Positions 1 to 53,676 of a stretch of 53,676 nucleotides of DNA are shown here, in pieces. The stretch spans positions 1-53,676 of the forward strand of contig JAPPJC010000053.1 in NCBI GenBank assembly GCA_028820455.1, read 5' to 3'. Position numbers and translations under genes: made by a program. Every line of letters begins with the position of its first letter. The first letter of the stretch is position 1. Under the pieces are notes generated by a model. That model searched no databases, was not told where the DNA came from, and saw only the letters and a list, made by a program, of their open reading frames with translations. Source of the DNA: Acidimicrobiaceae bacterium (GTDB taxonomy: Bacteria; Actinomycetota; Acidimicrobiia; Acidimicrobiales; Aldehydirespiratoraceae).

Positions 1-2
1 CT

Positions 3-1541
3 TCTCCTACTTCTGTTGCTAATCCTCCCATTGAGGTTTCTAAGAGGCCGTGGATTTCCGACGGTTGCGACGGATGCACGCCCACCCATTACGAAGAATT
101 AGACGGCACCAATCGTAGATGGTGGCGCGAGCATCTTACTGGTAGCGACATAACCCAATCCGAATACAACACCCGCACCACCGCGTGGAGTAATTACGAC
201 TGGTACACAAACAGTATTAATGTTTGTAACGGGGACTCACTCTGTGAAGCTGGAGTTGCACCTGTCTACTCGATGCCGTCTTACCCGCAGCCCTATAGAG
301 TGCCTCGAGGTATCACTTGTACTAGTAGCCCAAATGGTTATGATACTGCCTCTCCTGGTGCGGCGATAACCAGCGTATCATATACTTGGCCACCAGACCC
401 ACCTGGAATATCTTGCAGTGTGAGTGGTGCTAGCACCTCAGAAGGGCTAGGCAGTGAAACTCACGATGAGTATCATGTTTGGAACAGTTGGAGCCCGCCG
501 CTGCCCACTCCCTACCCGCCTGTGGATCCTCCCCGCAGCTACCCTCATGGTATACCCCGAGACAGCACCACGGCTTATACTCCCGCACCAACAGATCCCC
601 TCGATCCCACTAAGCGACTAGACCCCGGAGCAGGCACTCCACCCACAGACACAGCCGACAACGGACACTGCATCAAATGGGGGCCTTGGGTGGTAAAACC
701 CGCCCGTAAAGCCTGGCAACCCATAGACTTCAGCAACAGCTCCAACCCGATCTACGATTTTAGTATCACCGGCAGCACTAACATAGGCGCGCCCTACCGC
801 GGGCCTAACACGCATATGCAATCCGTAGCCGCGGACTCCACCAACGCAGCCAACTATAAAGCCGGTGACCTAAACCATATGAGCCCCGATGTCCCAGCAG
901 CCACCATAAATCTCACCGGAGGCTGGGCATCAGGCGTATCACCACCGTCTCATTGGCTATCAGACCCGCTAGACCCATATGACACTGAAAGCCACCCCAG
1001 AAGTAGCAGTGCCGATCACGGCCCCGACTCTCTAGGCCCCTACGGTTCTGCCTCAGTACCACCAAGAGGTGCCTTCAACGAAAACGAGTTCCACCCCGAC
1101 TACAAACCAAATACCAACAACTTAGACAACTCGCCACTCACACTAGTGACCAAACTCACACTTCCCCTCATCATCCCACCCACAGAACACATCGGCTACG
1201 CTAGTGACCACTGGCCGCGCTATGTGATGGTAGACCCCGCACCCCTGCACGAACTCTGCGACTTCATGGGATTCAAACTCGCCAACGTGGCAATACTAGC
1301 ACCCGCGGGGGGACTGATAGCGGATCAATGGTTCCTGCCACGCCAAACAGGCAACAACCCCACAATAGAAATACAAGGCAGCATAACAGTCAAACACCGC
1401 GGACTATTCGCACGCAGCGACACCAACGGCAACCTCACAACCGGCTACCGCAAACACTTCACCCACCCCACCGACTTCGAACAAGGCACCACAACCTGGT
1501 GGCCAGATATCAAACAAAACCACTGGACACCCCAACCCTAA
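3..1541 (+). CDS. Hypothetical proline-rich protein, 5'-truncated by the window edge
   Basis: The frame is open from base 3 to the TAA at 1539-1541, so the true start lies outside the window and at least 512 residues are visible. I do not recognise the family. The visible part is rich in Pro, Thr, Ser, Asn, Trp and Tyr, has scattered Cys, and has no transmembrane segment or sorting signal. That composition suggests an exported or surface protein, but the N-terminus that would carry a signal peptide is missing. The last 130 codons shift to a C- and A-rich codon usage. It is followed directly by a transposase relic on the other strand, so its 3' end may itself have been altered by insertion. 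Confidence 0.55.
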   Translation, partial: SPTSVANPPIEVSKRPWISDGCDGCTPTHYEELDGTNRRWWREHLTGSDITQSEYNTRTTAWSNYDWYTNSINVCNGDSLCEAGVAPVYSMPSYPQPYRVPRGITCTSSPNGYDTASPGAAITSVSYTWPPDPPGISCSVSGASTSEGLGSETHDEYHVWNSWSPPLPTPYPPVDPPRSYPHGIPRDSTTAYTPAPTDPLDPTKRLDPGAGTPPTDTADNGHCIKWGPWVVKPARKAWQPIDFSNSSNPIYDFSITGSTNIGAPYRGPNTHMQSVAADSTNAANYKAGDLNHMSPDVPAATINLTGGWASGVSPPSHWLSDPLDPYDTESHPRSSSADHGPDSLGPYGSASVPPRGAFNENEFHPDYKPNTNNLDNSPLTLVTKLTLPLIIPPTEHIGYASDHWPRYVMVDPAPLHELCDFMGFKLANVAILAPAGGLIADQWFLPRQTGNNPTIEIQGSITVKHRGLFARSDTNGNLTTGYRKHFTHPTDFEQGTTTWWPDIKQNHWTPQP

Positions 1542-1549
1542 CCAACCAA

Positions 1550-2191
1550 CTAGGTGTGTGTTTCGCATGGGTTGTATCCGATAGTGGATGCGGGGGTGGC
1601 CCTTTTGAGTGTGTTGTAGGTTTTGTGGTGATTGTAGTAGTGTTGGAAGCTTTTGTGGGTTGTTGTGTGTTGTGTTTGTGAGGCCCAGTTTCGTGTGTAG
1701 GCTTATTCTTCGAGCAAAGTCCGGTGGAAGCGTTCGACTTTGCCGTTGGTCTTGTGGACGATAAAGCCGGGTACGCTTGTGCCGGTGATTCGCATGGCTT
1801 CACACCACTGGTGGCTGCGGTAGCAGCCACCGTTTTCGGTGAGTACCTGCTTGATGGTCACACCGCGTTTCGCAAACCAGTCGTGGACTCGTTTGCAGGG
1901 ATTTCTGCTGGGGGTGCGGCCTATGTCATCTACGAGAACTCTGCGAGTAAGCGACCCGACTGTGACCTGTTGACAGTGCTGTGGGGTGTAAACGTATCCG
2001 ACACGCTGTCGGGGGTTTGTATCGCCGCGTCCGTGGACTCTCCAGCCTCCACCATCTGGAATAGAAGCTAGTTTTTTGAAGTCTACATGAACAAGTTCGC
2101 CTGGCCGGTCACGTACACCCGGATGTGTAGCGATCACGCCACTTGCGCTGGTGTTTTGACGCTGACCTAGAACCGCTCGGCAGTTGAACAC
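1550..2191 (-). pseudogene. Decayed IS481-family transposase (DDE integrase core)
   Basis: The minus strand encodes an rve/DDE core typical of IS481-family elements: RPGELVHVDFKKL with the first Asp, then PDGGGWRVHGR, LTENGGCYRS and TNGKVERFHRTLLEE. The usual second Asp in LTDN is Glu, and the middle stretch that normally reads VDDHSRLAY is scrambled. After LLEE the family's Trp codon is a TAA stop. Beyond it the same frame continues as AYTRNWASQ through HHKTYNTLKRATPAS to a TAG at 1550, which matches the usual C-terminus. The N-terminal helix-turn-helix part is not recognisable. It is inactive. No terminal inverted repeats could be defined. Confidence 0.8.
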
Positions 2192-2630
2192 TTCCGTTGC
2201 GCGGCTTGTCCATCACAGCGGTTGTGAAGAACTCGCTGACTTGAGAATGCAAACGATCGCAACATTCTAAAATCCATTTCGCGTCACACTCGGGAATCTC
2301 GTCTTCGTCACACCATGAGGAATCAGAATCCAACAAAAAGAAACATCCAGGTGAAGGTGGATTGTTGCGACGAGTAGCACCTTTGAGATTGACGGCGTAG
2401 CCATCTTGCGGCCCCATATCGGACTGCCAAAGTTATAGTAGGATCAGCTGTGCTATATTGCACTATTCCCTGCCACTGCTGTAACCGCATATCCGACGGG
2501 AGGGGTAGCGGACCTCCAGCAGGGTCAAGGCCAGAGGAGGATTGCGAAATAGGTGCTTGATGGCCGCCGCTTGATTGTTGACAACCAGAAGTGTAGTCTA
2601 CAAGAAGCCTGATATGACTACATCAAGTAG
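2192..2630. other. Intergenic remnant between the IS481 relic and the SDR relic
   Basis: No convincing gene is seen here. A minus-strand frame (2109-2417) overlaps the transposase relic but looks like no known protein. The stretch probably contains the lost N-terminal part or the end of the insertion element. Confidence 0.4.
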
Positions 2631-3128
2631 CAGTTAAAATCTTCGTCTCCTTTAAGCAACAATTCGTCTATGGGAGGTAAAATCTTTTTTCCTTTGGGAG
2701 CCTGGTACCATGCGACCAAACATGCCCTCGAGGTCTGGTCGGATTGTCTGCGCATTGAGGTCGCGCCCTTCAACATCCAAGTCGTTCTGATTGAATCGGG
2801 TGTCGTGAAAACCGATTTCTACGAAGTATTCAGTGCCCAGCTGAAAAAGTATGACTGCGAGGACACCGCGTACAGAGCTCTGTGAGAATCGTACATCAAG
2901 ATGGGCGACGACCCGAATGTCGCGGCTCGCGGCACCGACTCCAAAGTGCTCGCCGAGGTGTATGTCGAAGCCGCGACCACCGATAAGCCCCGTCGGAGGT
3001 ACGCCAAAGGAGCGATGCCACGACCTTTGATGTTTACAAAGAAGTGGCTGGGCGACAGAACCTACAAGCTTATGTTACGCCGCTTATTCCGAGACTGCTT
3101 TTACAGTAGACTCGGGAAAAGAGGATGA
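2631..3128 (+). pseudogene. Short-chain dehydrogenase/reductase fragment with in-frame stop
   Basis: The frame opens after a stop at 2628-2630. Its first recognisable residues, NNSSMGGKI, correspond to the catalytic Ser region of SDR proteins. They are followed by WYHATKHALE (the YxxxK catalytic pair) and the substrate-side helix FNIQVVLIESG. A TGA at 2883-2885 interrupts the frame. The same frame resumes with DPNVAARGTDSKV and KWLGDRTYK, typical of the C-terminal part of this family. The N-terminal Rossmann half with the TGxxxGxG motif is absent. Other genes here use TGA as a stop, so recoding is unlikely and this is a dead fragment. Confidence 0.75.
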
Positions 3129-3480
3129 TCTGATTCAATGACAGGCACCGGGATGATGTAGTAAGGTCAAGACTATACAGTCCCCTACACGTTTGCAATA
3201 AGACAGCGACACCTCACCCTTACAACAGATTCATAACGTCTTCTTCCGGCAGCGGAGAATGCACTTCCTAAGATGGGGTCATAGCATCTGAAATCGCGTA
3301 ACAACCACATAGCCATGCTATCTTGGTACTGTGACCACTCTTACAACATCAGCTGCCAGTAAAGTATCCGAACTGATAGCCGTTGAAACCGAAGATGGTT
3401 TGGCTTTCACGGGTGTCGGTGAGCTGACGACCTAGCCGACAAAGATCCAGAATCCTAGCCGATAACAGGCCGGAACAAAT
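3129..3480. other. Intergenic stretch with one short possible ORF (3331-3435)
   Basis: No full gene is seen. A 34-codon frame starts at GTG 3331 and ends at TAG 3433-3435. Its end (SELIAVETEDGLAFTG) resembles a second short frame at 4386-4472 (TELASAGSDDGLALF) upstream of the next DUF2510 gene. The upstream regions of the two paralogues therefore appear to have been duplicated together. Confidence 0.35.
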
Positions 3481-4209
3481 ATGCGTGATTCAAACAAAAG
3501 ACCACCGGGATGGTATGTAGACCCTAAGAACTCTAAACAGTGGCGTTACTGGGATGGTGGTAGGTGGACCAACCACTACGAGCCACGTGACCCTCAATTC
3601 CCCGACCTGGCTCCGATCAGACTACCGAGTCTATCCCAAGACCGCGACCCACCACCTAAACCCAGAACCTCACCCCAAAAGACCGAAAACAATAAGACCA
3701 CGACATCCTCACCCCCATACCCCGTAAAAGCAACAAAAGAAGCCAAACCGAAAACAGGACCACCAACCACAAAAGCAACACCTTCTGAAACACCTCTTGC
3801 CACAAAAGCAGCTTCATCGACTGTTGTCCCGAAAACGACCACGTCTTCAGTACCATCAGAAACCCACAAACAACCAGGATGGCATGCAGACACGCAAGAT
3901 GGCAGCCAATGGCTTTACTGGAATGGCTCAGAATGGGTTGAATCTCGTTCTCCCCAACAATCACATGAGGCTGAGCATGAAACTCCGCCTGGTAGTTCCC
4001 AATCCGCCGCAATCAAGAAAACCCTAAACTGGAGAACACCGCAGGGGTTTGTCCAATGGTGGCAATCTCTGAAGCCTAGCGAGAGAATAGCAGTTGCAAT
4101 TTGTGCCTCGATAATCTTCATCAGCTTGTGGTTCGAGCCGTTCCTTTTCGTCACCATCGTTCTGGCTAGCGCGACGATTGGAATGTTCTATCGGCGATCC
4201 CATCGTTAA
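3481..4209 (+). CDS. DUF2510 membrane protein, copy 1
   Basis: A 242-residue protein with two DUF2510 modules, short Trp-rich domains common in actinobacterial membrane proteins. The first (about residues 8-36) contains GWYVDPKNSKQWRYWDG, and the second (about 133-160) contains GWHADTQDGSQWLYWNG. A low-complexity Pro/Thr/Lys linker separates them. Two adjacent hydrophobic segments (about 203-238) suggest a C-terminal membrane anchor, with the modules on one side of the membrane. The function of DUF2510 is not established. The next gene is a paralogue sharing an identical 159-bp block that includes the first module. Confidence 0.8.
   Translation: MRDSNKRPPGWYVDPKNSKQWRYWDGGRWTNHYEPRDPQFPDLAPIRLPSLSQDRDPPPKPRTSPQKTENNKTTTSSPPYPVKATKEAKPKTGPPTTKATPSETPLATKAASSTVVPKTTTSSVPSETHKQPGWHADTQDGSQWLYWNGSEWVESRSPQQSHEAEHETPPGSSQSAAIKKTLNWRTPQGFVQWWQSLKPSERIAVAICASIIFISLWFEPFLFVTIVLASATIGMFYRRSHR
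3505..3663 (+). repeat. 159-bp perfect duplication, copy 1 (partner 4515-4673)
   Basis: Bases 3505-3663 are identical to 4515-4673 at an offset of 1,010 bp. They cover the first DUF2510 module and the start of the linker. The sequence diverges abruptly on both sides, although both proteins continue with related but clearly different domains. The pattern suggests recent gene conversion or a recent partial duplication. Confidence 0.95.
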
Positions 4210-4236
4210 AATCAACAGCTCTGTCAAGCCTGTTAG

Positions 4237-4343
4237 GTTGGATATTTCAGGCGGTTACCAGACGGAATGTGTGAGAGCAACATTGTAAGATCGCTGTTTC
4301 GGGTGGGAGTTGGATATTTTGAATGGTTGCCAACCAAAATGTG
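4237..4343. repeat. Diverged direct-repeat pair, 35 bp each, 37-bp insert (period 72)
   Basis: Copies lie at 4237-4271 and 4309-4343. Both begin GTTGGATATTT and end AATGTG. 25 of 35 positions match, and nine of the ten differences are transitions. The unique insert is 4272-4308. The geometry is the same as the other paired repeats in this window, but the copies are older and lie between genes. Confidence 0.7.
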
Positions 4344-4493
4344 CAGCTTGTTCGCTAAAATATGCAACTGAGAGAAAGACGACAGATGACTGAACTTGCC
4401 TCCGCTGGATCTGACGATGGTCTGGCTTTGTTCGTGTCGATAGCCCACCCTGAATACTGTCTGGGATTCTAACCTCTTAGTGGTGACCTGGAA

Positions 4494-5138
4494 ATGGGCA
4501 ATTCGAAAAAATCGCCGGGATGGTATGTAGACCCTAAGAACTCTAAACAGTGGCGTTACTGGGATGGTGGTAGGTGGACCAACCACTACGAGCCACGTGA
4601 CCCTCAATTCCCCGACCTGGCTCCGATCAGACTACCGAGTCTATCCCAAGACCGCGACCCACCACCTAAACCCGCATTCTCACACCTCACCACACCCACA
4701 ACAGAATCCCCCAAGCCGAAAACAACAAAAGAGCCCAACCCAAAGACATCCTCGCACTCTACCGCATCCTCATCCGCAAATACAGACTTCGCCACAACAA
4801 GACCCGCAAACACACCCACAACAACTGTGGATCCAACCAGCGATCGCGCCTTGCGATCATCAGCATCTGCGTGGCAGCCGGGATGGTATGCAGATCCCCA
4901 AGACAACAGGCAATGGCGTTACTGGGACGGCACAGAATGGACTGAGTCTCGTTCTCCCCGTCGACGCGAGACTAGGCATGAAACTCTGCCTGGCAACGCT
5001 TCACAACCTCCATATTCGCCAAACCCCGCACTTATACTGTTCGTTCTCGGAGCTGTTGGCGCAGTGATACTACTCGTTGTCACTGATTCTTTGCACTTAC
5101 TTGGAGCCTTACTAGCCTTTATCTTTGCACTTCTCTAG
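4494..5138 (+). CDS. DUF2510 membrane protein, copy 2
   Basis: A 214-residue paralogue of the preceding gene. The DUF2510 modules are at about residues 6-34 (GWYVDPKNSKQWRYWDG) and 125-153 (GWYADPQDNRQWRYWDG), separated by a Thr/Pro/Ser-rich linker. A C-terminal hydrophobic stretch (about 180-213) is long enough for one hairpin or one long transmembrane segment and ends within a few residues of the stop. The start at ATG 4494 places the first module near the N-terminus, as in copy 1. The linkers of the two copies differ completely although the first modules are identical in DNA. The role is unknown. Confidence 0.8.
   Translation: MGNSKKSPGWYVDPKNSKQWRYWDGGRWTNHYEPRDPQFPDLAPIRLPSLSQDRDPPPKPAFSHLTTPTTESPKPKTTKEPNPKTSSHSTASSSANTDFATTRPANTPTTTVDPTSDRALRSSASAWQPGWYADPQDNRQWRYWDGTEWTESRSPRRRETRHETLPGNASQPPYSPNPALILFVLGAVGAVILLVVTDSLHLLGALLAFIFALL
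4515..4673 (+). repeat. 159-bp perfect duplication, copy 2 (partner 3505-3663)
   Basis: Identical to 3505-3663; see that entry. Confidence 0.95.
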
Positions 5139-5311
5139 CGGATGTCATCGGTTGATCATATCGGCGTTGGCTTGGTGGTTTTTCACATGAATGTACCATT
5201 TCAGGCTGTCGTTCAAATTGGGCTCGGAGTCTTCTGTACTGCCATTACAAACTGCACGCTGAGGGCTTGTTCGCAGGCATGGTCTGCAACTGGTGACATT
5301 GTCGGTGACAT

Positions 5312-5337
5312 CGACGAAGCCATCGGTGGCTTCGTCG
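5312..5337. terminator. Strong hairpin between a DUF2510 gene and a convergent oxidase gene
   Basis: CGACGAAGCCA and its exact reverse complement TGGCTTCGTCG flank a TCGG loop, giving an 11-bp perfect stem. It sits between convergent genes, which fits a bidirectional terminator. No long T run follows on either strand, so an intrinsic terminator is not certain. Confidence 0.5.
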
Positions 5338-5384
5338 GCGGCTGAACTTCTTCCTGTTGACCGGTCATCAGTCAACAAACCTTT

Positions 5385-6680
5385 TTAGGTGACTGTCAGT
5401 GGGTGCGGTAGTGGTTGGTTGAAGAGGTAGCCTTTACGGTTGAAGGGGATGAAATCCGGTTGGGTGTTACCCGTTGTGTCTGTGGCGCGGGTTGTCAGCG
5501 TGTGCTCTCCTAGGGTGGCCACCCAAGTGAACTCGAAGCGTGTCCATGAGTGCTGGTGTAGCGGTTTGTGCAGGTCTGCTAGGTTCCAGGTTGCTCCCGA
5601 GTTGTCGCTCCATTCGACTTCGGTGATCGGGTGCGGGGAATGGGCGAAACCGTGGATGCGGTGACTTCCAGCTGTTAGTTGTGTCGGCCAGGGCAAGGCC
5701 AGGGCACTCTTTATCACTTGTGTGGTGATCACCGTACCGTCGGCTCGACCTTCTGAGGGGTAGTTGTCACCGGCCAGTACGTAAGATGTCGTATTGTTGC
5801 GTGTCCAGAGTTGTTCTGAAGACACGACTATTCGTCCTACCCATTTGATCCAGGAACTTCCGACCCATCCCGGTACCACAGCACGCAGAGGGAAACCGTG
5901 GTCTTCAGGTAGGGTTTCACCGTTGAGGGAATATGCCAGCAAAGTGTCGGGGTGCATCGCTTTATCGATCGGTATCACACGTCGGAACCCCCCTTCGGGT
6001 GAGTCTTTGTCCAAACCGACTAGCAGCACGCTGATAGCCTCGGAGGTTATCCCTGCCAGCTCGAGCACATTCCACAAAGACACACCTGTCCATTCACCGT
6101 TGCTCACAGCTCCCCGTTCCCATTGTGTGCCGGTGGCTGTTCGACCGTTGACTAGTTTGAACATGGCGCGCTGATTGCCAGCGCATTCCAAATAAGCGAT
6201 CACAGTTTTGCTGGGCATGTTCCGCAGGTCTTCATAGGACATCTCCAACGGATTCGACACCGCATCTCCCTGTACTGACAGACGCCAGGCCTCTGTGTCC
6301 AGGCCGATGCTCTTGGAGTTGTTGCGTACGAAGAACAGCCTGTTAGGAGTTGTTACGCCTTGCATGTTCTCAAGCCGAGCCTCCAGACCCCCAGAGCGCA
6401 CAATGAACGGATCCGAATCCTTGAACCAGGCCTGTCCCTCCGCTGCTGTCGTGTTCGAGACGGAGGCTTTCTCTGCTGCCGCCGTCGGATCGGGTAGCGT
6501 CTCACCGCTACAAGCTGCCAACACAGCAGCAGCACCTCCCGTGGAGAGTAACTTCAGATACTGTCTTCTGCTGATCCCTCTGCTACATGCGAGTGTCCAG
6601 ATCGGGTTGGTGATTTCGGATGTTCGTGTTCGTGTGGTGGTTTTAACATTTCGCACGACTGCATCTCTATCTCCGGGCAT
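5385..6680 (-). CDS. Sulfite-oxidase-family molybdopterin enzyme, Tat-exported
   Basis: A 431-residue protein of the sulfite oxidase family. A twin-arginine export signal (SRRQYLKLL, Arg38-Arg39) is followed by a hydrophobic run ending LAAC at Cys57, so it may be a Tat-exported lipoprotein. The catalytic domain has YLECAGNQR, whose Cys166 is the expected molybdenum ligand, and further family blocks include GVSLWNVLELAGI and SSWIKWVGRIVV. The last 100 residues look like the Mo-co dimerisation domain (SPHPITEVEWSDN, WVATLGEHTLTTRATD). No heme-binding domain is visible, so an external electron acceptor is needed. moaA, moaC and moeA at 38-41 kb could provide its cofactor. The substrate could be sulfite or another small oxidisable compound. 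The start at 6680 leaves a rather long 37-residue leader before the Arg pair. Confidence 0.88.
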   Translation of the reverse strand: MPGDRDAVVRNVKTTTRTRTSEITNPIWTLACSRGISRRQYLKLLSTGGAAAVLAACSGETLPDPTAAAEKASVSNTTAAEGQAWFKDSDPFIVRSGGLEARLENMQGVTTPNRLFFVRNNSKSIGLDTEAWRLSVQGDAVSNPLEMSYEDLRNMPSKTVIAYLECAGNQRAMFKLVNGRTATGTQWERGAVSNGEWTGVSLWNVLELAGITSEAISVLLVGLDKDSPEGGFRRVIPIDKAMHPDTLLAYSLNGETLPEDHGFPLRAVVPGWVGSSWIKWVGRIVVSSEQLWTRNNTTSYVLAGDNYPSEGRADGTVITTQVIKSALALPWPTQLTAGSHRIHGFAHSPHPITEVEWSDNSGATWNLADLHKPLHQHSWTRFEFTWVATLGEHTLTTRATDTTGNTQPDFIPFNRKGYLFNQPLPHPLTVT

Positions 6681-6786
6681 TTCAAGATGATCCAGTCAGA
6701 GGGTTTCCATTTGAGGTCGGTTGATCATGCAGCTTTATAGTGGACTTGGCATTTCTGTTGAGGACTTGGCATTTCAAGGTCATCCA
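6676..6786. repeat. Short imperfect direct repeat at the start of the oxidase gene (period 92)
   Basis: A 19-bp sequence beginning ggcatttcaag occurs at 6676-6694, covering the oxidase start codon, and again at 6768-6786 with 17 of 19 matches. A 14-bp unit ggacttggcatttc is also tandemly repeated at 6742-6755 and 6762-6775. This resembles the longer paired repeats elsewhere but is weaker. Confidence 0.45.
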
Positions 6787-6883
6787 TTAAACCTATTATA
6801 ACATCTTGATTTCGACCCCAATCGAAGTGCACAATATCGAACACGACCGAGATTCGCATTGCTGCCAGGAACCAGAGATGATA

Positions 6884-7700
6884 TCACATGGTGTCTACGC
6901 TTCGGCGAAGTCTTCGCCAACCTCGCCCATCCAGACGTGATGCATTCAACTTGGTTATGTTATCCCCTCTCCCCGCCCGCATTCGTGATGGCATGACCAT
7001 ACTGCAATCGCATTGAAGGGCGTGGCTGACAGTCATTCGAATGTGAGGCTTGGGTGGTTGGCCGGATGATAGTAGAGTCTCGGATATGAGGTTTGAGTTC
7101 ACTTCGGGAAGGGGGCTCTGTAGATTGCGCATCGTACTTATCCCGAGGAGTCGATGCAGCAGCCCCGAATCTCGCAAGTAGAAGAGAAGCGATCTGGCCC
7201 GGCACTTGGCGATGTTCGCATGCCAAAGCGGAAACTGGCGCACAACCAAGGCGTCGCTCAGAACATCGACATAGCACTGCACAGTGGAAACCGACACGCC
7301 GATCGACCGGGCTATCGCAGCACCGTTCCACCTCTGACCGTGGCAGTGCGCCAGCATCGTCCAAAATCCCGCATTGTCGCTGCCGGGTAGAGGAACCCCA
7401 GACCGGCGAGGTTTCGTTCCAGGAATGTGGAGATGTAAAGATTCGAGAAGCTGCGCTAACATCGCTTCGCCGTCTCGTTCCAGGAATGTGGAGATGTAAT
7501 CGTCGCGTCAGGGGCCAGATGCTCTGTCACTGGCAGCGAGGAAAGATTCGGACAGGCCGTCTCGCAGCCACAGCTCGTCGATACGGACAGTACCCACGTC
7601 CGTCAGACGGAAGCCTCCTAAAGCAAGGTGGATCTGGAGTGTATGGGCACGGGCACGACCTCTTAGCTCCACAAGGCAGGAGTTGGTCGATGGGTTGAGC
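6884..7700 (-). pseudogene. Broken AAA-type ATPase with DUF4143 C-terminus
   Basis: Minus-strand pieces of one DUF4143-type ATPase can be joined across several lesions. The right-hand piece reads VGTVRIDELWLRDGLSE and SFLAASDRASGP, then TGA where the family has Trp, then [12 protein letters not shown]. There the gene is split by a 61-bp insertion (36 new bases plus a 25-bp duplication). A second YISTFLERN follows, then a frameshift near 7365, and then [15 protein letters not shown] and [14 protein letters not shown]. The N-terminal P-loop half is missing and the C-terminus fades out. Such ATPases are often mobile and multicopy. The exact edges are uncertain. Confidence 0.75.
7414..7499. repeat. 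Direct-repeat pair, 25 bp exact, 36-bp insert (period 61)
   Basis: Exact copies lie at 7414-7438 and 7475-7499 (beginning tcgttccagg), with unique sequence 7439-7474 between them. The repeat encodes the same YISTFLER stretch twice in the DUF4143 pseudogene. The ancestral gene must have had it once, so the insertion is a derived event. The period of 61 equals that of the pair at 30805-30894. Confidence 0.9.
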
Positions 7701-7765
7701 GTCTTGGTCGTGTCTGCGAAGTCCTCCTCGCCCAGGAGGCGGCAATCAAGCGGATCAAGTGTAGG

Positions 7766-9364
7766 ATGGGCGTCGTGTGGCAGGGAAAGGAACAGCAAAA
7801 GCTCAGGCTACCGATCTCGATTCAGACTTTCCGCGAGGTGCGCGAGTCGGGCTGCTACTACGTGGACAAGACCACCTATATCGAACGCCTCGCGAACGAA
7901 GGCAAGAGCTATTTCCTGTCGCGGCCGCGCCGTTTCGGCAAGAGCCTGTTCTTGGATACGATCAAGGAAGCGTTCGAGTGCAGCAGGGAACTGTTCGAAG
8001 GGCTCACGATCCACGACCGGTGGGACTGGTCTGCACCACGTCCTGTGGTGTGTTTGAGTTTTGGCAGCGGATATTTCACTGAACGGGTGGGACTGTCGAC
8101 TGATCTGCTGGCCCAGTTGGAGAGGATCGAGTCCGAAGCGGGTGTGCACGACGCTGGGTTGGGATGCGAAGCGGTCGCGCTGCCGGGCCGTTTCCGCCGT
8201 CTGTTGGCTGAACTGCACCGCCGTTGGGGGCGTCGTGTGGTGGTGCTGGTGGACGAGTACGACAAGCCGATCCTGGATGCCATCGGAGACCCCGACACAG
8301 CGCGTGCGAATCGTGATTTCCTTCGGGGGTTCTACGCGGTGATCAAGGACTCGGACGAGCATGTGCGGTTCGCGCTCCTCACGGGAGTGAGTAAGTTCTC
8401 CAAAGTGAGCCTGTTCTCGGGGTTGAACAATCTCATCGACATCACCCTGGAGTCGGAGTTCTCGTCGATCTGCGGCTACACCGACGACGACTTGGACACG
8501 GTGTTCGCAACTGAGCTGCACGGGCTGGACCGCGACCGCATCCGCGAATGGTACAACGGCTACAGCTGGCTCGGCAGCGAGAAGGTGTACAACCCCTACG
8601 ACGTGCTGCTGCTGTTTCGCAAACGCAGATTCGGGGCGTACTGGTCCGAAACCGGCACTCCCAAGTTCCTGGTCGATACACTCATCGAACGCGGAGTCTC
8701 CACAGTGTCTCTAGGTGATATAGTCGCCGGCGAAGATCTGCTGTCCACGTTCGACATAGACTACATCGCCGTTGAGGCACTGCTGTTCCAGACCGGGTAC
8801 CTCACCGTAGTCGGCGAAGAGAACCGGGGTGCTGTGCTGCCGTTGTACCGGCTGGACTACCCCAACCTGGAGGTACGCATGAGTCTCAACCGTGTGCTGT
8901 TTCGCCAGCTGGCCCAAGACCACTCCCTTGAGCACCTCGATCGCAGCAACCTGCCGCAACTGCTGCGAGACGGCGACCTCGGGGGCATACGGGGCTTGCT
9001 GCACAGACTGTACGCTAGTATCCCCTACGAGTGGTACACCAACAACACCATCACAAGATTCGAGGGGTATTACGCCAGTGTGTTCTACTCATACTTCGCT
9101 GCACAGGGGTTCGACATCAAAGTGGAGGACAGCAGCAGTCACGGTCGCCTGGACATGGCGGTGTGCTACGCCGGGAGCGTGTTCCTGTTCGAGTTCAAAG
9201 TCGCAGGAGCGGGAGCGTCGCCACCGGTGCAGCCGCTGGAGCAGATGCGCGAGCGCGGCTATCCCGACAAGTATCGAAGCACAGAAGAACCGGTATATCT
9301 CATAGGCGTGGTGTTCGATCCCGAGAAACGCAACATCGCCGCGTTCGAAACCGCCCTAGCCTGA
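7766..9364 (+). CDS. AAA-ATPase-like protein with PD-(D/E)XK nuclease-like C-terminus
   Basis: A 532-residue intact protein. The N-terminus (about 16-65) has LPISIQTFREVRESG, YYVDKTTYI and SRPRRFGKSLFLD, the signature of the AAA-ATPase-like family, with GKS as a P-loop-like segment. A Walker-B-like VVVLVDEYDKPI follows near residue 160. The C-terminal 100 residues (GRLDMAVCY, then FLFEFKVAG) match the PD-(D/E)XK nuclease-like domain usually fused to it, with the Asp and the ExK pair present. The cellular role is not established; the genes are patchy and often multicopy. The region is clearly richer in G+C than the flanks and lies among relics, which suggests horizontal acquisition. Confidence 0.85.
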   Translation: MGVVWQGKEQQKLRLPISIQTFREVRESGCYYVDKTTYIERLANEGKSYFLSRPRRFGKSLFLDTIKEAFECSRELFEGLTIHDRWDWSAPRPVVCLSFGSGYFTERVGLSTDLLAQLERIESEAGVHDAGLGCEAVALPGRFRRLLAELHRRWGRRVVVLVDEYDKPILDAIGDPDTARANRDFLRGFYAVIKDSDEHVRFALLTGVSKFSKVSLFSGLNNLIDITLESEFSSICGYTDDDLDTVFATELHGLDRDRIREWYNGYSWLGSEKVYNPYDVLLLFRKRRFGAYWSETGTPKFLVDTLIERGVSTVSLGDIVAGEDLLSTFDIDYIAVEALLFQTGYLTVVGEENRGAVLPLYRLDYPNLEVRMSLNRVLFRQLAQDHSLEHLDRSNLPQLLRDGDLGGIRGLLHRLYASIPYEWYTNNTITRFEGYYASVFYSYFAAQGFDIKVEDSSSHGRLDMAVCYAGSVFLFEFKVAGAGASPPVQPLEQMRERGYPDKYRSTEEPVYLIGVVFDPEKRNIAAFETALA

Positions 9365-9366
9365 CC

Positions 9367-9450
9367 ATGGGAACCGTGGAGGTTGCATCCAACACCGAAC
9401 ATGGCTATTCAGTGGTTACCACAGACTCGGACTTCGGTGCGCTTCTCTAG
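9367..9450 (+). pseudogene. Possible C-terminal scrap of a PIN-like toxin (DUF5615 type)
   Basis: A 27-codon frame from ATG 9367 to TAG 9450 contains HGYSVVTTDSDFGALL. This resembles the conserved VVTxDxDFGxLL segment of small PIN-like (DUF5615) proteins of toxin-antitoxin type. The rest of such a gene is absent. It is short enough for the match to be fortuitous. Confidence 0.35.
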
Positions 9451-9521
9451 TAGCATGGAAAACCAATAGAGTTTGGAGCACGAGGTCACCGGAAGGTTGT
9501 GCGGGTGGTCAGTTCTGGGTC

Positions 9522-9881
9522 TTATCCAGTGAGTGCTTCAGCGGCTGTCTGGTGCGTCGCAGATAGCTGGGCCTGTTGTCTGTCGGTGAGGGTGGGGTTT
9601 CTGTTGAAGCCGACTGGATAGCCGGTGAGGGTGGGGTTTCTGGAACGGAATCGCAGTTTCGGAGCCCAAGCTGGCGCATCTTCCACAACGAACGGACGTT
9701 TCATGTCTTTGAATTCGCTACTCAAATCCTTGAATCCAGTGCCGACCTTGATGCCCAGTCGTTCGATTTTTGTGTCTAGTTCAGCGATTTCGGTGTTGAT
9801 TTCGGTGTCTCGTCGTTCAATCAATGTCACCACAGACACCCAGGGCTTCATAGCCATGTGTCGCGGACAATAGCACTCCAT
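9522..9881 (-). CDS. Hypothetical small protein with a coiled-coil-like middle
   Basis: A 119-residue frame from ATG 9881, with an in-frame TTG one codon upstream. Residues about 22-60 are charged and heptad-like (ERRDTEINTEIAELDTKIE), which suggests a coiled coil. The C-terminal third contains a 39-bp tandem duplication that yields RNPTLT twice and looks degenerate. I do not recognise the family. The direct repeat at 9882-10001 begins immediately upstream of its start. It may be the eroded remains of a longer gene. Confidence 0.35.
   Translation of the reverse strand: MECYCPRHMAMKPWVSVVTLIERRDTEINTEIAELDTKIERLGIKVGTGFKDLSSEFKDMKRPFVVEDAPAWAPKLRFRSRNPTLTGYPVGFNRNPTLTDRQQAQLSATHQTAAEALTG
9584..9642. 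repeat. 20-bp direct repeat, period 39, inside a small ORF
   Basis: cggtgagggtggggtttctg occurs at 9584-9603 and 9623-9642. On the minus strand it encodes RNPTLT twice, 13 codons apart. Confidence 0.9.
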
Positions 9882-10001
9882 CAAAGAGGAAAGGTGACGA
9901 CAACCCGTTGAAAGGTGGCGATTATTGAAGATAGATGTGCAGGGACGCAGAAGCCTTGGCTAAACATCGCCAAAGAGGAAAGGTGACGACAACCCGTTGA
10001 A
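9882..10001. repeat. Direct-repeat pair, 31 bp exact, 58-bp insert (period 89)
   Basis: Exact copies lie at 9882-9912 and 9971-10001, beginning caaagaggaaaggtgacg and ending acccgttgaa. The left copy ends at the start of the small minus-strand ORF. The insert of 58 bp is longer than in the other pairs. The GTTGAA end resembles the end of many CRISPR repeats, so a two-repeat array remnant is possible, but no leader or cas gene is seen. Confidence 0.85.
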
Positions 10002-10238
10002 GCAGATAAGCGGGAAGTTCTTATTGTAGAAGTCCGATACCGCAACATAGATTAAGAGTGAGCAGGATCACCCCGACCACAATCCAAGAACAGCTCAAAT
10101 CAATAACGACTTGATCGCAAAATCCTTCTCCTCTCGCGTCTGCTTTTCCTGTCTCTTTCAAGTATCTTGCCCTTTACCTTGCTAATACTGGACTAGCGGG
10201 TCTATGCGGGCCCGTGTTTTTGTGATGGCTAGATCAGC
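10002..10238. other. Gene-free stretch before the HTH gene
   Basis: No coding region is recognised here. It contains a terminator-like hairpin at 10197-10221 and a pyrimidine-rich stretch around 10120-10160. Confidence 0.4.
10197..10221 (+). terminator. Possible Rho-independent terminator
   Basis: CGGGTC and GGCCCG can pair (one G-T pair) around a 6-base loop, followed by TGTTTTT on the plus strand. It points away from any intact plus-strand gene, so it may be left from a lost gene. Confidence 0.4.
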
Positions 10239-10535
10239 TCAAACAGTAGTGTTCGATTTGGTAGGGTTGACAGGCGGATACAGATGACCGATCGTTCCGG
10301 GTTCAATCTTACACGATTCTATAAAACCATCAACGTCTTTCGTTTTGACACGTATTACTCTGCCTAAGCGATAAGCCGCTACCTGACCTTCGTCGATAAA
10401 GCGGTAGAGGGTACGTGTTGTGATTCCCAGCCGCTGAGCAGCTGCGGTTGTGCCCAACCATTCCGTATTCTCAGAATCTTCAGAAAAATCATCGCCTGAT
10501 GATGTTTCATGGTTTTCTAAATTATTTTCATCCAT
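10239..10535 (-). CDS. Small helix-turn-helix (excisionase/MerR-like) DNA-binding protein
   Basis: A 98-residue protein with an acidic N-terminal 25 residues followed by a single winged HTH of the HTH_17/excisionase type (about 27-75). The motif includes TAAAQRLGITTRTLYRFID, then VAAYRLGRVIRVKTKDVDGF. Such proteins act as transcription regulators or as recombination directionality factors. It is divergent from the Tad pilus operon across a 92-bp AT-rich gap and no phage genes are visible, so control of the pilus operon is the more attractive guess. AGAAAGG upstream of ATG 10535 is a good ribosome site. Confidence 0.7.
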   Translation of the reverse strand: MDENNLENHETSSGDDFSEDSENTEWLGTTAAAQRLGITTRTLYRFIDEGQVAAYRLGRVIRVKTKDVDGFIESCKIEPGTIGHLYPPVNPTKSNTTV

Positions 10536-10627
10536 TATAATACCTTTCTATTGTATCATATGTTTATAGTTTGCATTATAACTTACTGAAGTGACAGAAC
10601 ATCCATACTATTCTGCAAGGAAATTAT
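10536..10627. promoter_or_regulatory. AT-rich divergent control region of the HTH gene and Tad operon
   Basis: A 92-bp gap between divergent starts. Toward the HTH gene there is a TACAAT -10-like box followed by the ribosome site. Toward cpaB there is TATAAC at 10577-10582, and AAGGAAA precedes ATG 10628. No clear -35 with standard spacing is visible, so promoter assignment is tentative. Confidence 0.35.
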
Positions 10628-11383
10628 ATGTCATCAACGGAAAAAAAGGATAGATACCCAGATGAGTCTGTCAATAATACCAAGATACTAACACCTAGGC
10701 GCGGATTGCCTAGCGGTCGGGCAGTAATCGGGGCTCTTTTTGTTACTCTTTCTGCTGTTGGGGCTTTTACATTAGCTCGTCACAACGATGGTGTACCTGA
10801 TACTTACTATTTGGTAGCTTCCAGGGCAGTTGAGGCTGGTGAAATGGTTGGTTTGGATGATGTGACGTTTCTACCAATGATGCTTCCATACGAGGTCGCT
10901 GCCAATGCGGTTTCTTCGATAGTCGGGGTAGACGGCGCGGTAGCCACACGCGATCTGCTAGCAGGCGATGTTGTCACAACGCGTGACTTGATAGCTGCCA
11001 CGAATATTGATGGTGTTGCAGTTGCAGCTATTCATGAACTTTCGTTACCGGTTGCTCGTGATCGTATCGTTGATCGTATCGTAGCGGGTGATTTGGTGAC
11101 AGTACTTATCACATTACGCCATGAAAATGATGCGATTACTGTTGTAGGCGTTGAAGATGCGATCACCTTGAAATGGTCTACTGAAAATAATGCTTCAGGA
11201 AGTGGGACACTGACTTTAGCACTTGACAACGCAGTTACTGCGATGAGTTTAACACATCTTGTTCAACAGGGTGATGTGACTGTGGTGAGAACTACTCGAG
11301 CAGCCACTCAGACTTATCCTGATTATCTGTCAACAGCTGACATATTGGTAAACTCAGACCTGGAAAGTGTTGCGGGTGAGTGA
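10628..11383 (+). CDS. cpaB: CpaB/RcpC-like SAF-domain protein of the Tad pilus
   Basis: A 251-residue protein with one N-terminal transmembrane segment (about 36-53) followed by an extracytoplasmic SAF domain (YYLVASRAVEAGEMV, LLAGDVVTTRDLI). CpaB/RcpC proteins are periplasmic or cell-wall-side components of Flp/Tad pilus assembly. It is the first gene of the pilus operon and overlaps the next reading frame by 8-17 bases, indicating cotranscription and coupled translation. Confidence 0.78.
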   Translation: MSSTEKKDRYPDESVNNTKILTPRRGLPSGRAVIGALFVTLSAVGAFTLARHNDGVPDTYYLVASRAVEAGEMVGLDDVTFLPMMLPYEVAANAVSSIVGVDGAVATRDLLAGDVVTTRDLIAATNIDGVAVAAIHELSLPVARDRIVDRIVAGDLVTVLITLRHENDAITVVGVEDAITLKWSTENNASGSGTLTLALDNAVTAMSLTHLVQQGDVTVVRTTRAATQTYPDYLSTADILVNSDLESVAGE

Positions 11384-12596
11384 TCGCTGGCGAATCGCTG
11401 GGGTTGCACCCCCACAATCGAGATGGTTTTTCGATCTGGCGCGTTGGTCAACCGCAGGAGTCATTCCAGTTGATTTCGTGAAATGTATATCCATCGCCGA
11501 GATGCGATCACGTTTTGCGCTTGGCGAAACTTATTCTGCTTTGCTAGTAGATGCTCATGTAGTCGGCTTGAACACTTCTCTAGTGTATGAGGCCAATGAT
11601 TACGGTTGTGAAGTTATCCTTATTGGCGAGCTACCTGAGCAGCAATGCGTTGATCTTGGAGTCATTGCACAGCTACCACAAAACTTCAAACACGGAAATC
11701 TAGTAGCTTTATTGCAGACTCACGCCAAAGTACTGGACATCACAGCAAGCCTTGCTAGTTTGAATAATTCTGAGTCTTCAACCACGTGGCAAGGAAGTTT
11801 CATCTCTGTTACCGGGATTGGTGGTTCTGGAGCATCGTTGCTAGCTGTGGCACTTGCTCAGGGCCTTGCTTCGAAAGCTTCCAATCAAGGATTGGTGTTG
11901 TTGGCCGATTTAGCTCTCAATGCCGATCAAGCAGTAATCCACGATTCACGTGACATCATACCCGGGTTACAAGAGCTTGTTGAGTCATGTCATGCTGGCT
12001 GGCAAGGCCATGATAGATTGAGGCATCTATTCTTTGAACCGGTTGGACGTGGTTATCATCTTCTATTAGGTTTACGCCGTCATCTCGATTGGACAACGAT
12101 AAAACAGCGTCCTCTGGAAATCGCTTTGAATGGCCTAATCCGAACATATCGTTTCGTGGTGGCTGACACAGACGCAGATCTTGAAGGTCAGTCTGACACT
12201 GGCTCAAATGACATTGAAGAGCGTAACCGTCTAGCACGCAGTGCGATAGGACGCAGTGACTTAGTTGTCGTTGTGGGTGCTGCGGACATGCTGAGTTTGC
12301 ATGCTTTAGTTCGCACAATTTTTTGCTTGGTCGATAAAGGTGTCAGTTGTGACCGTCTTTTGCCAGTCATAAACCAAGTTTCCAAAAGTCCGCGTATCCG
12401 GTCCTCTTTGAAGACAACTCTGGCTGAAATGCTCGATAATACTGATGCTCAAAATACTCCTGAACCCGTGTTTGTGCCTGCTCATCGGAGTGTGGAGTCG
12501 ACACTGCGTGACGGGATTCGACTGCCTGCATTTCTATGTCAATTGTTGAGTGCGTCTGTGGCAACACAGCTAGCACACCTCAAATGTCAGAATTAA
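11367..12596 (+). CDS. TadZ/CpaE-like ATPase-fold protein, degenerate Walker A
   Basis: A 409-residue protein in the tadZ/cpaE position. The N-terminal 130 residues look receiver-like, and the rest resembles a ParA/MinD-type fold starting SVTGIGGSGASLLAVALA where a deviant Walker A would be. The usual Lys residues are missing, so ATP hydrolysis is doubtful. Later blocks (VLLADLALNADQ and FVVADTDADLEG) match the switch regions. TadZ localises the pilus machine at the pole. The start may be GTG 11367 or GTG 11376, both inside the end of cpaB. Confidence 0.7.
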   Translation: MLRVSDRWRIAGVAPPQSRWFFDLARWSTAGVIPVDFVKCISIAEMRSRFALGETYSALLVDAHVVGLNTSLVYEANDYGCEVILIGELPEQQCVDLGVIAQLPQNFKHGNLVALLQTHAKVLDITASLASLNNSESSTTWQGSFISVTGIGGSGASLLAVALAQGLASKASNQGLVLLADLALNADQAVIHDSRDIIPGLQELVESCHAGWQGHDRLRHLFFEPVGRGYHLLLGLRRHLDWTTIKQRPLEIALNGLIRTYRFVVADTDADLEGQSDTGSNDIEERNRLARSAIGRSDLVVVVGAADMLSLHALVRTIFCLVDKGVSCDRLLPVINQVSKSPRIRSSLKTTLAEMLDNTDAQNTPEPVFVPAHRSVESTLRDGIRLPAFLCQLLSASVATQLAHLKCQN

Positions 12597-12645
12597 TTGT
12601 GAGTGCGAACAATACCAGAATCAATTATCAGAACACGAAAAGAGA

Positions 12646-13986
12646 ATGGCCGACAATCTTACACCACTAGAAGAGATCGAGCAGCTAGTACAAGCACGTG
12701 CGCGCCGCATTTCAGTCAATCTAGACGACGAAGCAGCTGCTGAAATACTCTCTGAACTTGTTGAACAGGAGATCAGAAAATGGAATGATGATTTTAGACG
12801 TGGTATCAGGCCCTTGCGGATCACCGATACAGAATTGATAGCCGAACGGGCTATGCGTAATTTGACGGGTTATGGGCCTCTGGGCCCGCTCATCGAGGAT
12901 GATGATGTTTGGGAAATCATGATCAACCGTCCAGATGCTATTTTTGTGAAACGCCACCGCGGTCCGAGTGGCTATCACCAGGAAGTTTTCCATAACGATG
13001 AGCATGTGGTCAGAATCCTCACAAAAGTTCTTGATGATGCCTCGGGTGCTCATCGCAAACTCGACCCTGCTGAAGGGCTTCAGGATGCCCAACTGGATAA
13101 CGGAGCTCGCTTGCATATCATCCATGGTGATATCGCCCGCGGCGGCCACATGATGGTCAACATTCGTAAATTCACTGGAGTGGCATTCCGCAGCCTTGAT
13201 GAGCTTGTTGAACGGGGTACGCTTAACAAGTCCGCTGCCGCTTTCTTGCGATCATGTGTTAAAGCTCGTCAAACCATAATTTTTGCTGGTGCTCCAGGCT
13301 CTGGTAAAACTACAATGCTGAACTGCTGTTGTGCTGAGCTGGACCCTTCGTTACGTGTGGTTGTAGCAGAAGAAGTATTCGAAGCCGACATACCATTGGC
13401 CAATGTGGCGGGCATGCAGACTCGAGCTGCCCGTCCAGACAGGCCAGGCATCGATTTACGTCGTCTTGTAGCTGGATTTCTGCGTATGGCTCCTGATATC
13501 GCCATCGTCGGCGAAGTACGAGACCGGGAAGCTCTACCGTTGCTTCTTACTTTGTCTTCAGGTGTGAAAGGATACACCACAATACATGCTGGATCAGCCC
13601 GGCAAGCTCTTACCCGTCTCAGATTCATCTGTCAACTGTCAGACACCTCCAATGAGTTGCCTATGTCCGCATTGAACAGTCTTGTGAGTGAGGCTGTCGA
13701 TGTGGTAGTACACAGTATCCGCACTTCTACTGGGCCGCAAGTGTCCGGCATCATTTGTGTTGAAGATCTGACAGGCACAACTGACAGTATCAACTTCACA
13801 GTGACAGAAGTCTTTTCACGTTCTCACACGGATAAAACACTGCAATGGACAGGATTAATACCCGTCAGAGTTACAGCTGCACTAGCTGTCGAGGGCATTG
13901 ATATGCGATCAGTTCTTCAGGGTGACAAACCAGACTCAGAACCCTTGAATGCGAGAACAGGTCTAAAAGCAGGATCACAACTGTGA
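12646..13986 (+). CDS. tadA: Tad pilus secretion ATPase TadA/CpaF
   Basis: A 446-residue type II/IV secretion ATPase of the TadA/CpaF family, the cytoplasmic motor that drives pilus assembly. After an N-terminal helical region and the N-domain (YGPLGPLIEDDDVWEIM), the core has Walker A GAPGSGKT (about 214-221), LRVVVAEEVFE (Asp-box region), DIAIVGEVRDREA (Walker B) and YTTIHAGSARQAL (His box). It is preceded by AAAAGAGA as a ribosome site and overlaps tadB by GTGA. Confidence 0.93.
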   Translation: MADNLTPLEEIEQLVQARARRISVNLDDEAAAEILSELVEQEIRKWNDDFRRGIRPLRITDTELIAERAMRNLTGYGPLGPLIEDDDVWEIMINRPDAIFVKRHRGPSGYHQEVFHNDEHVVRILTKVLDDASGAHRKLDPAEGLQDAQLDNGARLHIIHGDIARGGHMMVNIRKFTGVAFRSLDELVERGTLNKSAAAFLRSCVKARQTIIFAGAPGSGKTTMLNCCCAELDPSLRVVVAEEVFEADIPLANVAGMQTRAARPDRPGIDLRRLVAGFLRMAPDIAIVGEVRDREALPLLLTLSSGVKGYTTIHAGSARQALTRLRFICQLSDTSNELPMSALNSLVSEAVDVVVHSIRTSTGPQVSGIICVEDLTGTTDSINFTVTEVFSRSHTDKTLQWTGLIPVRVTAALAVEGIDMRSVLQGDKPDSEPLNARTGLKAGSQL

Positions 13987-14873
13987 TAGGTGCTCTCGTA
14001 GCAGCGTTGCTTGCTGCTGTAGGCACTCATTGGGTGTATACCGCACTGTCGTATAACTGGAATGGTTTTGGTATCGGCCCGAAAAATCAAGTATCATCAC
14101 CGCGATTTCGTTTCGACATCAACACCTGGCTCGTTCAGGCTGGGCTTGAAAAAGTCAACTATAAAGAATTCATATCGGTAGTTTGCGTGCTAGCTGTAAG
14201 TGCTGGGCTCAGTGCTTATGTAATCTTCGGCAGTTTTTTAGTGTCTACAGTTGTCGCTGTTTTTGCTGTTTCATTCCCGGTGGCAGGTTATAGGTCTCGC
14301 CGTATTGAACGGAGAAGGAAAGCGTTAGAAGCCTGGCCGCAGATAATTGAAGAAATCCGCATACAAACAAGTTCAATGGGGCGTAGTATACCTCAAGCCC
14401 TATTTGAGGTCGGCAGCAGAAGCACAGAAGAACTTCGGTCAGCTTTTGAGACAGCTCACAGAGAGTGGCTGCTTACTACTGATCTAAAAAGCACACTAGC
14501 GGTTTTAAAGGATTTGCTAGCTGATTCCACAGCGGATGTTGCCTGCGAGACCCTGCTGATAGCTCATGAACTTGGTGGGAGTGATTTGGATAGTCGCCTT
14601 GAAACGTTAGCTGAAGATAGGCGTCAGGAGGTACAAGGCCGCAAAGATGCTAGATCTCGTCAGGCAGGAGCCAGATTCGCTCGAATGTTCGTGTTGTTTG
14701 TTCCTTTGGGTATGGCAGTAGCCGGCATGTCCATTGGTAGCGGCAGAAATGCCTATCAAAGCCCTACAGGCCAGCTGGTTGTTTTAGCAGCACTTTTTCT
14801 GATTGTCGGGTGCTGGTTTTGGGCTGGACGTATTATGCGTTTGCCCGAACCGAAAAGAGTATTCAAACAATAG
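13983..14873 (+). CDS. tadB: Tad pilus inner-membrane protein TadB
   Basis: A 296-residue membrane protein with a type II secretion F-type (T2SF) domain. Transmembrane segments lie at about 1-20, 60-105 and 235-290. The cytoplasmic helical part contains QIIEEIRIQTSSMGRSIPQA, as in TadB/CpaG. It forms the membrane platform with TadC. The GTG start lies within the end of tadA (GTGA overlap), so the two are translationally coupled. Confidence 0.85.
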   Translation: MIGALVAALLAAVGTHWVYTALSYNWNGFGIGPKNQVSSPRFRFDINTWLVQAGLEKVNYKEFISVVCVLAVSAGLSAYVIFGSFLVSTVVAVFAVSFPVAGYRSRRIERRRKALEAWPQIIEEIRIQTSSMGRSIPQALFEVGSRSTEELRSAFETAHREWLLTTDLKSTLAVLKDLLADSTADVACETLLIAHELGGSDLDSRLETLAEDRRQEVQGRKDARSRQAGARFARMFVLFVPLGMAVAGMSIGSGRNAYQSPTGQLVVLAALFLIVGCWFWAGRIMRLPEPKRVFKQ

Positions 14874-15282
14874 AGCACAAATGCCTGCCGTAGCCCAACT
14901 CGCTATTTCGAATTTTGAGAACTAATTTTATTAATTGAAAATAACTTATAATAATTTAAAAATCATTCAAATATATTATATAGTACATAATCTACGGTTG
15001 ATATGTTATAATTGAGTGCAGGTGTTGAAGATAGTTCTGAACAAATCATCAACTTTGAAGCAGCGGGCTTTTGTTTGAACAACGGTTCTTCAATAAAACA
15101 AGCACTCCAGATACTCAGGCAGGGATCAGCGACAGACAAGTCGAAAAATCAGTGCATAAGAAGCAAGAATAGATGCTGTTAAAAAGCAAAAAATGCAAAC
15201 AGGTGATCCACGATGATTCGTGAACTCTACGGGAACTTGAAATCAATCATGGGCCCCAACATCAGCAAACAGGTGATCCACG
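14874..15282. other. 409-bp gap splitting the Tad operon
   Basis: An unusually long spacer for this tight operon. It holds a very AT-rich stretch (about 14920-15015), a 56-codon possible gene relic (15012-15182) and the first copy of the direct repeat that overlaps the tadC start. Confidence 0.6.
15012..15182 (+). pseudogene. Possible relic of a T2SF-domain (TadC-like) gene
   Basis: A 56-codon frame from TTG 15012 to TAA 15182 contains FEAAGFCLNNGSSIKQALQI. This resembles the helix-turn LxxGxSLxxAL segment of T2SF domains, of which tadC has its own version (LLSAGWSLGSSLERI). It lies directly upstream of tadC. The match is short, so this is tentative. Confidence 0.3.
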
Positions 15283-15302
15283 ATGATTCGTGAACTCTAC
15301 GG
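15195..15302. repeat. Direct-repeat pair, 38 bp exact, 32-bp insert (period 70), at the tadC start
   Basis: Exact copies lie at 15195-15232 and 15265-15302, beginning gcaaacaggtgatccac. The right copy contains the tadC ribosome site (AGGTGAT), its ATG and the first 20 coding bases. The left copy is a displaced duplicate with its own ATG in another frame. The repeat contains the inverted pair CACGA/TCGTG. The unique insert is 15233-15264. Confidence 0.97.
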
Positions 15303-16185
15303 ACTGTTCGCTTTGTGTTTCCTGGGTTTTACCTTGGTTTTTTCTGATTTTCGTTGGTTCCAGCGTATAGGGCTGGCAGAACGACTCAAAGGGTATACTC
15401 CCATGCAGGGAGGACGTAGCAGTACAGGCATTCTATCTGTTGGTTCGTTCAGGGAAGTCATAGTGCCGTTATCGCATGCCATAGGCGAACGCCTGTCTTC
15501 TGCTTTGCGGGTTAGTGAGGAGCTAAGTGTACGGCTGGAACGTATCCACTCCCCCATCGGTGTTGCTGGCTATAGAGTACGTCAAGTGGGATGGGCAGCG
15601 GCATCTTTCGGTTTAGCGGTAATTGTAAGCGTACTCGTCAGCTTGCCAGTCATCATCGCGGTAGCTGCCATATTTGGAACCCCTATATTGGCTTTCCTCG
15701 TGTTGGAGCAACGTTCTATATCTGCTTCCAAGCATTGGCAGCAAAGGTTGCGCATGGAACTGCCTGTAGTTACCGAGCAGATAGCAATGTTACTTTCGGC
15801 TGGATGGTCTTTGGGTTCTTCTTTGGAAAGAATCAGCAGGCGGGGTACAGGGATTTGCGCTGCTGATCTAAAACGTGTAATGATACGAATCCGCCAAGGA
15901 CTCAGTGAGGTAGAAGCATTGCGAGAATGGGCTAAAAAAGCCGATATTGATCCTTTATACAAACTGGTGTCAGTCTTATCGCTTAACAGCGAAGCAGCTA
16001 ATCTTGGAAAATTGATCAGCGAAGAGGCGCGTGCTATGCATAAAGAAACACAACGTGAGCTCATCGAGGCAATAGAACGTCGGTGTCAGCAAGTGTGGAT
16101 ACCAGTAACAGCAGCAACGCTAGTACCTGGTGTGATGCTTATGGGTGTACCTTTCATCGACGCGCTGACTTTGTTTTCAATGTAG
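15283..16185 (+). CDS. tadC: Tad pilus inner-membrane protein TadC
   Basis: A 300-residue T2SF-domain protein with an N-terminal hydrophobic segment, a central membrane hairpin (about 105-148) and a C-terminal membrane segment. The helical cytoplasmic domain includes TEQIAMLLSAGWSLGSSLER and the family's terminal block near VPVTAATLVPGVMLMG. It pairs with TadB in the pilus platform. The ATG at 15283 is preceded by AGGTGAT and lies inside the 38-bp repeat that was duplicated upstream. Confidence 0.83.
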   Translation: MIRELYGLFALCFLGFTLVFSDFRWFQRIGLAERLKGYTPMQGGRSSTGILSVGSFREVIVPLSHAIGERLSSALRVSEELSVRLERIHSPIGVAGYRVRQVGWAAASFGLAVIVSVLVSLPVIIAVAAIFGTPILAFLVLEQRSISASKHWQQRLRMELPVVTEQIAMLLSAGWSLGSSLERISRRGTGICAADLKRVMIRIRQGLSEVEALREWAKKADIDPLYKLVSVLSLNSEAANLGKLISEEARAMHKETQRELIEAIERRCQQVWIPVTAATLVPGVMLMGVPFIDALTLFSM

Positions 16186-16216
16186 ATGATCACACTCAAT
16201 TGCAGTGTCGGAAATT

Positions 16217-16239
16217 GCTGGTTGAATGCAACAACCAGC
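16217..16239. terminator. Hairpin downstream of tadC
   Basis: GCTGGTTG and CAACCAGC form a perfect 8-bp stem with a 7-base loop, 31 bp after the tadC stop. No T run follows, so it may be an RNA-processing or attenuating structure between tadC and the pilin genes. Confidence 0.4.
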
Positions 16240-16381
16240 CATCAACTCGTCAAGATACGCAGTAGTGCTTCAGGTAGACATTGCACCAGGAAAACTTGAG
16301 ATATTCACACAGTTCTAGCGTGAAACCCCAATGATAATCCGCAGCAATTTTACCGGCACAGTAAAGGTCGTTCATTTGAAA

Positions 16382-16399
16382 GGAGATATAGGAGATATA
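16382..16399 (+). promoter_or_regulatory. Tandem duplicated Shine-Dalgarno before the pilin-like gene
   Basis: The 9-mer ggagatata occurs twice in direct succession (16382-16390 and 16391-16399), directly before ATG 16401. The upstream copy has near-ideal spacing to the start, whereas the downstream copy is closer. A duplicated ribosome site could raise expression of the abundant pilin or serve as a slippage-tunable element. Confidence 0.65.
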
Positions 16400-16400
16400 T

Positions 16401-16637
16401 ATGCTTACACGAAGTTATGAAAATCATCGTAGTCCACAATACACGATAAAGCAGAATTCCAAGTCAAGCTTGTGGCGCAGCGACAGAGGCGAAGGAATCA
16501 TATCGACTGCAATAGCAGTGCTGATTGTAGCTTTTCTAGGAGCAGCCATGTGGGTGGCATTCGACAATATTTGGGGTAGTGCTGAAACAAGCATTAGAGA
16601 ACAAATCCAGATTATAGGGACTGAAGATGGCAAATAA
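16401..16637 (+). CDS. Flp-like small pilin candidate
   Basis: A 78-residue protein with a hydrophilic N-terminus, then DRGEGIISTAIAVLIVAFLG (about 29-48), a hydrophobic helix preceded by a charged Gly-containing site as in class III signal peptides of Flp/Tad pilins. A short polar C-terminus follows. It is the first gene after tadC and has a strong duplicated ribosome site, which fits the major pilin. Its stop TAA overlaps the next start (TAATG). Confidence 0.65.
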   Translation: MLTRSYENHRSPQYTIKQNSKSSLWRSDRGEGIISTAIAVLIVAFLGAAMWVAFDNIWGSAETSIREQIQIIGTEDGK

Positions 16638-17071
16638 TGGGATTTCGCGCCAACCGTATGCCTGCCATACCACAGATAACGGATCAGGGCTCCGGTTTGT
16701 TTGGGATGCTTGCAGGAGTAACCGTATTTCTGCTTCTTTTGATTGCCGCTGTACAAATATTGTTCAACTTGTATGCTACCACAGTTGTTACTAGTGCTGC
16801 AGTTAGTGCAACCAGGATCGTAGCAGGTTATGACAGTGTCAGTAACCGTTGTGAAGCTACAAAAACAGCCGAGGATATGTTTTGGCAGCTGCTGGGTGAT
16901 TATCGGCATCATGGCTCTGCGGACCTAACGTGGGTCTGCAACGATAATGACAAAGTGAAACTGAAAGTGACGGCTGAACATCCCACGATTTTGCCGGAGA
17001 AATTGCAAAGACTTATCGGGCTTAACCGATTGAACAGAATCATCGAAATGCGGGTTGAGGATGTCCGGTAG
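16637..17071 (+). CDS. TadE-like pseudopilin
   Basis: A 144-residue protein. After about 16 residues it has DQGSGLFGMLAGVTVFLLLL, a single hydrophobic helix behind a short charged leader as in TadE-like proteins, then NLYATTVVTSAAVSATRIVA and an extracytoplasmic domain with two or three Cys. Such minor pseudopilins take part in Tad pilus initiation. It overlaps its neighbours by 1 base upstream and about 11 bases downstream. Confidence 0.7.
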   Translation: MGFRANRMPAIPQITDQGSGLFGMLAGVTVFLLLLIAAVQILFNLYATTVVTSAAVSATRIVAGYDSVSNRCEATKTAEDMFWQLLGDYRHHGSADLTWVCNDNDKVKLKVTAEHPTILPEKLQRLIGLNRLNRIIEMRVEDVR

Positions 17072-17546
17072 ATCCAGCAATCAAATCTCTGAAGACAGTG
17101 GGCGGGTTGGCAAAGACAGTGGGCAGGTTGGAGGCATCGAAGTCCTATCTTTTGGTTTCTTGATATTTGTTTCAGTCACGCTGATAATAGTAAATGCTTG
17201 GGGGGTTATCGACGCCAAACTAGCAGTCACCTCAGCTGCTCGTGAAGCGGTCAGAGCTTACGTGGAGACAAACGGCGAAAACGCGGCAAATATTGCTGCG
17301 ATACAGCAAGCATTGGAAACTTTGGATTCATATGGTCGAGGTGGCCACAGAGCTACAGTGAATTCTCCGGTTGTCGATGGCCTGTATCGCCGTTGTGGCA
17401 GGGTGACTGTTACAGTGTCCTACGATTTGCCTACTGTTGCGGTTCCTTTTATTGGAGGATTCGGAAGTTTGCAACCTGTCACTTCAACCTTCACTGAAGT
17501 GATAGACCCATTTCGATCAGGATTGGATGGGATTGCGCAGTGCTAG
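17061..17546 (+). CDS. TadE-like pseudopilin
   Basis: A 161-residue protein starting at ATG 17061; an in-frame TTG lies at 17055. The N-terminus contains a 7-codon tandem duplication (DSGRVGK then DSGQVGG), then GGIEVLSFGFLIFVSVTLII as the single hydrophobic helix and KLAVTSAAREAVRAYV, characteristic of TadE. The extracytoplasmic part ends with two Cys. It overlaps the preceding and following genes by 7-11 bases. Confidence 0.7.
   Translation: MSGRSSNQISEDSGRVGKDSGQVGGIEVLSFGFLIFVSVTLIIVNAWGVIDAKLAVTSAAREAVRAYVETNGENAANIAAIQQALETLDSYGRGGHRATVNSPVVDGLYRRCGRVTVTVSYDLPTVAVPFIGGFGSLQPVTSTFTEVIDPFRSGLDGIAQC
17092..17131. repeat. Tandem 21-bp (7-codon) duplication near a pseudopilin start
   Basis: aagacagtgggcgggttgg at 17092-17110 recurs at 17113-17131 with one change. 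It keeps the frame and lengthens the leader before the hydrophobic helix. Confidence 0.9.
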
Positions 17547-17977
17547 ATAGATTCAATGCAAATGACCGCGGTACTGTCTTACTGCTTTTTCCTACCTCTG
17601 TGATCGTGGTTTTAGTTCTTGCAGCTATTGTGCTTGACTTCGGTTTAGTGCACGTGCGAACACAAGAACTAAGAGCTGTAGCTGCCTCAGCAGCGAATGA
17701 TGTTCTAGGGGCTATTGATATTCACATGTTACGCAGCACAGGAAACATAACGTTCGATCTCGATGTTGCACACAGTTTAGCCGAGACAGCCATAGCAACC
17801 GGGCCATTACCAGCAGCTTCAGTCGAGTCTGTTTCGGTGGTTCTTGACGCAGAGAACCGCTGGAAGATCACTGTGACAGCTAGAATGCGTATCGATTATA
17901 TGATCGCTCCGGCTCTGCCTGGCAGAAAACGTAGCCTACAGGTTGCAGTATCTGAAAGTGTCTTTGTTGTTTCTTGA
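17540..17977 (+). CDS. TadG/Rv3660-type minor pilus protein (TadE-like)
   Basis: A 145-residue protein starting at GTG 17540 inside the end of the previous gene. DRGTVLLLFPTSVIVVLVLA (about 9-28) is a hydrophobic helix after a short leader, and LVHVRTQELRAVAASAANDV matches the TadG-like amphipathic segment. It is the last gene of the pilus operon and lies 52 bp before ispH. Confidence 0.65.
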   Translation: MLDRFNANDRGTVLLLFPTSVIVVLVLAAIVLDFGLVHVRTQELRAVAASAANDVLGAIDIHMLRSTGNITFDLDVAHSLAETAIATGPLPAASVESVSVVLDAENRWKITVTARMRIDYMIAPALPGRKRSLQVAVSESVFVVS

Positions 17978-18029
17978 TATAGAAGCCGACATTTCTTTTA
18001 TTGACACTAAGCTACTACTAGAGGTAGTT

Positions 18030-19157
18030 ATGGTCGACTCAGTGTTACTTGCCGCACCGCGTAGCTTTTGCGCGGGTGTCGAGATGGCAATCAAAGCTCT
18101 TGCTTGGATGGTGCAAGCCTTTGAGCCGCCGGTTTACTGCTATCACGAGATTGTGCACAACAAAATCGTAGTAGAACGCTTTGAGAATATTGGGGTTGTC
18201 TTCGTCAATGACATAGATGAAGTTCCCGAAGGTATGCCTATCATGTTATCTGCACATGGATCGGCTCCCGAAGTGATTGCCACCGCCGAAGAACGTGGCA
18301 GTTATTTGGTGGATGCGGTTTGCCCTTTAGTAACCAAGGTGCATCACGAGGTTAAAACTCGAGCCAACAAAGGATATCAGATAATATACGTGGGCCATGA
18401 AAATCATGAAGAAGCCGTTGGTACGATGGCTGTGGCACCTGAGGTTATTCACCGGGTGGATTCGGTTGAAGACGTAGAAGCTTTGCCTTCCTTTTCAGAG
18501 CCTGTTGCTATTCTGACTCAGACGACTTTGTCGCAAAGTGATTGGGAGGGCGTGCTATCAGCCGCTGAGGATAAAGTTGAAAATCTCTGGCAGCCATCTC
18601 GTAGTGATCTCTGTTTCGCTACGACTAATCGGCAATCTGCTCTGATAAACATAGCCCCCTATTGTGACGCAATAATAGTTATCGGGTCAGCTAACTCTTC
18701 CAATACCTGTTCTTTGGTAGCTAGAGCAGAAGAAACTGGTTGTCCGCGTGTGTATCGTGTGAACAATGCTGAAGAAGTGCCAAACGATTTACATGGCACG
18801 ATCGGTGTGACCGCTGGAGCCTCCGCTCCAGAAGAACAAGTAAGAGCAGTTATCGATACTTTGGCTCCAACCCAAGGCGTAAAGGAAGTACGGCTAAACA
18901 ATGAGACCGTCTATTTTCCTCTGCCGCGTAATTTACGTGCCTTAGTAAATGCCATTGACTCTATCGGAGTGACTTTTGGACTCGACTACGATTGCCGCCC
19001 TCGCTTGAACGATCGCACGATGGATGCTAGCCAAGTTTTGAGCTTCCTAGACGAAGAAGACAGCAACTTAGTCGACGAACAGCGAGAGGAAGTTCGAGAA
19101 GATGCCATCTCTCCTCGCAATGGCTCTTCGCCAGCCAAGGTACGAGCTCTTATATAG
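18030..19157 (+). CDS. ispH: 4-hydroxy-3-methylbut-2-enyl diphosphate reductase
   Basis: The last enzyme of the MEP isoprenoid pathway; an iron-sulfur reductase that makes IPP and DMAPP. ATG 18030 gives 375 residues and places the first cluster Cys correctly (APRSFCAGVEMA). The other two cluster Cys are in DAVCPLVTKVH and SNTCSLVARAEE, with catalytic-site blocks HEIVHN, SAHGSAPE and TTLSQSDW. The C-terminus extends about 50 charged residues past the usual end (DEEDSNLVDEQREEVREDA). This extension overlaps the convergent plsC gene by 172 bp. dxs of the same pathway is at 49 kb. Confidence 0.93.
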   Translation: MVDSVLLAAPRSFCAGVEMAIKALAWMVQAFEPPVYCYHEIVHNKIVVERFENIGVVFVNDIDEVPEGMPIMLSAHGSAPEVIATAEERGSYLVDAVCPLVTKVHHEVKTRANKGYQIIYVGHENHEEAVGTMAVAPEVIHRVDSVEDVEALPSFSEPVAILTQTTLSQSDWEGVLSAAEDKVENLWQPSRSDLCFATTNRQSALINIAPYCDAIIVIGSANSSNTCSLVARAEETGCPRVYRVNNAEEVPNDLHGTIGVTAGASAPEEQVRAVIDTLAPTQGVKEVRLNNETVYFPLPRNLRALVNAIDSIGVTFGLDYDCRPRLNDRTMDASQVLSFLDEEDSNLVDEQREEVREDAISPRNGSSPAKVRALI

Positions 19158-19831
19158 AGCTTTTCAAGTTCAGCGAACAATACGTCGGTTAGAGTGGTCA
19201 ATTGTTTGCGCGGTACTTGTTTATTCTGTTTTGGTAGTGGGTATATGGGATGGCCTATCACAACAACAATACGCGCAGGGCGAGGCACTATGGATCCGAT
19301 TGGTAGAGCTTTGGCTGTTCCTCCCAACCCAACTGGCACTATCGGTGTATTTGCACGTGATGCTATGAACATTAGACCGTCACGCAGGTGAGCACGCTGT
19401 AATCTGGTGTCAGGCCTGCAAGTACCCTCAGGGAACACTACCAGTGACTCACCGTTAGTCAACACGTTCATGGCTGTTCTGAGTGCTTTAAGATCGCCTT
19501 TGGCGCGATCTACCGGAAACCCACCTAGAAGTGAGACAAAAAATCCTAGAAGTTTTATATCCCACAAGCTTTTTCTAGCCATAAAACGCATAGGACGTCG
19601 TGTGATCATAGCAACAACAGGTGTGTCTAGGTATGAACGATGCACAGGTGCAAGTATGAACGGCTCAGATGGTAAGTTGGTACTACCTTCCACACGGAAT
19701 CGGAATAACAGCTTAAAAACCGGCCGAAATGTCACCCATAGCAAACGATAAACAATACTTCCCACACGAATCCGGCTGTGACGACGGGCTGTTGTGATCC
19801 ACTCGCGTTCTTTATGTCTACGATTCTTCAT
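18986..19831 (-). CDS. plsC: 1-acylglycerol-3-phosphate acyltransferase (PlsC family)
   Basis: A 281-residue acyltransferase of phospholipid synthesis. The catalytic HX4D motif is in APVHRSYLDTPVV and the substrate motif in VVFPEGTCRPD; IVPVGLGGTAKALP follows. ATG 19831 (MKNRRHKEREW) is chosen because longer frames run into cmk; the start overlaps the cmk end by 14 bases, as in a coupled operon. The last 50 residues are Ser/Arg-rich and are encoded opposite the end of ispH, so they may be a low-complexity tail created by loss of an earlier stop. Confidence 0.85.
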   Translation of the reverse strand: MKNRRHKEREWITTARRHSRIRVGSIVYRLLWVTFRPVFKLLFRFRVEGSTNLPSEPFILAPVHRSYLDTPVVAMITRRPMRFMARKSLWDIKLLGFFVSLLGGFPVDRAKGDLKALRTAMNVLTNGESLVVFPEGTCRPDTRLQRAHLRDGLMFIASRANTPIVPVGLGGTAKALPIGSIVPRPARIVVVIGHPIYPLPKQNKQVPRKQLTTLTDVLFAELEKLYIRARTLAGEEPLRGEMASSRTSSRCSSTKLLSSSSRKLKTWLASIVRSFKRGRQS

Positions 19832-20588
19832 ATATCGGTAGCTTTGTCGGTAGATAATCATCTTTGAATGCATCCCAAGCCGGCCTGGATTTCATGTGGT
19901 CGATGATGAAATCAATAACCTGCTCTCGAGTACGGTTGGTTGTGTCGATCAATAAAGCATTCCTAGACGCAGTTTCAGCATCGATAAGAGGGCCAACTGA
20001 GCGGTTAGTGTCGACGTAGTTCCTGCGAGCTAGATCAGCTGAGATCTCTTCCAAAGATCTAGTAGCAGTAGAACCGTCTGCCAAGTGATCATCCAACACG
20101 CCAGTATCAGCATCTGCATTTTCTTGCAATGCTCGACGTCTTGCAGCTTCGGCGGGGTGAACAGTCAAGTAAAACTTAAAAGCAGCATCAGGGAAAACCA
20201 CTGTACCTATGTCGCGCCCTTCAAGCACTCCTCCACCTCGCCTTTCAACCCAATCTTGCTGAAGAGCTACAAGCCTTGTACGCACCCCCGCAACAGCGGA
20301 CACGCCACTCACGGCCTTACTCACTGCGGCACTTCGTATTTCTTTTGTTACGTCAACATCATCGACTACTACTAGATCACCTTCTACACGTATGCAAATG
20401 TTTCGCACTACAGAAACTACAAAAGCCTCATCATTCAAGGGGCCTCCTGATTTCAGCACCGCCAAAGCAACCGCACGGTACATGGAACCAGTGTTAAGAG
20501 ACTCTAAACCCAAACGAGCAGCCAATGCTATGGCTACCGTGGTTTTGCCCGATCCTGCCGGACCGTCAATAGCGACTACTCTCAACAT
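19818..20588 (-). CDS. cmk: Cytidylate kinase
   Basis: Phosphorylates CMP and dCMP. 256 residues from ATG 20588; a GTG two codons earlier is possible. The P-loop is GPAGSGKTTVA near residue 8. SLNTGSMYRAVAL, LEGRDIGTVVFPDA and the lid region ARRRALQENAD are all conserved. About 9 bp separate it from aroA upstream, and it overlaps plsC downstream. The gene order aroA-cmk is conserved in many bacteria. Confidence 0.93.
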   Translation of the reverse strand: MLRVVAIDGPAGSGKTTVAIALAARLGLESLNTGSMYRAVALAVLKSGGPLNDEAFVVSVVRNICIRVEGDLVVVDDVDVTKEIRSAAVSKAVSGVSAVAGVRTRLVALQQDWVERRGGGVLEGRDIGTVVFPDAAFKFYLTVHPAEAARRRALQENADADTGVLDDHLADGSTATRSLEEISADLARRNYVDTNRSVGPLIDAETASRNALLIDTTNRTREQVIDFIIDHMKSRPAWDAFKDDYLPTKLPIYEES

Positions 20589-20597
20589 TAGCACTAC

Positions 20598-21902
20598 TTA
20601 TTCAATGTAAAGTTTTTCTAAAGTAGAGAAAAAATCTGGGAAAGTTTTAGCTACACAACCAGGGTTTTCAATTTCGATGCCTGGAACGACTAGTCCCAAT
20701 ACCGAAAAAGCCATTGCCATACGATGGTCGTTGTAAGTGTTGATTCTCGCCCCGGTTGGGCATTGTCCAGGCGTAGGTGACACGGTAAAACCGTCAACAT
20801 GTTCATAGGCGGCAACACCGCAACGGCGTAATTCTTCAACTGAAGCAGTGATGCGATCACTCTCTTTGTCTCTTATGAAGCCTACGCCTTCTACAGTGGT
20901 AGAGCCCTCGGCAAATGCAGCCACAACAGCCAGAGTGGGTACCGTATCGGATAAATCGGTAAGCCCGACATTGATACCCCTCAAGTGACCCCCGGTTACG
21001 GTGATATTTTGCTGAGAGCTCGAATTGCATGCATTAGTCATCACCGAGGCACCCATTTTTTTCAATACCGAAGCAAAAGCAATGTCGCCTTGGATTGAAT
21101 TCATATACAGGTTGGCCAGTTGGATACTTCCACCTGTGATTGCCGCCGCAGCCCAAAAATACGAGGCCGCTGAAGCATCAGGTTCGACAACGTAATCTCC
21201 TGGTGATTTGTAACCACCGCCAGCTACGCGTATCGAGTTTTGCCCTATTTCCACTTCAGCAGCGAAAGCTCGCATTACCTGTGCGGTCATTTCAATGTAA
21301 GGCCGGCTCACAGGTGTTGTGTCAAGATGAAAAATCAATCCGCCGGGCACTAGTGGTGCTGCTAACATCAAGCCCGACAAAAACTGGCTAGAACGATCAA
21401 CAGACACAGTAACCTGTCCTGACCTTAAAGGCCCCTGTACCCGCAAAGGAAGACTATTGTGCGGTGCTGTGTCGACAACTACGCTAAGACTCCGCAAAGC
21501 ATCCACAATGTCACTGAAAGGCCGAGACCGTAGCTGAAGATGACCGTCGATTGTTATCGGGATTGCTGTTGTAGCAGCTACTGCAACTAGAAACCTGCTA
21601 GTAGTACCCGACATGCGGGCGTCTATCATCGTTTTCGGTTTCGGCTTGATAGTTCCGTCTAGGCCTTCAATGGTTATTTGCTTAGCTGCTGGATCAGTTG
21701 AAACATCACTGCCCAGGCAAGCAATCGCATCCAGCATGGCTTCAGTGTCATCTGCGAATAAAGCTCCTCTGATTTCAGTAGTACCAGAAGCTAAAGCAGC
21801 GCATAACAGAGCACGGTTGGTGATACTTTTAGAGCCTGGCAGTTCGATAGTAGCCTTAGGTGGAGCTGTTAAAGGTTTGATCGGTATGAAGTCGTCCATC
21901 AC
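20598..21902 (-). CDS. aroA: 3-phosphoshikimate 1-carboxyvinyltransferase (EPSP synthase)
   Basis: The sixth step of the shikimate pathway. 434 residues with LPGSKSITNRALLCAALASG at the N-terminus, SGTTSRFLVAV (PEP/shikimate loop), DRSSQFLSGLMLAAPL, EPDASAASYFWAAAAI and NDHRMAMAFSVLG near the end. The start has tandem Met codons (MMDD). It lies 31 bp after tyrA and just before cmk in one minus-strand operon. Confidence 0.95.
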   Translation of the reverse strand: MMDDFIPIKPLTAPPKATIELPGSKSITNRALLCAALASGTTEIRGALFADDTEAMLDAIACLGSDVSTDPAAKQITIEGLDGTIKPKPKTMIDARMSGTTSRFLVAVAATTAIPITIDGHLQLRSRPFSDIVDALRSLSVVVDTAPHNSLPLRVQGPLRSGQVTVSVDRSSQFLSGLMLAAPLVPGGLIFHLDTTPVSRPYIEMTAQVMRAFAAEVEIGQNSIRVAGGGYKSPGDYVVEPDASAASYFWAAAAITGGSIQLANLYMNSIQGDIAFASVLKKMGASVMTNACNSSSQQNITVTGGHLRGINVGLTDLSDTVPTLAVVAAFAEGSTTVEGVGFIRDKESDRITASVEELRRCGVAAYEHVDGFTVSPTPGQCPTGARINTYNDHRMAMAFSVLGLVVPGIEIENPGCVAKTFPDFFSTLEKLYIE

Positions 21903-21933
21903 CTGAGTACGAAAATATTGCTTTGCGTTTAGA

Positions 21934-23016
21934 TCATCCTAAGTTGACGATTAACGGACGATATCCGAGTTCTATAAGACTGTCACGCATTTGGGGTGCT
22001 GAATCGCTCTGAATCAAGATAGTGATAAGCCCGTGCGGCCCTTCGACGGAGTGCACGATATGTATGTCGTATATGTTGATGTCCAGATCGGCAGCCAGCA
22101 TGGCAATTTTCGCCAATTGACCTTTTTCGTCAGGAATGATGACGCGCAGTTCTACTAGTTTGGAGGTCTCAGGTGCGGTGGTAGGTAGATTCAAGCGGGT
22201 CTTACGAGCTTCTTCAAGTCTGGCTAGCAGTTCATCGGTATCATTGCCAGCGACAATGCCGCGTAGTTCTTTCAGCTCGTCGATCAGTTGTTCCAATGCT
22301 TCAATTATGGCAGTACTGTTAGCTGAGCAGATCCCAGGCCAGATGGCTGAGTTTGCTGACGCTATACGTGTCATATCTCGAAACCCACCTGCTGCAAGCC
22401 TTAAAACGGCCCGGTGTTCTGAAGACCAGCGGCGAGCCACACGGACTAGCGTTGTTGCTGTGAGCATGGGAACATGAGACACCAAAGCCACTAGTCGATC
22501 ATGTTTTTCGGGTGTAAGTACTATGGCTTGCGCCCCGAATTCGGTTACAATCTTTCGTACCTCAGTTAGAGTGTTATCGTCAGTGTGAACTGTTGGGGTG
22601 AGAACCCAGACAGCCCCGTCAAATAGTTCAGCACTAGAACCTGTCAAGCCTTTCTGCTCATTTCCGGCCATAGGATGGCCGGCTACAAAACGTGGATCAG
22701 TGATTTCAGTGGCTACTGGTGTTTTTACACTCCCGACATCGGTAACCAACTTAGTACCAGCTTCAAGTAGTTGCTGTGCTGCGCCAGCTAGTTGGTCAAC
22801 AGGTGTAGCCACCACTCCTAGATCGTATGGACCAGGTTCGCCTATCCGATCGATTGCTCCAACCGCAATAGCATCTGTAGTTCGCTGAGGATCCGTGTCG
22901 AAGCCGGTGACGTGCCACCCATCGCGGCGAAGTGCCATACCGACAGAGCCTCCGATTAGGCCAGTACCAGAAATAATTGCTTTTTGTTGTTGTGGCACAA
23001 TCGGTGATGATAGCAC
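21934..23016 (-). CDS. tyrA: Prephenate dehydrogenase with C-terminal ACT domain
   Basis: Converts prephenate to 4-hydroxyphenylpyruvate in tyrosine synthesis. The Rossmann motif IISGTGLIGGSVGMALRRDG is followed by VATPVDQLAG, DVGSVKTPV and FVAGHPMAGNEQKG (catalytic His region). A C-terminal ACT-like regulatory domain (LRVIIPDEKGQLAKIAMLAA) probably senses an amino acid. The longest frame reaches ATG 23088, but that start lies beside the displaced repeat copy from rluB and gives an unusual leader. I prefer GTG 23016 or GTG 22998. Confidence 0.88.
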   Translation of the reverse strand: MLSSPIVPQQQKAIISGTGLIGGSVGMALRRDGWHVTGFDTDPQRTTDAIAVGAIDRIGEPGPYDLGVVATPVDQLAGAAQQLLEAGTKLVTDVGSVKTPVATEITDPRFVAGHPMAGNEQKGLTGSSAELFDGAVWVLTPTVHTDDNTLTEVRKIVTEFGAQAIVLTPEKHDRLVALVSHVPMLTATTLVRVARRWSSEHRAVLRLAAGGFRDMTRIASANSAIWPGICSANSTAIIEALEQLIDELKELRGIVAGNDTDELLARLEEARKTRLNLPTTAPETSKLVELRVIIPDEKGQLAKIAMLAADLDINIYDIHIVHSVEGPHGLITILIQSDSAPQMRDSLIELGYRPLIVNLG

Positions 23017-23064
23017 ATTTAAAACTTCGTCATTGCATTTGTTCGTGAATTTCTTATTGACACT

Positions 23065-23152
23065 GAAGCGTTCACATGCGACATGCACCTATGAGAACTT
23101 CACCCGTGTGATCACGCGGCCACAGTGCGACCCGAAGCGTTCACAGTGCGAC
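23065..23152. repeat. Diverged direct-repeat pair at the rluB 3' end (period 69)
   Basis: gaagcgttcaca occurs at 23065-23076 and 23134-23145, each followed by near-identical tgcgac and a related tail. The right copy contains the rluB stop (23141-23143). A second, 21-bp overlap repeat (cacagtgcgac at 23121 and 23142) is superimposed. The geometry matches the other pairs, but this one is degraded. Confidence 0.6.
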
Positions 23153-23893
23153 TGCTTCCTCTAACGCTATTATCTCCGAATCAGTCAAGTGTCGCCACGA
23201 GCCTGGTTGTAACTGCTTATCCGTCAGTGGGCCTATACGAATTCTTATCAGACGTTCAACAGGATGGCCTACTGTTTCGCACATACGCCTGATTTGACGT
23301 TTACGACCCTCTTTAATCTTCAGACGCAAGACACTGGATGATACTGGTGATACCTTGGCTGGTGCTGTGATACCATCGCTTAAAGGCACTCCTTGCCTCA
23401 GTTTTCGCAAAGTTCTAGGTGATGGACAACCCATTACATGAACAAGATAGTCTTTCTCAACTCCAAAAGACGGATGTGTAAGTCGATGAGCCAGATCACC
23501 GTCATTGGTTAGCAATAACAATCCTCCGGTGGACATGTCGAGGCGACCCACTGGAAACACTCTTGGTTTTGCAGGTACAAAATCAACCACCACAGGTCGC
23601 CCGTGAGTATCAGAGACTGTGGTCACCACACCAACGGGTTTATTGAGCAGATAGAAGACGCGGGCGGGCAATTCGACAATTGTTTCACCGTCTACTTCAA
23701 CTACAGATGTCCTCATGTCAACACGACAACCCAATTGTGCGATCTGGCCGTCAACACGTACGCGCTGTTCGGTGATCAGCTTTTCACAGGCACGACGACT
23801 ACCAAATCCAGCTTTAGCCAACACTTTTTGCACTCGTTCGCCTGACCGTTGAGGCTGCTGCCGGTCTTTGTGGGAAGCTTCTACAGTGTTCAT
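23141..23893 (-). CDS. rluB: 23S rRNA pseudouridine synthase (RluB/RsuA family)
   Basis: A 250-residue RNA-modifying enzyme. The S4 domain (about 19-65) begins RVQKVLAKAGFGSRRACEKL, and the catalytic domain contains GRLDMSTGGLLLLTNDGDLA with the active-site Asp. LKIKEGRKRQIRRMCETVGH is the usual RNA-binding block. The gene lies upstream of tyrA. Its last codons sit inside a degraded direct-repeat pair. Confidence 0.92.
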   Translation of the reverse strand: MNTVEASHKDRQQPQRSGERVQKVLAKAGFGSRRACEKLITEQRVRVDGQIAQLGCRVDMRTSVVEVDGETIVELPARVFYLLNKPVGVVTTVSDTHGRPVVVDFVPAKPRVFPVGRLDMSTGGLLLLTNDGDLAHRLTHPSFGVEKDYLVHVMGCPSPRTLRKLRQGVPLSDGITAPAKVSPVSSSVLRLKIKEGRKRQIRRMCETVGHPVERLIRIRIGPLTDKQLQPGSWRHLTDSEIIALEEAVAL

Positions 23894-23957
23894 AATCGTT
23901 GCTAACAGATCTACAGGTTAATTGGTTGCAAGTATTTGCCATGGTACACTCAAGCGC

Positions 23958-24437
23958 ATGACTAGTTATTTTGAGATTATCGATTTTCTTAATGAGGCAC
24001 TTGCCGCAGAGTTGACAGCGATGAACCAATATTTCCTTCATGCAAAGATGTGTGAGGAATGGGGGTACAAACATCTTGCTTCCCTCTACCGCGCGGAGAG
24101 CATGGAAGAAATGAGTCATGCCGAGGAGCTGATAGATAGAATTCTTTTGCTTGAAGGTACACCTGAACTGCAAAAATTGAATCGTGTGGAAGTAGGCCGG
24201 GATATAGAAGAACAAATAGAACTTAATCTGCAACTTGAACAAGAAGCAGTCGATCGATACCGTCGAGGTATTCTGCTTTGTTTGGAAAAAAATGATCCAG
24301 GCACACGTAACCTGCTCGAACGTTTCTTTGTTGATGAAGAGAAGCATTGCAGTTGGTATAAAACCCAGCAGTCATTGATACAAGACATTGGTATTCAATG
24401 TTACCAACAGCTAATGATAGGGAAAGTCGAAGATTAG
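23958..24437 (+). CDS. bfr: Bacterioferritin
   Basis: A 159-residue heme-containing iron-storage ferritin. ATG 23958 (MTSYFEIIDFLNEAL) gives the standard length. All dinuclear ferroxidase ligands are at canonical positions: Glu18, Glu51, His54, Glu94, Glu127 and His130. Met52, the axial heme ligand, is present too. It should be a functional 24-subunit cage that stores iron and limits Fenton chemistry. It stands alone between divergent rluB and trpS. No clear iron box was identified. Confidence 0.95.
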   Translation: MTSYFEIIDFLNEALAAELTAMNQYFLHAKMCEEWGYKHLASLYRAESMEEMSHAEELIDRILLLEGTPELQKLNRVEVGRDIEEQIELNLQLEQEAVDRYRRGILLCLEKNDPGTRNLLERFFVDEEKHCSWYKTQQSLIQDIGIQCYQQLMIGKVED

Positions 24438-24462
24438 GAACGGATTAAGCGTCTATAAGCGA

Positions 24463-24490
24463 ACTAACTTAATGAGCCAGTCAAGTTAGT
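24463..24490. terminator. Hairpin downstream of bfr
   Basis: ACTAACTT and AAGTTAGT form an 8-bp AT-rich stem with a 12-base loop, 26 bp after the bfr stop. It is weak and lacks a T run. The rest of the 235-bp gap to trpS shows nothing recognisable. Confidence 0.25.
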
Positions 24491-24672
24491 AACCAACTCG
24501 TTAAGTAATGTTGGTATTCTTGACAACGGGACGATCATGCGATCGATGTTTCGCGTTGTGATGAATGTCCAGTTTCGACGTCCTGCTATTCTTCAGTGGT
24601 GTCAGCGTTGGTTTTGGCAGTGCGGTCCGTGTTTTTTAAGCAATGTTCAATCTGTAATGATTTGAAAAGATT

Positions 24673-25653
24673 GTGAAAAGAGTTTTATCAGGTATTCAGC
24701 CCAGTGGTGAGCTTCACCTAGGGAATTATCTTGGGGCGATCAATCACTGGGTGCAAATGCAGCATACCACGGACGCTTTTTTCTGCATAGTTGACCTGCA
24801 TGCCATCACTGTGCCAAAATCTCCAGGCGAGTTGGGTAGGGATTCTTTGAAGTTGTCGCAGATGCTTATGGCGGCTGGTCTTGATCCTGAAGTATGCACG
24901 ATATTTGTGCAAAGCCACCTTCATGAACATGCTGAATGCGCTTGGCTGATGGAATGCACGGTATCTTTTGGTGAGTTGAGCCGTATGACGCAATTCAAAG
25001 ACAAGTCGGAACAACATGATTTCATTTCGGCTGGCCTGTTCACTTATCCTGCCTTACAGGCTGCCGACATTTTGTTGTATGATGCTGATGAGGTACCGGT
25101 TGGAGATGACCAGCGTCAACATATTGAATTAACCCGTGACATAGCGGAGCGTTTCAATTCCCGTTACGGTGATACTTTTGTGCTGCCTGTCGCTGTAATA
25201 AACAACACCGGGGCTCGAGTCATGGATTTACAACATCCCCACAAAAAAATGTCAAAATCGCTTGAATCACCTCGTGGTACGGTCGGTTTGTTGGATACTC
25301 CTGCGATCATCACCAAAAAAATCAAAGCCGCAGTCACAGATAGCGAAACCGAAGTACGCTACGATGTGGAAACCAAACCAGGGGTGTCCAATCTGCTCTC
25401 AATCCTAGGTGCAGCTACCCAAAACGATCCTGCTGAGCTAGCGGTCCGCTATGAGGATTACGGAACCCTTAAAGTAGATACTGCTGAAGCCGTGATTGAG
25501 ATGCTACGTCCTCTACAAGCCCGTTTTGCTGAACTCGAAGCCGACCCTGCTGAAACAATGAGGCTTCTACGTATCGGGGCTGATAAAGCCCGAGGTGTGG
25601 CTTCGGCTACCTTAGCTCGTGCCAAACAAAATATAGGTCTACTCAGCCCCTGA
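24673..25653 (+). CDS. trpS: Tryptophanyl-tRNA synthetase
   Basis: A class I synthetase, 326 residues, starting at GTG 24673 (VKRVLSGIQPSGELHLGNY). The HIGH-type motif is PSGELHLGN and the KMSKS loop is KKMSKSLESPRG. GDDQRQHIELTRDIAERFN lies between them. The length is normal. Its end overlaps the convergent xerD by 15 bases. Confidence 0.95.
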   Translation: MKRVLSGIQPSGELHLGNYLGAINHWVQMQHTTDAFFCIVDLHAITVPKSPGELGRDSLKLSQMLMAAGLDPEVCTIFVQSHLHEHAECAWLMECTVSFGELSRMTQFKDKSEQHDFISAGLFTYPALQAADILLYDADEVPVGDDQRQHIELTRDIAERFNSRYGDTFVLPVAVINNTGARVMDLQHPHKKMSKSLESPRGTVGLLDTPAIITKKIKAAVTDSETEVRYDVETKPGVSNLLSILGAATQNDPAELAVRYEDYGTLKVDTAEAVIEMLRPLQARFAELEADPAETMRLLRIGADKARGVASATLARAKQNIGLLSP

Positions 25654-26577
25654 GGCGCGTGGATGTGCAGAACGGTACACATTCCACAATCGTTCTGTGG
25701 ATACTGTCGTATAAATCTGCGTGGTAGAGATAGAAGCATGACCCAATAGTTCCTGCACGAAACGTATATCAGCACCGCCGTTGAGCATGTGAGTAGCACA
25801 TGAATGACGCAGCACATGCGGAGTCAGCACTTCAGACAACCCTGTCAGTTCACCATAGTGAACTACTATCAGCCAAATACCTTGACGACTAATACGTCCT
25901 CCTCTTTGATTCAAAAACACCGCTTGAGCATCGCCACGACGAGCCCACTGTTTTGGTTTCATGCGGTCTCGGCCTGCTGGATGCAACCACCGTTCGAGTG
26001 CTAGTATGGCATGCCGCCCTAACGGCACGATACGTTCTTTTGAGCCTTTACCTGTTACGCGTACCAAACCTTCTCGCAGATCTAAATCAGATACCGACAT
26101 GGCAGTCAGCTCAGATACTCGGCAACCCGTGCCGTAAAGCACTTCAAGTATGGCGCGATCACGTCGATTAACCATGCAATCACCGTCAATTGCTGTGATA
26201 AGGGTAGTTACCTGATCTACGCTCAGTGCCTTCGGCAGTTTGGAAGTCAGTTTTGGTATTTTTACACCGATGGTAGGGTCTTCGTTTCGTATGCCTTCAC
26301 TCACGCAAAACCGGTGTAAACCTCGAACAGTGGATAAAACTCGAGCTACCGAAGACCTGCTTAAACCTGCTACACGTAACTCTGATACAAATGAAAGCAC
26401 GTCACGGGTAGTAGCGTTCAGCGGGTTACGTTCGTGCCGCTGAAGATAGTTGTAGTAGCTCCGCAAGTCGTGCTTGTATGCTTCCAGGGTGTTCGCTGAA
26501 CGTCCACGTTCAACTGTCAACCAAACTAGAAAAGCTTCAGCAGCTTGTGATGAGCTACTATCCTGATAAGTGTTCAA
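25639..26577 (-). CDS. xerD: Tyrosine site-specific recombinase XerD
   Basis: A 312-residue chromosome-dimer resolvase that acts at dif with XerC and FtsK. The N-terminal SAM-like core-binding domain (about 11-97) is followed by the catalytic domain with all expected residues: Arg153, Lys177, His254, Arg257, His280 and nucleophile Tyr289 (TTQIYTTVST). The start is TTG 26577. Its place beside the Nudix gene and pyrG is the usual actinobacterial location of xerD, so it is unlikely to be a mobile-element integrase. Confidence 0.92.
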   Translation of the reverse strand: MNTYQDSSSSQAAEAFLVWLTVERGRSANTLEAYKHDLRSYYNYLQRHERNPLNATTRDVLSFVSELRVAGLSRSSVARVLSTVRGLHRFCVSEGIRNEDPTIGVKIPKLTSKLPKALSVDQVTTLITAIDGDCMVNRRDRAILEVLYGTGCRVSELTAMSVSDLDLREGLVRVTGKGSKERIVPLGRHAILALERWLHPAGRDRMKPKQWARRGDAQAVFLNQRGGRISRQGIWLIVVHYGELTGLSEVLTPHVLRHSCATHMLNGGADIRFVQELLGHASISTTQIYTTVSTERLWNVYRSAHPRASGAE

Positions 26578-26623
26578 TTGTTGAAATTGTGTTGTTGCGT
26601 GGGACCGATCTTAGTTACCTGAT

Positions 26624-27244
26624 TCATGCTGTGGATATGTCAGCTTGTTTGTTTTCCAGCCATTGCAGAGCAAGCATCAAACCGATAACGGTTTTAGCAT
26701 CATCGATCTCGCCTCGATCGATCATTGCTTGCACATGACGAAGATTCACCATCTCTACTGTCATCAATGCTTCCTCAGGTCCATCTGGTTGCTTCAGGGT
26801 TGGTTTGAGATCAAAAGCCAAAAATATATGAGTGATTTCATCACAAAAACCCGGTGAATTGTAAAAAGCACCTATTTTTATTAGAGTTTCACACATCAAG
26901 CCTGCCTCTTCAATGAGTTCACGCCTTGCTGTTTCTTCGGGCTGTTCACCTTCGATATCACAACGCCCGGCAGGTATTTCGCAGATGATTTTGTCTAAAG
27001 GAGCACGATACTGACGTACTAGCACTACCTTGTCGTCTTCTATGGCTACTATTGCCACCGCGCCCGGGTGGTATACCAATTCTCGGTCGAATTTCTCTCC
27101 GTCGGGGGAAACAAATGAAGCATCAACTGCTCTAAACACGAAGCCTTCATACAGTGAACGCTCGTTGATCTTTTTAAAGCCGGTTACTGAGTTTAAGGGA
27201 TCCTGCAACTTTGAATCCTCTAAGGGCATTTCCTGTGCTTTCAT
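26624..27244 (-). CDS. Nudix hydrolase, ADP-ribose pyrophosphatase type
   Basis: 206 residues. The Nudix helix is EQPEETARRELIEEAGL, preceded by CEIPAGRCD as in ADP-ribose pyrophosphatases, which cleave ADP-ribose to AMP and ribose-5-phosphate. VVLVRQYRAPLDK upstream of the box is also typical of that subgroup. It lies between xerD and pyrG in the conserved actinobacterial order. Confidence 0.87.
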   Translation of the reverse strand: MKAQEMPLEDSKLQDPLNSVTGFKKINERSLYEGFVFRAVDASFVSPDGEKFDRELVYHPGAVAIVAIEDDKVVLVRQYRAPLDKIICEIPAGRCDIEGEQPEETARRELIEEAGLMCETLIKIGAFYNSPGFCDEITHIFLAFDLKPTLKQPDGPEEALMTVEMVNLRHVQAMIDRGEIDDAKTVIGLMLALQWLENKQADISTA

Positions 27245-27280
27245 AATTGACCTTCAGATTTCGCCTGCGCTTTCCAGTTG

Positions 27281-29014
<1,734 letters not shown>

Positions 29015-29080
29015 CTATCATCTCGATTATCGGCATCCAACCATCGGTTACTCAGTTACGGCATTTTCCAACAGCTATCT

Positions 29081-30814
29081 TTATCGCATTACTTTACACT
29101 GTGTTGCCTGAGAACATTGGGCAGTGCTAACCAAAAGTTCTTTAGCGTGTTGTTGAGCCGTTTTGGAGTTAGGCGATCCAGAGATCATTCTCGACATTTC
29201 AACTACACGTTCTTCCTGCGAGAGCACATGCACCCTAGCCGACGGTTGTTCTGTAATGTCGGAGATGGATTTTTCCACGAACAAATGATCTTTGGCGTGA
29301 GCAGCCACTTGCGCTAAATGCGTCACAACAACTACTTGATCGGTGAGTAGGGACAAGCTATGTCCGACCGCATGAGCTGCGACACCGCCTACTCCAGCAT
29401 CGACTTCGTCAAAAACTAAAGTCGGCGCACCGATGCCTGTCACCATACGCAAAGCGAGCATAACACGCGAAAGTTCGCCTCCACTCGCAACCTGGGTTAA
29501 AGGTAGTGGCTCATGACCAAGATTGGCTGCTAAAAGGAATTTAACACGCTCACCGGCAGCACCTGCTAAGCTGATGTGGATTTGAGCTTCTGCCATGGCA
29601 AGGTTATGCAAGTGCGACTCTATTGCAGTGATTAGCTGGGGTACAGCTTTCGCTCTTGCGCTATAAACTAGTTCCTGCTCGGCAGCAAGAGCATCTGATA
29701 TTTCGTGGCGTTGTTCATCCAAGGCAGCTGCTTGCTTATCACGGTTTTCCAATTCAGCGAGTCGCTGAGCTGTCAAAACACTGAATTCAATTACTTCATG
29801 AAGTGATGACCCATATTTTCTGCGTAATTCTGCTAGTTGTTGACGTCGCTCACGTATAGCTGCTAGAGCATTGGGGTCATCATCAATGGCTTCAACTGTT
29901 GTTCGTATCGCAGCAACAGCTTCAGCTATTTCAGCCTCCGCATTCGTGAGATATTCTACTGCTAAAGCGAACGGAGTTCGGTTCTGCAAGGTAGCTATGG
30001 CTTGGCTCAATCCGTTGGAAACGAAACTTTCAGTGTTCAACAGTCCTAAAGTAGTTTGGGCTGCATCATGATGAGCAGAAGCTTCAGATATGACCTCCTC
30101 AAGATTTTTCAGGCGTTCGTCTTCATCTGCATCTTCGATATCAGCAGTTTCTATCTCTGTTAGTTGATAGCGTAGAAGGTCGATTTCGCGGAGTCTTTCA
30201 CGCTCATCACCGCCCAAAGCTGCCCGAGTTTCATCAATGCGTTGAAGTTCTTGCTTGAGTGAAGTCAAAGTCGCGGTTTCGGTACCTGCGAATCGATCAA
30301 GAGCTGCCCGCTGAGAAGGTGTCGCAAGAAGTTTTTGATGAGTATTTTGTTTGTGCAGTTCAACTAGCACACTTCCCAAACTCGCCAAAGACTTAACAGT
30401 AGCTAGACGACCGCCGATATAGCAGCGTGAACGCCCTTTACGTGGTATTATACGTCTTACTATTATCTCTTCAGTTTTTTCTTCACTGTTGTTGCCGATA
30501 TCATCATCAACATCACTGGTATTAGGACTTCGGCTAGTAGGTGGATCTATTTTCTCATGGTACTCATTGAAGGAGCAATGGTAATCAGCAACAAGATTGG
30601 CATTAACGATAAAACGACCTTCTACTTCAGCAAATTCAGCACCAGGTCTTACCTGTCCAGAATCTGCTCGCCCTCCTGCTATCAAGTCAATGGCATTTAG
30701 GATCAAAGTTTTACCAGAACCTGTTTCACCGGTAATTGCAGTCATACCGCGGTCAAGCAATAACGTTAACTCTTCGATTACGCCTAGATTCCGGACATTC
30801 AACTCAGTCAGCAT
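29081..30814 (-). CDS. recN: DNA repair protein RecN
   Basis: A 577-residue SMC-like ATPase of double-strand-break repair. The N-terminal ATPase half has ITGETGSGKTLILNAIDL. A long coiled-coil centre (about 165-400) follows, and the C-terminal half has LSRVMLALRMV (signature) and LVFDEVDAGVGG (Walker B). An acidic Ser/Asp/Glu insertion around residues 92-115 (NTSDVDDDIGNNSEEKTEE) looks lineage-specific. The start codon lies inside a direct-repeat pair. Confidence 0.94.
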   Translation of the reverse strand: MLTELNVRNLGVIEELTLLLDRGMTAITGETGSGKTLILNAIDLIAGGRADSGQVRPGAEFAEVEGRFIVNANLVADYHCSFNEYHEKIDPPTSRSPNTSDVDDDIGNNSEEKTEEIIVRRIIPRKGRSRCYIGGRLATVKSLASLGSVLVELHKQNTHQKLLATPSQRAALDRFAGTETATLTSLKQELQRIDETRAALGGDERERLREIDLLRYQLTEIETADIEDADEDERLKNLEEVISEASAHHDAAQTTLGLLNTESFVSNGLSQAIATLQNRTPFALAVEYLTNAEAEIAEAVAAIRTTVEAIDDDPNALAAIRERRQQLAELRRKYGSSLHEVIEFSVLTAQRLAELENRDKQAAALDEQRHEISDALAAEQELVYSARAKAVPQLITAIESHLHNLAMAEAQIHISLAGAAGERVKFLLAANLGHEPLPLTQVASGGELSRVMLALRMVTGIGAPTLVFDEVDAGVGGVAAHAVGHSLSLLTDQVVVVTHLAQVAAHAKDHLFVEKSISDITEQPSARVHVLSQEERVVEMSRMISGSPNSKTAQQHAKELLVSTAQCSQATQCKVMR

Positions 30815-30894
30815 CGCGCGTACGTGTACTCATCGATGACCCTTTCGAGGACGGCCACGTCACAGCAGTCAGCATCGCGCATGCGTGTACTCAT
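30805..30894. repeat. Direct-repeat pair, 29 bp (27/29), 32-bp insert (period 61), at the recN start
   Basis: Copies lie at 30805-30833 and 30866-30894, beginning cagtcagcatcgcgc. The left copy contains the recN start codon (30812-30814). The two differing bases change one palindrome (CGTACG) into another (CGCATGCG). A 29-bp repeat with a 32-bp insert is exactly the unit geometry of type I-E CRISPR arrays. The insert (30834-30865) is about 62% G+C by hand count. Confidence 0.93.
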
Positions 30895-31249
30895 ATGTCA
30901 TCTCTAATATTTGCTTCATCATTTAAAATGCGTATATGTTTGTCGTTGTCTTCGTTGGTGGTGTCTGGTTGTCGATGCTAGCTGTTTCGTGTTCTATTGG
31001 TAGTTCTAGGTGGCGGTGCTGTTGGGTAGGCGTGGCTAGTCGTCGGAGGTTGGTTGGAATACGTATTCATATGAGAATACGAGTATGACTGAGTATGAGC
31101 GTTTACGCTGCTTATTGTGGTGATGGTGAGACACATGTATCGATTTTAAATATCATTAAAATCAACTATTTACAATATTTTAAAAGCTATTTTCTGCTTG
31201 GAAGCTTTATGCTATGCATCGCGAAACACTGATGTTGAGTGTTGTTTGA
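30895..31249. other. Gene-free gap upstream of recN
   Basis: No coding region is recognised. Two small inverted repeats are visible: CGTATTC/GAATACG at 31062-31081 and GATTTTAA/TTAAAATC at 31142-31163. The second lies in a very AT-rich stretch. Confidence 0.4.
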
Positions 31250-31351
31250 ATATTGTCGGGATTACTAGAAGTCAAGTAGTGCATGACAGCAATACTCATA
31301 ACACTGAAGGTCACGGTCAGATATTGTCGGGATTACTAGAAGTCAAGTAGT
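31250..31351. repeat. Direct-repeat pair, 31 bp exact, 40-bp insert (period 71), at the nadK 3' end
   Basis: Exact copies lie at 31250-31280 and 31321-31351, beginning atattgtcgggattac. The right copy encodes the last ten sense codons of nadK. The stop codon (31317-31319) lies in the insert, not in the repeat. Reading instead from the left copy, the frame would continue for 14 more codons to a TAA. The insertion therefore seems to have supplied a new stop. Confidence 0.96.
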
Positions 31352-32315
31352 CAGGCTGAGAGTCATCAATATGGTAATCAGCCAAACCGAACTTAGCTTT
31401 CAACACTTGGTGGAATGGGCGTTTGCCAAACTTGATGAAGCGCACACTGTGAGGCGATTTAGAGCATTTCACAGTATCGCCCACATCGATCTTCGCCACG
31501 CGGCGTCCGTCTATTGACAATACCGCCGGACGATTACTCGTAACCATGATCTGCAAGTGTGTCGAAGAAGGAACCACTAAAGACCGATTGAACAGCATGT
31601 GAGGTGATACGGGGGTTAAAAGTAAAGCTTGATGTGATGGATCGATTATCGGGCCACCAGCAGAAAAAGCGTAAGCAGTGGAGCCGGTGGGAGTGGCTAC
31701 TATTAGTCCGTCTGCTCTATAAGTGGTGAATAAGTCATCGTCTAAATGCACAGTCAGAAAAATTGTGTTTGAAGACGGTCCTCGCTCAATGAAAGCTTCA
31801 TTCAGGGCTAGATAACGATTGACACTTGAAGAAGTTCGGGGAGTTTTCGAGCTTTCTTTGATATCGGTTTGACAAGTTGTGGAAGAGTCAGCAGTCCTTT
31901 CTTTCGTGTGATGGGTAGTGTGACAAGGCTGGTGCGTTATGTCGAGTAGTAGTCGATCCTCAACTTTGAAATCACCTTTTAGTACTCTTTCGATAGCTGC
32001 ACGCGCTTTACCGGGTTGAACTTCTGACAGGTAGCCAAGACGCCCGAAGTCAACGCCTAATATAGGCACTTGTGTAGTGCCTACCAGTTTTATTGCACGC
32101 AGTATTGATCCATCGCCACCTAAGGTAATCAGAGTGTCAAGGCCGTCAGCGAAACCTTTGTGTTCCACCGCAAGGTTTTTACATCCAGTGGCTTCTGCCT
32201 CTTCGGGAGGCATGCGTACTTGATGGCCGGACGAGGTCAGCCATTTGGAAAGATCGCGGGCCGATTTTGCAGCAGCAGGACGATCTTCGTGAACTATTAG
32301 CCCTATAGCAGCCAT
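31317..32315 (-). CDS. nadK: NAD kinase with low-complexity insertion
   Basis: Phosphorylates NAD to NADP. 332 residues with TLGGDGSILRA (catalytic Asp68), GVDFGRLGYLSE, the NE/D region LALNEAFIERG and TPTGSTAYAFSAGGPI. Compared with the family there is an extra stretch of about 35 residues (about 128-164), rich in Thr, Ser, His and Lys, between the RLLLDI strand and LALNE. It keeps the frame. It lies between tlyA and recN in the usual order. The C-terminus was probably shortened by the repeat-pair insertion. Confidence 0.93.
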   Translation of the reverse strand: MAAIGLIVHEDRPAAAKSARDLSKWLTSSGHQVRMPPEEAEATGCKNLAVEHKGFADGLDTLITLGGDGSILRAIKLVGTTQVPILGVDFGRLGYLSEVQPGKARAAIERVLKGDFKVEDRLLLDITHQPCHTTHHTKERTADSSTTCQTDIKESSKTPRTSSSVNRYLALNEAFIERGPSSNTIFLTVHLDDDLFTTYRADGLIVATPTGSTAYAFSAGGPIIDPSHQALLLTPVSPHMLFNRSLVVPSSTHLQIMVTSNRPAVLSIDGRRVAKIDVGDTVKCSKSPHSVRFIKFGKRPFHQVLKAKFGLADYHIDDSQPDYLTSSNPDNI

Positions 32316-32425
32316 ACATGCACCATTGCGTTATCAGTAGACTTCGTGTGAAGTTTATCGTGTATTACCATAACTGTTTCATAGTTCGGCTTCAACGAAA
32401 GAAGGCAACGCTATCCATAAGCTTT

Positions 32426-33247
32426 TCACATATCACTCATAGCCATCGCTTGAGTTACTACGGAAGTGACCATTGACTCTAATCGAAGCTCATCGAAGTC
32501 GATGTTGTTCGAACATACTTGTGCGTGAAGAAAAAACTCTATGTTGCCTGCAGGGCCTTTAAGAGGTGATACTGACATTGCTGCAGTGTTCAAGCTCTCG
32601 TTGTGAAAAGCGTAAGCGGCTTCTAATAATACTTGCTGCCAAATTCTGGGGTTACGTATAACACCCCGGCCTCGAGAAACTTCGGGTTTGCCAGCTTCAA
32701 ACTGGGGTTTTACGAGTGTCACCAATTCTGAGGTGGCTAGCTTACGCAGGCTAGGTGCTACTAGACGTAGCGAAATGAATGATAGGTCAACTGTGACGAG
32801 GGCTGCTGGACCACCTATTGTTTGTGGTTGAACGTTGCGCACGTCAGTCTGTTCTAAGGAAATTACCCGAGGATCTTTTTTAAGCTGTTCATGGAGTTGA
32901 TTGCGCCCAACATCTATAGCCACGACCTTGGTTGCTTGATGTTGTAACAAGCAGTCCGTAAAACCACCAGTAGAGGCACCCACATCTATAACTCGGATAC
33001 CAGCCGGGTTGATTGTGAATCGGTTCAAAGCTGATTCCAGCTTTAAACCACCCCTAGAAACGTAATGTGATCGTTCGCCTGAAGTGTTTAAAGCATCTGC
33101 CGGATCCACCAGCCGAGATGCTTTGTCTGCAATAGCCCCGTTTACGGATACACGCCCTGAGGCTATTAGTCGTTGAGCTTCTGATCTACTTGTAGATAAG
33201 CCTCTACGGACCATTTCTTTGTCGAGTCGATGACGTCGTGTACCCAC
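32426..33247 (-). CDS. tlyA: TlyA family rRNA (cytidine-2'-O)-methyltransferase
   Basis: 273 residues starting at GTG 33247. An N-terminal S4 domain (about 5-65, RRHRLDKEMVRRGLSTSRSE) is followed by an FtsJ/RrmJ-type SAM methyltransferase domain with VIDVGASTGGFTDCLLQ and VTVDLSFISLRLV. In actinobacteria TlyA modifies 16S and 23S rRNA and influences capreomycin sensitivity; it has also been called hemolysin A. It is the first gene of the tlyA-nadK-recN run. Confidence 0.92.
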   Translation of the reverse strand: MGTRRHRLDKEMVRRGLSTSRSEAQRLIASGRVSVNGAIADKASRLVDPADALNTSGERSHYVSRGGLKLESALNRFTINPAGIRVIDVGASTGGFTDCLLQHQATKVVAIDVGRNQLHEQLKKDPRVISLEQTDVRNVQPQTIGGPAALVTVDLSFISLRLVAPSLRKLATSELVTLVKPQFEAGKPEVSRGRGVIRNPRIWQQVLLEAAYAFHNESLNTAAMSVSPLKGPAGNIEFFLHAQVCSNNIDFDELRLESMVTSVVTQAMAMSDM

Positions 33248-33400
33248 TGTAGAATTAAACCGTTGTTACACGATACAGCATGCCAGTCTGGAAATTACAC
33301 AAGCTTGCTTGACAACTTTGTTTTGAGGCTGTTCTGTGCAGCTCAGTAGTACAGGCGACACGTTTGGTGTAATGTACCAGACAATGCAAGCTGATCCCGG

Positions 33401-33473
33401 TGGAGGTGAGGGGATTCGAACCCCTGGCCTCCTCGATGCGACCGAGGTGCTCTACCAACTGAGCTACACCCCC
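33401..33473 (-). tRNA. tRNA-Ala (anticodon CGC)
   Basis: Folds as a 73-nt cloverleaf on the minus strand. The acceptor stem is GGGGGTG with CACCTCC, including the G3:U70 wobble pair that specifies alanine. The D arm is GCTCAGTTGGTAGAGC. The anticodon stem CCTCG/CGAGG encloses loop GTCGCAT with anticodon CGC, and the T arm contains GGTTCGAATCC. The discriminator is A73. CCA is only partly encoded (CC then G). It reads codon GCG. Confidence 0.95.
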
Positions 33474-33583
33474 GGAACTGAAATAAAGTCTATAGGAATG
33501 AACTAGTTTGTTGGTTTCACCGTGATCTTGACATCTGCTATTATCATAAGCTAGTTCGATGGCTACCGTGATTTCTGTTTGCT

Positions 33584-34675
33584 GTGATTCCTGATCGGTC
33601 TTTACGCGTTGCCTTAGCAGGTTGGTTTGGATCGGATAATCTTGGGGACGAACTGATCTTGCAGTCTTTGATCACATCGTTGCAGGTTCGCAATATTCAG
33701 CCTGTGGTGATATCGATTCAACAGTATCACAAACAAATCTCAAAAGATGTTCCTACTGTCGTCCATCGTTCATTCGATGATCATCGTAAGCTGGTGCGTG
33801 CATTACGTGCGGTGGATGCGATGATTATTGCAGGAGGTGTGGTACAGAACGAAACATCCCCTTGGAATGTCCCTTTTCATGCTTCTAGATTATGGGCAGC
33901 TAATATGGCGAGATGTCCGTTTTCTGCTATTGGTATGGGTGCAGGATTGATCCGAGGCAGCATTAGTCGTAGTATTATGCGTCGAGCTTTACAACCTGCT
34001 GACATGCTAGTAGTCCGTGATGCCAATTCTGCCCGACTGCTTCGGCAGTGGGATTTACAAAATGTGAAAGTTGGAGCAGATCCAGTGTTCGGGCTTAAAA
34101 CAGAGACCACAACCACTAGCGATACGATGTGTGTGATATTGCGCCGTCCCAATCAGCGGGGCTTGAAAACAGCTGCAGCGAAAAGCCGTGTCAGTCTACC
34201 GGAAGAAATGCTTGATTGTTGGTCGAAGGCCATTGACAGGGCCGCTTCAATCACCGGTCTTACTCCTCAATTTGTTGCTTTCCAAGCGAGTCGTGACCAT
34301 ATTTTGCATCATCATGTGGCTGACCGCTTGAACGTTCCGGCTAAACTAGCAAAACCAACGCTGGATACCGTCTTACATGAAATTGCTTCCAGTCGTCTGG
34401 TAGTGACTATGCGCTACCATGGTGCTGTGGCGGCTTTGCTTCATAATCGTCCAAGCATTCTTTTAGGATATTCACCAAAAATGGCTTCACTAGCTGCGGA
34501 AGGTGGGGGTTGGGCACCCGTGCTCAGTCCTAGACATATCACAGTTGAGCAGATCACAGCAGCTGTAACTGAAGCATTTAGCTCCGCAGCTCGAATGCCT
34601 GAGACGTTAGCTCGGCTGCGAACACGCTTAACTGAAAACGATGTTGCGTTAGACGCTTTAGTAGCCGATCTGTGA
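33584..34675 (+). CDS. Polysaccharide pyruvyl transferase family protein (CsaB-like)
   Basis: A 363-residue protein starting at GTG 33584. VALAGWFGSDNLGDELILQS at the N-terminus, a central VRDANSARLLRQW, and VVTMRYHGAVAALLHNRPSI near residue 270 are the typical motifs. The family adds ketal pyruvate to cell-wall polysaccharides, and CsaB modifies the secondary polymer that anchors S-layer proteins. The following membrane protein and nearby UDP-GlcNAc 2-epimerase support a role in envelope glycopolymers. The substrate is unknown. Confidence 0.85.
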   Translation: MIPDRSLRVALAGWFGSDNLGDELILQSLITSLQVRNIQPVVISIQQYHKQISKDVPTVVHRSFDDHRKLVRALRAVDAMIIAGGVVQNETSPWNVPFHASRLWAANMARCPFSAIGMGAGLIRGSISRSIMRRALQPADMLVVRDANSARLLRQWDLQNVKVGADPVFGLKTETTTTSDTMCVILRRPNQRGLKTAAAKSRVSLPEEMLDCWSKAIDRAASITGLTPQFVAFQASRDHILHHHVADRLNVPAKLAKPTLDTVLHEIASSRLVVTMRYHGAVAALLHNRPSILLGYSPKMASLAAEGGGWAPVLSPRHITVEQITAAVTEAFSSAARMPETLARLRTRLTENDVALDALVADL

Positions 34676-34730
34676 GCAATAACCTGTGAATATCAAATGA
34701 TGACTTATAGACACTGCAAATAGGCTGCGT

Positions 34731-35699
34731 ATGATTATTATGGAATCGAAGAAGCGGACTAAGTTGCTACGTATCGCCCGTTTTGTTTATTTGACGGTTT
34801 TGCTAATAGCGATAGTGGTGCTATTAGCCATTGGATGGGCGGACATTGTTGCTCTACTACAAAAAACGCGGCTGCTGTTACTGCTGGTTGCTTTAGCGTT
34901 TAGCTTTGGTCTTATCTGGCTGGGATCTTATTTTTGGATGCTTGGTCTTAAAACTTTTGGACACAGCCTGCCTTTACACAAGATTGTGGTTGCTACTGCA
35001 CGGGCTTTACCTGCACGTTACGTTCCGATAGGTGCTGGTTTAACTGTAGGGCGTGTTGCCTTACTACGGACAGCTGGAGTTAAAGCCACTCCCCTAGCAG
35101 CTACAGCTTTGTTGGAGATGATCGTCAGTTTGGCTGTTGCCTTGACTTTGGGTTCTATAACACTTTGGGCGACCAGCACAGGCGTGAATACGGATATTTT
35201 TCCAGATATTACAAATACCGCAATGCGAGTTGCGCCGTTACTGGTGTTGTTGGTTACAGCTATTTTGATAGTTTTCCCAAAGGTTTGTCAAGTTTTGTTG
35301 CGAAAAATGAAACATCGGGAAGCGGTGTTATCCGTTGGGTGGAGAAGCTGGCTGTGTCTTGTAGCAGCATCGGCTTTGTATTGGACATGGAACTCCGCCA
35401 CTTTTGTAGTATACTTGCGAGCTTTTTCGGCAGCTGACAGTATTAGTGCCATAGCAGCTGCCGGAGCATTCATGTTTTCCTGGGGTGTTGGGTTTCTGAC
35501 AGTATTCGCCCCTCAAGGCATAGGAATAACAGAAGCTAGTCTGCTTGCTTTGCTAACCGATGAAGATAGTGGTTTCATCGGTTTGACTATCATTTTTGCT
35601 AGTTACCGCCTTATTCAGCTGCTGAGAGACATTGTTGCTGTAATCGCCGGTGAAACCTTCGCAGCTATCAAACGTAAAACAGCAGATCAGCAACGATGA
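34731..35699 (+). CDS. Flippase-like / lysylphosphatidylglycerol synthase TM-region membrane protein
   Basis: A 322-residue protein with about 8 hydrophobic helices, of the UPF0104/AglD-like family. The conserved central segments are KIVVATARALPARYVPIGAG and, near the C-terminus, FMFSWGVGFLTVFAPQGIGI with TEASLLALL. No aminoacyl-transferase domain is attached, so it is not a lysyl-PG synthase; a lipid or glycan flippase-like role is usual for this class. It follows the CsaB-like gene by 55 bp and is probably cotranscribed. A strong hairpin follows its stop. Confidence 0.78.
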   Translation: MIIMESKKRTKLLRIARFVYLTVLLIAIVVLLAIGWADIVALLQKTRLLLLLVALAFSFGLIWLGSYFWMLGLKTFGHSLPLHKIVVATARALPARYVPIGAGLTVGRVALLRTAGVKATPLAATALLEMIVSLAVALTLGSITLWATSTGVNTDIFPDITNTAMRVAPLLVLLVTAILIVFPKVCQVLLRKMKHREAVLSVGWRSWLCLVAASALYWTWNSATFVVYLRAFSAADSISAIAAAGAFMFSWGVGFLTVFAPQGIGITEASLLALLTDEDSGFIGLTIIFASYRLIQLLRDIVAVIAGETFAAIKRKTADQQR

Positions 35700-35700
35700 T

Positions 35701-35723
35701 AGTAGCCCGTAGAACGGGCTACT
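35701..35723. terminator. Strong hairpin at the end of the csaB-like operon
   Basis: AGTAGCCCGT and its exact complement ACGGGCTACT form a 10-bp perfect stem with a 3-base loop, starting 1 base after the stop of the membrane protein. It lacks a T run. It probably acts as a transcription terminator or a 3' stabilising structure. Confidence 0.65.
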
Positions 35724-35766
35724 CGCCTGAATGAAATTCACATCCACTATTGGTTATACTGCACTC

Positions 35767-35786
35767 GGTTACTCTTGGTTACTCTT
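35767..35786. repeat. Tandem 10-bp repeat
   Basis: ggttactctt occurs twice in direct succession (35767-35776, 35777-35786), within a convergent intergenic gap that otherwise shows nothing. Confidence 0.85.
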
Positions 35787-35877
35787 GCTTACGTATTTTC
35801 CGAAGTTCGGTCAAGCGAAAAATCTGTTTGCTGTTCTTGTGCTGACCCTACCCCAACACCGTAATGTCGATATGCCT

Positions 35878-36957
35878 TCATTGCCATTTTTTGAGTTCAG
35901 CAAGGATTTGTTCTGATGGGTTGACCTCAGGGATAACCGCTTGACAACGATGAACCTGGTAGTTGGCTAAAAACTCATCGATTACAATGTCGTCAAAACG
36001 ACTTAACACGATATTTTGGCCTAAGCCGTCTTCACGGTCAGTGCAGTCGCGCCACAGCAAAGTAGGAACCCCGATGAGGGCGCATTCTTCTTGTATCGAT
36101 CCTCCATCGGTTACAACTAGAGGCGCATCTACTAGTAGGGCGATAAACTCAGCATGAGGTAGTAGAGGAACGATTTGCACTCCTGCTGCTCGCAAATTCT
36201 TCCAAGTTTCTTTGGGGATCACCCGTTTAGTCGGACTATGAACAATCCAGCACACCGGCATCTTTTGTGCTAGTTTTCTTGCAAGATCAAACAGTTTTTG
36301 TCTGCGTGACCGGCTGTGCAGATTTTCAACTCTGTGCATTGTTATTATCACAGGCGACGTCTCGAGCTGTTTTGTCTCTGCATGATGCTTGACAGCAGCT
36401 CGCAAAGATTCCAGCACAGTGTTGTTTTCTTGTTTGATTATCTGACCCTTTACACCACTTCTGCGTAAATTTGCGGCTGCGGTCGCACTAGGAGCGAACA
36501 GTACATCAGCTATTCGGCCTACTATGACACGAATTATCTCTTCTGGAAAGGGTTGAAACCATCTGTATGTGCGCAGGCCTGCTTCTACATGAGCAACAGC
36601 TAGTCCCGCTCGCCAAGCTAGTAGAGTACTGAGCAGTGTGGTAGGAGTATCTCCATGCACTATACAAACTCCGCTTTCCCCGCCAAAAATATGCTGGCGT
36701 AATCTGGGTTTCAATATAAAATGTTTAGCAATGCCCAGACTCCAAAGCAGTGCTTGCGATACAGAAACGACATCGCAATTTCCACCTAATAACACTTCAG
36801 GGTCTCGTAATCCCAGTTCATCGCGCAATGAGACGGTCAAATCGGCATGTTGACCCGAATCGATCAAGCGGTACTCCACACCCGTTTTGTCCATCCGCTG
36901 TAATAGCGGAGCCATTTTCACATATTGGGCCTTAGTGCCAATGAAAACGTGTATCAC
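35878..36957 (-). CDS. UDP-N-acetylglucosamine 2-epimerase (WecB/MnaA-like)
   Basis: GTG 36957 (VIHVFIGTKAQYVKMAPLL) gives 360 residues and the family's normal N-terminus; the longer frame adds 30 atypical residues. Typical blocks are HGDTPTTLLSTLLAWRAGLA, HVEAGLRTYRWFQPFPEE, ITMHRVENLHSRSR and VVTDGGSIQEECALIGVPTL. The enzyme interconverts UDP-GlcNAc and UDP-ManNAc for cell-wall glycopolymers. It is convergent with the membrane protein gene. A nucleotide-sugar hydrolase variant cannot be excluded. Confidence 0.88.
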   Translation of the reverse strand: MIHVFIGTKAQYVKMAPLLQRMDKTGVEYRLIDSGQHADLTVSLRDELGLRDPEVLLGGNCDVVSVSQALLWSLGIAKHFILKPRLRQHIFGGESGVCIVHGDTPTTLLSTLLAWRAGLAVAHVEAGLRTYRWFQPFPEEIIRVIVGRIADVLFAPSATAAANLRRSGVKGQIIKQENNTVLESLRAAVKHHAETKQLETSPVIITMHRVENLHSRSRRQKLFDLARKLAQKMPVCWIVHSPTKRVIPKETWKNLRAAGVQIVPLLPHAEFIALLVDAPLVVTDGGSIQEECALIGVPTLLWRDCTDREDGLGQNIVLSRFDDIVIDEFLANYQVHRCQAVIPEVNPSEQILAELKKWQ

Positions 36958-37215
36958 GTCACGCAGTGAAACTAAGCTTAGAGTGGTTTGACTTATGCGA
37001 TTTAGATTTTGAGATTCGCAATCAAGCCAAAAACAAAACAGCGACAACTAGCTGGTATCGATGATATATCACACTGCCAGAAATGCATTAGCGGCTAAGA
37101 GTGTATTGCTTTGCCGGTACTAACAGCAGTTTGAACTCATGATAGGACTTGAGTATAACACTTTCATACTAAGAACATTTTTGGCTTTGGCCAGGATTTA
37201 GCAGATGACTGCTTG

Positions 37216-37683
37216 CTATGCGGATATTCTAATATTGCTGTGGCCTGAAGTGCGAGTAGAAGGCTCATGGTTCAGTATTAAAGACCTCATCTCCTGCTCA
37301 GCTGAACGATGCCTCCAATGTGCAGAAACGCACAATAGGGGAAGCATCAGCATATTGGTAGTGAAGAGCATAGTCCAACCAGCTACTCCAGTTGCTGGAA
37401 TCGAAATAAAAGCAACCAATGAGATTACGGTCAATATCATAGCAATTTTGCGACGACGCAGACCGGCTTCATACGATGAACGAGGCAGATCGAGCAATAG
37501 GCGCTTACCATTCATTGAAGATGAAAAGTCGAAATCGCTGTTCTTTCCACTGAGTGCACTCAAGTGTCTAGTAAAAGCCTTTGTTCTGTTTTTTCCTTGC
37601 CATTTGACGTTGGCGTCTGTAAATGGATAAAAAAAGTATCCTAGCCATACAACTACAAGTAGGATCAAAAAAAGTAGGGTCAT
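37216..37683 (-). CDS. Small membrane protein, candidate GlpR (receptor of gephyrin-like Glp)
   Basis: 155 residues with three hydrophobic helices: one at the N-terminus (about 3-20), then a cytoplasmic-looking basic loop with LLLDLPRSSYEAGLRRRKIA, then two more helices (about 80-98 and 103-120) and a polar tail. Many actinobacteria encode a protein of this layout near the moeA homologue; in corynebacteria it is GlpR, which binds the gephyrin-like Glp during division. moeA/glp is 2.7 kb away here. The assignment rests on topology and context, not on a clear motif. Confidence 0.5.
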   Translation of the reverse strand: MTLLFLILLVVVWLGYFFYPFTDANVKWQGKNRTKAFTRHLSALSGKNSDFDFSSSMNGKRLLLDLPRSSYEAGLRRRKIAMILTVISLVAFISIPATGVAGWTMLFTTNMLMLPLLCVSAHWRHRSAEQEMRSLILNHEPSTRTSGHSNIRISA

Positions 37684-38246
37684 TTATGTTGCCTCCGTAT
37701 CCGCACGGCCTGCCAAGAATTATCGATTAGAATCATGCTCAACTCAGACTTTAGGAGATTGCTTTCAGATAACGTTTGCTGTGTGCGTTATAGTATGTCA
37801 GTGATTCTGTCAAATATGTAACACTGCTAAATATGCAACACAGATAATCTTTGGTATCGCAGTCTGTATCTTCGTCTTCTATGTCTGTGTTCTGACCTTT
37901 GCGTTCCGTGTTCTCTGTTGCACTAGACAGCCGTTCTATATCGTCATTTCAGTATAACGCCATTACTACGTCATTACTACGTTATTATTGCGAAATGTGT
38001 GACAATCTGTAATATGCACTCAACAATATATACTATGATTGTTACTAAAGATACAACTCTTTGTCATAAAAAAATACATTTCTCTTTGTCATAAAAAATA
38101 CATTTCACATTTCTTCTAATTGTCATAAAATCGCTGCGGGCAATCGGCTATTCAATTAAGGGGTTTCATTTACGGCTATGCTTCGTGGGAGGGCCAGTGG
38201 GAATCTCCACGTGCTGATGCGGATGATGCCGGGGTTTCATTTACGG
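37684..38246. other. AT-rich gap with small tandem repeats
   Basis: No gene is recognised in 563 bp. It holds a 25-bp tandem repeat at 38057-38105, short repeats of cattactacg around 37971-37982, and the displaced copy of the moaC-end repeat. Confidence 0.5.
38057..38105. repeat. Tandem 25/24-bp AT-rich repeat
   Basis: A unit beginning ctctttgtcataaaa and ending tacattt occurs at 38057-38081 and 38082-38105, differing by one A. A third partial copy (attgtcataaaa) lies near 38119-38130. Confidence 0.9.
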
Positions 38247-38262
38247 CTATGCTTCGTGGGAG
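38160..38262. repeat. Direct-repeat pair, 32 bp exact, 39-bp insert (period 71), at the moaC 3' end
   Basis: Exact copies lie at 38160-38191 and 38231-38262, beginning ggggtttcatttacgg. The right copy holds the moaC stop (38247-38249) and its last codons; the left copy is displaced downstream. The unique insert 38192-38230 is about 61% G+C by hand count in an otherwise AT-rich gap and is an open frame (GQWESPRADADDA) on the plus strand. Confidence 0.97.
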
Positions 38263-38726
38263 TGACTGTAGTAGGCACCCGAACGACCTCCGGTTTTTTC
38301 CTGTAAGACAATCTCACCTATGACCATTGATCGGTCTAAAGATTTACACATGTCGTAAATTGTAAGTGCCGCAACGCTGCAGGCGGTTAGTGCTTCCATC
38401 TCAACACCAGTACGATCAACAGCTGTTACTTTTGCTGTGATCTCAATGATCTTCTTGTGAATCACAAAATCAACACGAGCTGAGCTTATAGTTAACCCAT
38501 GACATAGAGGAATCAGTTCTGAAGTTCGTTTGGCAGCTTGTATTCCCGCTACACGAGCTACGCTTAACACATCACCTTTTGCAACTTTCTGCTGCGCAAC
38601 CCTAGTAGCTACATCTGTCGTGGTAAAAACTTTTCCTTGCGCAACAGCAGCTCTGCGCGTTGGGGTCTTGTTTGCAATATCCACCATTTGTGCTTGTTGT
38701 TTTTCATCAAGGTGAGTGAAGCTCAT
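38247..38726 (-). CDS. moaC: Cyclic pyranopterin monophosphate synthase MoaC
   Basis: The second enzyme of molybdenum-cofactor synthesis. ATG 38726 (MSFTHLDEKQQAQMVDI) gives 159 residues. Conserved blocks are IPLCHGLTISSARVDF, VTAVDRTGVEMEALTACSVA and LTIYDMCKSLDRSM. It starts right after the moaA stop, so the two are coupled. The end of the gene lies in a direct-repeat pair. Confidence 0.94.
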   Translation of the reverse strand: MSFTHLDEKQQAQMVDIANKTPTRRAAVAQGKVFTTTDVATRVAQQKVAKGDVLSVARVAGIQAAKRTSELIPLCHGLTISSARVDFVIHKKIIEITAKVTAVDRTGVEMEALTACSVAALTIYDMCKSLDRSMVIGEIVLQEKTGGRSGAYYSHSHEA

Positions 38727-38728
38727 TT

Positions 38729-39715
38729 TTAACCGCCGATCTGGGACATGGAACGGCGGGGGCGAATAAAGTTCACTTGATTTATCTGATGTCCTGCCCA
38801 TTTTGTTGCTACTGAAGTTGATACTGCTGAGGCTATTTCGTCGTCGGTAGCTTTGTTACGCAAGAGTTTTCGTATGTCTGTTTCACTGGTGGCAAATAGG
38901 CAGTTACGGAATTGTCCCTCTGCTGTTATTCTCACCCGGTCACAAGTCGTGCAAAATGATTCACTCACTGATGCAACTATCCCTATGTAGCCTTTTCCAT
39001 CAAGAAATCGATATCGAGTAGCTGGTGCCGACGTACGCACAACAGGTTCTATAGGGCTAACGCTGTTCACCAGGTATCTGATTTCGTCAGCAGTTATGAC
39101 TTGGTTGTTGCCCCATTTTTGATCGGCGTCTAAAGGCATAAACTCTATGAATCTGACTTCGATCCCTTTTTCACGGCCGAAGGCTACGAAGTCGGCTATT
39201 TCGTCGTCGTTGGCACCGCGAATTAAGACGCAGTTAATTTTCACGGGTCTAAAACCGACAGCAATAGCCGCATCGATTCCTTCTAAAACACGCGACAGCA
39301 TATCACGGCGAGACAGCTCAGCAAAGCGTTCAGCGCGCAATGAGTCACACGAAATGTTGACTCTGTTCAAACCGGCTTTTCGTAATTCGCGTGCTATTAA
39401 AGGCAACGAAACACCGTTGGTGGTCATTGCCAGATCAACCGGTAGTTTTGCTAGCTTCTTGATAAGAACAGGCAGTTTAGCTCGCACAGTAGGTTCGCCA
39501 CCGGTAATACGTATACTGTTGAAGCCGTAATATTCCACCATGATTTTAGCCACACGGGTAATTTCTTCAAAGGTGAGTAAATCGGCTCGGGATACCCACT
39601 TCAAACCTTCAGCAGGCATGCAGTAGGTGCATCTGAAATTGCAACGATCTGTAACCGAAATGCGAAGATCGCGATGGACCCGGCCAAACCCGTCTACAAG
39701 CTGCTTTACCATCAT
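38729..39715 (-). CDS. moaA: GTP 3',8-cyclase MoaA
   Basis: A radical-SAM enzyme that converts GTP in the first step of molybdenum-cofactor synthesis. 328 residues. The SAM cluster motif is CNFRCTYC (N-terminal third). The C-terminal second iron-sulfur site is in FCTTCDRVRITAEGQFRNCL. ITGGEPTVRAKLP and VNISCDSLRAERF are also conserved. It forms a pair with moaC. The expected C-terminal GG tail of MoaA is present as the last two residues (QIGG). Confidence 0.95.
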   Translation of the reverse strand: MMVKQLVDGFGRVHRDLRISVTDRCNFRCTYCMPAEGLKWVSRADLLTFEEITRVAKIMVEYYGFNSIRITGGEPTVRAKLPVLIKKLAKLPVDLAMTTNGVSLPLIARELRKAGLNRVNISCDSLRAERFAELSRRDMLSRVLEGIDAAIAVGFRPVKINCVLIRGANDDEIADFVAFGREKGIEVRFIEFMPLDADQKWGNNQVITADEIRYLVNSVSPIEPVVRTSAPATRYRFLDGKGYIGIVASVSESFCTTCDRVRITAEGQFRNCLFATSETDIRKLLRNKATDDEIASAVSTSVATKWAGHQINQVNFIRPRRSMSQIGG

Positions 39716-39778
39716 CTAACAGGCTACTAGCTATTTCCAGACACTTTAGCCGGTTGTTGTGTCATGTTTGTTCAAGCT

Positions 39779-40360
39779 TTAGCGGCTGCGCTGATCTTGG
39801 GCGGCCGTGGTTGCCAGTTGGTCTACTATCTCATTCCACTCGTCTCCTGAATGCCCTTTCACCCAGTGCCAGGATATTTCTTGCTTACGAGCTATAAAAA
39901 GGTCTATTAAGGGTTCCCAAAGATCGCGATTGGCTACTGGTTTTTTGTTGGCATTGCGCCAACCACGTTTCTGCCATAAAACATACCATTCATCACGGAA
40001 ACAATTCACCACATAAGCCGAGTCTGAAATCACTTTAACAGGCCCACTGATCGCCTGTAACGCCATTAAAACTGCGGTGAGTTCCATCCGTTGGTTGGTG
40101 GTGTGAGACTCAGCCCCACTAGCCCATGGTCCTTTTGGTATCACCCACGCCCAGCCTCCCGGGCCAGGATTTCCGAGGCAGGCTCCATCCGTGTAAACGA
40201 CAACAAGATCAGATGCTGGAAGTGATTGTTGCATATCGCTGCTATCTTGCTCGAGTCGATGGCGTCGGCGGACAACAAGATCAGATGCTGGAAGTGATTG
40301 TTGCATAGGCTGATCTAACTGTATGGGAAATGCCTGTTGCTTGGGTTGAGGTTGTGCCAT
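39779..40360 (-). CDS. rnhA: Ribonuclease HI with duplicated N-terminus
   Basis: Cleaves RNA in RNA-DNA hybrids. 193 residues from ATG 40360, which overlaps the moeA stop by one base (TAATG). The catalytic carboxylates are Asp58 (VVYTDGACLGNPGPGG), Glu93 (NQRMELTAV), Asp113 (ISDSAYVV) and Asp180, with His170 in the flexible loop (VKGHSGDEWNE). The first 54 residues are unusual: MQQSLPASDLVV occurs twice, separated by 12 residues. A 72-bp in-frame insertion (37-bp duplication plus 35 new bases) caused this. ATG 40234 may be the original start or may still be used. Confidence 0.93.
   Translation of the reverse strand: MAQPQPKQQAFPIQLDQPMQQSLPASDLVVRRRHRLEQDSSDMQQSLPASDLVVVYTDGACLGNPGPGGWAWVIPKGPWASGAESHTTNQRMELTAVLMALQAISGPVKVISDSAYVVNCFRDEWYVLWQKRGWRNANKKPVANRDLWEPLIDLFIARKQEISWHWVKGHSGDEWNEIVDQLATTAAQDQRSR
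40199..40307. repeat. Direct-repeat pair, 37 bp exact, 35-bp insert (period 72), inside the rnhA 5' end
   Basis: Exact copies lie at 40199-40235 and 40271-40307, beginning gacaacaagatcagatg. Both carry an in-frame ATG and the codons for MQQSLPASDLVV. The repeat ends form the inverted pair CAACAA/TTGTTG. The insert 40236-40270 is about 63% G+C by hand count. 25 of its bases match the 5' end of tlyA (about 33219-33243) at 21 positions. Confidence 0.98.
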
Positions 40361-41664
40361 TATGTGAAGCCATTCATGAAAACATTCAGGGGTATTACAT
40401 CAACTACATCACCCGGGTTTATAACAAGATTATCCTGTACTACTGCCAGTCCATTGGCTTGAGCCATAGTTGCAAGCTGATGAGAACCTTGACCGTCAAT
40501 TCGAGCGACTTGCAGCGTTCCTTGTTCGCTGTGCTTTGTAAAAACTCGTATGTAATGTGTTTTACCATCACGAGGATGTGATAATGTGTTTTGGCTTACT
40601 GCGCGTATGGTGAAGGGTCCTAAAGCATCTGCATCATATCCTGCCATAGCACGCAAAGCAGGCTTGGCTAGCAACTCGAAACTAACCATCGACGAAACCG
40701 GATTACCTGGAAGGCCGAAAACTGGTATTCCTTGCACAAGCCCAAAAGCGAACGGTTTTGCCGGTTTAATGGCGATTTGCATCCAGCGCATTTCGCCAAG
40801 CTGCTCTAATACTGTTTTCACGTAATCATAATCACCCATCGACACACCACCTGATGACAACACAGCGTCGCATTCGTTGATTGCATACTGCAAGACACTC
40901 TTTATGTCATCTTCGTTGTCGCGGGCGATTCCCAGATCAACACCTATAAAACCGGCTTGATCAACCAAACCGAGCAAGCTGTTTCGGTTACTGTCACGGA
41001 TCTGTCCACGCTGTAGCCGTATAGGCTCATCCACTAATTCGTCACCTGTTGACATCACACCAACCCGCGGCCTCCTATAAGTGGCTACCTGATAGCAACC
41101 GATACTTGCCAAAACACCAAGATGACCGGGTTGGAGAGGTGTTCCAGCTTGGAGCACGATCTGACCCGCTGAAATGTCATCGCCAGCATGGCGGATATGA
41201 TCGCCAGGTTGCACTGTCCGGCTAATGACCACCCGCTCGAGATCAAGTTGGTTGGAGGTGGAGGTGGAGATCGTTGTAGAGTTAAACTCAGTAAGTGCTG
41301 ACTCCAAAGAATCAGCTGGTTTCAGCAAACGAGTGTTTTCCACCATTATCACCGCATCAGCACCTGCGGGCATTACTGCCCCGGTCATGATCCGTACAGC
41401 CTCATTAGGACCTACGTTGATGTTTTTGTCGTCGCCGGCTGAGATTGTTTCCACAACATTAAGAGTTACCGGTGTGTTCACAGTATCTATAGACCGTAAA
41501 GCGTAACCATCTACTGCTGTATTGGTAAAAGGCGGAATCGTTTCAGTTGAGACCACTGATTCTGTGAGCACTAATCCCAGCGCATTCTTCAAGGGTACGA
41601 CAGTTCTAGGTAATGGTTCGATCTGCTTCAAAACGTAAGATTGAGCTTCAGATAAGGGAATCAT
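40360..41664 (-). CDS. moeA: Molybdopterin molybdenumtransferase MoeA / gephyrin-like Glp
   Basis: Inserts molybdate into adenylated molybdopterin. ATG 41664 gives 434 residues. Motifs are PPFTNTAVDGYAL, VMPAGADAVIMVE, MSTGDELVDEP, SSGGVSMGDYDYVKTVLEQL and VFGLPGNPVSSMVSFELLA. A Thr/Ser-rich loop near residues 129-140 (SALTEFNSTTISTSTSNQ) is extra. In corynebacteria a MoeA homologue (Glp) also binds FtsZ together with the membrane protein GlpR; a GlpR-like gene is nearby. Translation is coupled to rnhA by TAATG. Confidence 0.92.
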   Translation of the reverse strand: MIPLSEAQSYVLKQIEPLPRTVVPLKNALGLVLTESVVSTETIPPFTNTAVDGYALRSIDTVNTPVTLNVVETISAGDDKNINVGPNEAVRIMTGAVMPAGADAVIMVENTRLLKPADSLESALTEFNSTTISTSTSNQLDLERVVISRTVQPGDHIRHAGDDISAGQIVLQAGTPLQPGHLGVLASIGCYQVATYRRPRVGVMSTGDELVDEPIRLQRGQIRDSNRNSLLGLVDQAGFIGVDLGIARDNEDDIKSVLQYAINECDAVLSSGGVSMGDYDYVKTVLEQLGEMRWMQIAIKPAKPFAFGLVQGIPVFGLPGNPVSSMVSFELLAKPALRAMAGYDADALGPFTIRAVSQNTLSHPRDGKTHYIRVFTKHSEQGTLQVARIDGQGSHQLATMAQANGLAVVQDNLVINPGDVVDVIPLNVFMNGFT

Positions 41665-41713
41665 TGTCAAACTATCCTATAACATCTATGCGACTTATAC
41701 TGGTTAAGCAGTT

Positions 41714-42307
41714 TTAGACTTTTAGTTCTTTACCACGCCATAAGTGTTGTAAGTTTGAGCGGTGACACCAAAGGATGATAAGAACTACCACTGCTACTGT
41801 CAATATTTCCTCTGATGAGCGACCTCCAATTATCACTGATGCGAAATAGATAGCGGTGACACTAAACGATGCCAGTGCCGCTATCCTAGTCAATCGGCAA
41901 ACAACCACAAATGTTGTAATGCATATCGCAAACAATAATGGGTCCAAAACCAACACCCCACCCGCGGATGTGGCTACACCTTTACCGCCACGTAGTTTGC
42001 TCCTTGGCAGCAACTTCAATATGGGCCAGATGTGGCCAAGTATTGCACCGACCCATGCAGCAAGCATTGCCCTGCGATCCCACAACAATGATGCCATCAA
42101 AGTGGGTATCGCACCTTTAGCCATATCTATGAGCCCAACAGTAATACCAGCTGCCCGACCTCCAATACGATATATATTGCTAGCTCCAGGATTGCCAGAA
42201 CCTTCGCTTAGAGGATTGCGATCAATACAACGGCCGACTAAGAGGGCTGTTGGAAACATGCCCAAAATGTAAGCAACAATCCCTATTGCAATAATTGTTG
42301 TATTCAT
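41714..42307 (-). CDS. plsY: Acyl-phosphate:glycerol-3-phosphate acyltransferase PlsY
   Basis: A 197-residue membrane enzyme that makes lysophosphatidic acid, the first step of phospholipid synthesis; PlsC at 19 kb does the second step. The family motifs are present in order: GSGNPGASNIYRIGG, then AAWVGAILGHIWPI, then RGGKGVATSAGGVL. About five hydrophobic helices are visible. The order moeA-plsY is not a known functional link. Confidence 0.92.
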   Translation of the reverse strand: MNTTIIAIGIVAYILGMFPTALLVGRCIDRNPLSEGSGNPGASNIYRIGGRAAGITVGLIDMAKGAIPTLMASLLWDRRAMLAAWVGAILGHIWPILKLLPRSKLRGGKGVATSAGGVLVLDPLLFAICITTFVVVCRLTRIAALASFSVTAIYFASVIIGGRSSEEILTVAVVVLIILWCHRSNLQHLWRGKELKV

Positions 42308-42529
42308 AGTTTTGAATAATAGGCACTCTTAAGCCTTATTTGGGTTTGCTTTACTTGCTTTACCAAACTTTGTGGTTGTTTTTTGTTCAATCAGTAGACC
42401 TGTTAGTTAGCCTACGAACACAACCAACAACATTGAAATTAATAAAATATCATTGAATGATTTAAAAATGTCATTTTTTTCTGTTAGCATGTAGCTGTCG
42501 TTGGTGTGAGAGTGCTAACCTACGCGTTC

Positions 42530-42925
42530 ATGCCAATGTACGACTATAGATGTGATCTTTGTGACATTCAGTTTGAAGTGCGTCAGTCATTTCAGGATGA
42601 TGCACTTATTGTATGTCCTGCTGTTGCAGCTATGCCTGGTTGCAAAAAGCCTGGTGAAGGAATTGTTAAAAAAATATTTGCTAGCGTGGGAATTGCTTTC
42701 AAAGGGGAAGGTTTTTACAAGAACGACCATGGTTCTCATGCTAAAAGCCGCAGAACAGAGCAAGAAGCAGCGCAAGCCAACGTTGACAGTAAAAGCAAAA
42801 CTAAAGATAAAGATGCCTCTTCGGATAGTTCTTCTTCGCAAAATAATAAAAAAGACAAAGAACAAACTTCTAGCAACAAGAGTCATAATTCCAGCAAGGC
42901 AGAAACACCTGACATCACTTCATAA
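42530..42925 (+). CDS. FmdB-type zinc-ribbon protein
   Basis: 131 residues from ATG 42530 (MPMYDYRCDLCD); the family begins MPxYxYxC, so this start is preferred to the upstream GTG. A CxxC pair (RCDLC) and a second Cys pair (CPAVAAMPGC) form the expected zinc ribbon. The second pair is widened by an insertion. The rest is a Lys/Ser/Glu-rich disordered tail (KTKDKDASSDSSSSQNNKKD). The small FmdB proteins are putative regulatory or folding factors. A neighbouring SAF-domain gene is a common actinobacterial association. Confidence 0.8.
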   Translation: MPMYDYRCDLCDIQFEVRQSFQDDALIVCPAVAAMPGCKKPGEGIVKKIFASVGIAFKGEGFYKNDHGSHAKSRRTEQEAAQANVDSKSKTKDKDASSDSSSSQNNKKDKEQTSSNKSHNSSKAETPDITS

Positions 42926-42937
42926 GCAACAGTGTAC

Positions 42938-43047
42938 ATAGTGCAAGTGACGTGAAGTTCTATAGCCGGGAAGTGGACTACTCAAACCTAACGGGATGAC
43001 TGGTGGCGAATAGTGCAAGTGACGTGAAGCTCTATAGCCGGGAAGTG
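42938..43047. repeat. Direct-repeat pair, 38 bp (37/38), 34-bp insert (period 72), upstream of the SAF gene
   Basis: Copies lie at 42938-42975 and 43010-43047, containing gtgcaagtgacgtgaag and ctatagccgggaagtg, with one transition. The right copy ends 7 bp before ATG 43055 and carries the likely ribosome site; the left copy is displaced toward fmdB. The unique insert is 42976-43009. Confidence 0.96.
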
Positions 43048-43054
43048 TGATTTG

Positions 43055-43495
43055 ATGGTACGACCTGCAGCAGGACGCAGCACTTTAGGCCTTATAAGGC
43101 TAGCGCGATATCGTTATCGTGGTGTTCGTTGGATTGCAGCAATCGGAGCAGCGATCGCCGCTTTTTTGGCGTTGAGCTATAATTCCGGCGAATCTGCTTA
43201 TCATGTTCTACCGCATTCTGCTCAAATATTGAATGAGGAAAAGTTGGCTGCGCGCTTGCCTGCAGCCACAAGGGGTGTTTCCATACCTACGATTAGTGAG
43301 ATATTCATGCCCGGTGATTATGTCGATGTTCATAAAATCAGTACTGGAAAGATTGTCGTAAGCAACGCTTTGCTCGTAGAAGTCACCGGTGACGACACGG
43401 TCGTAGCTATACCTACCGGACAGGTTGATGCTGTTGTCGATGCTGTAACCACTGGGGGAATAATGCTAGTACTAGTACCCCGCTCAGCCTTGTAG
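43055..43495 (+). CDS. SAF-domain membrane protein (second CpaB/RcpC-like protein)
   Basis: 146 residues from ATG 43055; an in-frame TTG precedes it. A basic N-terminus is followed by one membrane helix (about 27-41) and an extracytoplasmic part with SAF/RcpC-like features (IFMPGDYVDVHKIS, IPTGQVDAVVDAV, IMLVLVPRSAL). It is shorter than the cpaB of the Tad locus. Its typical actinobacterial place after fmdB suggests a role outside the main pilus cluster. The gap before it contains the 38-bp repeat pair. Confidence 0.7.
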   Translation: MVRPAAGRSTLGLIRLARYRYRGVRWIAAIGAAIAAFLALSYNSGESAYHVLPHSAQILNEEKLAARLPAATRGVSIPTISEIFMPGDYVDVHKISTGKIVVSNALLVEVTGDDTVVAIPTGQVDAVVDAVTTGGIMLVLVPRSAL

Positions 43496-43653
43496 ACTTG
43501 CTAATGAAACACAAATTTGCCCGCCACTGTAAGCACTATAACTCTAATAAGAGTAACTATAATATCCAAATCAGGCTAGCATCGCCTAACAAAATACGAA
43601 TTATCCAATGGGCATGCTAAATTTGACAAGCAAAACTGAGAAGAGAGATAAGA

Positions 43654-43818
43654 ATGGAAAAATATAAGGTTGTTTTCACAGGGAATCTTGGTGACTATTA
43701 TCCAGTTGCAATAGCTTTACTAGTATTGTCGATACTCACAGCAGGAATATTGCTACCAGTCTGGGTTTACTGGTCATTTCATTATTTTTTGAACCAATTA
43801 GAGATTATACCTAGTTGA
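43654..43818 (+). CDS. Small (54-residue) membrane protein
   Basis: A short frame from ATG 43654, with GAGAAGAGAGAT as a ribosome site, to TGA 43816-43818. It begins MEKYKVVFTGNLGDYYPVAI and continues with a hydrophobic helix (LLVLSILTAGILLPVWVYW) and a polar end. The FTGNLGDYY start followed by a hydrophobic helix and a Pro-Trp turn resembles the first segment of DUF898/YjgN-type membrane proteins (FxGxGGEYF...TLGIYxPW). It therefore looks like a real small gene. Function is unknown. Confidence 0.55.
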   Translation: MEKYKVVFTGNLGDYYPVAIALLVLSILTAGILLPVWVYWSFHYFLNQLEIIPS

Positions 43819-43840
43819 GAACCTGATTTAAAGCTGTTTA

Positions 43841-45250
43841 TCATCGTGGTTGCACTTCAATTTCAGGTGGCAAGGCTATTCTGTCTGCTTCACTTATATG
43901 TGACGTAGCTACAAGATCCTCAAACTTTTGAGCGTGAGGAAGTAGTCTGGTTTTTATAGAGCCGACACTATCGTTGTAAGCTTTGACGGTTCTACCAATA
44001 TTGGTTCCCAACTTCTCTATATGACTGAAATATGTTTGCAGGCGCTTATACATTTCTTTGCCTAGCTCAGCAATTTCTTGGGCGTTATCGGTTAAATTCT
44101 GTTGCTGCCAGGCAAGTGCAACAGTGCGCAAAAAAGCCAACAAAAGCCCTGGGGTGGCTATGAGCACGTGATGCTTTGCCCATACGTCGTCCCATAAGTT
44201 GGGTTGTACTTCCATGGCAGCATCAAGAATCGGATCAGCAGGAACGAACATCAGGGTAAAGTCTGGAGCAACACCTAAAGCAGCAGGGTATTCCTTCGTG
44301 CTCAGTGTTCTCGCGTGGCCGACTAGAAGTTGGGCGTGTTTTTTAAGATAGTCAGTTTGGGCTTTTCTGTCTTTGGTGCTGCGTGCCTCCAAATATGAAT
44401 GCATAGGCACTTTAGCATCGATTACTACTTTGATCCCTCCTGGTACATGCACAACAGCATCGGGACGCACTCCTTGACCTTGAGAGCTTAGACTATGTTG
44501 TTCTATGAAGTCGACGTGCGGTATCATACCCGACAACTCTAACACTCTACGTAATTGATGCTCACCCCACATACCGCGTATACGACTGGATTTCATAGAC
44601 TCACTGAGCGTGTTAGCGGCACCTCGGAGATTGCTTGCTTCGTTTCTCAGAAGGTCTAGCTCTTTTTCTAAACTTTTGTAGGCACCTTCACGTTTTTCTT
44701 CAAGTTCGTTGATGCGCTGCTGGAGCTTGTCAAGATTCTCAGACATCGGTTTGACAATAGTGGTGATAGCCTCTTGACGTTTTTCTAAATCAGAGTTGCC
44801 GATTCTCTGTTGGTTGGAGAACTGCTCTTTGGCTTGCTCCAGAAAGGTTGCGTTATTCTTCCTTATGACATCTGCTGAAATCGCTTTGAAGTGTATGTCA
44901 ATCTGTTCTCGTGCTTTAGCCAGTTCTTGAATGCGGGCTTCGTGGTCTGCTTTCAATGCTGCTAGTTGTTGCCGTGCGGTGTCACGCTCCTTATAAGTGT
45001 TATCAAGCTTTTCCAGGGTTTCGTTGTATTCCGAGCGAAGTTCTTCCAAGCACCTGGATTCTGCTTTTAGCTGAGTTTGATGAATTTTCTCTATCAAGAT
45101 AAGTTCGTTTGCTGCTTTATCATGTTCGGCCAATGTTTTAGCACATTTCGGACAGGCCTGGTGAGCTTTCAGTCTGTTTGAGCGGTATAGCCAGTAAAAT
45201 ACCACAGCCCCAAGAACAGTGATCAATAAGATGATAAGAAATATTTCCAT
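43841..45250 (-). CDS. rmuC: DNA recombination protein RmuC homolog
   Basis: A 469-residue protein with an N-terminal membrane anchor (about 2-20), a Cys pair (CPKCAK), a long coiled coil (about 40-210), then the RmuC nuclease-like domain: RIRGMWGEHQLRRVLELSGM, PDAVVHVPGGIKVVIDAKVP and FVPADPILDAAMEVQPNLWD. RmuC limits inverted-repeat recombination. It belongs to the PD-(D/E)XK fold, here with the D-(x)-DAK residues. The C-terminal part is also normal. Confidence 0.93.
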   Translation of the reverse strand: MEIFLIILLITVLGAVVFYWLYRSNRLKAHQACPKCAKTLAEHDKAANELILIEKIHQTQLKAESRCLEELRSEYNETLEKLDNTYKERDTARQQLAALKADHEARIQELAKAREQIDIHFKAISADVIRKNNATFLEQAKEQFSNQQRIGNSDLEKRQEAITTIVKPMSENLDKLQQRINELEEKREGAYKSLEKELDLLRNEASNLRGAANTLSESMKSSRIRGMWGEHQLRRVLELSGMIPHVDFIEQHSLSSQGQGVRPDAVVHVPGGIKVVIDAKVPMHSYLEARSTKDRKAQTDYLKKHAQLLVGHARTLSTKEYPAALGVAPDFTLMFVPADPILDAAMEVQPNLWDDVWAKHHVLIATPGLLLAFLRTVALAWQQQNLTDNAQEIAELGKEMYKRLQTYFSHIEKLGTNIGRTVKAYNDSVGSIKTRLLPHAQKFEDLVATSHISEADRIALPPEIEVQPR

Positions 45251-45435
45251 AAAGACATCATAAGAATCGGAGTGACAAAAAATCAGTCAGTCACCATCTG
45301 CATCCACAATCAGCTAGCCTGCCTCTATCCGCATAGAACGAAGTAAGAACATGAACACGGAATTTTGTGTACTACCGTGGTTCAACCAAAAATCACTCAC
45401 CTGCTTGAATGGTTAATCAGCGCAGATGTTTGTCG

Positions 45436-46251
45436 CTAGTTGATGACAAGGCCTACTAAAATACCCAAGCCCACAACGATGCGATATAACACGAACGGTT
45501 TAAAGTTCATGCGACTTGCCACACGCATAGTCAACCATGCTGCTAGCCATCCGGTCACTGCAGCGGTAGCAGCTCCCCAAATCATAGCAGGCCATAACAA
45601 TGTGGAAACATCTAATTCGATCAATTTATAGAAACCTGCACCTGCAATCACAGGTATTCCCATCAAAAAAGCGATTTTTACGGCCTCTTCCCGTTTAAAG
45701 CCTTGCAGTCGTGCAGCTGTGATTGTGATTCCCGATCTTGAAACTCCTGGATGTAAAGCCAGAACTTGTGCTGAACCTAACAATAAAGCAGACTTAAAAC
45801 CAAGATCTTCAACTACACGTACTGCTTTATTGGCGTAACGATCGGCCCAACCCAGTAAAACCCCAAAAACGATCAAAGCTAAAGCTATTGTAAGGGGTTG
45901 GATCGATCGCACAATAAGATCACCTAGAAGCAGTCCGACTATGGCTGCTGGAACTGTTGAAATTGCTAATGCGATTCCTGTTATGGAATCTTCATTACGA
46001 ACCCGTTGACGACCTATGACCCACAAAAAAACTGCCTCAGTGTAACGTTTTACGTCATGCCACAAATATCCTATGGCACCGACGAGAGTGCCAACATGAA
46101 CTGCCACATCAAAAGAAACAGCGGAAGAAGTGGTTAATTCCTCCCATCCGAACAACCAGCGGGTGAGATGAAGATGGCCGCTTGAGGAAATCGGCAGAAA
46201 CTCTGTTAATCCCTGTACTGCACCCAAAACAATGGCATGAAGAAATGGCAT
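45436..46251 (-). CDS. uppP: Undecaprenyl-diphosphate phosphatase
   Basis: A 271-residue polytopic enzyme that recycles the lipid carrier of peptidoglycan. ATG 46251 (MPFLHAIVLGAVQGLTEFLP) gives the standard length. The active-site motifs are EFLPISSSGHLHL and LHPGVSRSGITI. The start overlaps the tldE stop by one base (TGATG), indicating coupling. It may confer bacitracin resistance, as known for the family. Confidence 0.94.
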   Translation of the reverse strand: MPFLHAIVLGAVQGLTEFLPISSSGHLHLTRWLFGWEELTTSSAVSFDVAVHVGTLVGAIGYLWHDVKRYTEAVFLWVIGRQRVRNEDSITGIALAISTVPAAIVGLLLGDLIVRSIQPLTIALALIVFGVLLGWADRYANKAVRVVEDLGFKSALLLGSAQVLALHPGVSRSGITITAARLQGFKREEAVKIAFLMGIPVIAGAGFYKLIELDVSTLLWPAMIWGAATAAVTGWLAAWLTMRVASRMNFKPFVLYRIVVGLGILVGLVIN

Positions 46252-47603
46252 CAAGTACCAGACATCACCACATCGTCTATTGCCAAACTCATGCCAGCAG
46301 CGTTCATAGGCAGCCACTTCAAGTCAGAACCCACTTCTATCACATTCAATAGCAAGCGTTGTAGCGTGCTGGCGATAGTTACTTCTCTCACTGGTTCGGC
46401 TAGAGCACCGTTGCGTATGCGTATGCCTTGAGCACCTATGGAGAAGTCTCCTGATACCAAGTTGATGCCGCTATGTAGTCCTACCACGTTTTGTACAAGT
46501 AACCCGTCGGTTATATCAGCTATCATTTCTGCTTGTGAACGTTTACCCGGCAGTAGTTGTAATGCGTGGGCACCTACGGATGGCATCCCCATGAAACCAG
46601 CTCGCACCGCAGATCCGGTACCGTCCATTCCAGCGCGTCGAGCAGTGTATGAGTCATACAAAAAAGAACACAGCACGCCGTCAACGATTAGAGGTATTCT
46701 TCGGGTTGCCAGTCCTTCAGCATCGATTGGGCTAGCGGAATAAGCCAAAGGATTAGTAGCGTCGTCTGTAAGAGTGATCAAAGGAGCTGCGATTAACGTG
46801 TTAAGTTTGTCGGTGAACAGGGAACGACCTTTCAATACCGACTCTCCATTGAGTGTTGCTCCTATAATGCCCACGAATCTAGCTGCAACATGAGGATCCA
46901 AGACAATAGAAACACGTCCGGAGGGTAGCTGTTTAGCACCTAGGAGACGTGTAGCGCGTTCAGCGGCATCACTAGCAGCTTCAAGCACAGAAAGATCATC
47001 CGGATGACGTGCCACTGAGTAGCCCAGACCGCTTTGAGTGTCATTTTTGTCTTCAGCTAAACTTTGAACCACCAGGAAACAATTGGTTTCTTGTGATTCA
47101 GCGGCAACCCCGGAAGATGTTGCAACGGCGTTCGAACAGATAGTGTCATAGTAATCAGCAGTTTCGATATTTTTGATTCTTGGATCTGCCGATAGTGCGG
47201 CTTTTTCCAACTCCAAAGCTAGTTCTACTTTTTTTTCTGTAGTGTATGTTTGCAGGTCCGCCCGATACAAGTCAAGTGAAACTGGCTCTACCCCATCAGG
47301 GGTTGCGACACCTGCAAATTCATCAACGCTTGCAAATCGACAGTTATCGCGAGCTTCTTGCAAGGTATTCTGTAGTGTTCCGTCATCGAGGCTTACCGCA
47401 TAAGAAAAACCTTGACGACCTTTGTTCACAACACGTATGCCTATTCCTTGCACTGTGGCTGAGGTTAAAGATTCCACCTCATTCTCATAGGCTCGTATTT
47501 CGGTTTCCCGTTCCTTTACTGCGTACGCCTCTATACTCTCGCCTGGTTTCGCACAATCGACGATTTCAACTACTGTGTCTAACAGACTGTTGTTTCGGGT
47601 CAT
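46251..47603 (-). CDS. tldE: TldD/PmbA family protease subunit TldE
   Basis: 450 residues from ATG 47603, which overlaps the tldD stop by ATGA. This is the non-catalytic partner of TldD in the metalloprotease that processes peptides such as microcins and some RiPPs. It has the shared N-terminal block (IEAYAVKERETEIRAYENEV) and VQGIGIRVVNKGRQGFSYA but lacks the HExxxH zinc motif. NVVGLHSGINLVSGDFSIGA near the C-terminus is typical. No RiPP precursor is visible nearby. Confidence 0.9.
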   Translation of the reverse strand: MTRNNSLLDTVVEIVDCAKPGESIEAYAVKERETEIRAYENEVESLTSATVQGIGIRVVNKGRQGFSYAVSLDDGTLQNTLQEARDNCRFASVDEFAGVATPDGVEPVSLDLYRADLQTYTTEKKVELALELEKAALSADPRIKNIETADYYDTICSNAVATSSGVAAESQETNCFLVVQSLAEDKNDTQSGLGYSVARHPDDLSVLEAASDAAERATRLLGAKQLPSGRVSIVLDPHVAARFVGIIGATLNGESVLKGRSLFTDKLNTLIAAPLITLTDDATNPLAYSASPIDAEGLATRRIPLIVDGVLCSFLYDSYTARRAGMDGTGSAVRAGFMGMPSVGAHALQLLPGKRSQAEMIADITDGLLVQNVVGLHSGINLVSGDFSIGAQGIRIRNGALAEPVREVTIASTLQRLLLNVIEVGSDLKWLPMNAAGMSLAIDDVVMSGT

Positions 47604-49000
47604 GCTGTAGTGCCACCTATAGTCAGTGACGCCACACGTAATGTAGGGGTTCCGTCTCCCACGGGTACTCCTTGGCCGTCTTTGCCACATAATCCTGGTG
47701 AACCCATAGCGAAGTCATTTCCCAATGCATCTATGCTCATTAGAACTTCGGGCCCGTTGCCTATCAGGTTGCCTTCACGGATAGGTTCTGCAATACGCCC
47801 GTTTTCAATCATATAAGCTTCGGTCATACCGAAGACAAAATCACCGTTAGTCGTGTTGACCTGGCCACCACCGAGTTGAGCTATATAAATCCCATAATCA
47901 GTGTCAGCGATGATATCATCAGGGTCAATAGTCCCGTTAGCGACGTAAGTATTCGTCATACGAACCATCGGTAAACAGCGGAAATCTTGTCGTCGTCCAT
48001 TGCCGGAGCTTTGACGCCCATTTTTGTGTGCGCGGTTGCGATCCCACATGTAGTCAGTCAACATTCCGTCGCTTATAAGAACATTACGAGCAGCGGGTTT
48101 CCCTTCATCGTCAATGGCGTAGTGACCCCATTCTTTAGCCATAGTGCCGTCATCGATCAGCGTCACAGAGTCTGCTGCTACTTTTTCTCCTAAACGCCCG
48201 GTGAATGCTGAAGCCGATTTTGCGACAAAGTCCGCTTCAAGTCCGTGTCCACAGGCTTCGTGAAACAGTACACCACCGCTACCTGCGCTTACTACTACAG
48301 GCATGGAGCCGCTTGGAGCAGGTCGGGCTGTGAGTTTGGTAATAGCTCGACGAGCTGCACGCCGCGACAAACTAGCCAAATCATAGGTATCAAAAACTTC
48401 AAAGCCACTGGTTTGTCCGATGGTCTGTCTTCCGGTTTGTAGTCCTGTATCACCGGAAGCAACACAAGACACTGAGAACATGGTGCGTATTTGGTCATCG
48501 GATACGAATAGTCCTTCGCTGTTGGCTACCAGTATGCGACGTCGAGTATCGTTATAGTGAGCAGATACTTGGATGATCGAACCATCGGTAGAGCGAGCAG
48601 CGTCATCAGCAGTTCTAAGCAATTCCACTTTGGAAGATTTGGAAACATCAGATGGCAATATCCCAATCTCTGAACGTACCGTAGGTAGTGGTGTGCTGCT
48701 GCTTTGTACTGGTACTGGGGTAGCTCCGGTGTTACTGTTTTTGGCTATGGCCGCAGCAGTAACAGCCGCTTCGATCAGGCTTGGTTCGCTTAGGTCTGCA
48801 GTATGAGCAAAACCAGTGGTTTCACCTTGTACCACTCTGATTCCTGCTCCCCGATCATGGCCAGATCTGACCTCTTCAACACGTCCATCATCGAGTGCGG
48901 CAGAGCATGAACGTTTATCTTCTACAAATATTTCTGCAAACTCTCCACCGGTACGTAATGCGGCAGCGAGTACGTTATTGATAATATCGGATGCTAGCAT
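47600..49000 (-). CDS. tldD: TldD family metalloprotease
   Basis: 466 residues from ATG 49000 (MLASDIINNVLAAALRTGGE). The zinc site HExxxH is in LFHEACGHGLEADFVAK, with a later Cys in SPGLCGKDGQGVPVGDG that matches the third ligand region. It forms the active subunit with TldE, encoded next. The ATG is chosen because the longer frame runs into the divergent dxs control region. A 97-bp gap separates it from divergent dxs. Confidence 0.92.
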   Translation of the reverse strand: MLASDIINNVLAAALRTGGEFAEIFVEDKRSCSAALDDGRVEEVRSGHDRGAGIRVVQGETTGFAHTADLSEPSLIEAAVTAAAIAKNSNTGATPVPVQSSSTPLPTVRSEIGILPSDVSKSSKVELLRTADDAARSTDGSIIQVSAHYNDTRRRILVANSEGLFVSDDQIRTMFSVSCVASGDTGLQTGRQTIGQTSGFEVFDTYDLASLSRRAARRAITKLTARPAPSGSMPVVVSAGSGGVLFHEACGHGLEADFVAKSASAFTGRLGEKVAADSVTLIDDGTMAKEWGHYAIDDEGKPAARNVLISDGMLTDYMWDRNRAHKNGRQSSGNGRRQDFRCLPMVRMTNTYVANGTIDPDDIIADTDYGIYIAQLGGGQVNTTNGDFVFGMTEAYMIENGRIAEPIREGNLIGNGPEVLMSIDALGNDFAMGSPGLCGKDGQGVPVGDGTPTLRVASLTIGGTTA

Positions 49001-49097
49001 CAAGATTATTGTAGTTGATATTATTGATAGTTGATGCAATAACGCATTGCAACCATCGTCCATACCCTCAATATGGATCCCAAGAGGCAGCCAGATA

Positions 49098-50939
49098 ATG
49101 AAAATTGATACAATCAAAAGTCCCAACGACCTGCTAGGCCGGTCTTATGAGGAGCTTGACGATCTCTGTTCCCAGATTCGTGCCAGAATCATTGAAGTAG
49201 TCAACAGACACGGAGGCCATCTCGGCCCGAATCTCGGCGTTGTAGAACTCACAGTAGCGTTACATCGTGTGTTTCGTTCGCCTCATGATGTGATCCTCTG
49301 GGATACAGGTCATCAAGCTTATGTTCACAAGATGCTCACTGGCCGTTTAGGTGACTTTGATACGTTACGGCAAGCTGGTGGACTTTCAGGATATCCGTCA
49401 CAAGCAGAGTCAGGACACGACTGGATTGAGAATAGTCATGCGTCGACGGCTTTGTCTTATGCGCATGGCATTGCGACTGCTTTTGCAATCAATGACTCGC
49501 GTCGCAGGGTAGTCGCTGTTGTAGGTGATGGAGCTATGACCGGAGGTATGGCCTATGAGGGGCTTAACAATTTAGGTCACAGCAACAGCAACGTAGTCAT
49601 CGTGTTCAATGATAACGGCCGTAGCTATGCGCCGACCGTGTCGAAGTTAAGTGAAAGCTTGATAAGAATTCTGTCTAATCCTGCTTATATGCAGTATAAA
49701 GCCCGTATCGAACAGATTACAGAACGTATGCCTTGGGCGGGGGAAATGGTAAAGCGTAGTATGAAGATGTCGAGGGCGGCTATTCGAGAGTTGTGGGAAC
49801 CGAGCGTCTTCTTTGAAGATCTCGGAGTGCATTACATAGGCCCCTTTGATGGTCATGATATAGCCAGTCTTGAGGAGGCTCTTACCAATGCTTCCGGTTT
49901 TGATGGACCCGTGTTGGTGCATGTGTTGACAATGAAAGGCAAAGGCTATGAGCCTGCTGAAGCCGACAACATTAAACATATGCATGATACAGGGTCAATG
50001 TCTCCTAGCTCATACACGGCTATGTTCTCTGATACTTTGGTAGAGCTTGCGGAACAGCATCCGGAGTTGATCGCCATAACCGCTGCCATGCCCGACTCCA
50101 CTGGCTTGCTTCCCTTCAAAGAGCATTTCAGCGACCGTTTTATCGATGTCGGTATAGCTGAGCAGCATGCTGTGACAGCAGCAACTGGAATGGCTTTAGC
50201 GGGTTTGCGCCCGGTGATAGCTGTTTACAGTACGTTCTTGAGTAGAGCCTTTGACCAAGTAAATCTTGACTGCGGTTTGCATAAGGCTCCTGTGATATTT
50301 TGTCTTGATCGGGCTGGGATAACTGGTGATGACGGACCCTCTCACCATGGGATATTCGATATGGTGCTGCTCACCAAAATACCGGGTATGACCGTATTGG
50401 CTCCTTCTTCACTTCAGGAATTAAAGCAAATGATGCATGATGCTATGGCGATAAAGACTGGGCCTGTGGCTATTCGTTGGCCCAAAACAGCAGCGCGGAA
50501 TGTTGCAGAAGATCAGGTGGGTGCTGGGTTGCGCGCCCGGCAGGTACGTGAAGGCGACGACACAGTCTGCCTAATAGGTGTTGGCAAAATGTTAGAAGCA
50601 TGTGAGCAGGCTGCCAGTATTTTGTCTGTTGAAGGAATCAACGCAACGGTTTGGGACCCACGAGTGGTACGACCATTGTGCGATGAGATGCTGAAAGACG
50701 CGTACCGCCACAAACTTGTGGTTACTGTTGAAGACGGTCTGTGCGAGGGAGGTGCCGGTTCCGGCTTCCGAGCTGCTTTGGACTCAGTTGGGGTTGCTGG
50801 TGAGCAAGACCGCCCTCGTGTTGTCTTGCTGGGAGTTCCTCTAAAATACATACCACACGGCAAGGCTGATGATATTCTAGCTCAGTTAGGCCTTGATGGT
50901 GCCGGAATAGCAGCAACAGTACGACTAAAACTGGATTAG
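49098..50939 (+). CDS. dxs: 1-deoxy-D-xylulose-5-phosphate synthase
   Basis: The first enzyme of the MEP isoprenoid pathway; a TPP-dependent transketolase-like enzyme. 613 residues from ATG 49098 (AAGAGG upstream). Motifs are VELTVALHRVFRSPHDVI, WDTGHQAYVHKMLTGR, the TPP motif GDGAMTGGMAYEGLNN, the catalytic-base region FIDVGIAEQHAVTAATGMAL and DRAGITGDDGPSHHG. The upstream ATG 49047 would add 17 residues not expected in the family. It supplies the pathway that ends at ispH. Confidence 0.95.
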   Translation: MKIDTIKSPNDLLGRSYEELDDLCSQIRARIIEVVNRHGGHLGPNLGVVELTVALHRVFRSPHDVILWDTGHQAYVHKMLTGRLGDFDTLRQAGGLSGYPSQAESGHDWIENSHASTALSYAHGIATAFAINDSRRRVVAVVGDGAMTGGMAYEGLNNLGHSNSNVVIVFNDNGRSYAPTVSKLSESLIRILSNPAYMQYKARIEQITERMPWAGEMVKRSMKMSRAAIRELWEPSVFFEDLGVHYIGPFDGHDIASLEEALTNASGFDGPVLVHVLTMKGKGYEPAEADNIKHMHDTGSMSPSSYTAMFSDTLVELAEQHPELIAITAAMPDSTGLLPFKEHFSDRFIDVGIAEQHAVTAATGMALAGLRPVIAVYSTFLSRAFDQVNLDCGLHKAPVIFCLDRAGITGDDGPSHHGIFDMVLLTKIPGMTVLAPSSLQELKQMMHDAMAIKTGPVAIRWPKTAARNVAEDQVGAGLRARQVREGDDTVCLIGVGKMLEACEQAASILSVEGINATVWDPRVVRPLCDEMLKDAYRHKLVVTVEDGLCEGGAGSGFRAALDSVGVAGEQDRPRVVLLGVPLKYIPHGKADDILAQLGLDGAGIAATVRLKLD

Positions 50940-50961
50940 TGGATTCGTGGATTCGCTAGTG

Positions 50962-50994
50962 TTACAATTACGATCTTTTATTACAATTACGATC
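50962..50994. repeat. Short direct repeat between dxs and asnS
   Basis: ttacaattacgatc occurs at 50962-50975 and 50981-50994. An 8-bp tandem, gtggattc, precedes it at 50939-50954. Both lie in the 64-bp convergent gap. Confidence 0.85.
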
Positions 50995-51003
50995 CTTGAA
51001 GGG

Positions 51004-52329
51004 TTATGGGTGTATTTTGCGCCCGAACATGCGTGGAAAGCCAATGAAGTCTCTTACGTGATACCCTTGTGCGATCCAACGTAGAAATCGTTCGAACCCT
51101 AAGCCGAAACCCGCCTGTGGTGCTGCTCCGAGATTACGGAGGTCTCGCACCCACTGATAGCGCGAATCTTTTTCGCGGCCTTTTTCAAGCATCCGCTCAT
51201 CCAGCTCCGCTAGATCTGAGATTTTCTCAGCCACTCCCAAAAGTTCTCCGTAATCACCTGGAGCTAGTAGATCAGCAGTCATAGTTAGTTCGTCATCGTC
51301 CGGGTCGATCACATAGGGGAAAGGCTCAATCGTTCTAGGCATCCCCACAACCCAGAACGGAGTATCAAATCGAGTGCCCAACACGTTTTGACGATCTGGC
51401 GACAAACTACTCCCAAATTGCATGGTTTTACCAGTTGTTTCGGATATTAGACCACAAGCCTCGCGGTAGCTGATCCGAGGAAATGGACCTTCAGGGAGCG
51501 GTTTACACACAGATCCTCCAAAGGTGCTTATCAATGATCTCAGGTTTTGAGAAAAAGCTACTCCTTGTTGTATTAGATCTTCCACTACGCCCATCATTCT
51601 TTCTCTATCACAAAAGGCAATTCCGGCTTTGATATGCCAGTACTCCATAAGATGACGGCGGCCTCGACTTTTTTCTTTTCGAAAACTGGGGCCGATGTTG
51701 TAGACACGGTCAAGTCCATGAATCGCAGCTTCAAGATAGAAACCAACACACTGGGTCAGGAAAACATTCTCACCGTGTATTTCAAGATCAATCGCTGTTT
51801 TGTCCTGATAGATGGGTATGGGCGTCAGAACCGGTGCAGTGAATTCAACAAAATCGTTCTCCCGAAACCACCTGTGAAAGAAACCCAGCAGTTCGTGTCG
51901 GAGAAGCATCGCCGCGCGGATTTTTGGGTTGCGCATATACATATGCTGATTGGTCAACTTATGATCGGTCAAGCCAGAAGCATCTAGATCAGCTGTTCTC
52001 GGAGAAGGAGACATCGGTTTTATAACCGGCCCCACAACTTCAATGTATTCGCAGATAAGGTCAGGAGGAAGTTGAGGGTTGTCTTTTCGTGTTGCTATCT
52101 TTCCCTCTACCACTATCGCAGCCTCAGGTTTGAGGAGCGACTGCAGGCCGTCGGTTGCTTTGAGCAGTTCACGTGAAACAACACATTGGATTGATGATTT
52201 ACTGTTTTCCAGGTCAAAAAACGTTAAGCTGCCATGTTTGCGCAGTCTCACAATCCAACCTTGCAGGTTCACATGTGTACCGTCTTCTAAGGTGATAGCG
52301 TCGTCTATTTTAAGGGGGTGGGATATCAT
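51004..52329 (-). CDS. asnS: Asparaginyl-tRNA synthetase
   Basis: A class IIb synthetase, 441 residues. The N-terminal OB-fold anticodon domain contains VNLQGWIVRLRKHGSLTFFD. The catalytic core has motif 2 IGPSFRKEKSRGRRHLMEYW and motif 3 GLGFERFLRWIAQ. Its presence means Asn-tRNA can be made directly. It overlaps aspS by ATGA and both proteins end alike (KIHP and RIHP), consistent with an ancient tandem paralogue pair. Confidence 0.92.
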   Translation of the reverse strand: MISHPLKIDDAITLEDGTHVNLQGWIVRLRKHGSLTFFDLENSKSSIQCVVSRELLKATDGLQSLLKPEAAIVVEGKIATRKDNPQLPPDLICEYIEVVGPVIKPMSPSPRTADLDASGLTDHKLTNQHMYMRNPKIRAAMLLRHELLGFFHRWFRENDFVEFTAPVLTPIPIYQDKTAIDLEIHGENVFLTQCVGFYLEAAIHGLDRVYNIGPSFRKEKSRGRRHLMEYWHIKAGIAFCDRERMMGVVEDLIQQGVAFSQNLRSLISTFGGSVCKPLPEGPFPRISYREACGLISETTGKTMQFGSSLSPDRQNVLGTRFDTPFWVVGMPRTIEPFPYVIDPDDDELTMTADLLAPGDYGELLGVAEKISDLAELDERMLEKGREKDSRYQWVRDLRNLGAAPQAGFGLGFERFLRWIAQGYHVRDFIGFPRMFGRKIHP

Positions 52330-53654
52330 GGGTGTATTCTATTAGGGCCTCGGTATAGGTATGTCACTTCGCGTACGTTTCGGATTCCCAGTAGAATCAT
52401 CAGAATCCGTGTGAGACCTAATCCAAATCCACCATGAGGGGGACATCCATATTTGAAAAAATTAAGATAATAGGCAATTTCATCATATCCTATCCCCTTT
52501 TCTTCTGCCTGAGATAAAAGCATGTCGTAGCGATGTTCTCGTTGAGCACCGGTGGTAATCTCCAATCCCTTCCAAATAAGATCAAAGCCTTTTGTAAGAC
52601 CTGATCCATCCTCATATCGCATATGATAGAAAGCTCTAACTGCCGGTGGGTAGTCGGTGACGAATACAAACTCATGACCGTGAGTTTCTTTGACATGCTC
52701 GGCGAGTCGGCGTTCAGCTTCCGGGTCTAAATCTCCATCTGCACGTGGGATAGAATACCCCCTGTCAGCTACGATCTGCACAGCATCAGCGTGTTTGATT
52801 CTTGGAAATGGCCGCTCAGGGACAACAACGTCCACACCGAACGTATCATGAATCACATCCCCGAATTGTTCCTTGACAGCTGTGAGAGCAGCTACTAGCA
52901 TACGCTCCTCCAAGTCCATCACGTCATGGTGACCGTCAACCCACGAGATTTCAACGTCGACACTTGTGAACTCAGTATCATGCCGCGAGGTGAAAGATGG
53001 ATTAGCCCTGAAAACAGGTGCTATCTCAAAAACCCGTTCGAAGCCGGCTGCCATTGCCATCTGCTTGTAAAACTGAGGCGATTGCGCAAGATATGCGTGG
53101 CCATCGAAATAATCCAACCGAAACAACTCGCCACCGCTTTCGCTGGCTGAGGCCATGATTTTAGGTGAATGTATCTCTATGAAGCCTTCTTCAATCCACA
53201 GTAAGCGGAAGGCGTGTTCCAGCAATGTTTGGATCTTGAAAATCAGCGTATTCTGTGGTTGACGTAAATCCACGAAACGCCAGTCAAGCCGTTTGTCTAA
53301 ACCGGTGTCTTCGTCAATGGGTAGTGGGCTTGTGGCGATCGATGCTATTGCTAGTTCCTCAAGCTGGATTTCGAGTCCCCCCAGCTTGACAATTTTGTTG
53401 TCGACTAGTTTGCCCGTCACCGTTACTGCTGTGCCTATGGTAAGTTGCTTCAGGTCTTCGGTGTAAGGAGTCTCATCTGTGGAGTCAGCTACGACTTGCA
53501 CGGCTGCTGTCTTATCGCGGATGATTACGAACACTACCGCACTATGATCACGTATCGTTTCAACAAATCCGCAGACAGTCACCCGACCACGAGGATGTGT
53601 TTTCAGATCAGCGATAGCTGTTGGCTTTGATTGTGCGGGACTGGCATGAGGCAT
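52326..53654 (-). CDS. aspS: Aspartyl-tRNA synthetase, archaeal/eukaryal-type
   Basis: 442 residues, much shorter than the usual bacterial AspRS of nearly 600, because the GAD insertion domain is missing. The OB domain (GRVTVCGFVETIRDHSAVVF) is followed by the class II core: LAQSPQFYKQMAMAAGFERV, VFRANPSFTSRHDTEFTSVD, and motif 3 GFGLGLTRILMILLGI. The RHDTEFT segment indicates Asp rather than Asn. It is upstream of asnS with an ATGA overlap. Whether it discriminates tRNA-Asp from tRNA-Asn cannot be told here; the neighbouring asnS suggests it can. Confidence 0.9.
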   Translation of the reverse strand: MPHASPAQSKPTAIADLKTHPRGRVTVCGFVETIRDHSAVVFVIIRDKTAAVQVVADSTDETPYTEDLKQLTIGTAVTVTGKLVDNKIVKLGGLEIQLEELAIASIATSPLPIDEDTGLDKRLDWRFVDLRQPQNTLIFKIQTLLEHAFRLLWIEEGFIEIHSPKIMASASESGGELFRLDYFDGHAYLAQSPQFYKQMAMAAGFERVFEIAPVFRANPSFTSRHDTEFTSVDVEISWVDGHHDVMDLEERMLVAALTAVKEQFGDVIHDTFGVDVVVPERPFPRIKHADAVQIVADRGYSIPRADGDLDPEAERRLAEHVKETHGHEFVFVTDYPPAVRAFYHMRYEDGSGLTKGFDLIWKGLEITTGAQREHRYDMLLSQAEEKGIGYDEIAYYLNFFKYGCPPHGGFGLGLTRILMILLGIRNVREVTYLYRGPNRIHP

Positions 53655-53676
53655 ACAGAGTTGATCTCCTTAGTGA

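Follow-up and report, generated by a model that had tools for sequence, protein, structure and literature searches.

The genome of an Acidimicrobiaceae bacterium carries 112 locus-specific repeat pairs around unique inserts in 1,404,061 sampled bases, and off-array CRISPR integration by Cas1-Cas2 is probably the best explanation of these pairs. The first-pass annotation of a single stretch of this genome had already proposed such a reading, and it is now the best supported one, by the anatomy of the pairs, their sharp period, the match of this period with that of the host's own array, the presence of cas1-cas2 and the comparison with relatives. The observation itself is confirmed as real and genome-wide. 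The evidence base is one dense genome, which is a MAG.

Repeat pairs in the window

The window, namely the whole stretch of 53,676 nucleotides that was analysed (contig JAPPJC010000053.1; C59:1-53676), belongs to an 84-contig bacterial bin (a MAG, here G000) of 2.41 Mb, which is 91.75% complete. An independent repeat search recovered ten of the eleven pairs listed in the first-pass annotation, with the same positions and periods:

4237..4343, no strand: weak pair of probably old age, copies at 4237-4271 and 4309-4343; insert 37 bp, period 72
7411..7499, no strand: pair 7411-7438 / 7472-7499 of 28 bp with one mismatch; insert 33 bp, period 61
9882..10001, no strand: perfect 31-bp pair with an atypical period of 89; insert 58 bp
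15195..15302, no strand: perfect 38-bp pair; insert 32 bp, period 70
27281..27389, no strand: 36-bp pair with 2 mismatches; insert 37 bp, period 73
30805..30894, no strand: 29-bp pair with 2 mismatches; insert 32 bp, period 61
31250..31351, no strand: perfect 31-bp pair; insert 40 bp, period 71
38160..38269, no strand: pair of 32 bp (39 bp with 3 mismatches); insert 39 bp (32 bp), period 71
40199..40307, minus strand: perfect 37-bp pair, in frame within the RNase H ORF 39779-40360; insert 35 bp, period 72
42938..43047, no strand: 38-bp pair with 1 mismatch, called intergenic; insert 34 bp, period 72

The eleventh pair, claimed at 23065, was missed by the search; the letters there show just GAAGCGTTCACA twice and then a one-base offset, and it was left uncounted. 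The insert lengths reported earlier hold if exact copies are counted, but a few of them shift when mismatches are allowed (33 bp at 7411 and 32 bp at 38160). In the weak pair at 4237, which lies directly after ORF 3481-4209, 25 of 35 bases (71%) are identical between the copies, and the period is typical. The repeats differ from locus to locus in the window, as had been noticed, and also among the genome-wide loci, and the inserts are mutually unrelated.

It had also been claimed that one copy usually carries the start or end of a real gene, and this is the case at five sites. Both copies of the 15195 pair contain GGTGATCCACGATG, and the one in the right copy is the start of a T2SSF-domain gene (15283-16185). 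The stop of CTP synthase (27371-29014, minus) and that of moaC (38247-38801, minus) lie within the right copies at 27281 and 38160, respectively, and the start of a gene for an SMC/AAA-like ATPase (29081-30814, minus) lies within the left copy at 30805. At 40199 both copies encode MQQSLPASDLVV, and therefore a start codon survives in the copy adjacent to the RNase H domain. The claim does not hold at 31250, where the right copy codes for the C-terminal residues of the NAD kinase (ORF 31317-32315, minus) but the current stop codon lies in the final bases of the insert. The left copy at 7411 is within a DUF4143-domain ORF (6884-7462, minus), whose listed ATG is inside the insert; this ORF was missed by our gene calls, and thus the pair is classed as intergenic in the counts below. 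Eight pairs of the window enter the genome-wide counts, since the 4237 pair is below the scan threshold and the 9882 pair has a period outside 55-80.

Genome-wide distribution and period

Direct pairs were scanned (match +1, mismatch -2, score at least 22, insert at least 10, period 30-200, low complexity removed) in 81 sequences, which comprise 1,404,061 of the 2,406,515 bases (58%) of the genome. The scan yielded 158 clusters, including 126 with a period of 55-80. Two rows of true arrays and 12 rows of tandem, repeat-protein or low-complexity sequence were removed by hand, judged after inspecting the sequences, which left 112 clean pairs. Their period is sharp and non-random with peaks at 72 and 61: 77 pairs fall at 70-76 (40 of them exactly at 72), 17 at 63-69, 16 at 60-62 and two below 60, and the background is low, with 0 to 6 clusters in the bin of 30-49 and in each 20-bp bin from 90 upward. 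The median repeat of the 70-76 class is 35 and the median insert 38, that is, a repeat-length duplication surrounds a spacer-sized insert. The density amounts to ~8 sites per 100 kb, the sites are of mixed age, and the whole genome would carry about 190 sites when scaled from 112 in 58%.

Insertion and reading frame

Only 20 of the 112 pairs lie inside called genes, though called genes make up 80% of the sampled sequence; the other 92 are at gene edges (40) or between genes (52). These figures rest on home-made gene calls by six-base word statistics with no trained gene finder, which missed some genes, for example ORF 6884-7462. The period is divisible by three, and the frame thus kept, in 19 of the 20 genic pairs, while the remainders 0, 1 and 2 occur 42, 30 and 20 times in the 92 gene-edge and intergenic pairs.

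Two coding sites were aligned with relatives in detail, and there the relatives are without the duplicated peptide and most of them are shorter. In MiaB, a relative of the same genus reads RRQTTDLTDDNWW, and G000 reads RKVYIDAGSNG, the insert and RKVYIDAGSNGVLDDEWW. The duplicated peptide with its insert occurs in G000 only, compared with the 15 relatives aligned, two of which clearly have other, unrelated insertions in this loop. In EccC of G000, EVADVDDPMPR occurs a second time, together with an insert, ahead of the conserved stretch before LVVVVDEF, and both additions are absent from all seven relatives aligned. EccC of L156 has a different long loop at the same place. Insertion rather than substitution is therefore observed at two genes, and the pairs are insertions under selection. 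Substitution, in which a patch 72 bp away is copied with the length unchanged, is ruled against by these comparisons of MiaB and EccC together with the reading-frame rule.

CRISPR machinery and relatives

G000 has two cas1 genes, each in a cas1-cas2 module. One encodes a Cas4-Cas1 fusion of 615 residues, which belongs to a complete type I-G set with Cas2, Cas3g, Cas5/6g and Cas7g and matches NF049935 (Cas4g/Cas1g) with 748 bits at a cut-off of 560. The fusion retains every column that is invariant across eight aligned Cas1 proteins, including EG, H and EE, which we take to be the catalytic residues. The second is a type II cas1-cas2-cas9 module, and no direct repeat was found on its contig. 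The I-G array beside the fusion has a repeat of 36 bp and spacings of 72, 74, 73, 72, 113 and 72, where 113 spans an N run, and its other broken end shows spacings of 72 and 73. The contig that carries the array ends in poor sequence. The period of this array, 72-74, is that of the main class of pairs, whose off-array mode is 72. A search of the assembly (91.75% complete) with PF08798, the model of the Cas6e family, gave no hit; no type I-E source is thus evident, and type I-E was rejected as the origin of period 61 on this ground.

Relatives were sampled at 10-60 kb each, and G000 is the only dense genome among them. PF01867 is present in 8 of 31 genomes, G000 included. The same scan of eight relatives without cas1 (330,143 bases) gave 4 clusters, and the only one with a period of 55-80 is a plain tandem repeat, a 34-bp unit present three times. 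The Cas1 proteins of G002 and G011 align with the Cas4-Cas1 fusion throughout, and 140,000 bases of these two genomes contain three off-array pairs (periods 74, 76 and 73; two on the cas1 contig) versus ~11 expected at the density of G000; the array spacing of G002 is 71-75. G005 and G029 also have cas1, and the hits in 140,000 bases from these two were judged by inspection to be arrays or low-complexity sequence. G001, of the same genus and 83% complete, has one cas1 that scores like the type II one, and no pairs were found in the 116,348 bases scanned. Moreover, L024, one of six named MAG contigs (112,507 bases), has one pair with a period of 73. All six named records with the closest relatives of the RNase H are MAGs of Acidimicrobiia or Acidimicrobiaceae, and bins so named presumably come from sponges. 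Thus, among these few sampled genomes the process goes with the presence of cas1, but G000 is exceptional in density.

The inserts and target sites

The longest stretch shared in an all-against-all comparison of 89 inserts is 14 bases. A transposon or MITE, including a casposon, was rejected, as these 89 inserts have no sequence in common and no terminal motif was found; likewise, the off-array loci are not a canonical CRISPR array, because their repeats are locus-specific with no one common repeat. Copying of inserts from the host was also rejected, since it is clear in just one case out of 112: the 33-base insert of L098:5083 matches 31 of 32 bases at L134:1992-2023, and the other 111 have no clear match in 1.40 Mb (58%) of the genome. 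Weak matches of 16 to 21 bases to the genome and relatives were found, the best being L094:2977 with 18 exact bases in G005 (E=4e-4). The GC content of the inserts is 0.551 compared with 0.505 for the genome, which is above all 2000 sets of random pieces. The stop-free frames average 4.17 in inserts, 3.92 (sd 0.09) in shuffles and 4.01 (sd 0.10) in host genes. Exact search of IMG/VR with 22 bases from each of four of the 112 inserts gave no match, a result of little weight. We infer from this indirect evidence that a foreign source of the inserts is likely.

The target sites show a weak junction preference, and no PAM was seen. At 88 of 224 ends, the base four positions beyond the copied stretch is A (p=1.8e-5, uncorrected), and the junction has G at 73 of 224 ends (p=0.065); no junction preference appeared in a test of 82 sites, and no insert-end motif was found. 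Palindromic targets were rejected, as the repeats fold less stably than the neighbouring sequence (p=0.006).

Length of the added unit

In the usual picture of Cas1-Cas2 integration, insert length and duplication length are each fixed. The pairs do not fit a fixed repeat with a fixed spacer, which the first-pass annotation had implied; instead the sum is nearly constant and each part varies. In the 70-76 class, the repeat ranges over 24-47 (sd 4.6) and the insert over 25-49 (sd 4.9), and the sum has an sd of 1.2. Repeats and inserts that vary independently would put 33% of the sums at 70-75, whereas 76 of 112 fall there, and the maximum in 5000 shuffles was 49%. The 60-62 class is similar, with repeats of 25-38 and inserts of 23-36. 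Fixed and independent lengths belong to the usual picture of Cas1-Cas2 and not to its strict definition, and they are not seen here.

The copies end sharply, because gapped extensions are no commoner than expected: 8 of 154 outer edges in the 70-76 class have a significant one, compared with 7.7 expected. Decay or hidden indels behind the short repeats were also considered and rejected, as a significant gapped extension is seen at 2 of the 38 edges in repeats no longer than 31 bp, versus 1.9 expected.

A bolder reading, which we hold to be less likely than not, is that the integrase measures a closed ring made of the target copy and the insert, so that the sum is held at ~61 or 72 bp while the junction may slide, and that a loose integrase seeds new CRISPR-like loci throughout the chromosome, some of which now have three copies with different inserts. 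A ring closed at a fixed helical phase would give the length rule, because 61 and 72 are about one turn apart; this is a proposal. In type II systems, a ruler sets the second cut inside the repeat, according to the part of PMC6895254 consulted, and a ruler of this kind would be absent at ordinary sequence.

Four off-array sites have three copies and two different inserts (L047:2766, L080:19392, L090:17388 and L098:9990), and they are like newborn arrays. L047:2766, whose best-scoring period is 125, is excluded from the 112, and at L080:19392 the two duplications are in shifted registers. L089:11597, considered as a fifth, was rejected because a single unit has simply been duplicated there. Sites that already carry a duplication seem to be targeted preferentially, because chance would hardly bring several second hits to the same places with ~190 sites in 2.4 Mb.

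Proposed mechanism and alternatives

The enzyme and the mechanism are what we infer from these observations. Cas1-Cas2 would join a spacer-sized DNA fragment to the chromosome outside a CRISPR array, its ends being joined to opposite strands about one repeat length apart, and gap repair would copy the stretch between the nicks to produce local repeat, insert and local repeat. For the class with a period of ~72, the type I-G Cas4-Cas1/Cas2 is the most likely enzyme in view of the array repeat of 36 bp and period of 72-74. The classes near 66 and 61 may derive from the type II Cas1-Cas2, from a system that the assembly lacks or from the I-G enzyme itself, acting at a length shorter by one helical turn. 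Insertions would survive chiefly where the duplication preserves a gene end or the reading frame is kept.

A different, undescribed short-insert process, such as an error of template switching or the filling of staggered breaks with captured DNA during repair, may instead have added a unit of ~72 bp, part copied neighbour and part unrelated, with the CRISPR period being coincidental. We regard this as improbable. In its favour, the total added length is conserved rather than that of the repeat or insert, and the target choice is nearly sequence-free, with no PAM. However, the array of G000 itself and that of G002 both have this period, no such pair occurs in the sampled relatives without cas1 and a few occur in carriers of the Cas4-Cas1 fusion, and copies were added anew at some sites already hit. 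Ordinary tandem duplications in which half of each unit later diverged, or sequence of repeat proteins with 24-residue units (72 bp), are a very unlikely origin of the kept rows as a whole in view of the sharp edges (8/154 extended versus 7.7 expected in the 70-76 class), the unrelated inserts and the 92 of 112 pairs at gene edges or between genes. Some rows were indeed such by inspection, for L048 contains 24-residue repeats while L182 and L188 contain tandem units, and they are among the 12 removed. A few of the retained coding rows, whose repeats are long or mismatched (L175:976 and L189:12246), could belong with them. An artefact of MAG assembly, which the draft bin with N gaps and the poor end of the array contig might suggest, is equally improbable, as the copies differ by at least one base in 51 of 112 pairs, 19 of 20 coding insertions are in frame and like pairs exist in other assemblies (L024, L077, L078 and L113).

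If Cas1-Cas2 integration outside arrays is the true origin, the ~190 scars record how often CRISPR memory lands in the wrong place, and its cost can be read from the genic depletion and the in-frame survivors. They would also reveal a rule for the length of the copied stretch where no CRISPR repeat guides the enzyme, and show how a new array can begin from ordinary sequence. Frequency, cost, length rule and array birth thereby become testable by sequence comparison and a heterologous I-G system.

Comparison with known systems

In the literature that we found, off-array integration is a laboratory observation, and G000 would give a natural record of it. Our search of titles and the starts of abstracts found no description of a natural genome with such off-array density, a statement limited to that search, and the part of PMC10284694 consulted has nothing on the density of off-array integration. 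The Cas4-Cas1 fusion belongs to the same protein family (NF049935, Cas4g/Cas1g) as the Cas4/1 fusion of the type I-G CRISPR-Cas system in PMC10504553, where off-array integration is not in the part consulted.

Three other systems are comparable, as far as the consulted parts of the sources go. In E. coli, non-canonical spacer integration occurs on overexpression of Cas1-Cas2 (Nivala et al., 2018, cited in PMC11788318 and PMC9456107), and spacers are integrated into non-array regions of the genome as in G000. It was reported there on overexpression, whereas here a natural genome has ~8 sites per 100 kb, of mixed age and with a variable repeat at a constant sum. Type II-A Cas1-Cas2 shows off-target integration in vitro (Kim et al., 2019; PMC6895254), which resembles our case in its scattered off-array sites and weak junction preference (G there, and G at 73/224 ends with p=0.065 here). 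The plasmid products are likely half-site according to its authors, in contrast to the full chromosomal insertions in G000. Finally, off-target events are frequent with the type V-C Cas1 integrase (PMC13034035), another adaptation integrase with loose target choice; that enzyme works without Cas2 and with half-size repeats and spacers, while G000 has Cas4-Cas1 plus Cas2 and full-size units.

Inserts and target sites

At the position four bases outside the copied stretch, A was found in 88 of the 224 ends of the 112 off-array sites (p=1.8e-5, uncorrected), which represents a weak symmetric target preference. With regard to genes, the NAD kinase ORF now ends at a stop codon situated within the last bases of the insert at 31281-31320, and the insertion therefore seems to have altered the protein end. 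In MiaB of two relatives (L140 from genome G005 and L141 from G004), the same loop bears other, unrelated insertions.

Only one of the 112 inserts had a clear source in the 1.40 Mb of the genome that was compared, and the source stretch overlaps a second off-array pair with a period of 60:

L098:5083-5171, insert site
L134:1992-2103, region of the source stretch and the overlapping pair

One frame of another insert (L186:11441-11475), translated by eye, reads GVGSGSGKT, resembling a nucleotide-binding P-loop, and because of this likeness the insert may perhaps be derived from a coding gene.

Cas proteins and arrays

The type I-G Cas proteins encoded on the L032 piece of the genome exceed their models in length:

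L032:1095-2942, Cas4-Cas1, about 77 residues ahead of the model start
L032:4005-7424, Cas3g, 1139 residues, matched by the model in three stretches
L032:7342-9195, Cas5/6g, 617 residues

The true CRISPR array is split over the ends of contigs C29 and C28 (L002:1-600 and L097:1-170) with a run of N, and this broken array contains damaged-looking, G-rich units.

Four off-array sites carry three repeat copies around two differing inserts:

L090:17388-17541
L098:9990-10135
L047:2766-2921
L080:19392-19576, with the registers of the two duplications shifted relative to each other

Such three-copy sites with two different inserts resemble newborn CRISPR arrays.
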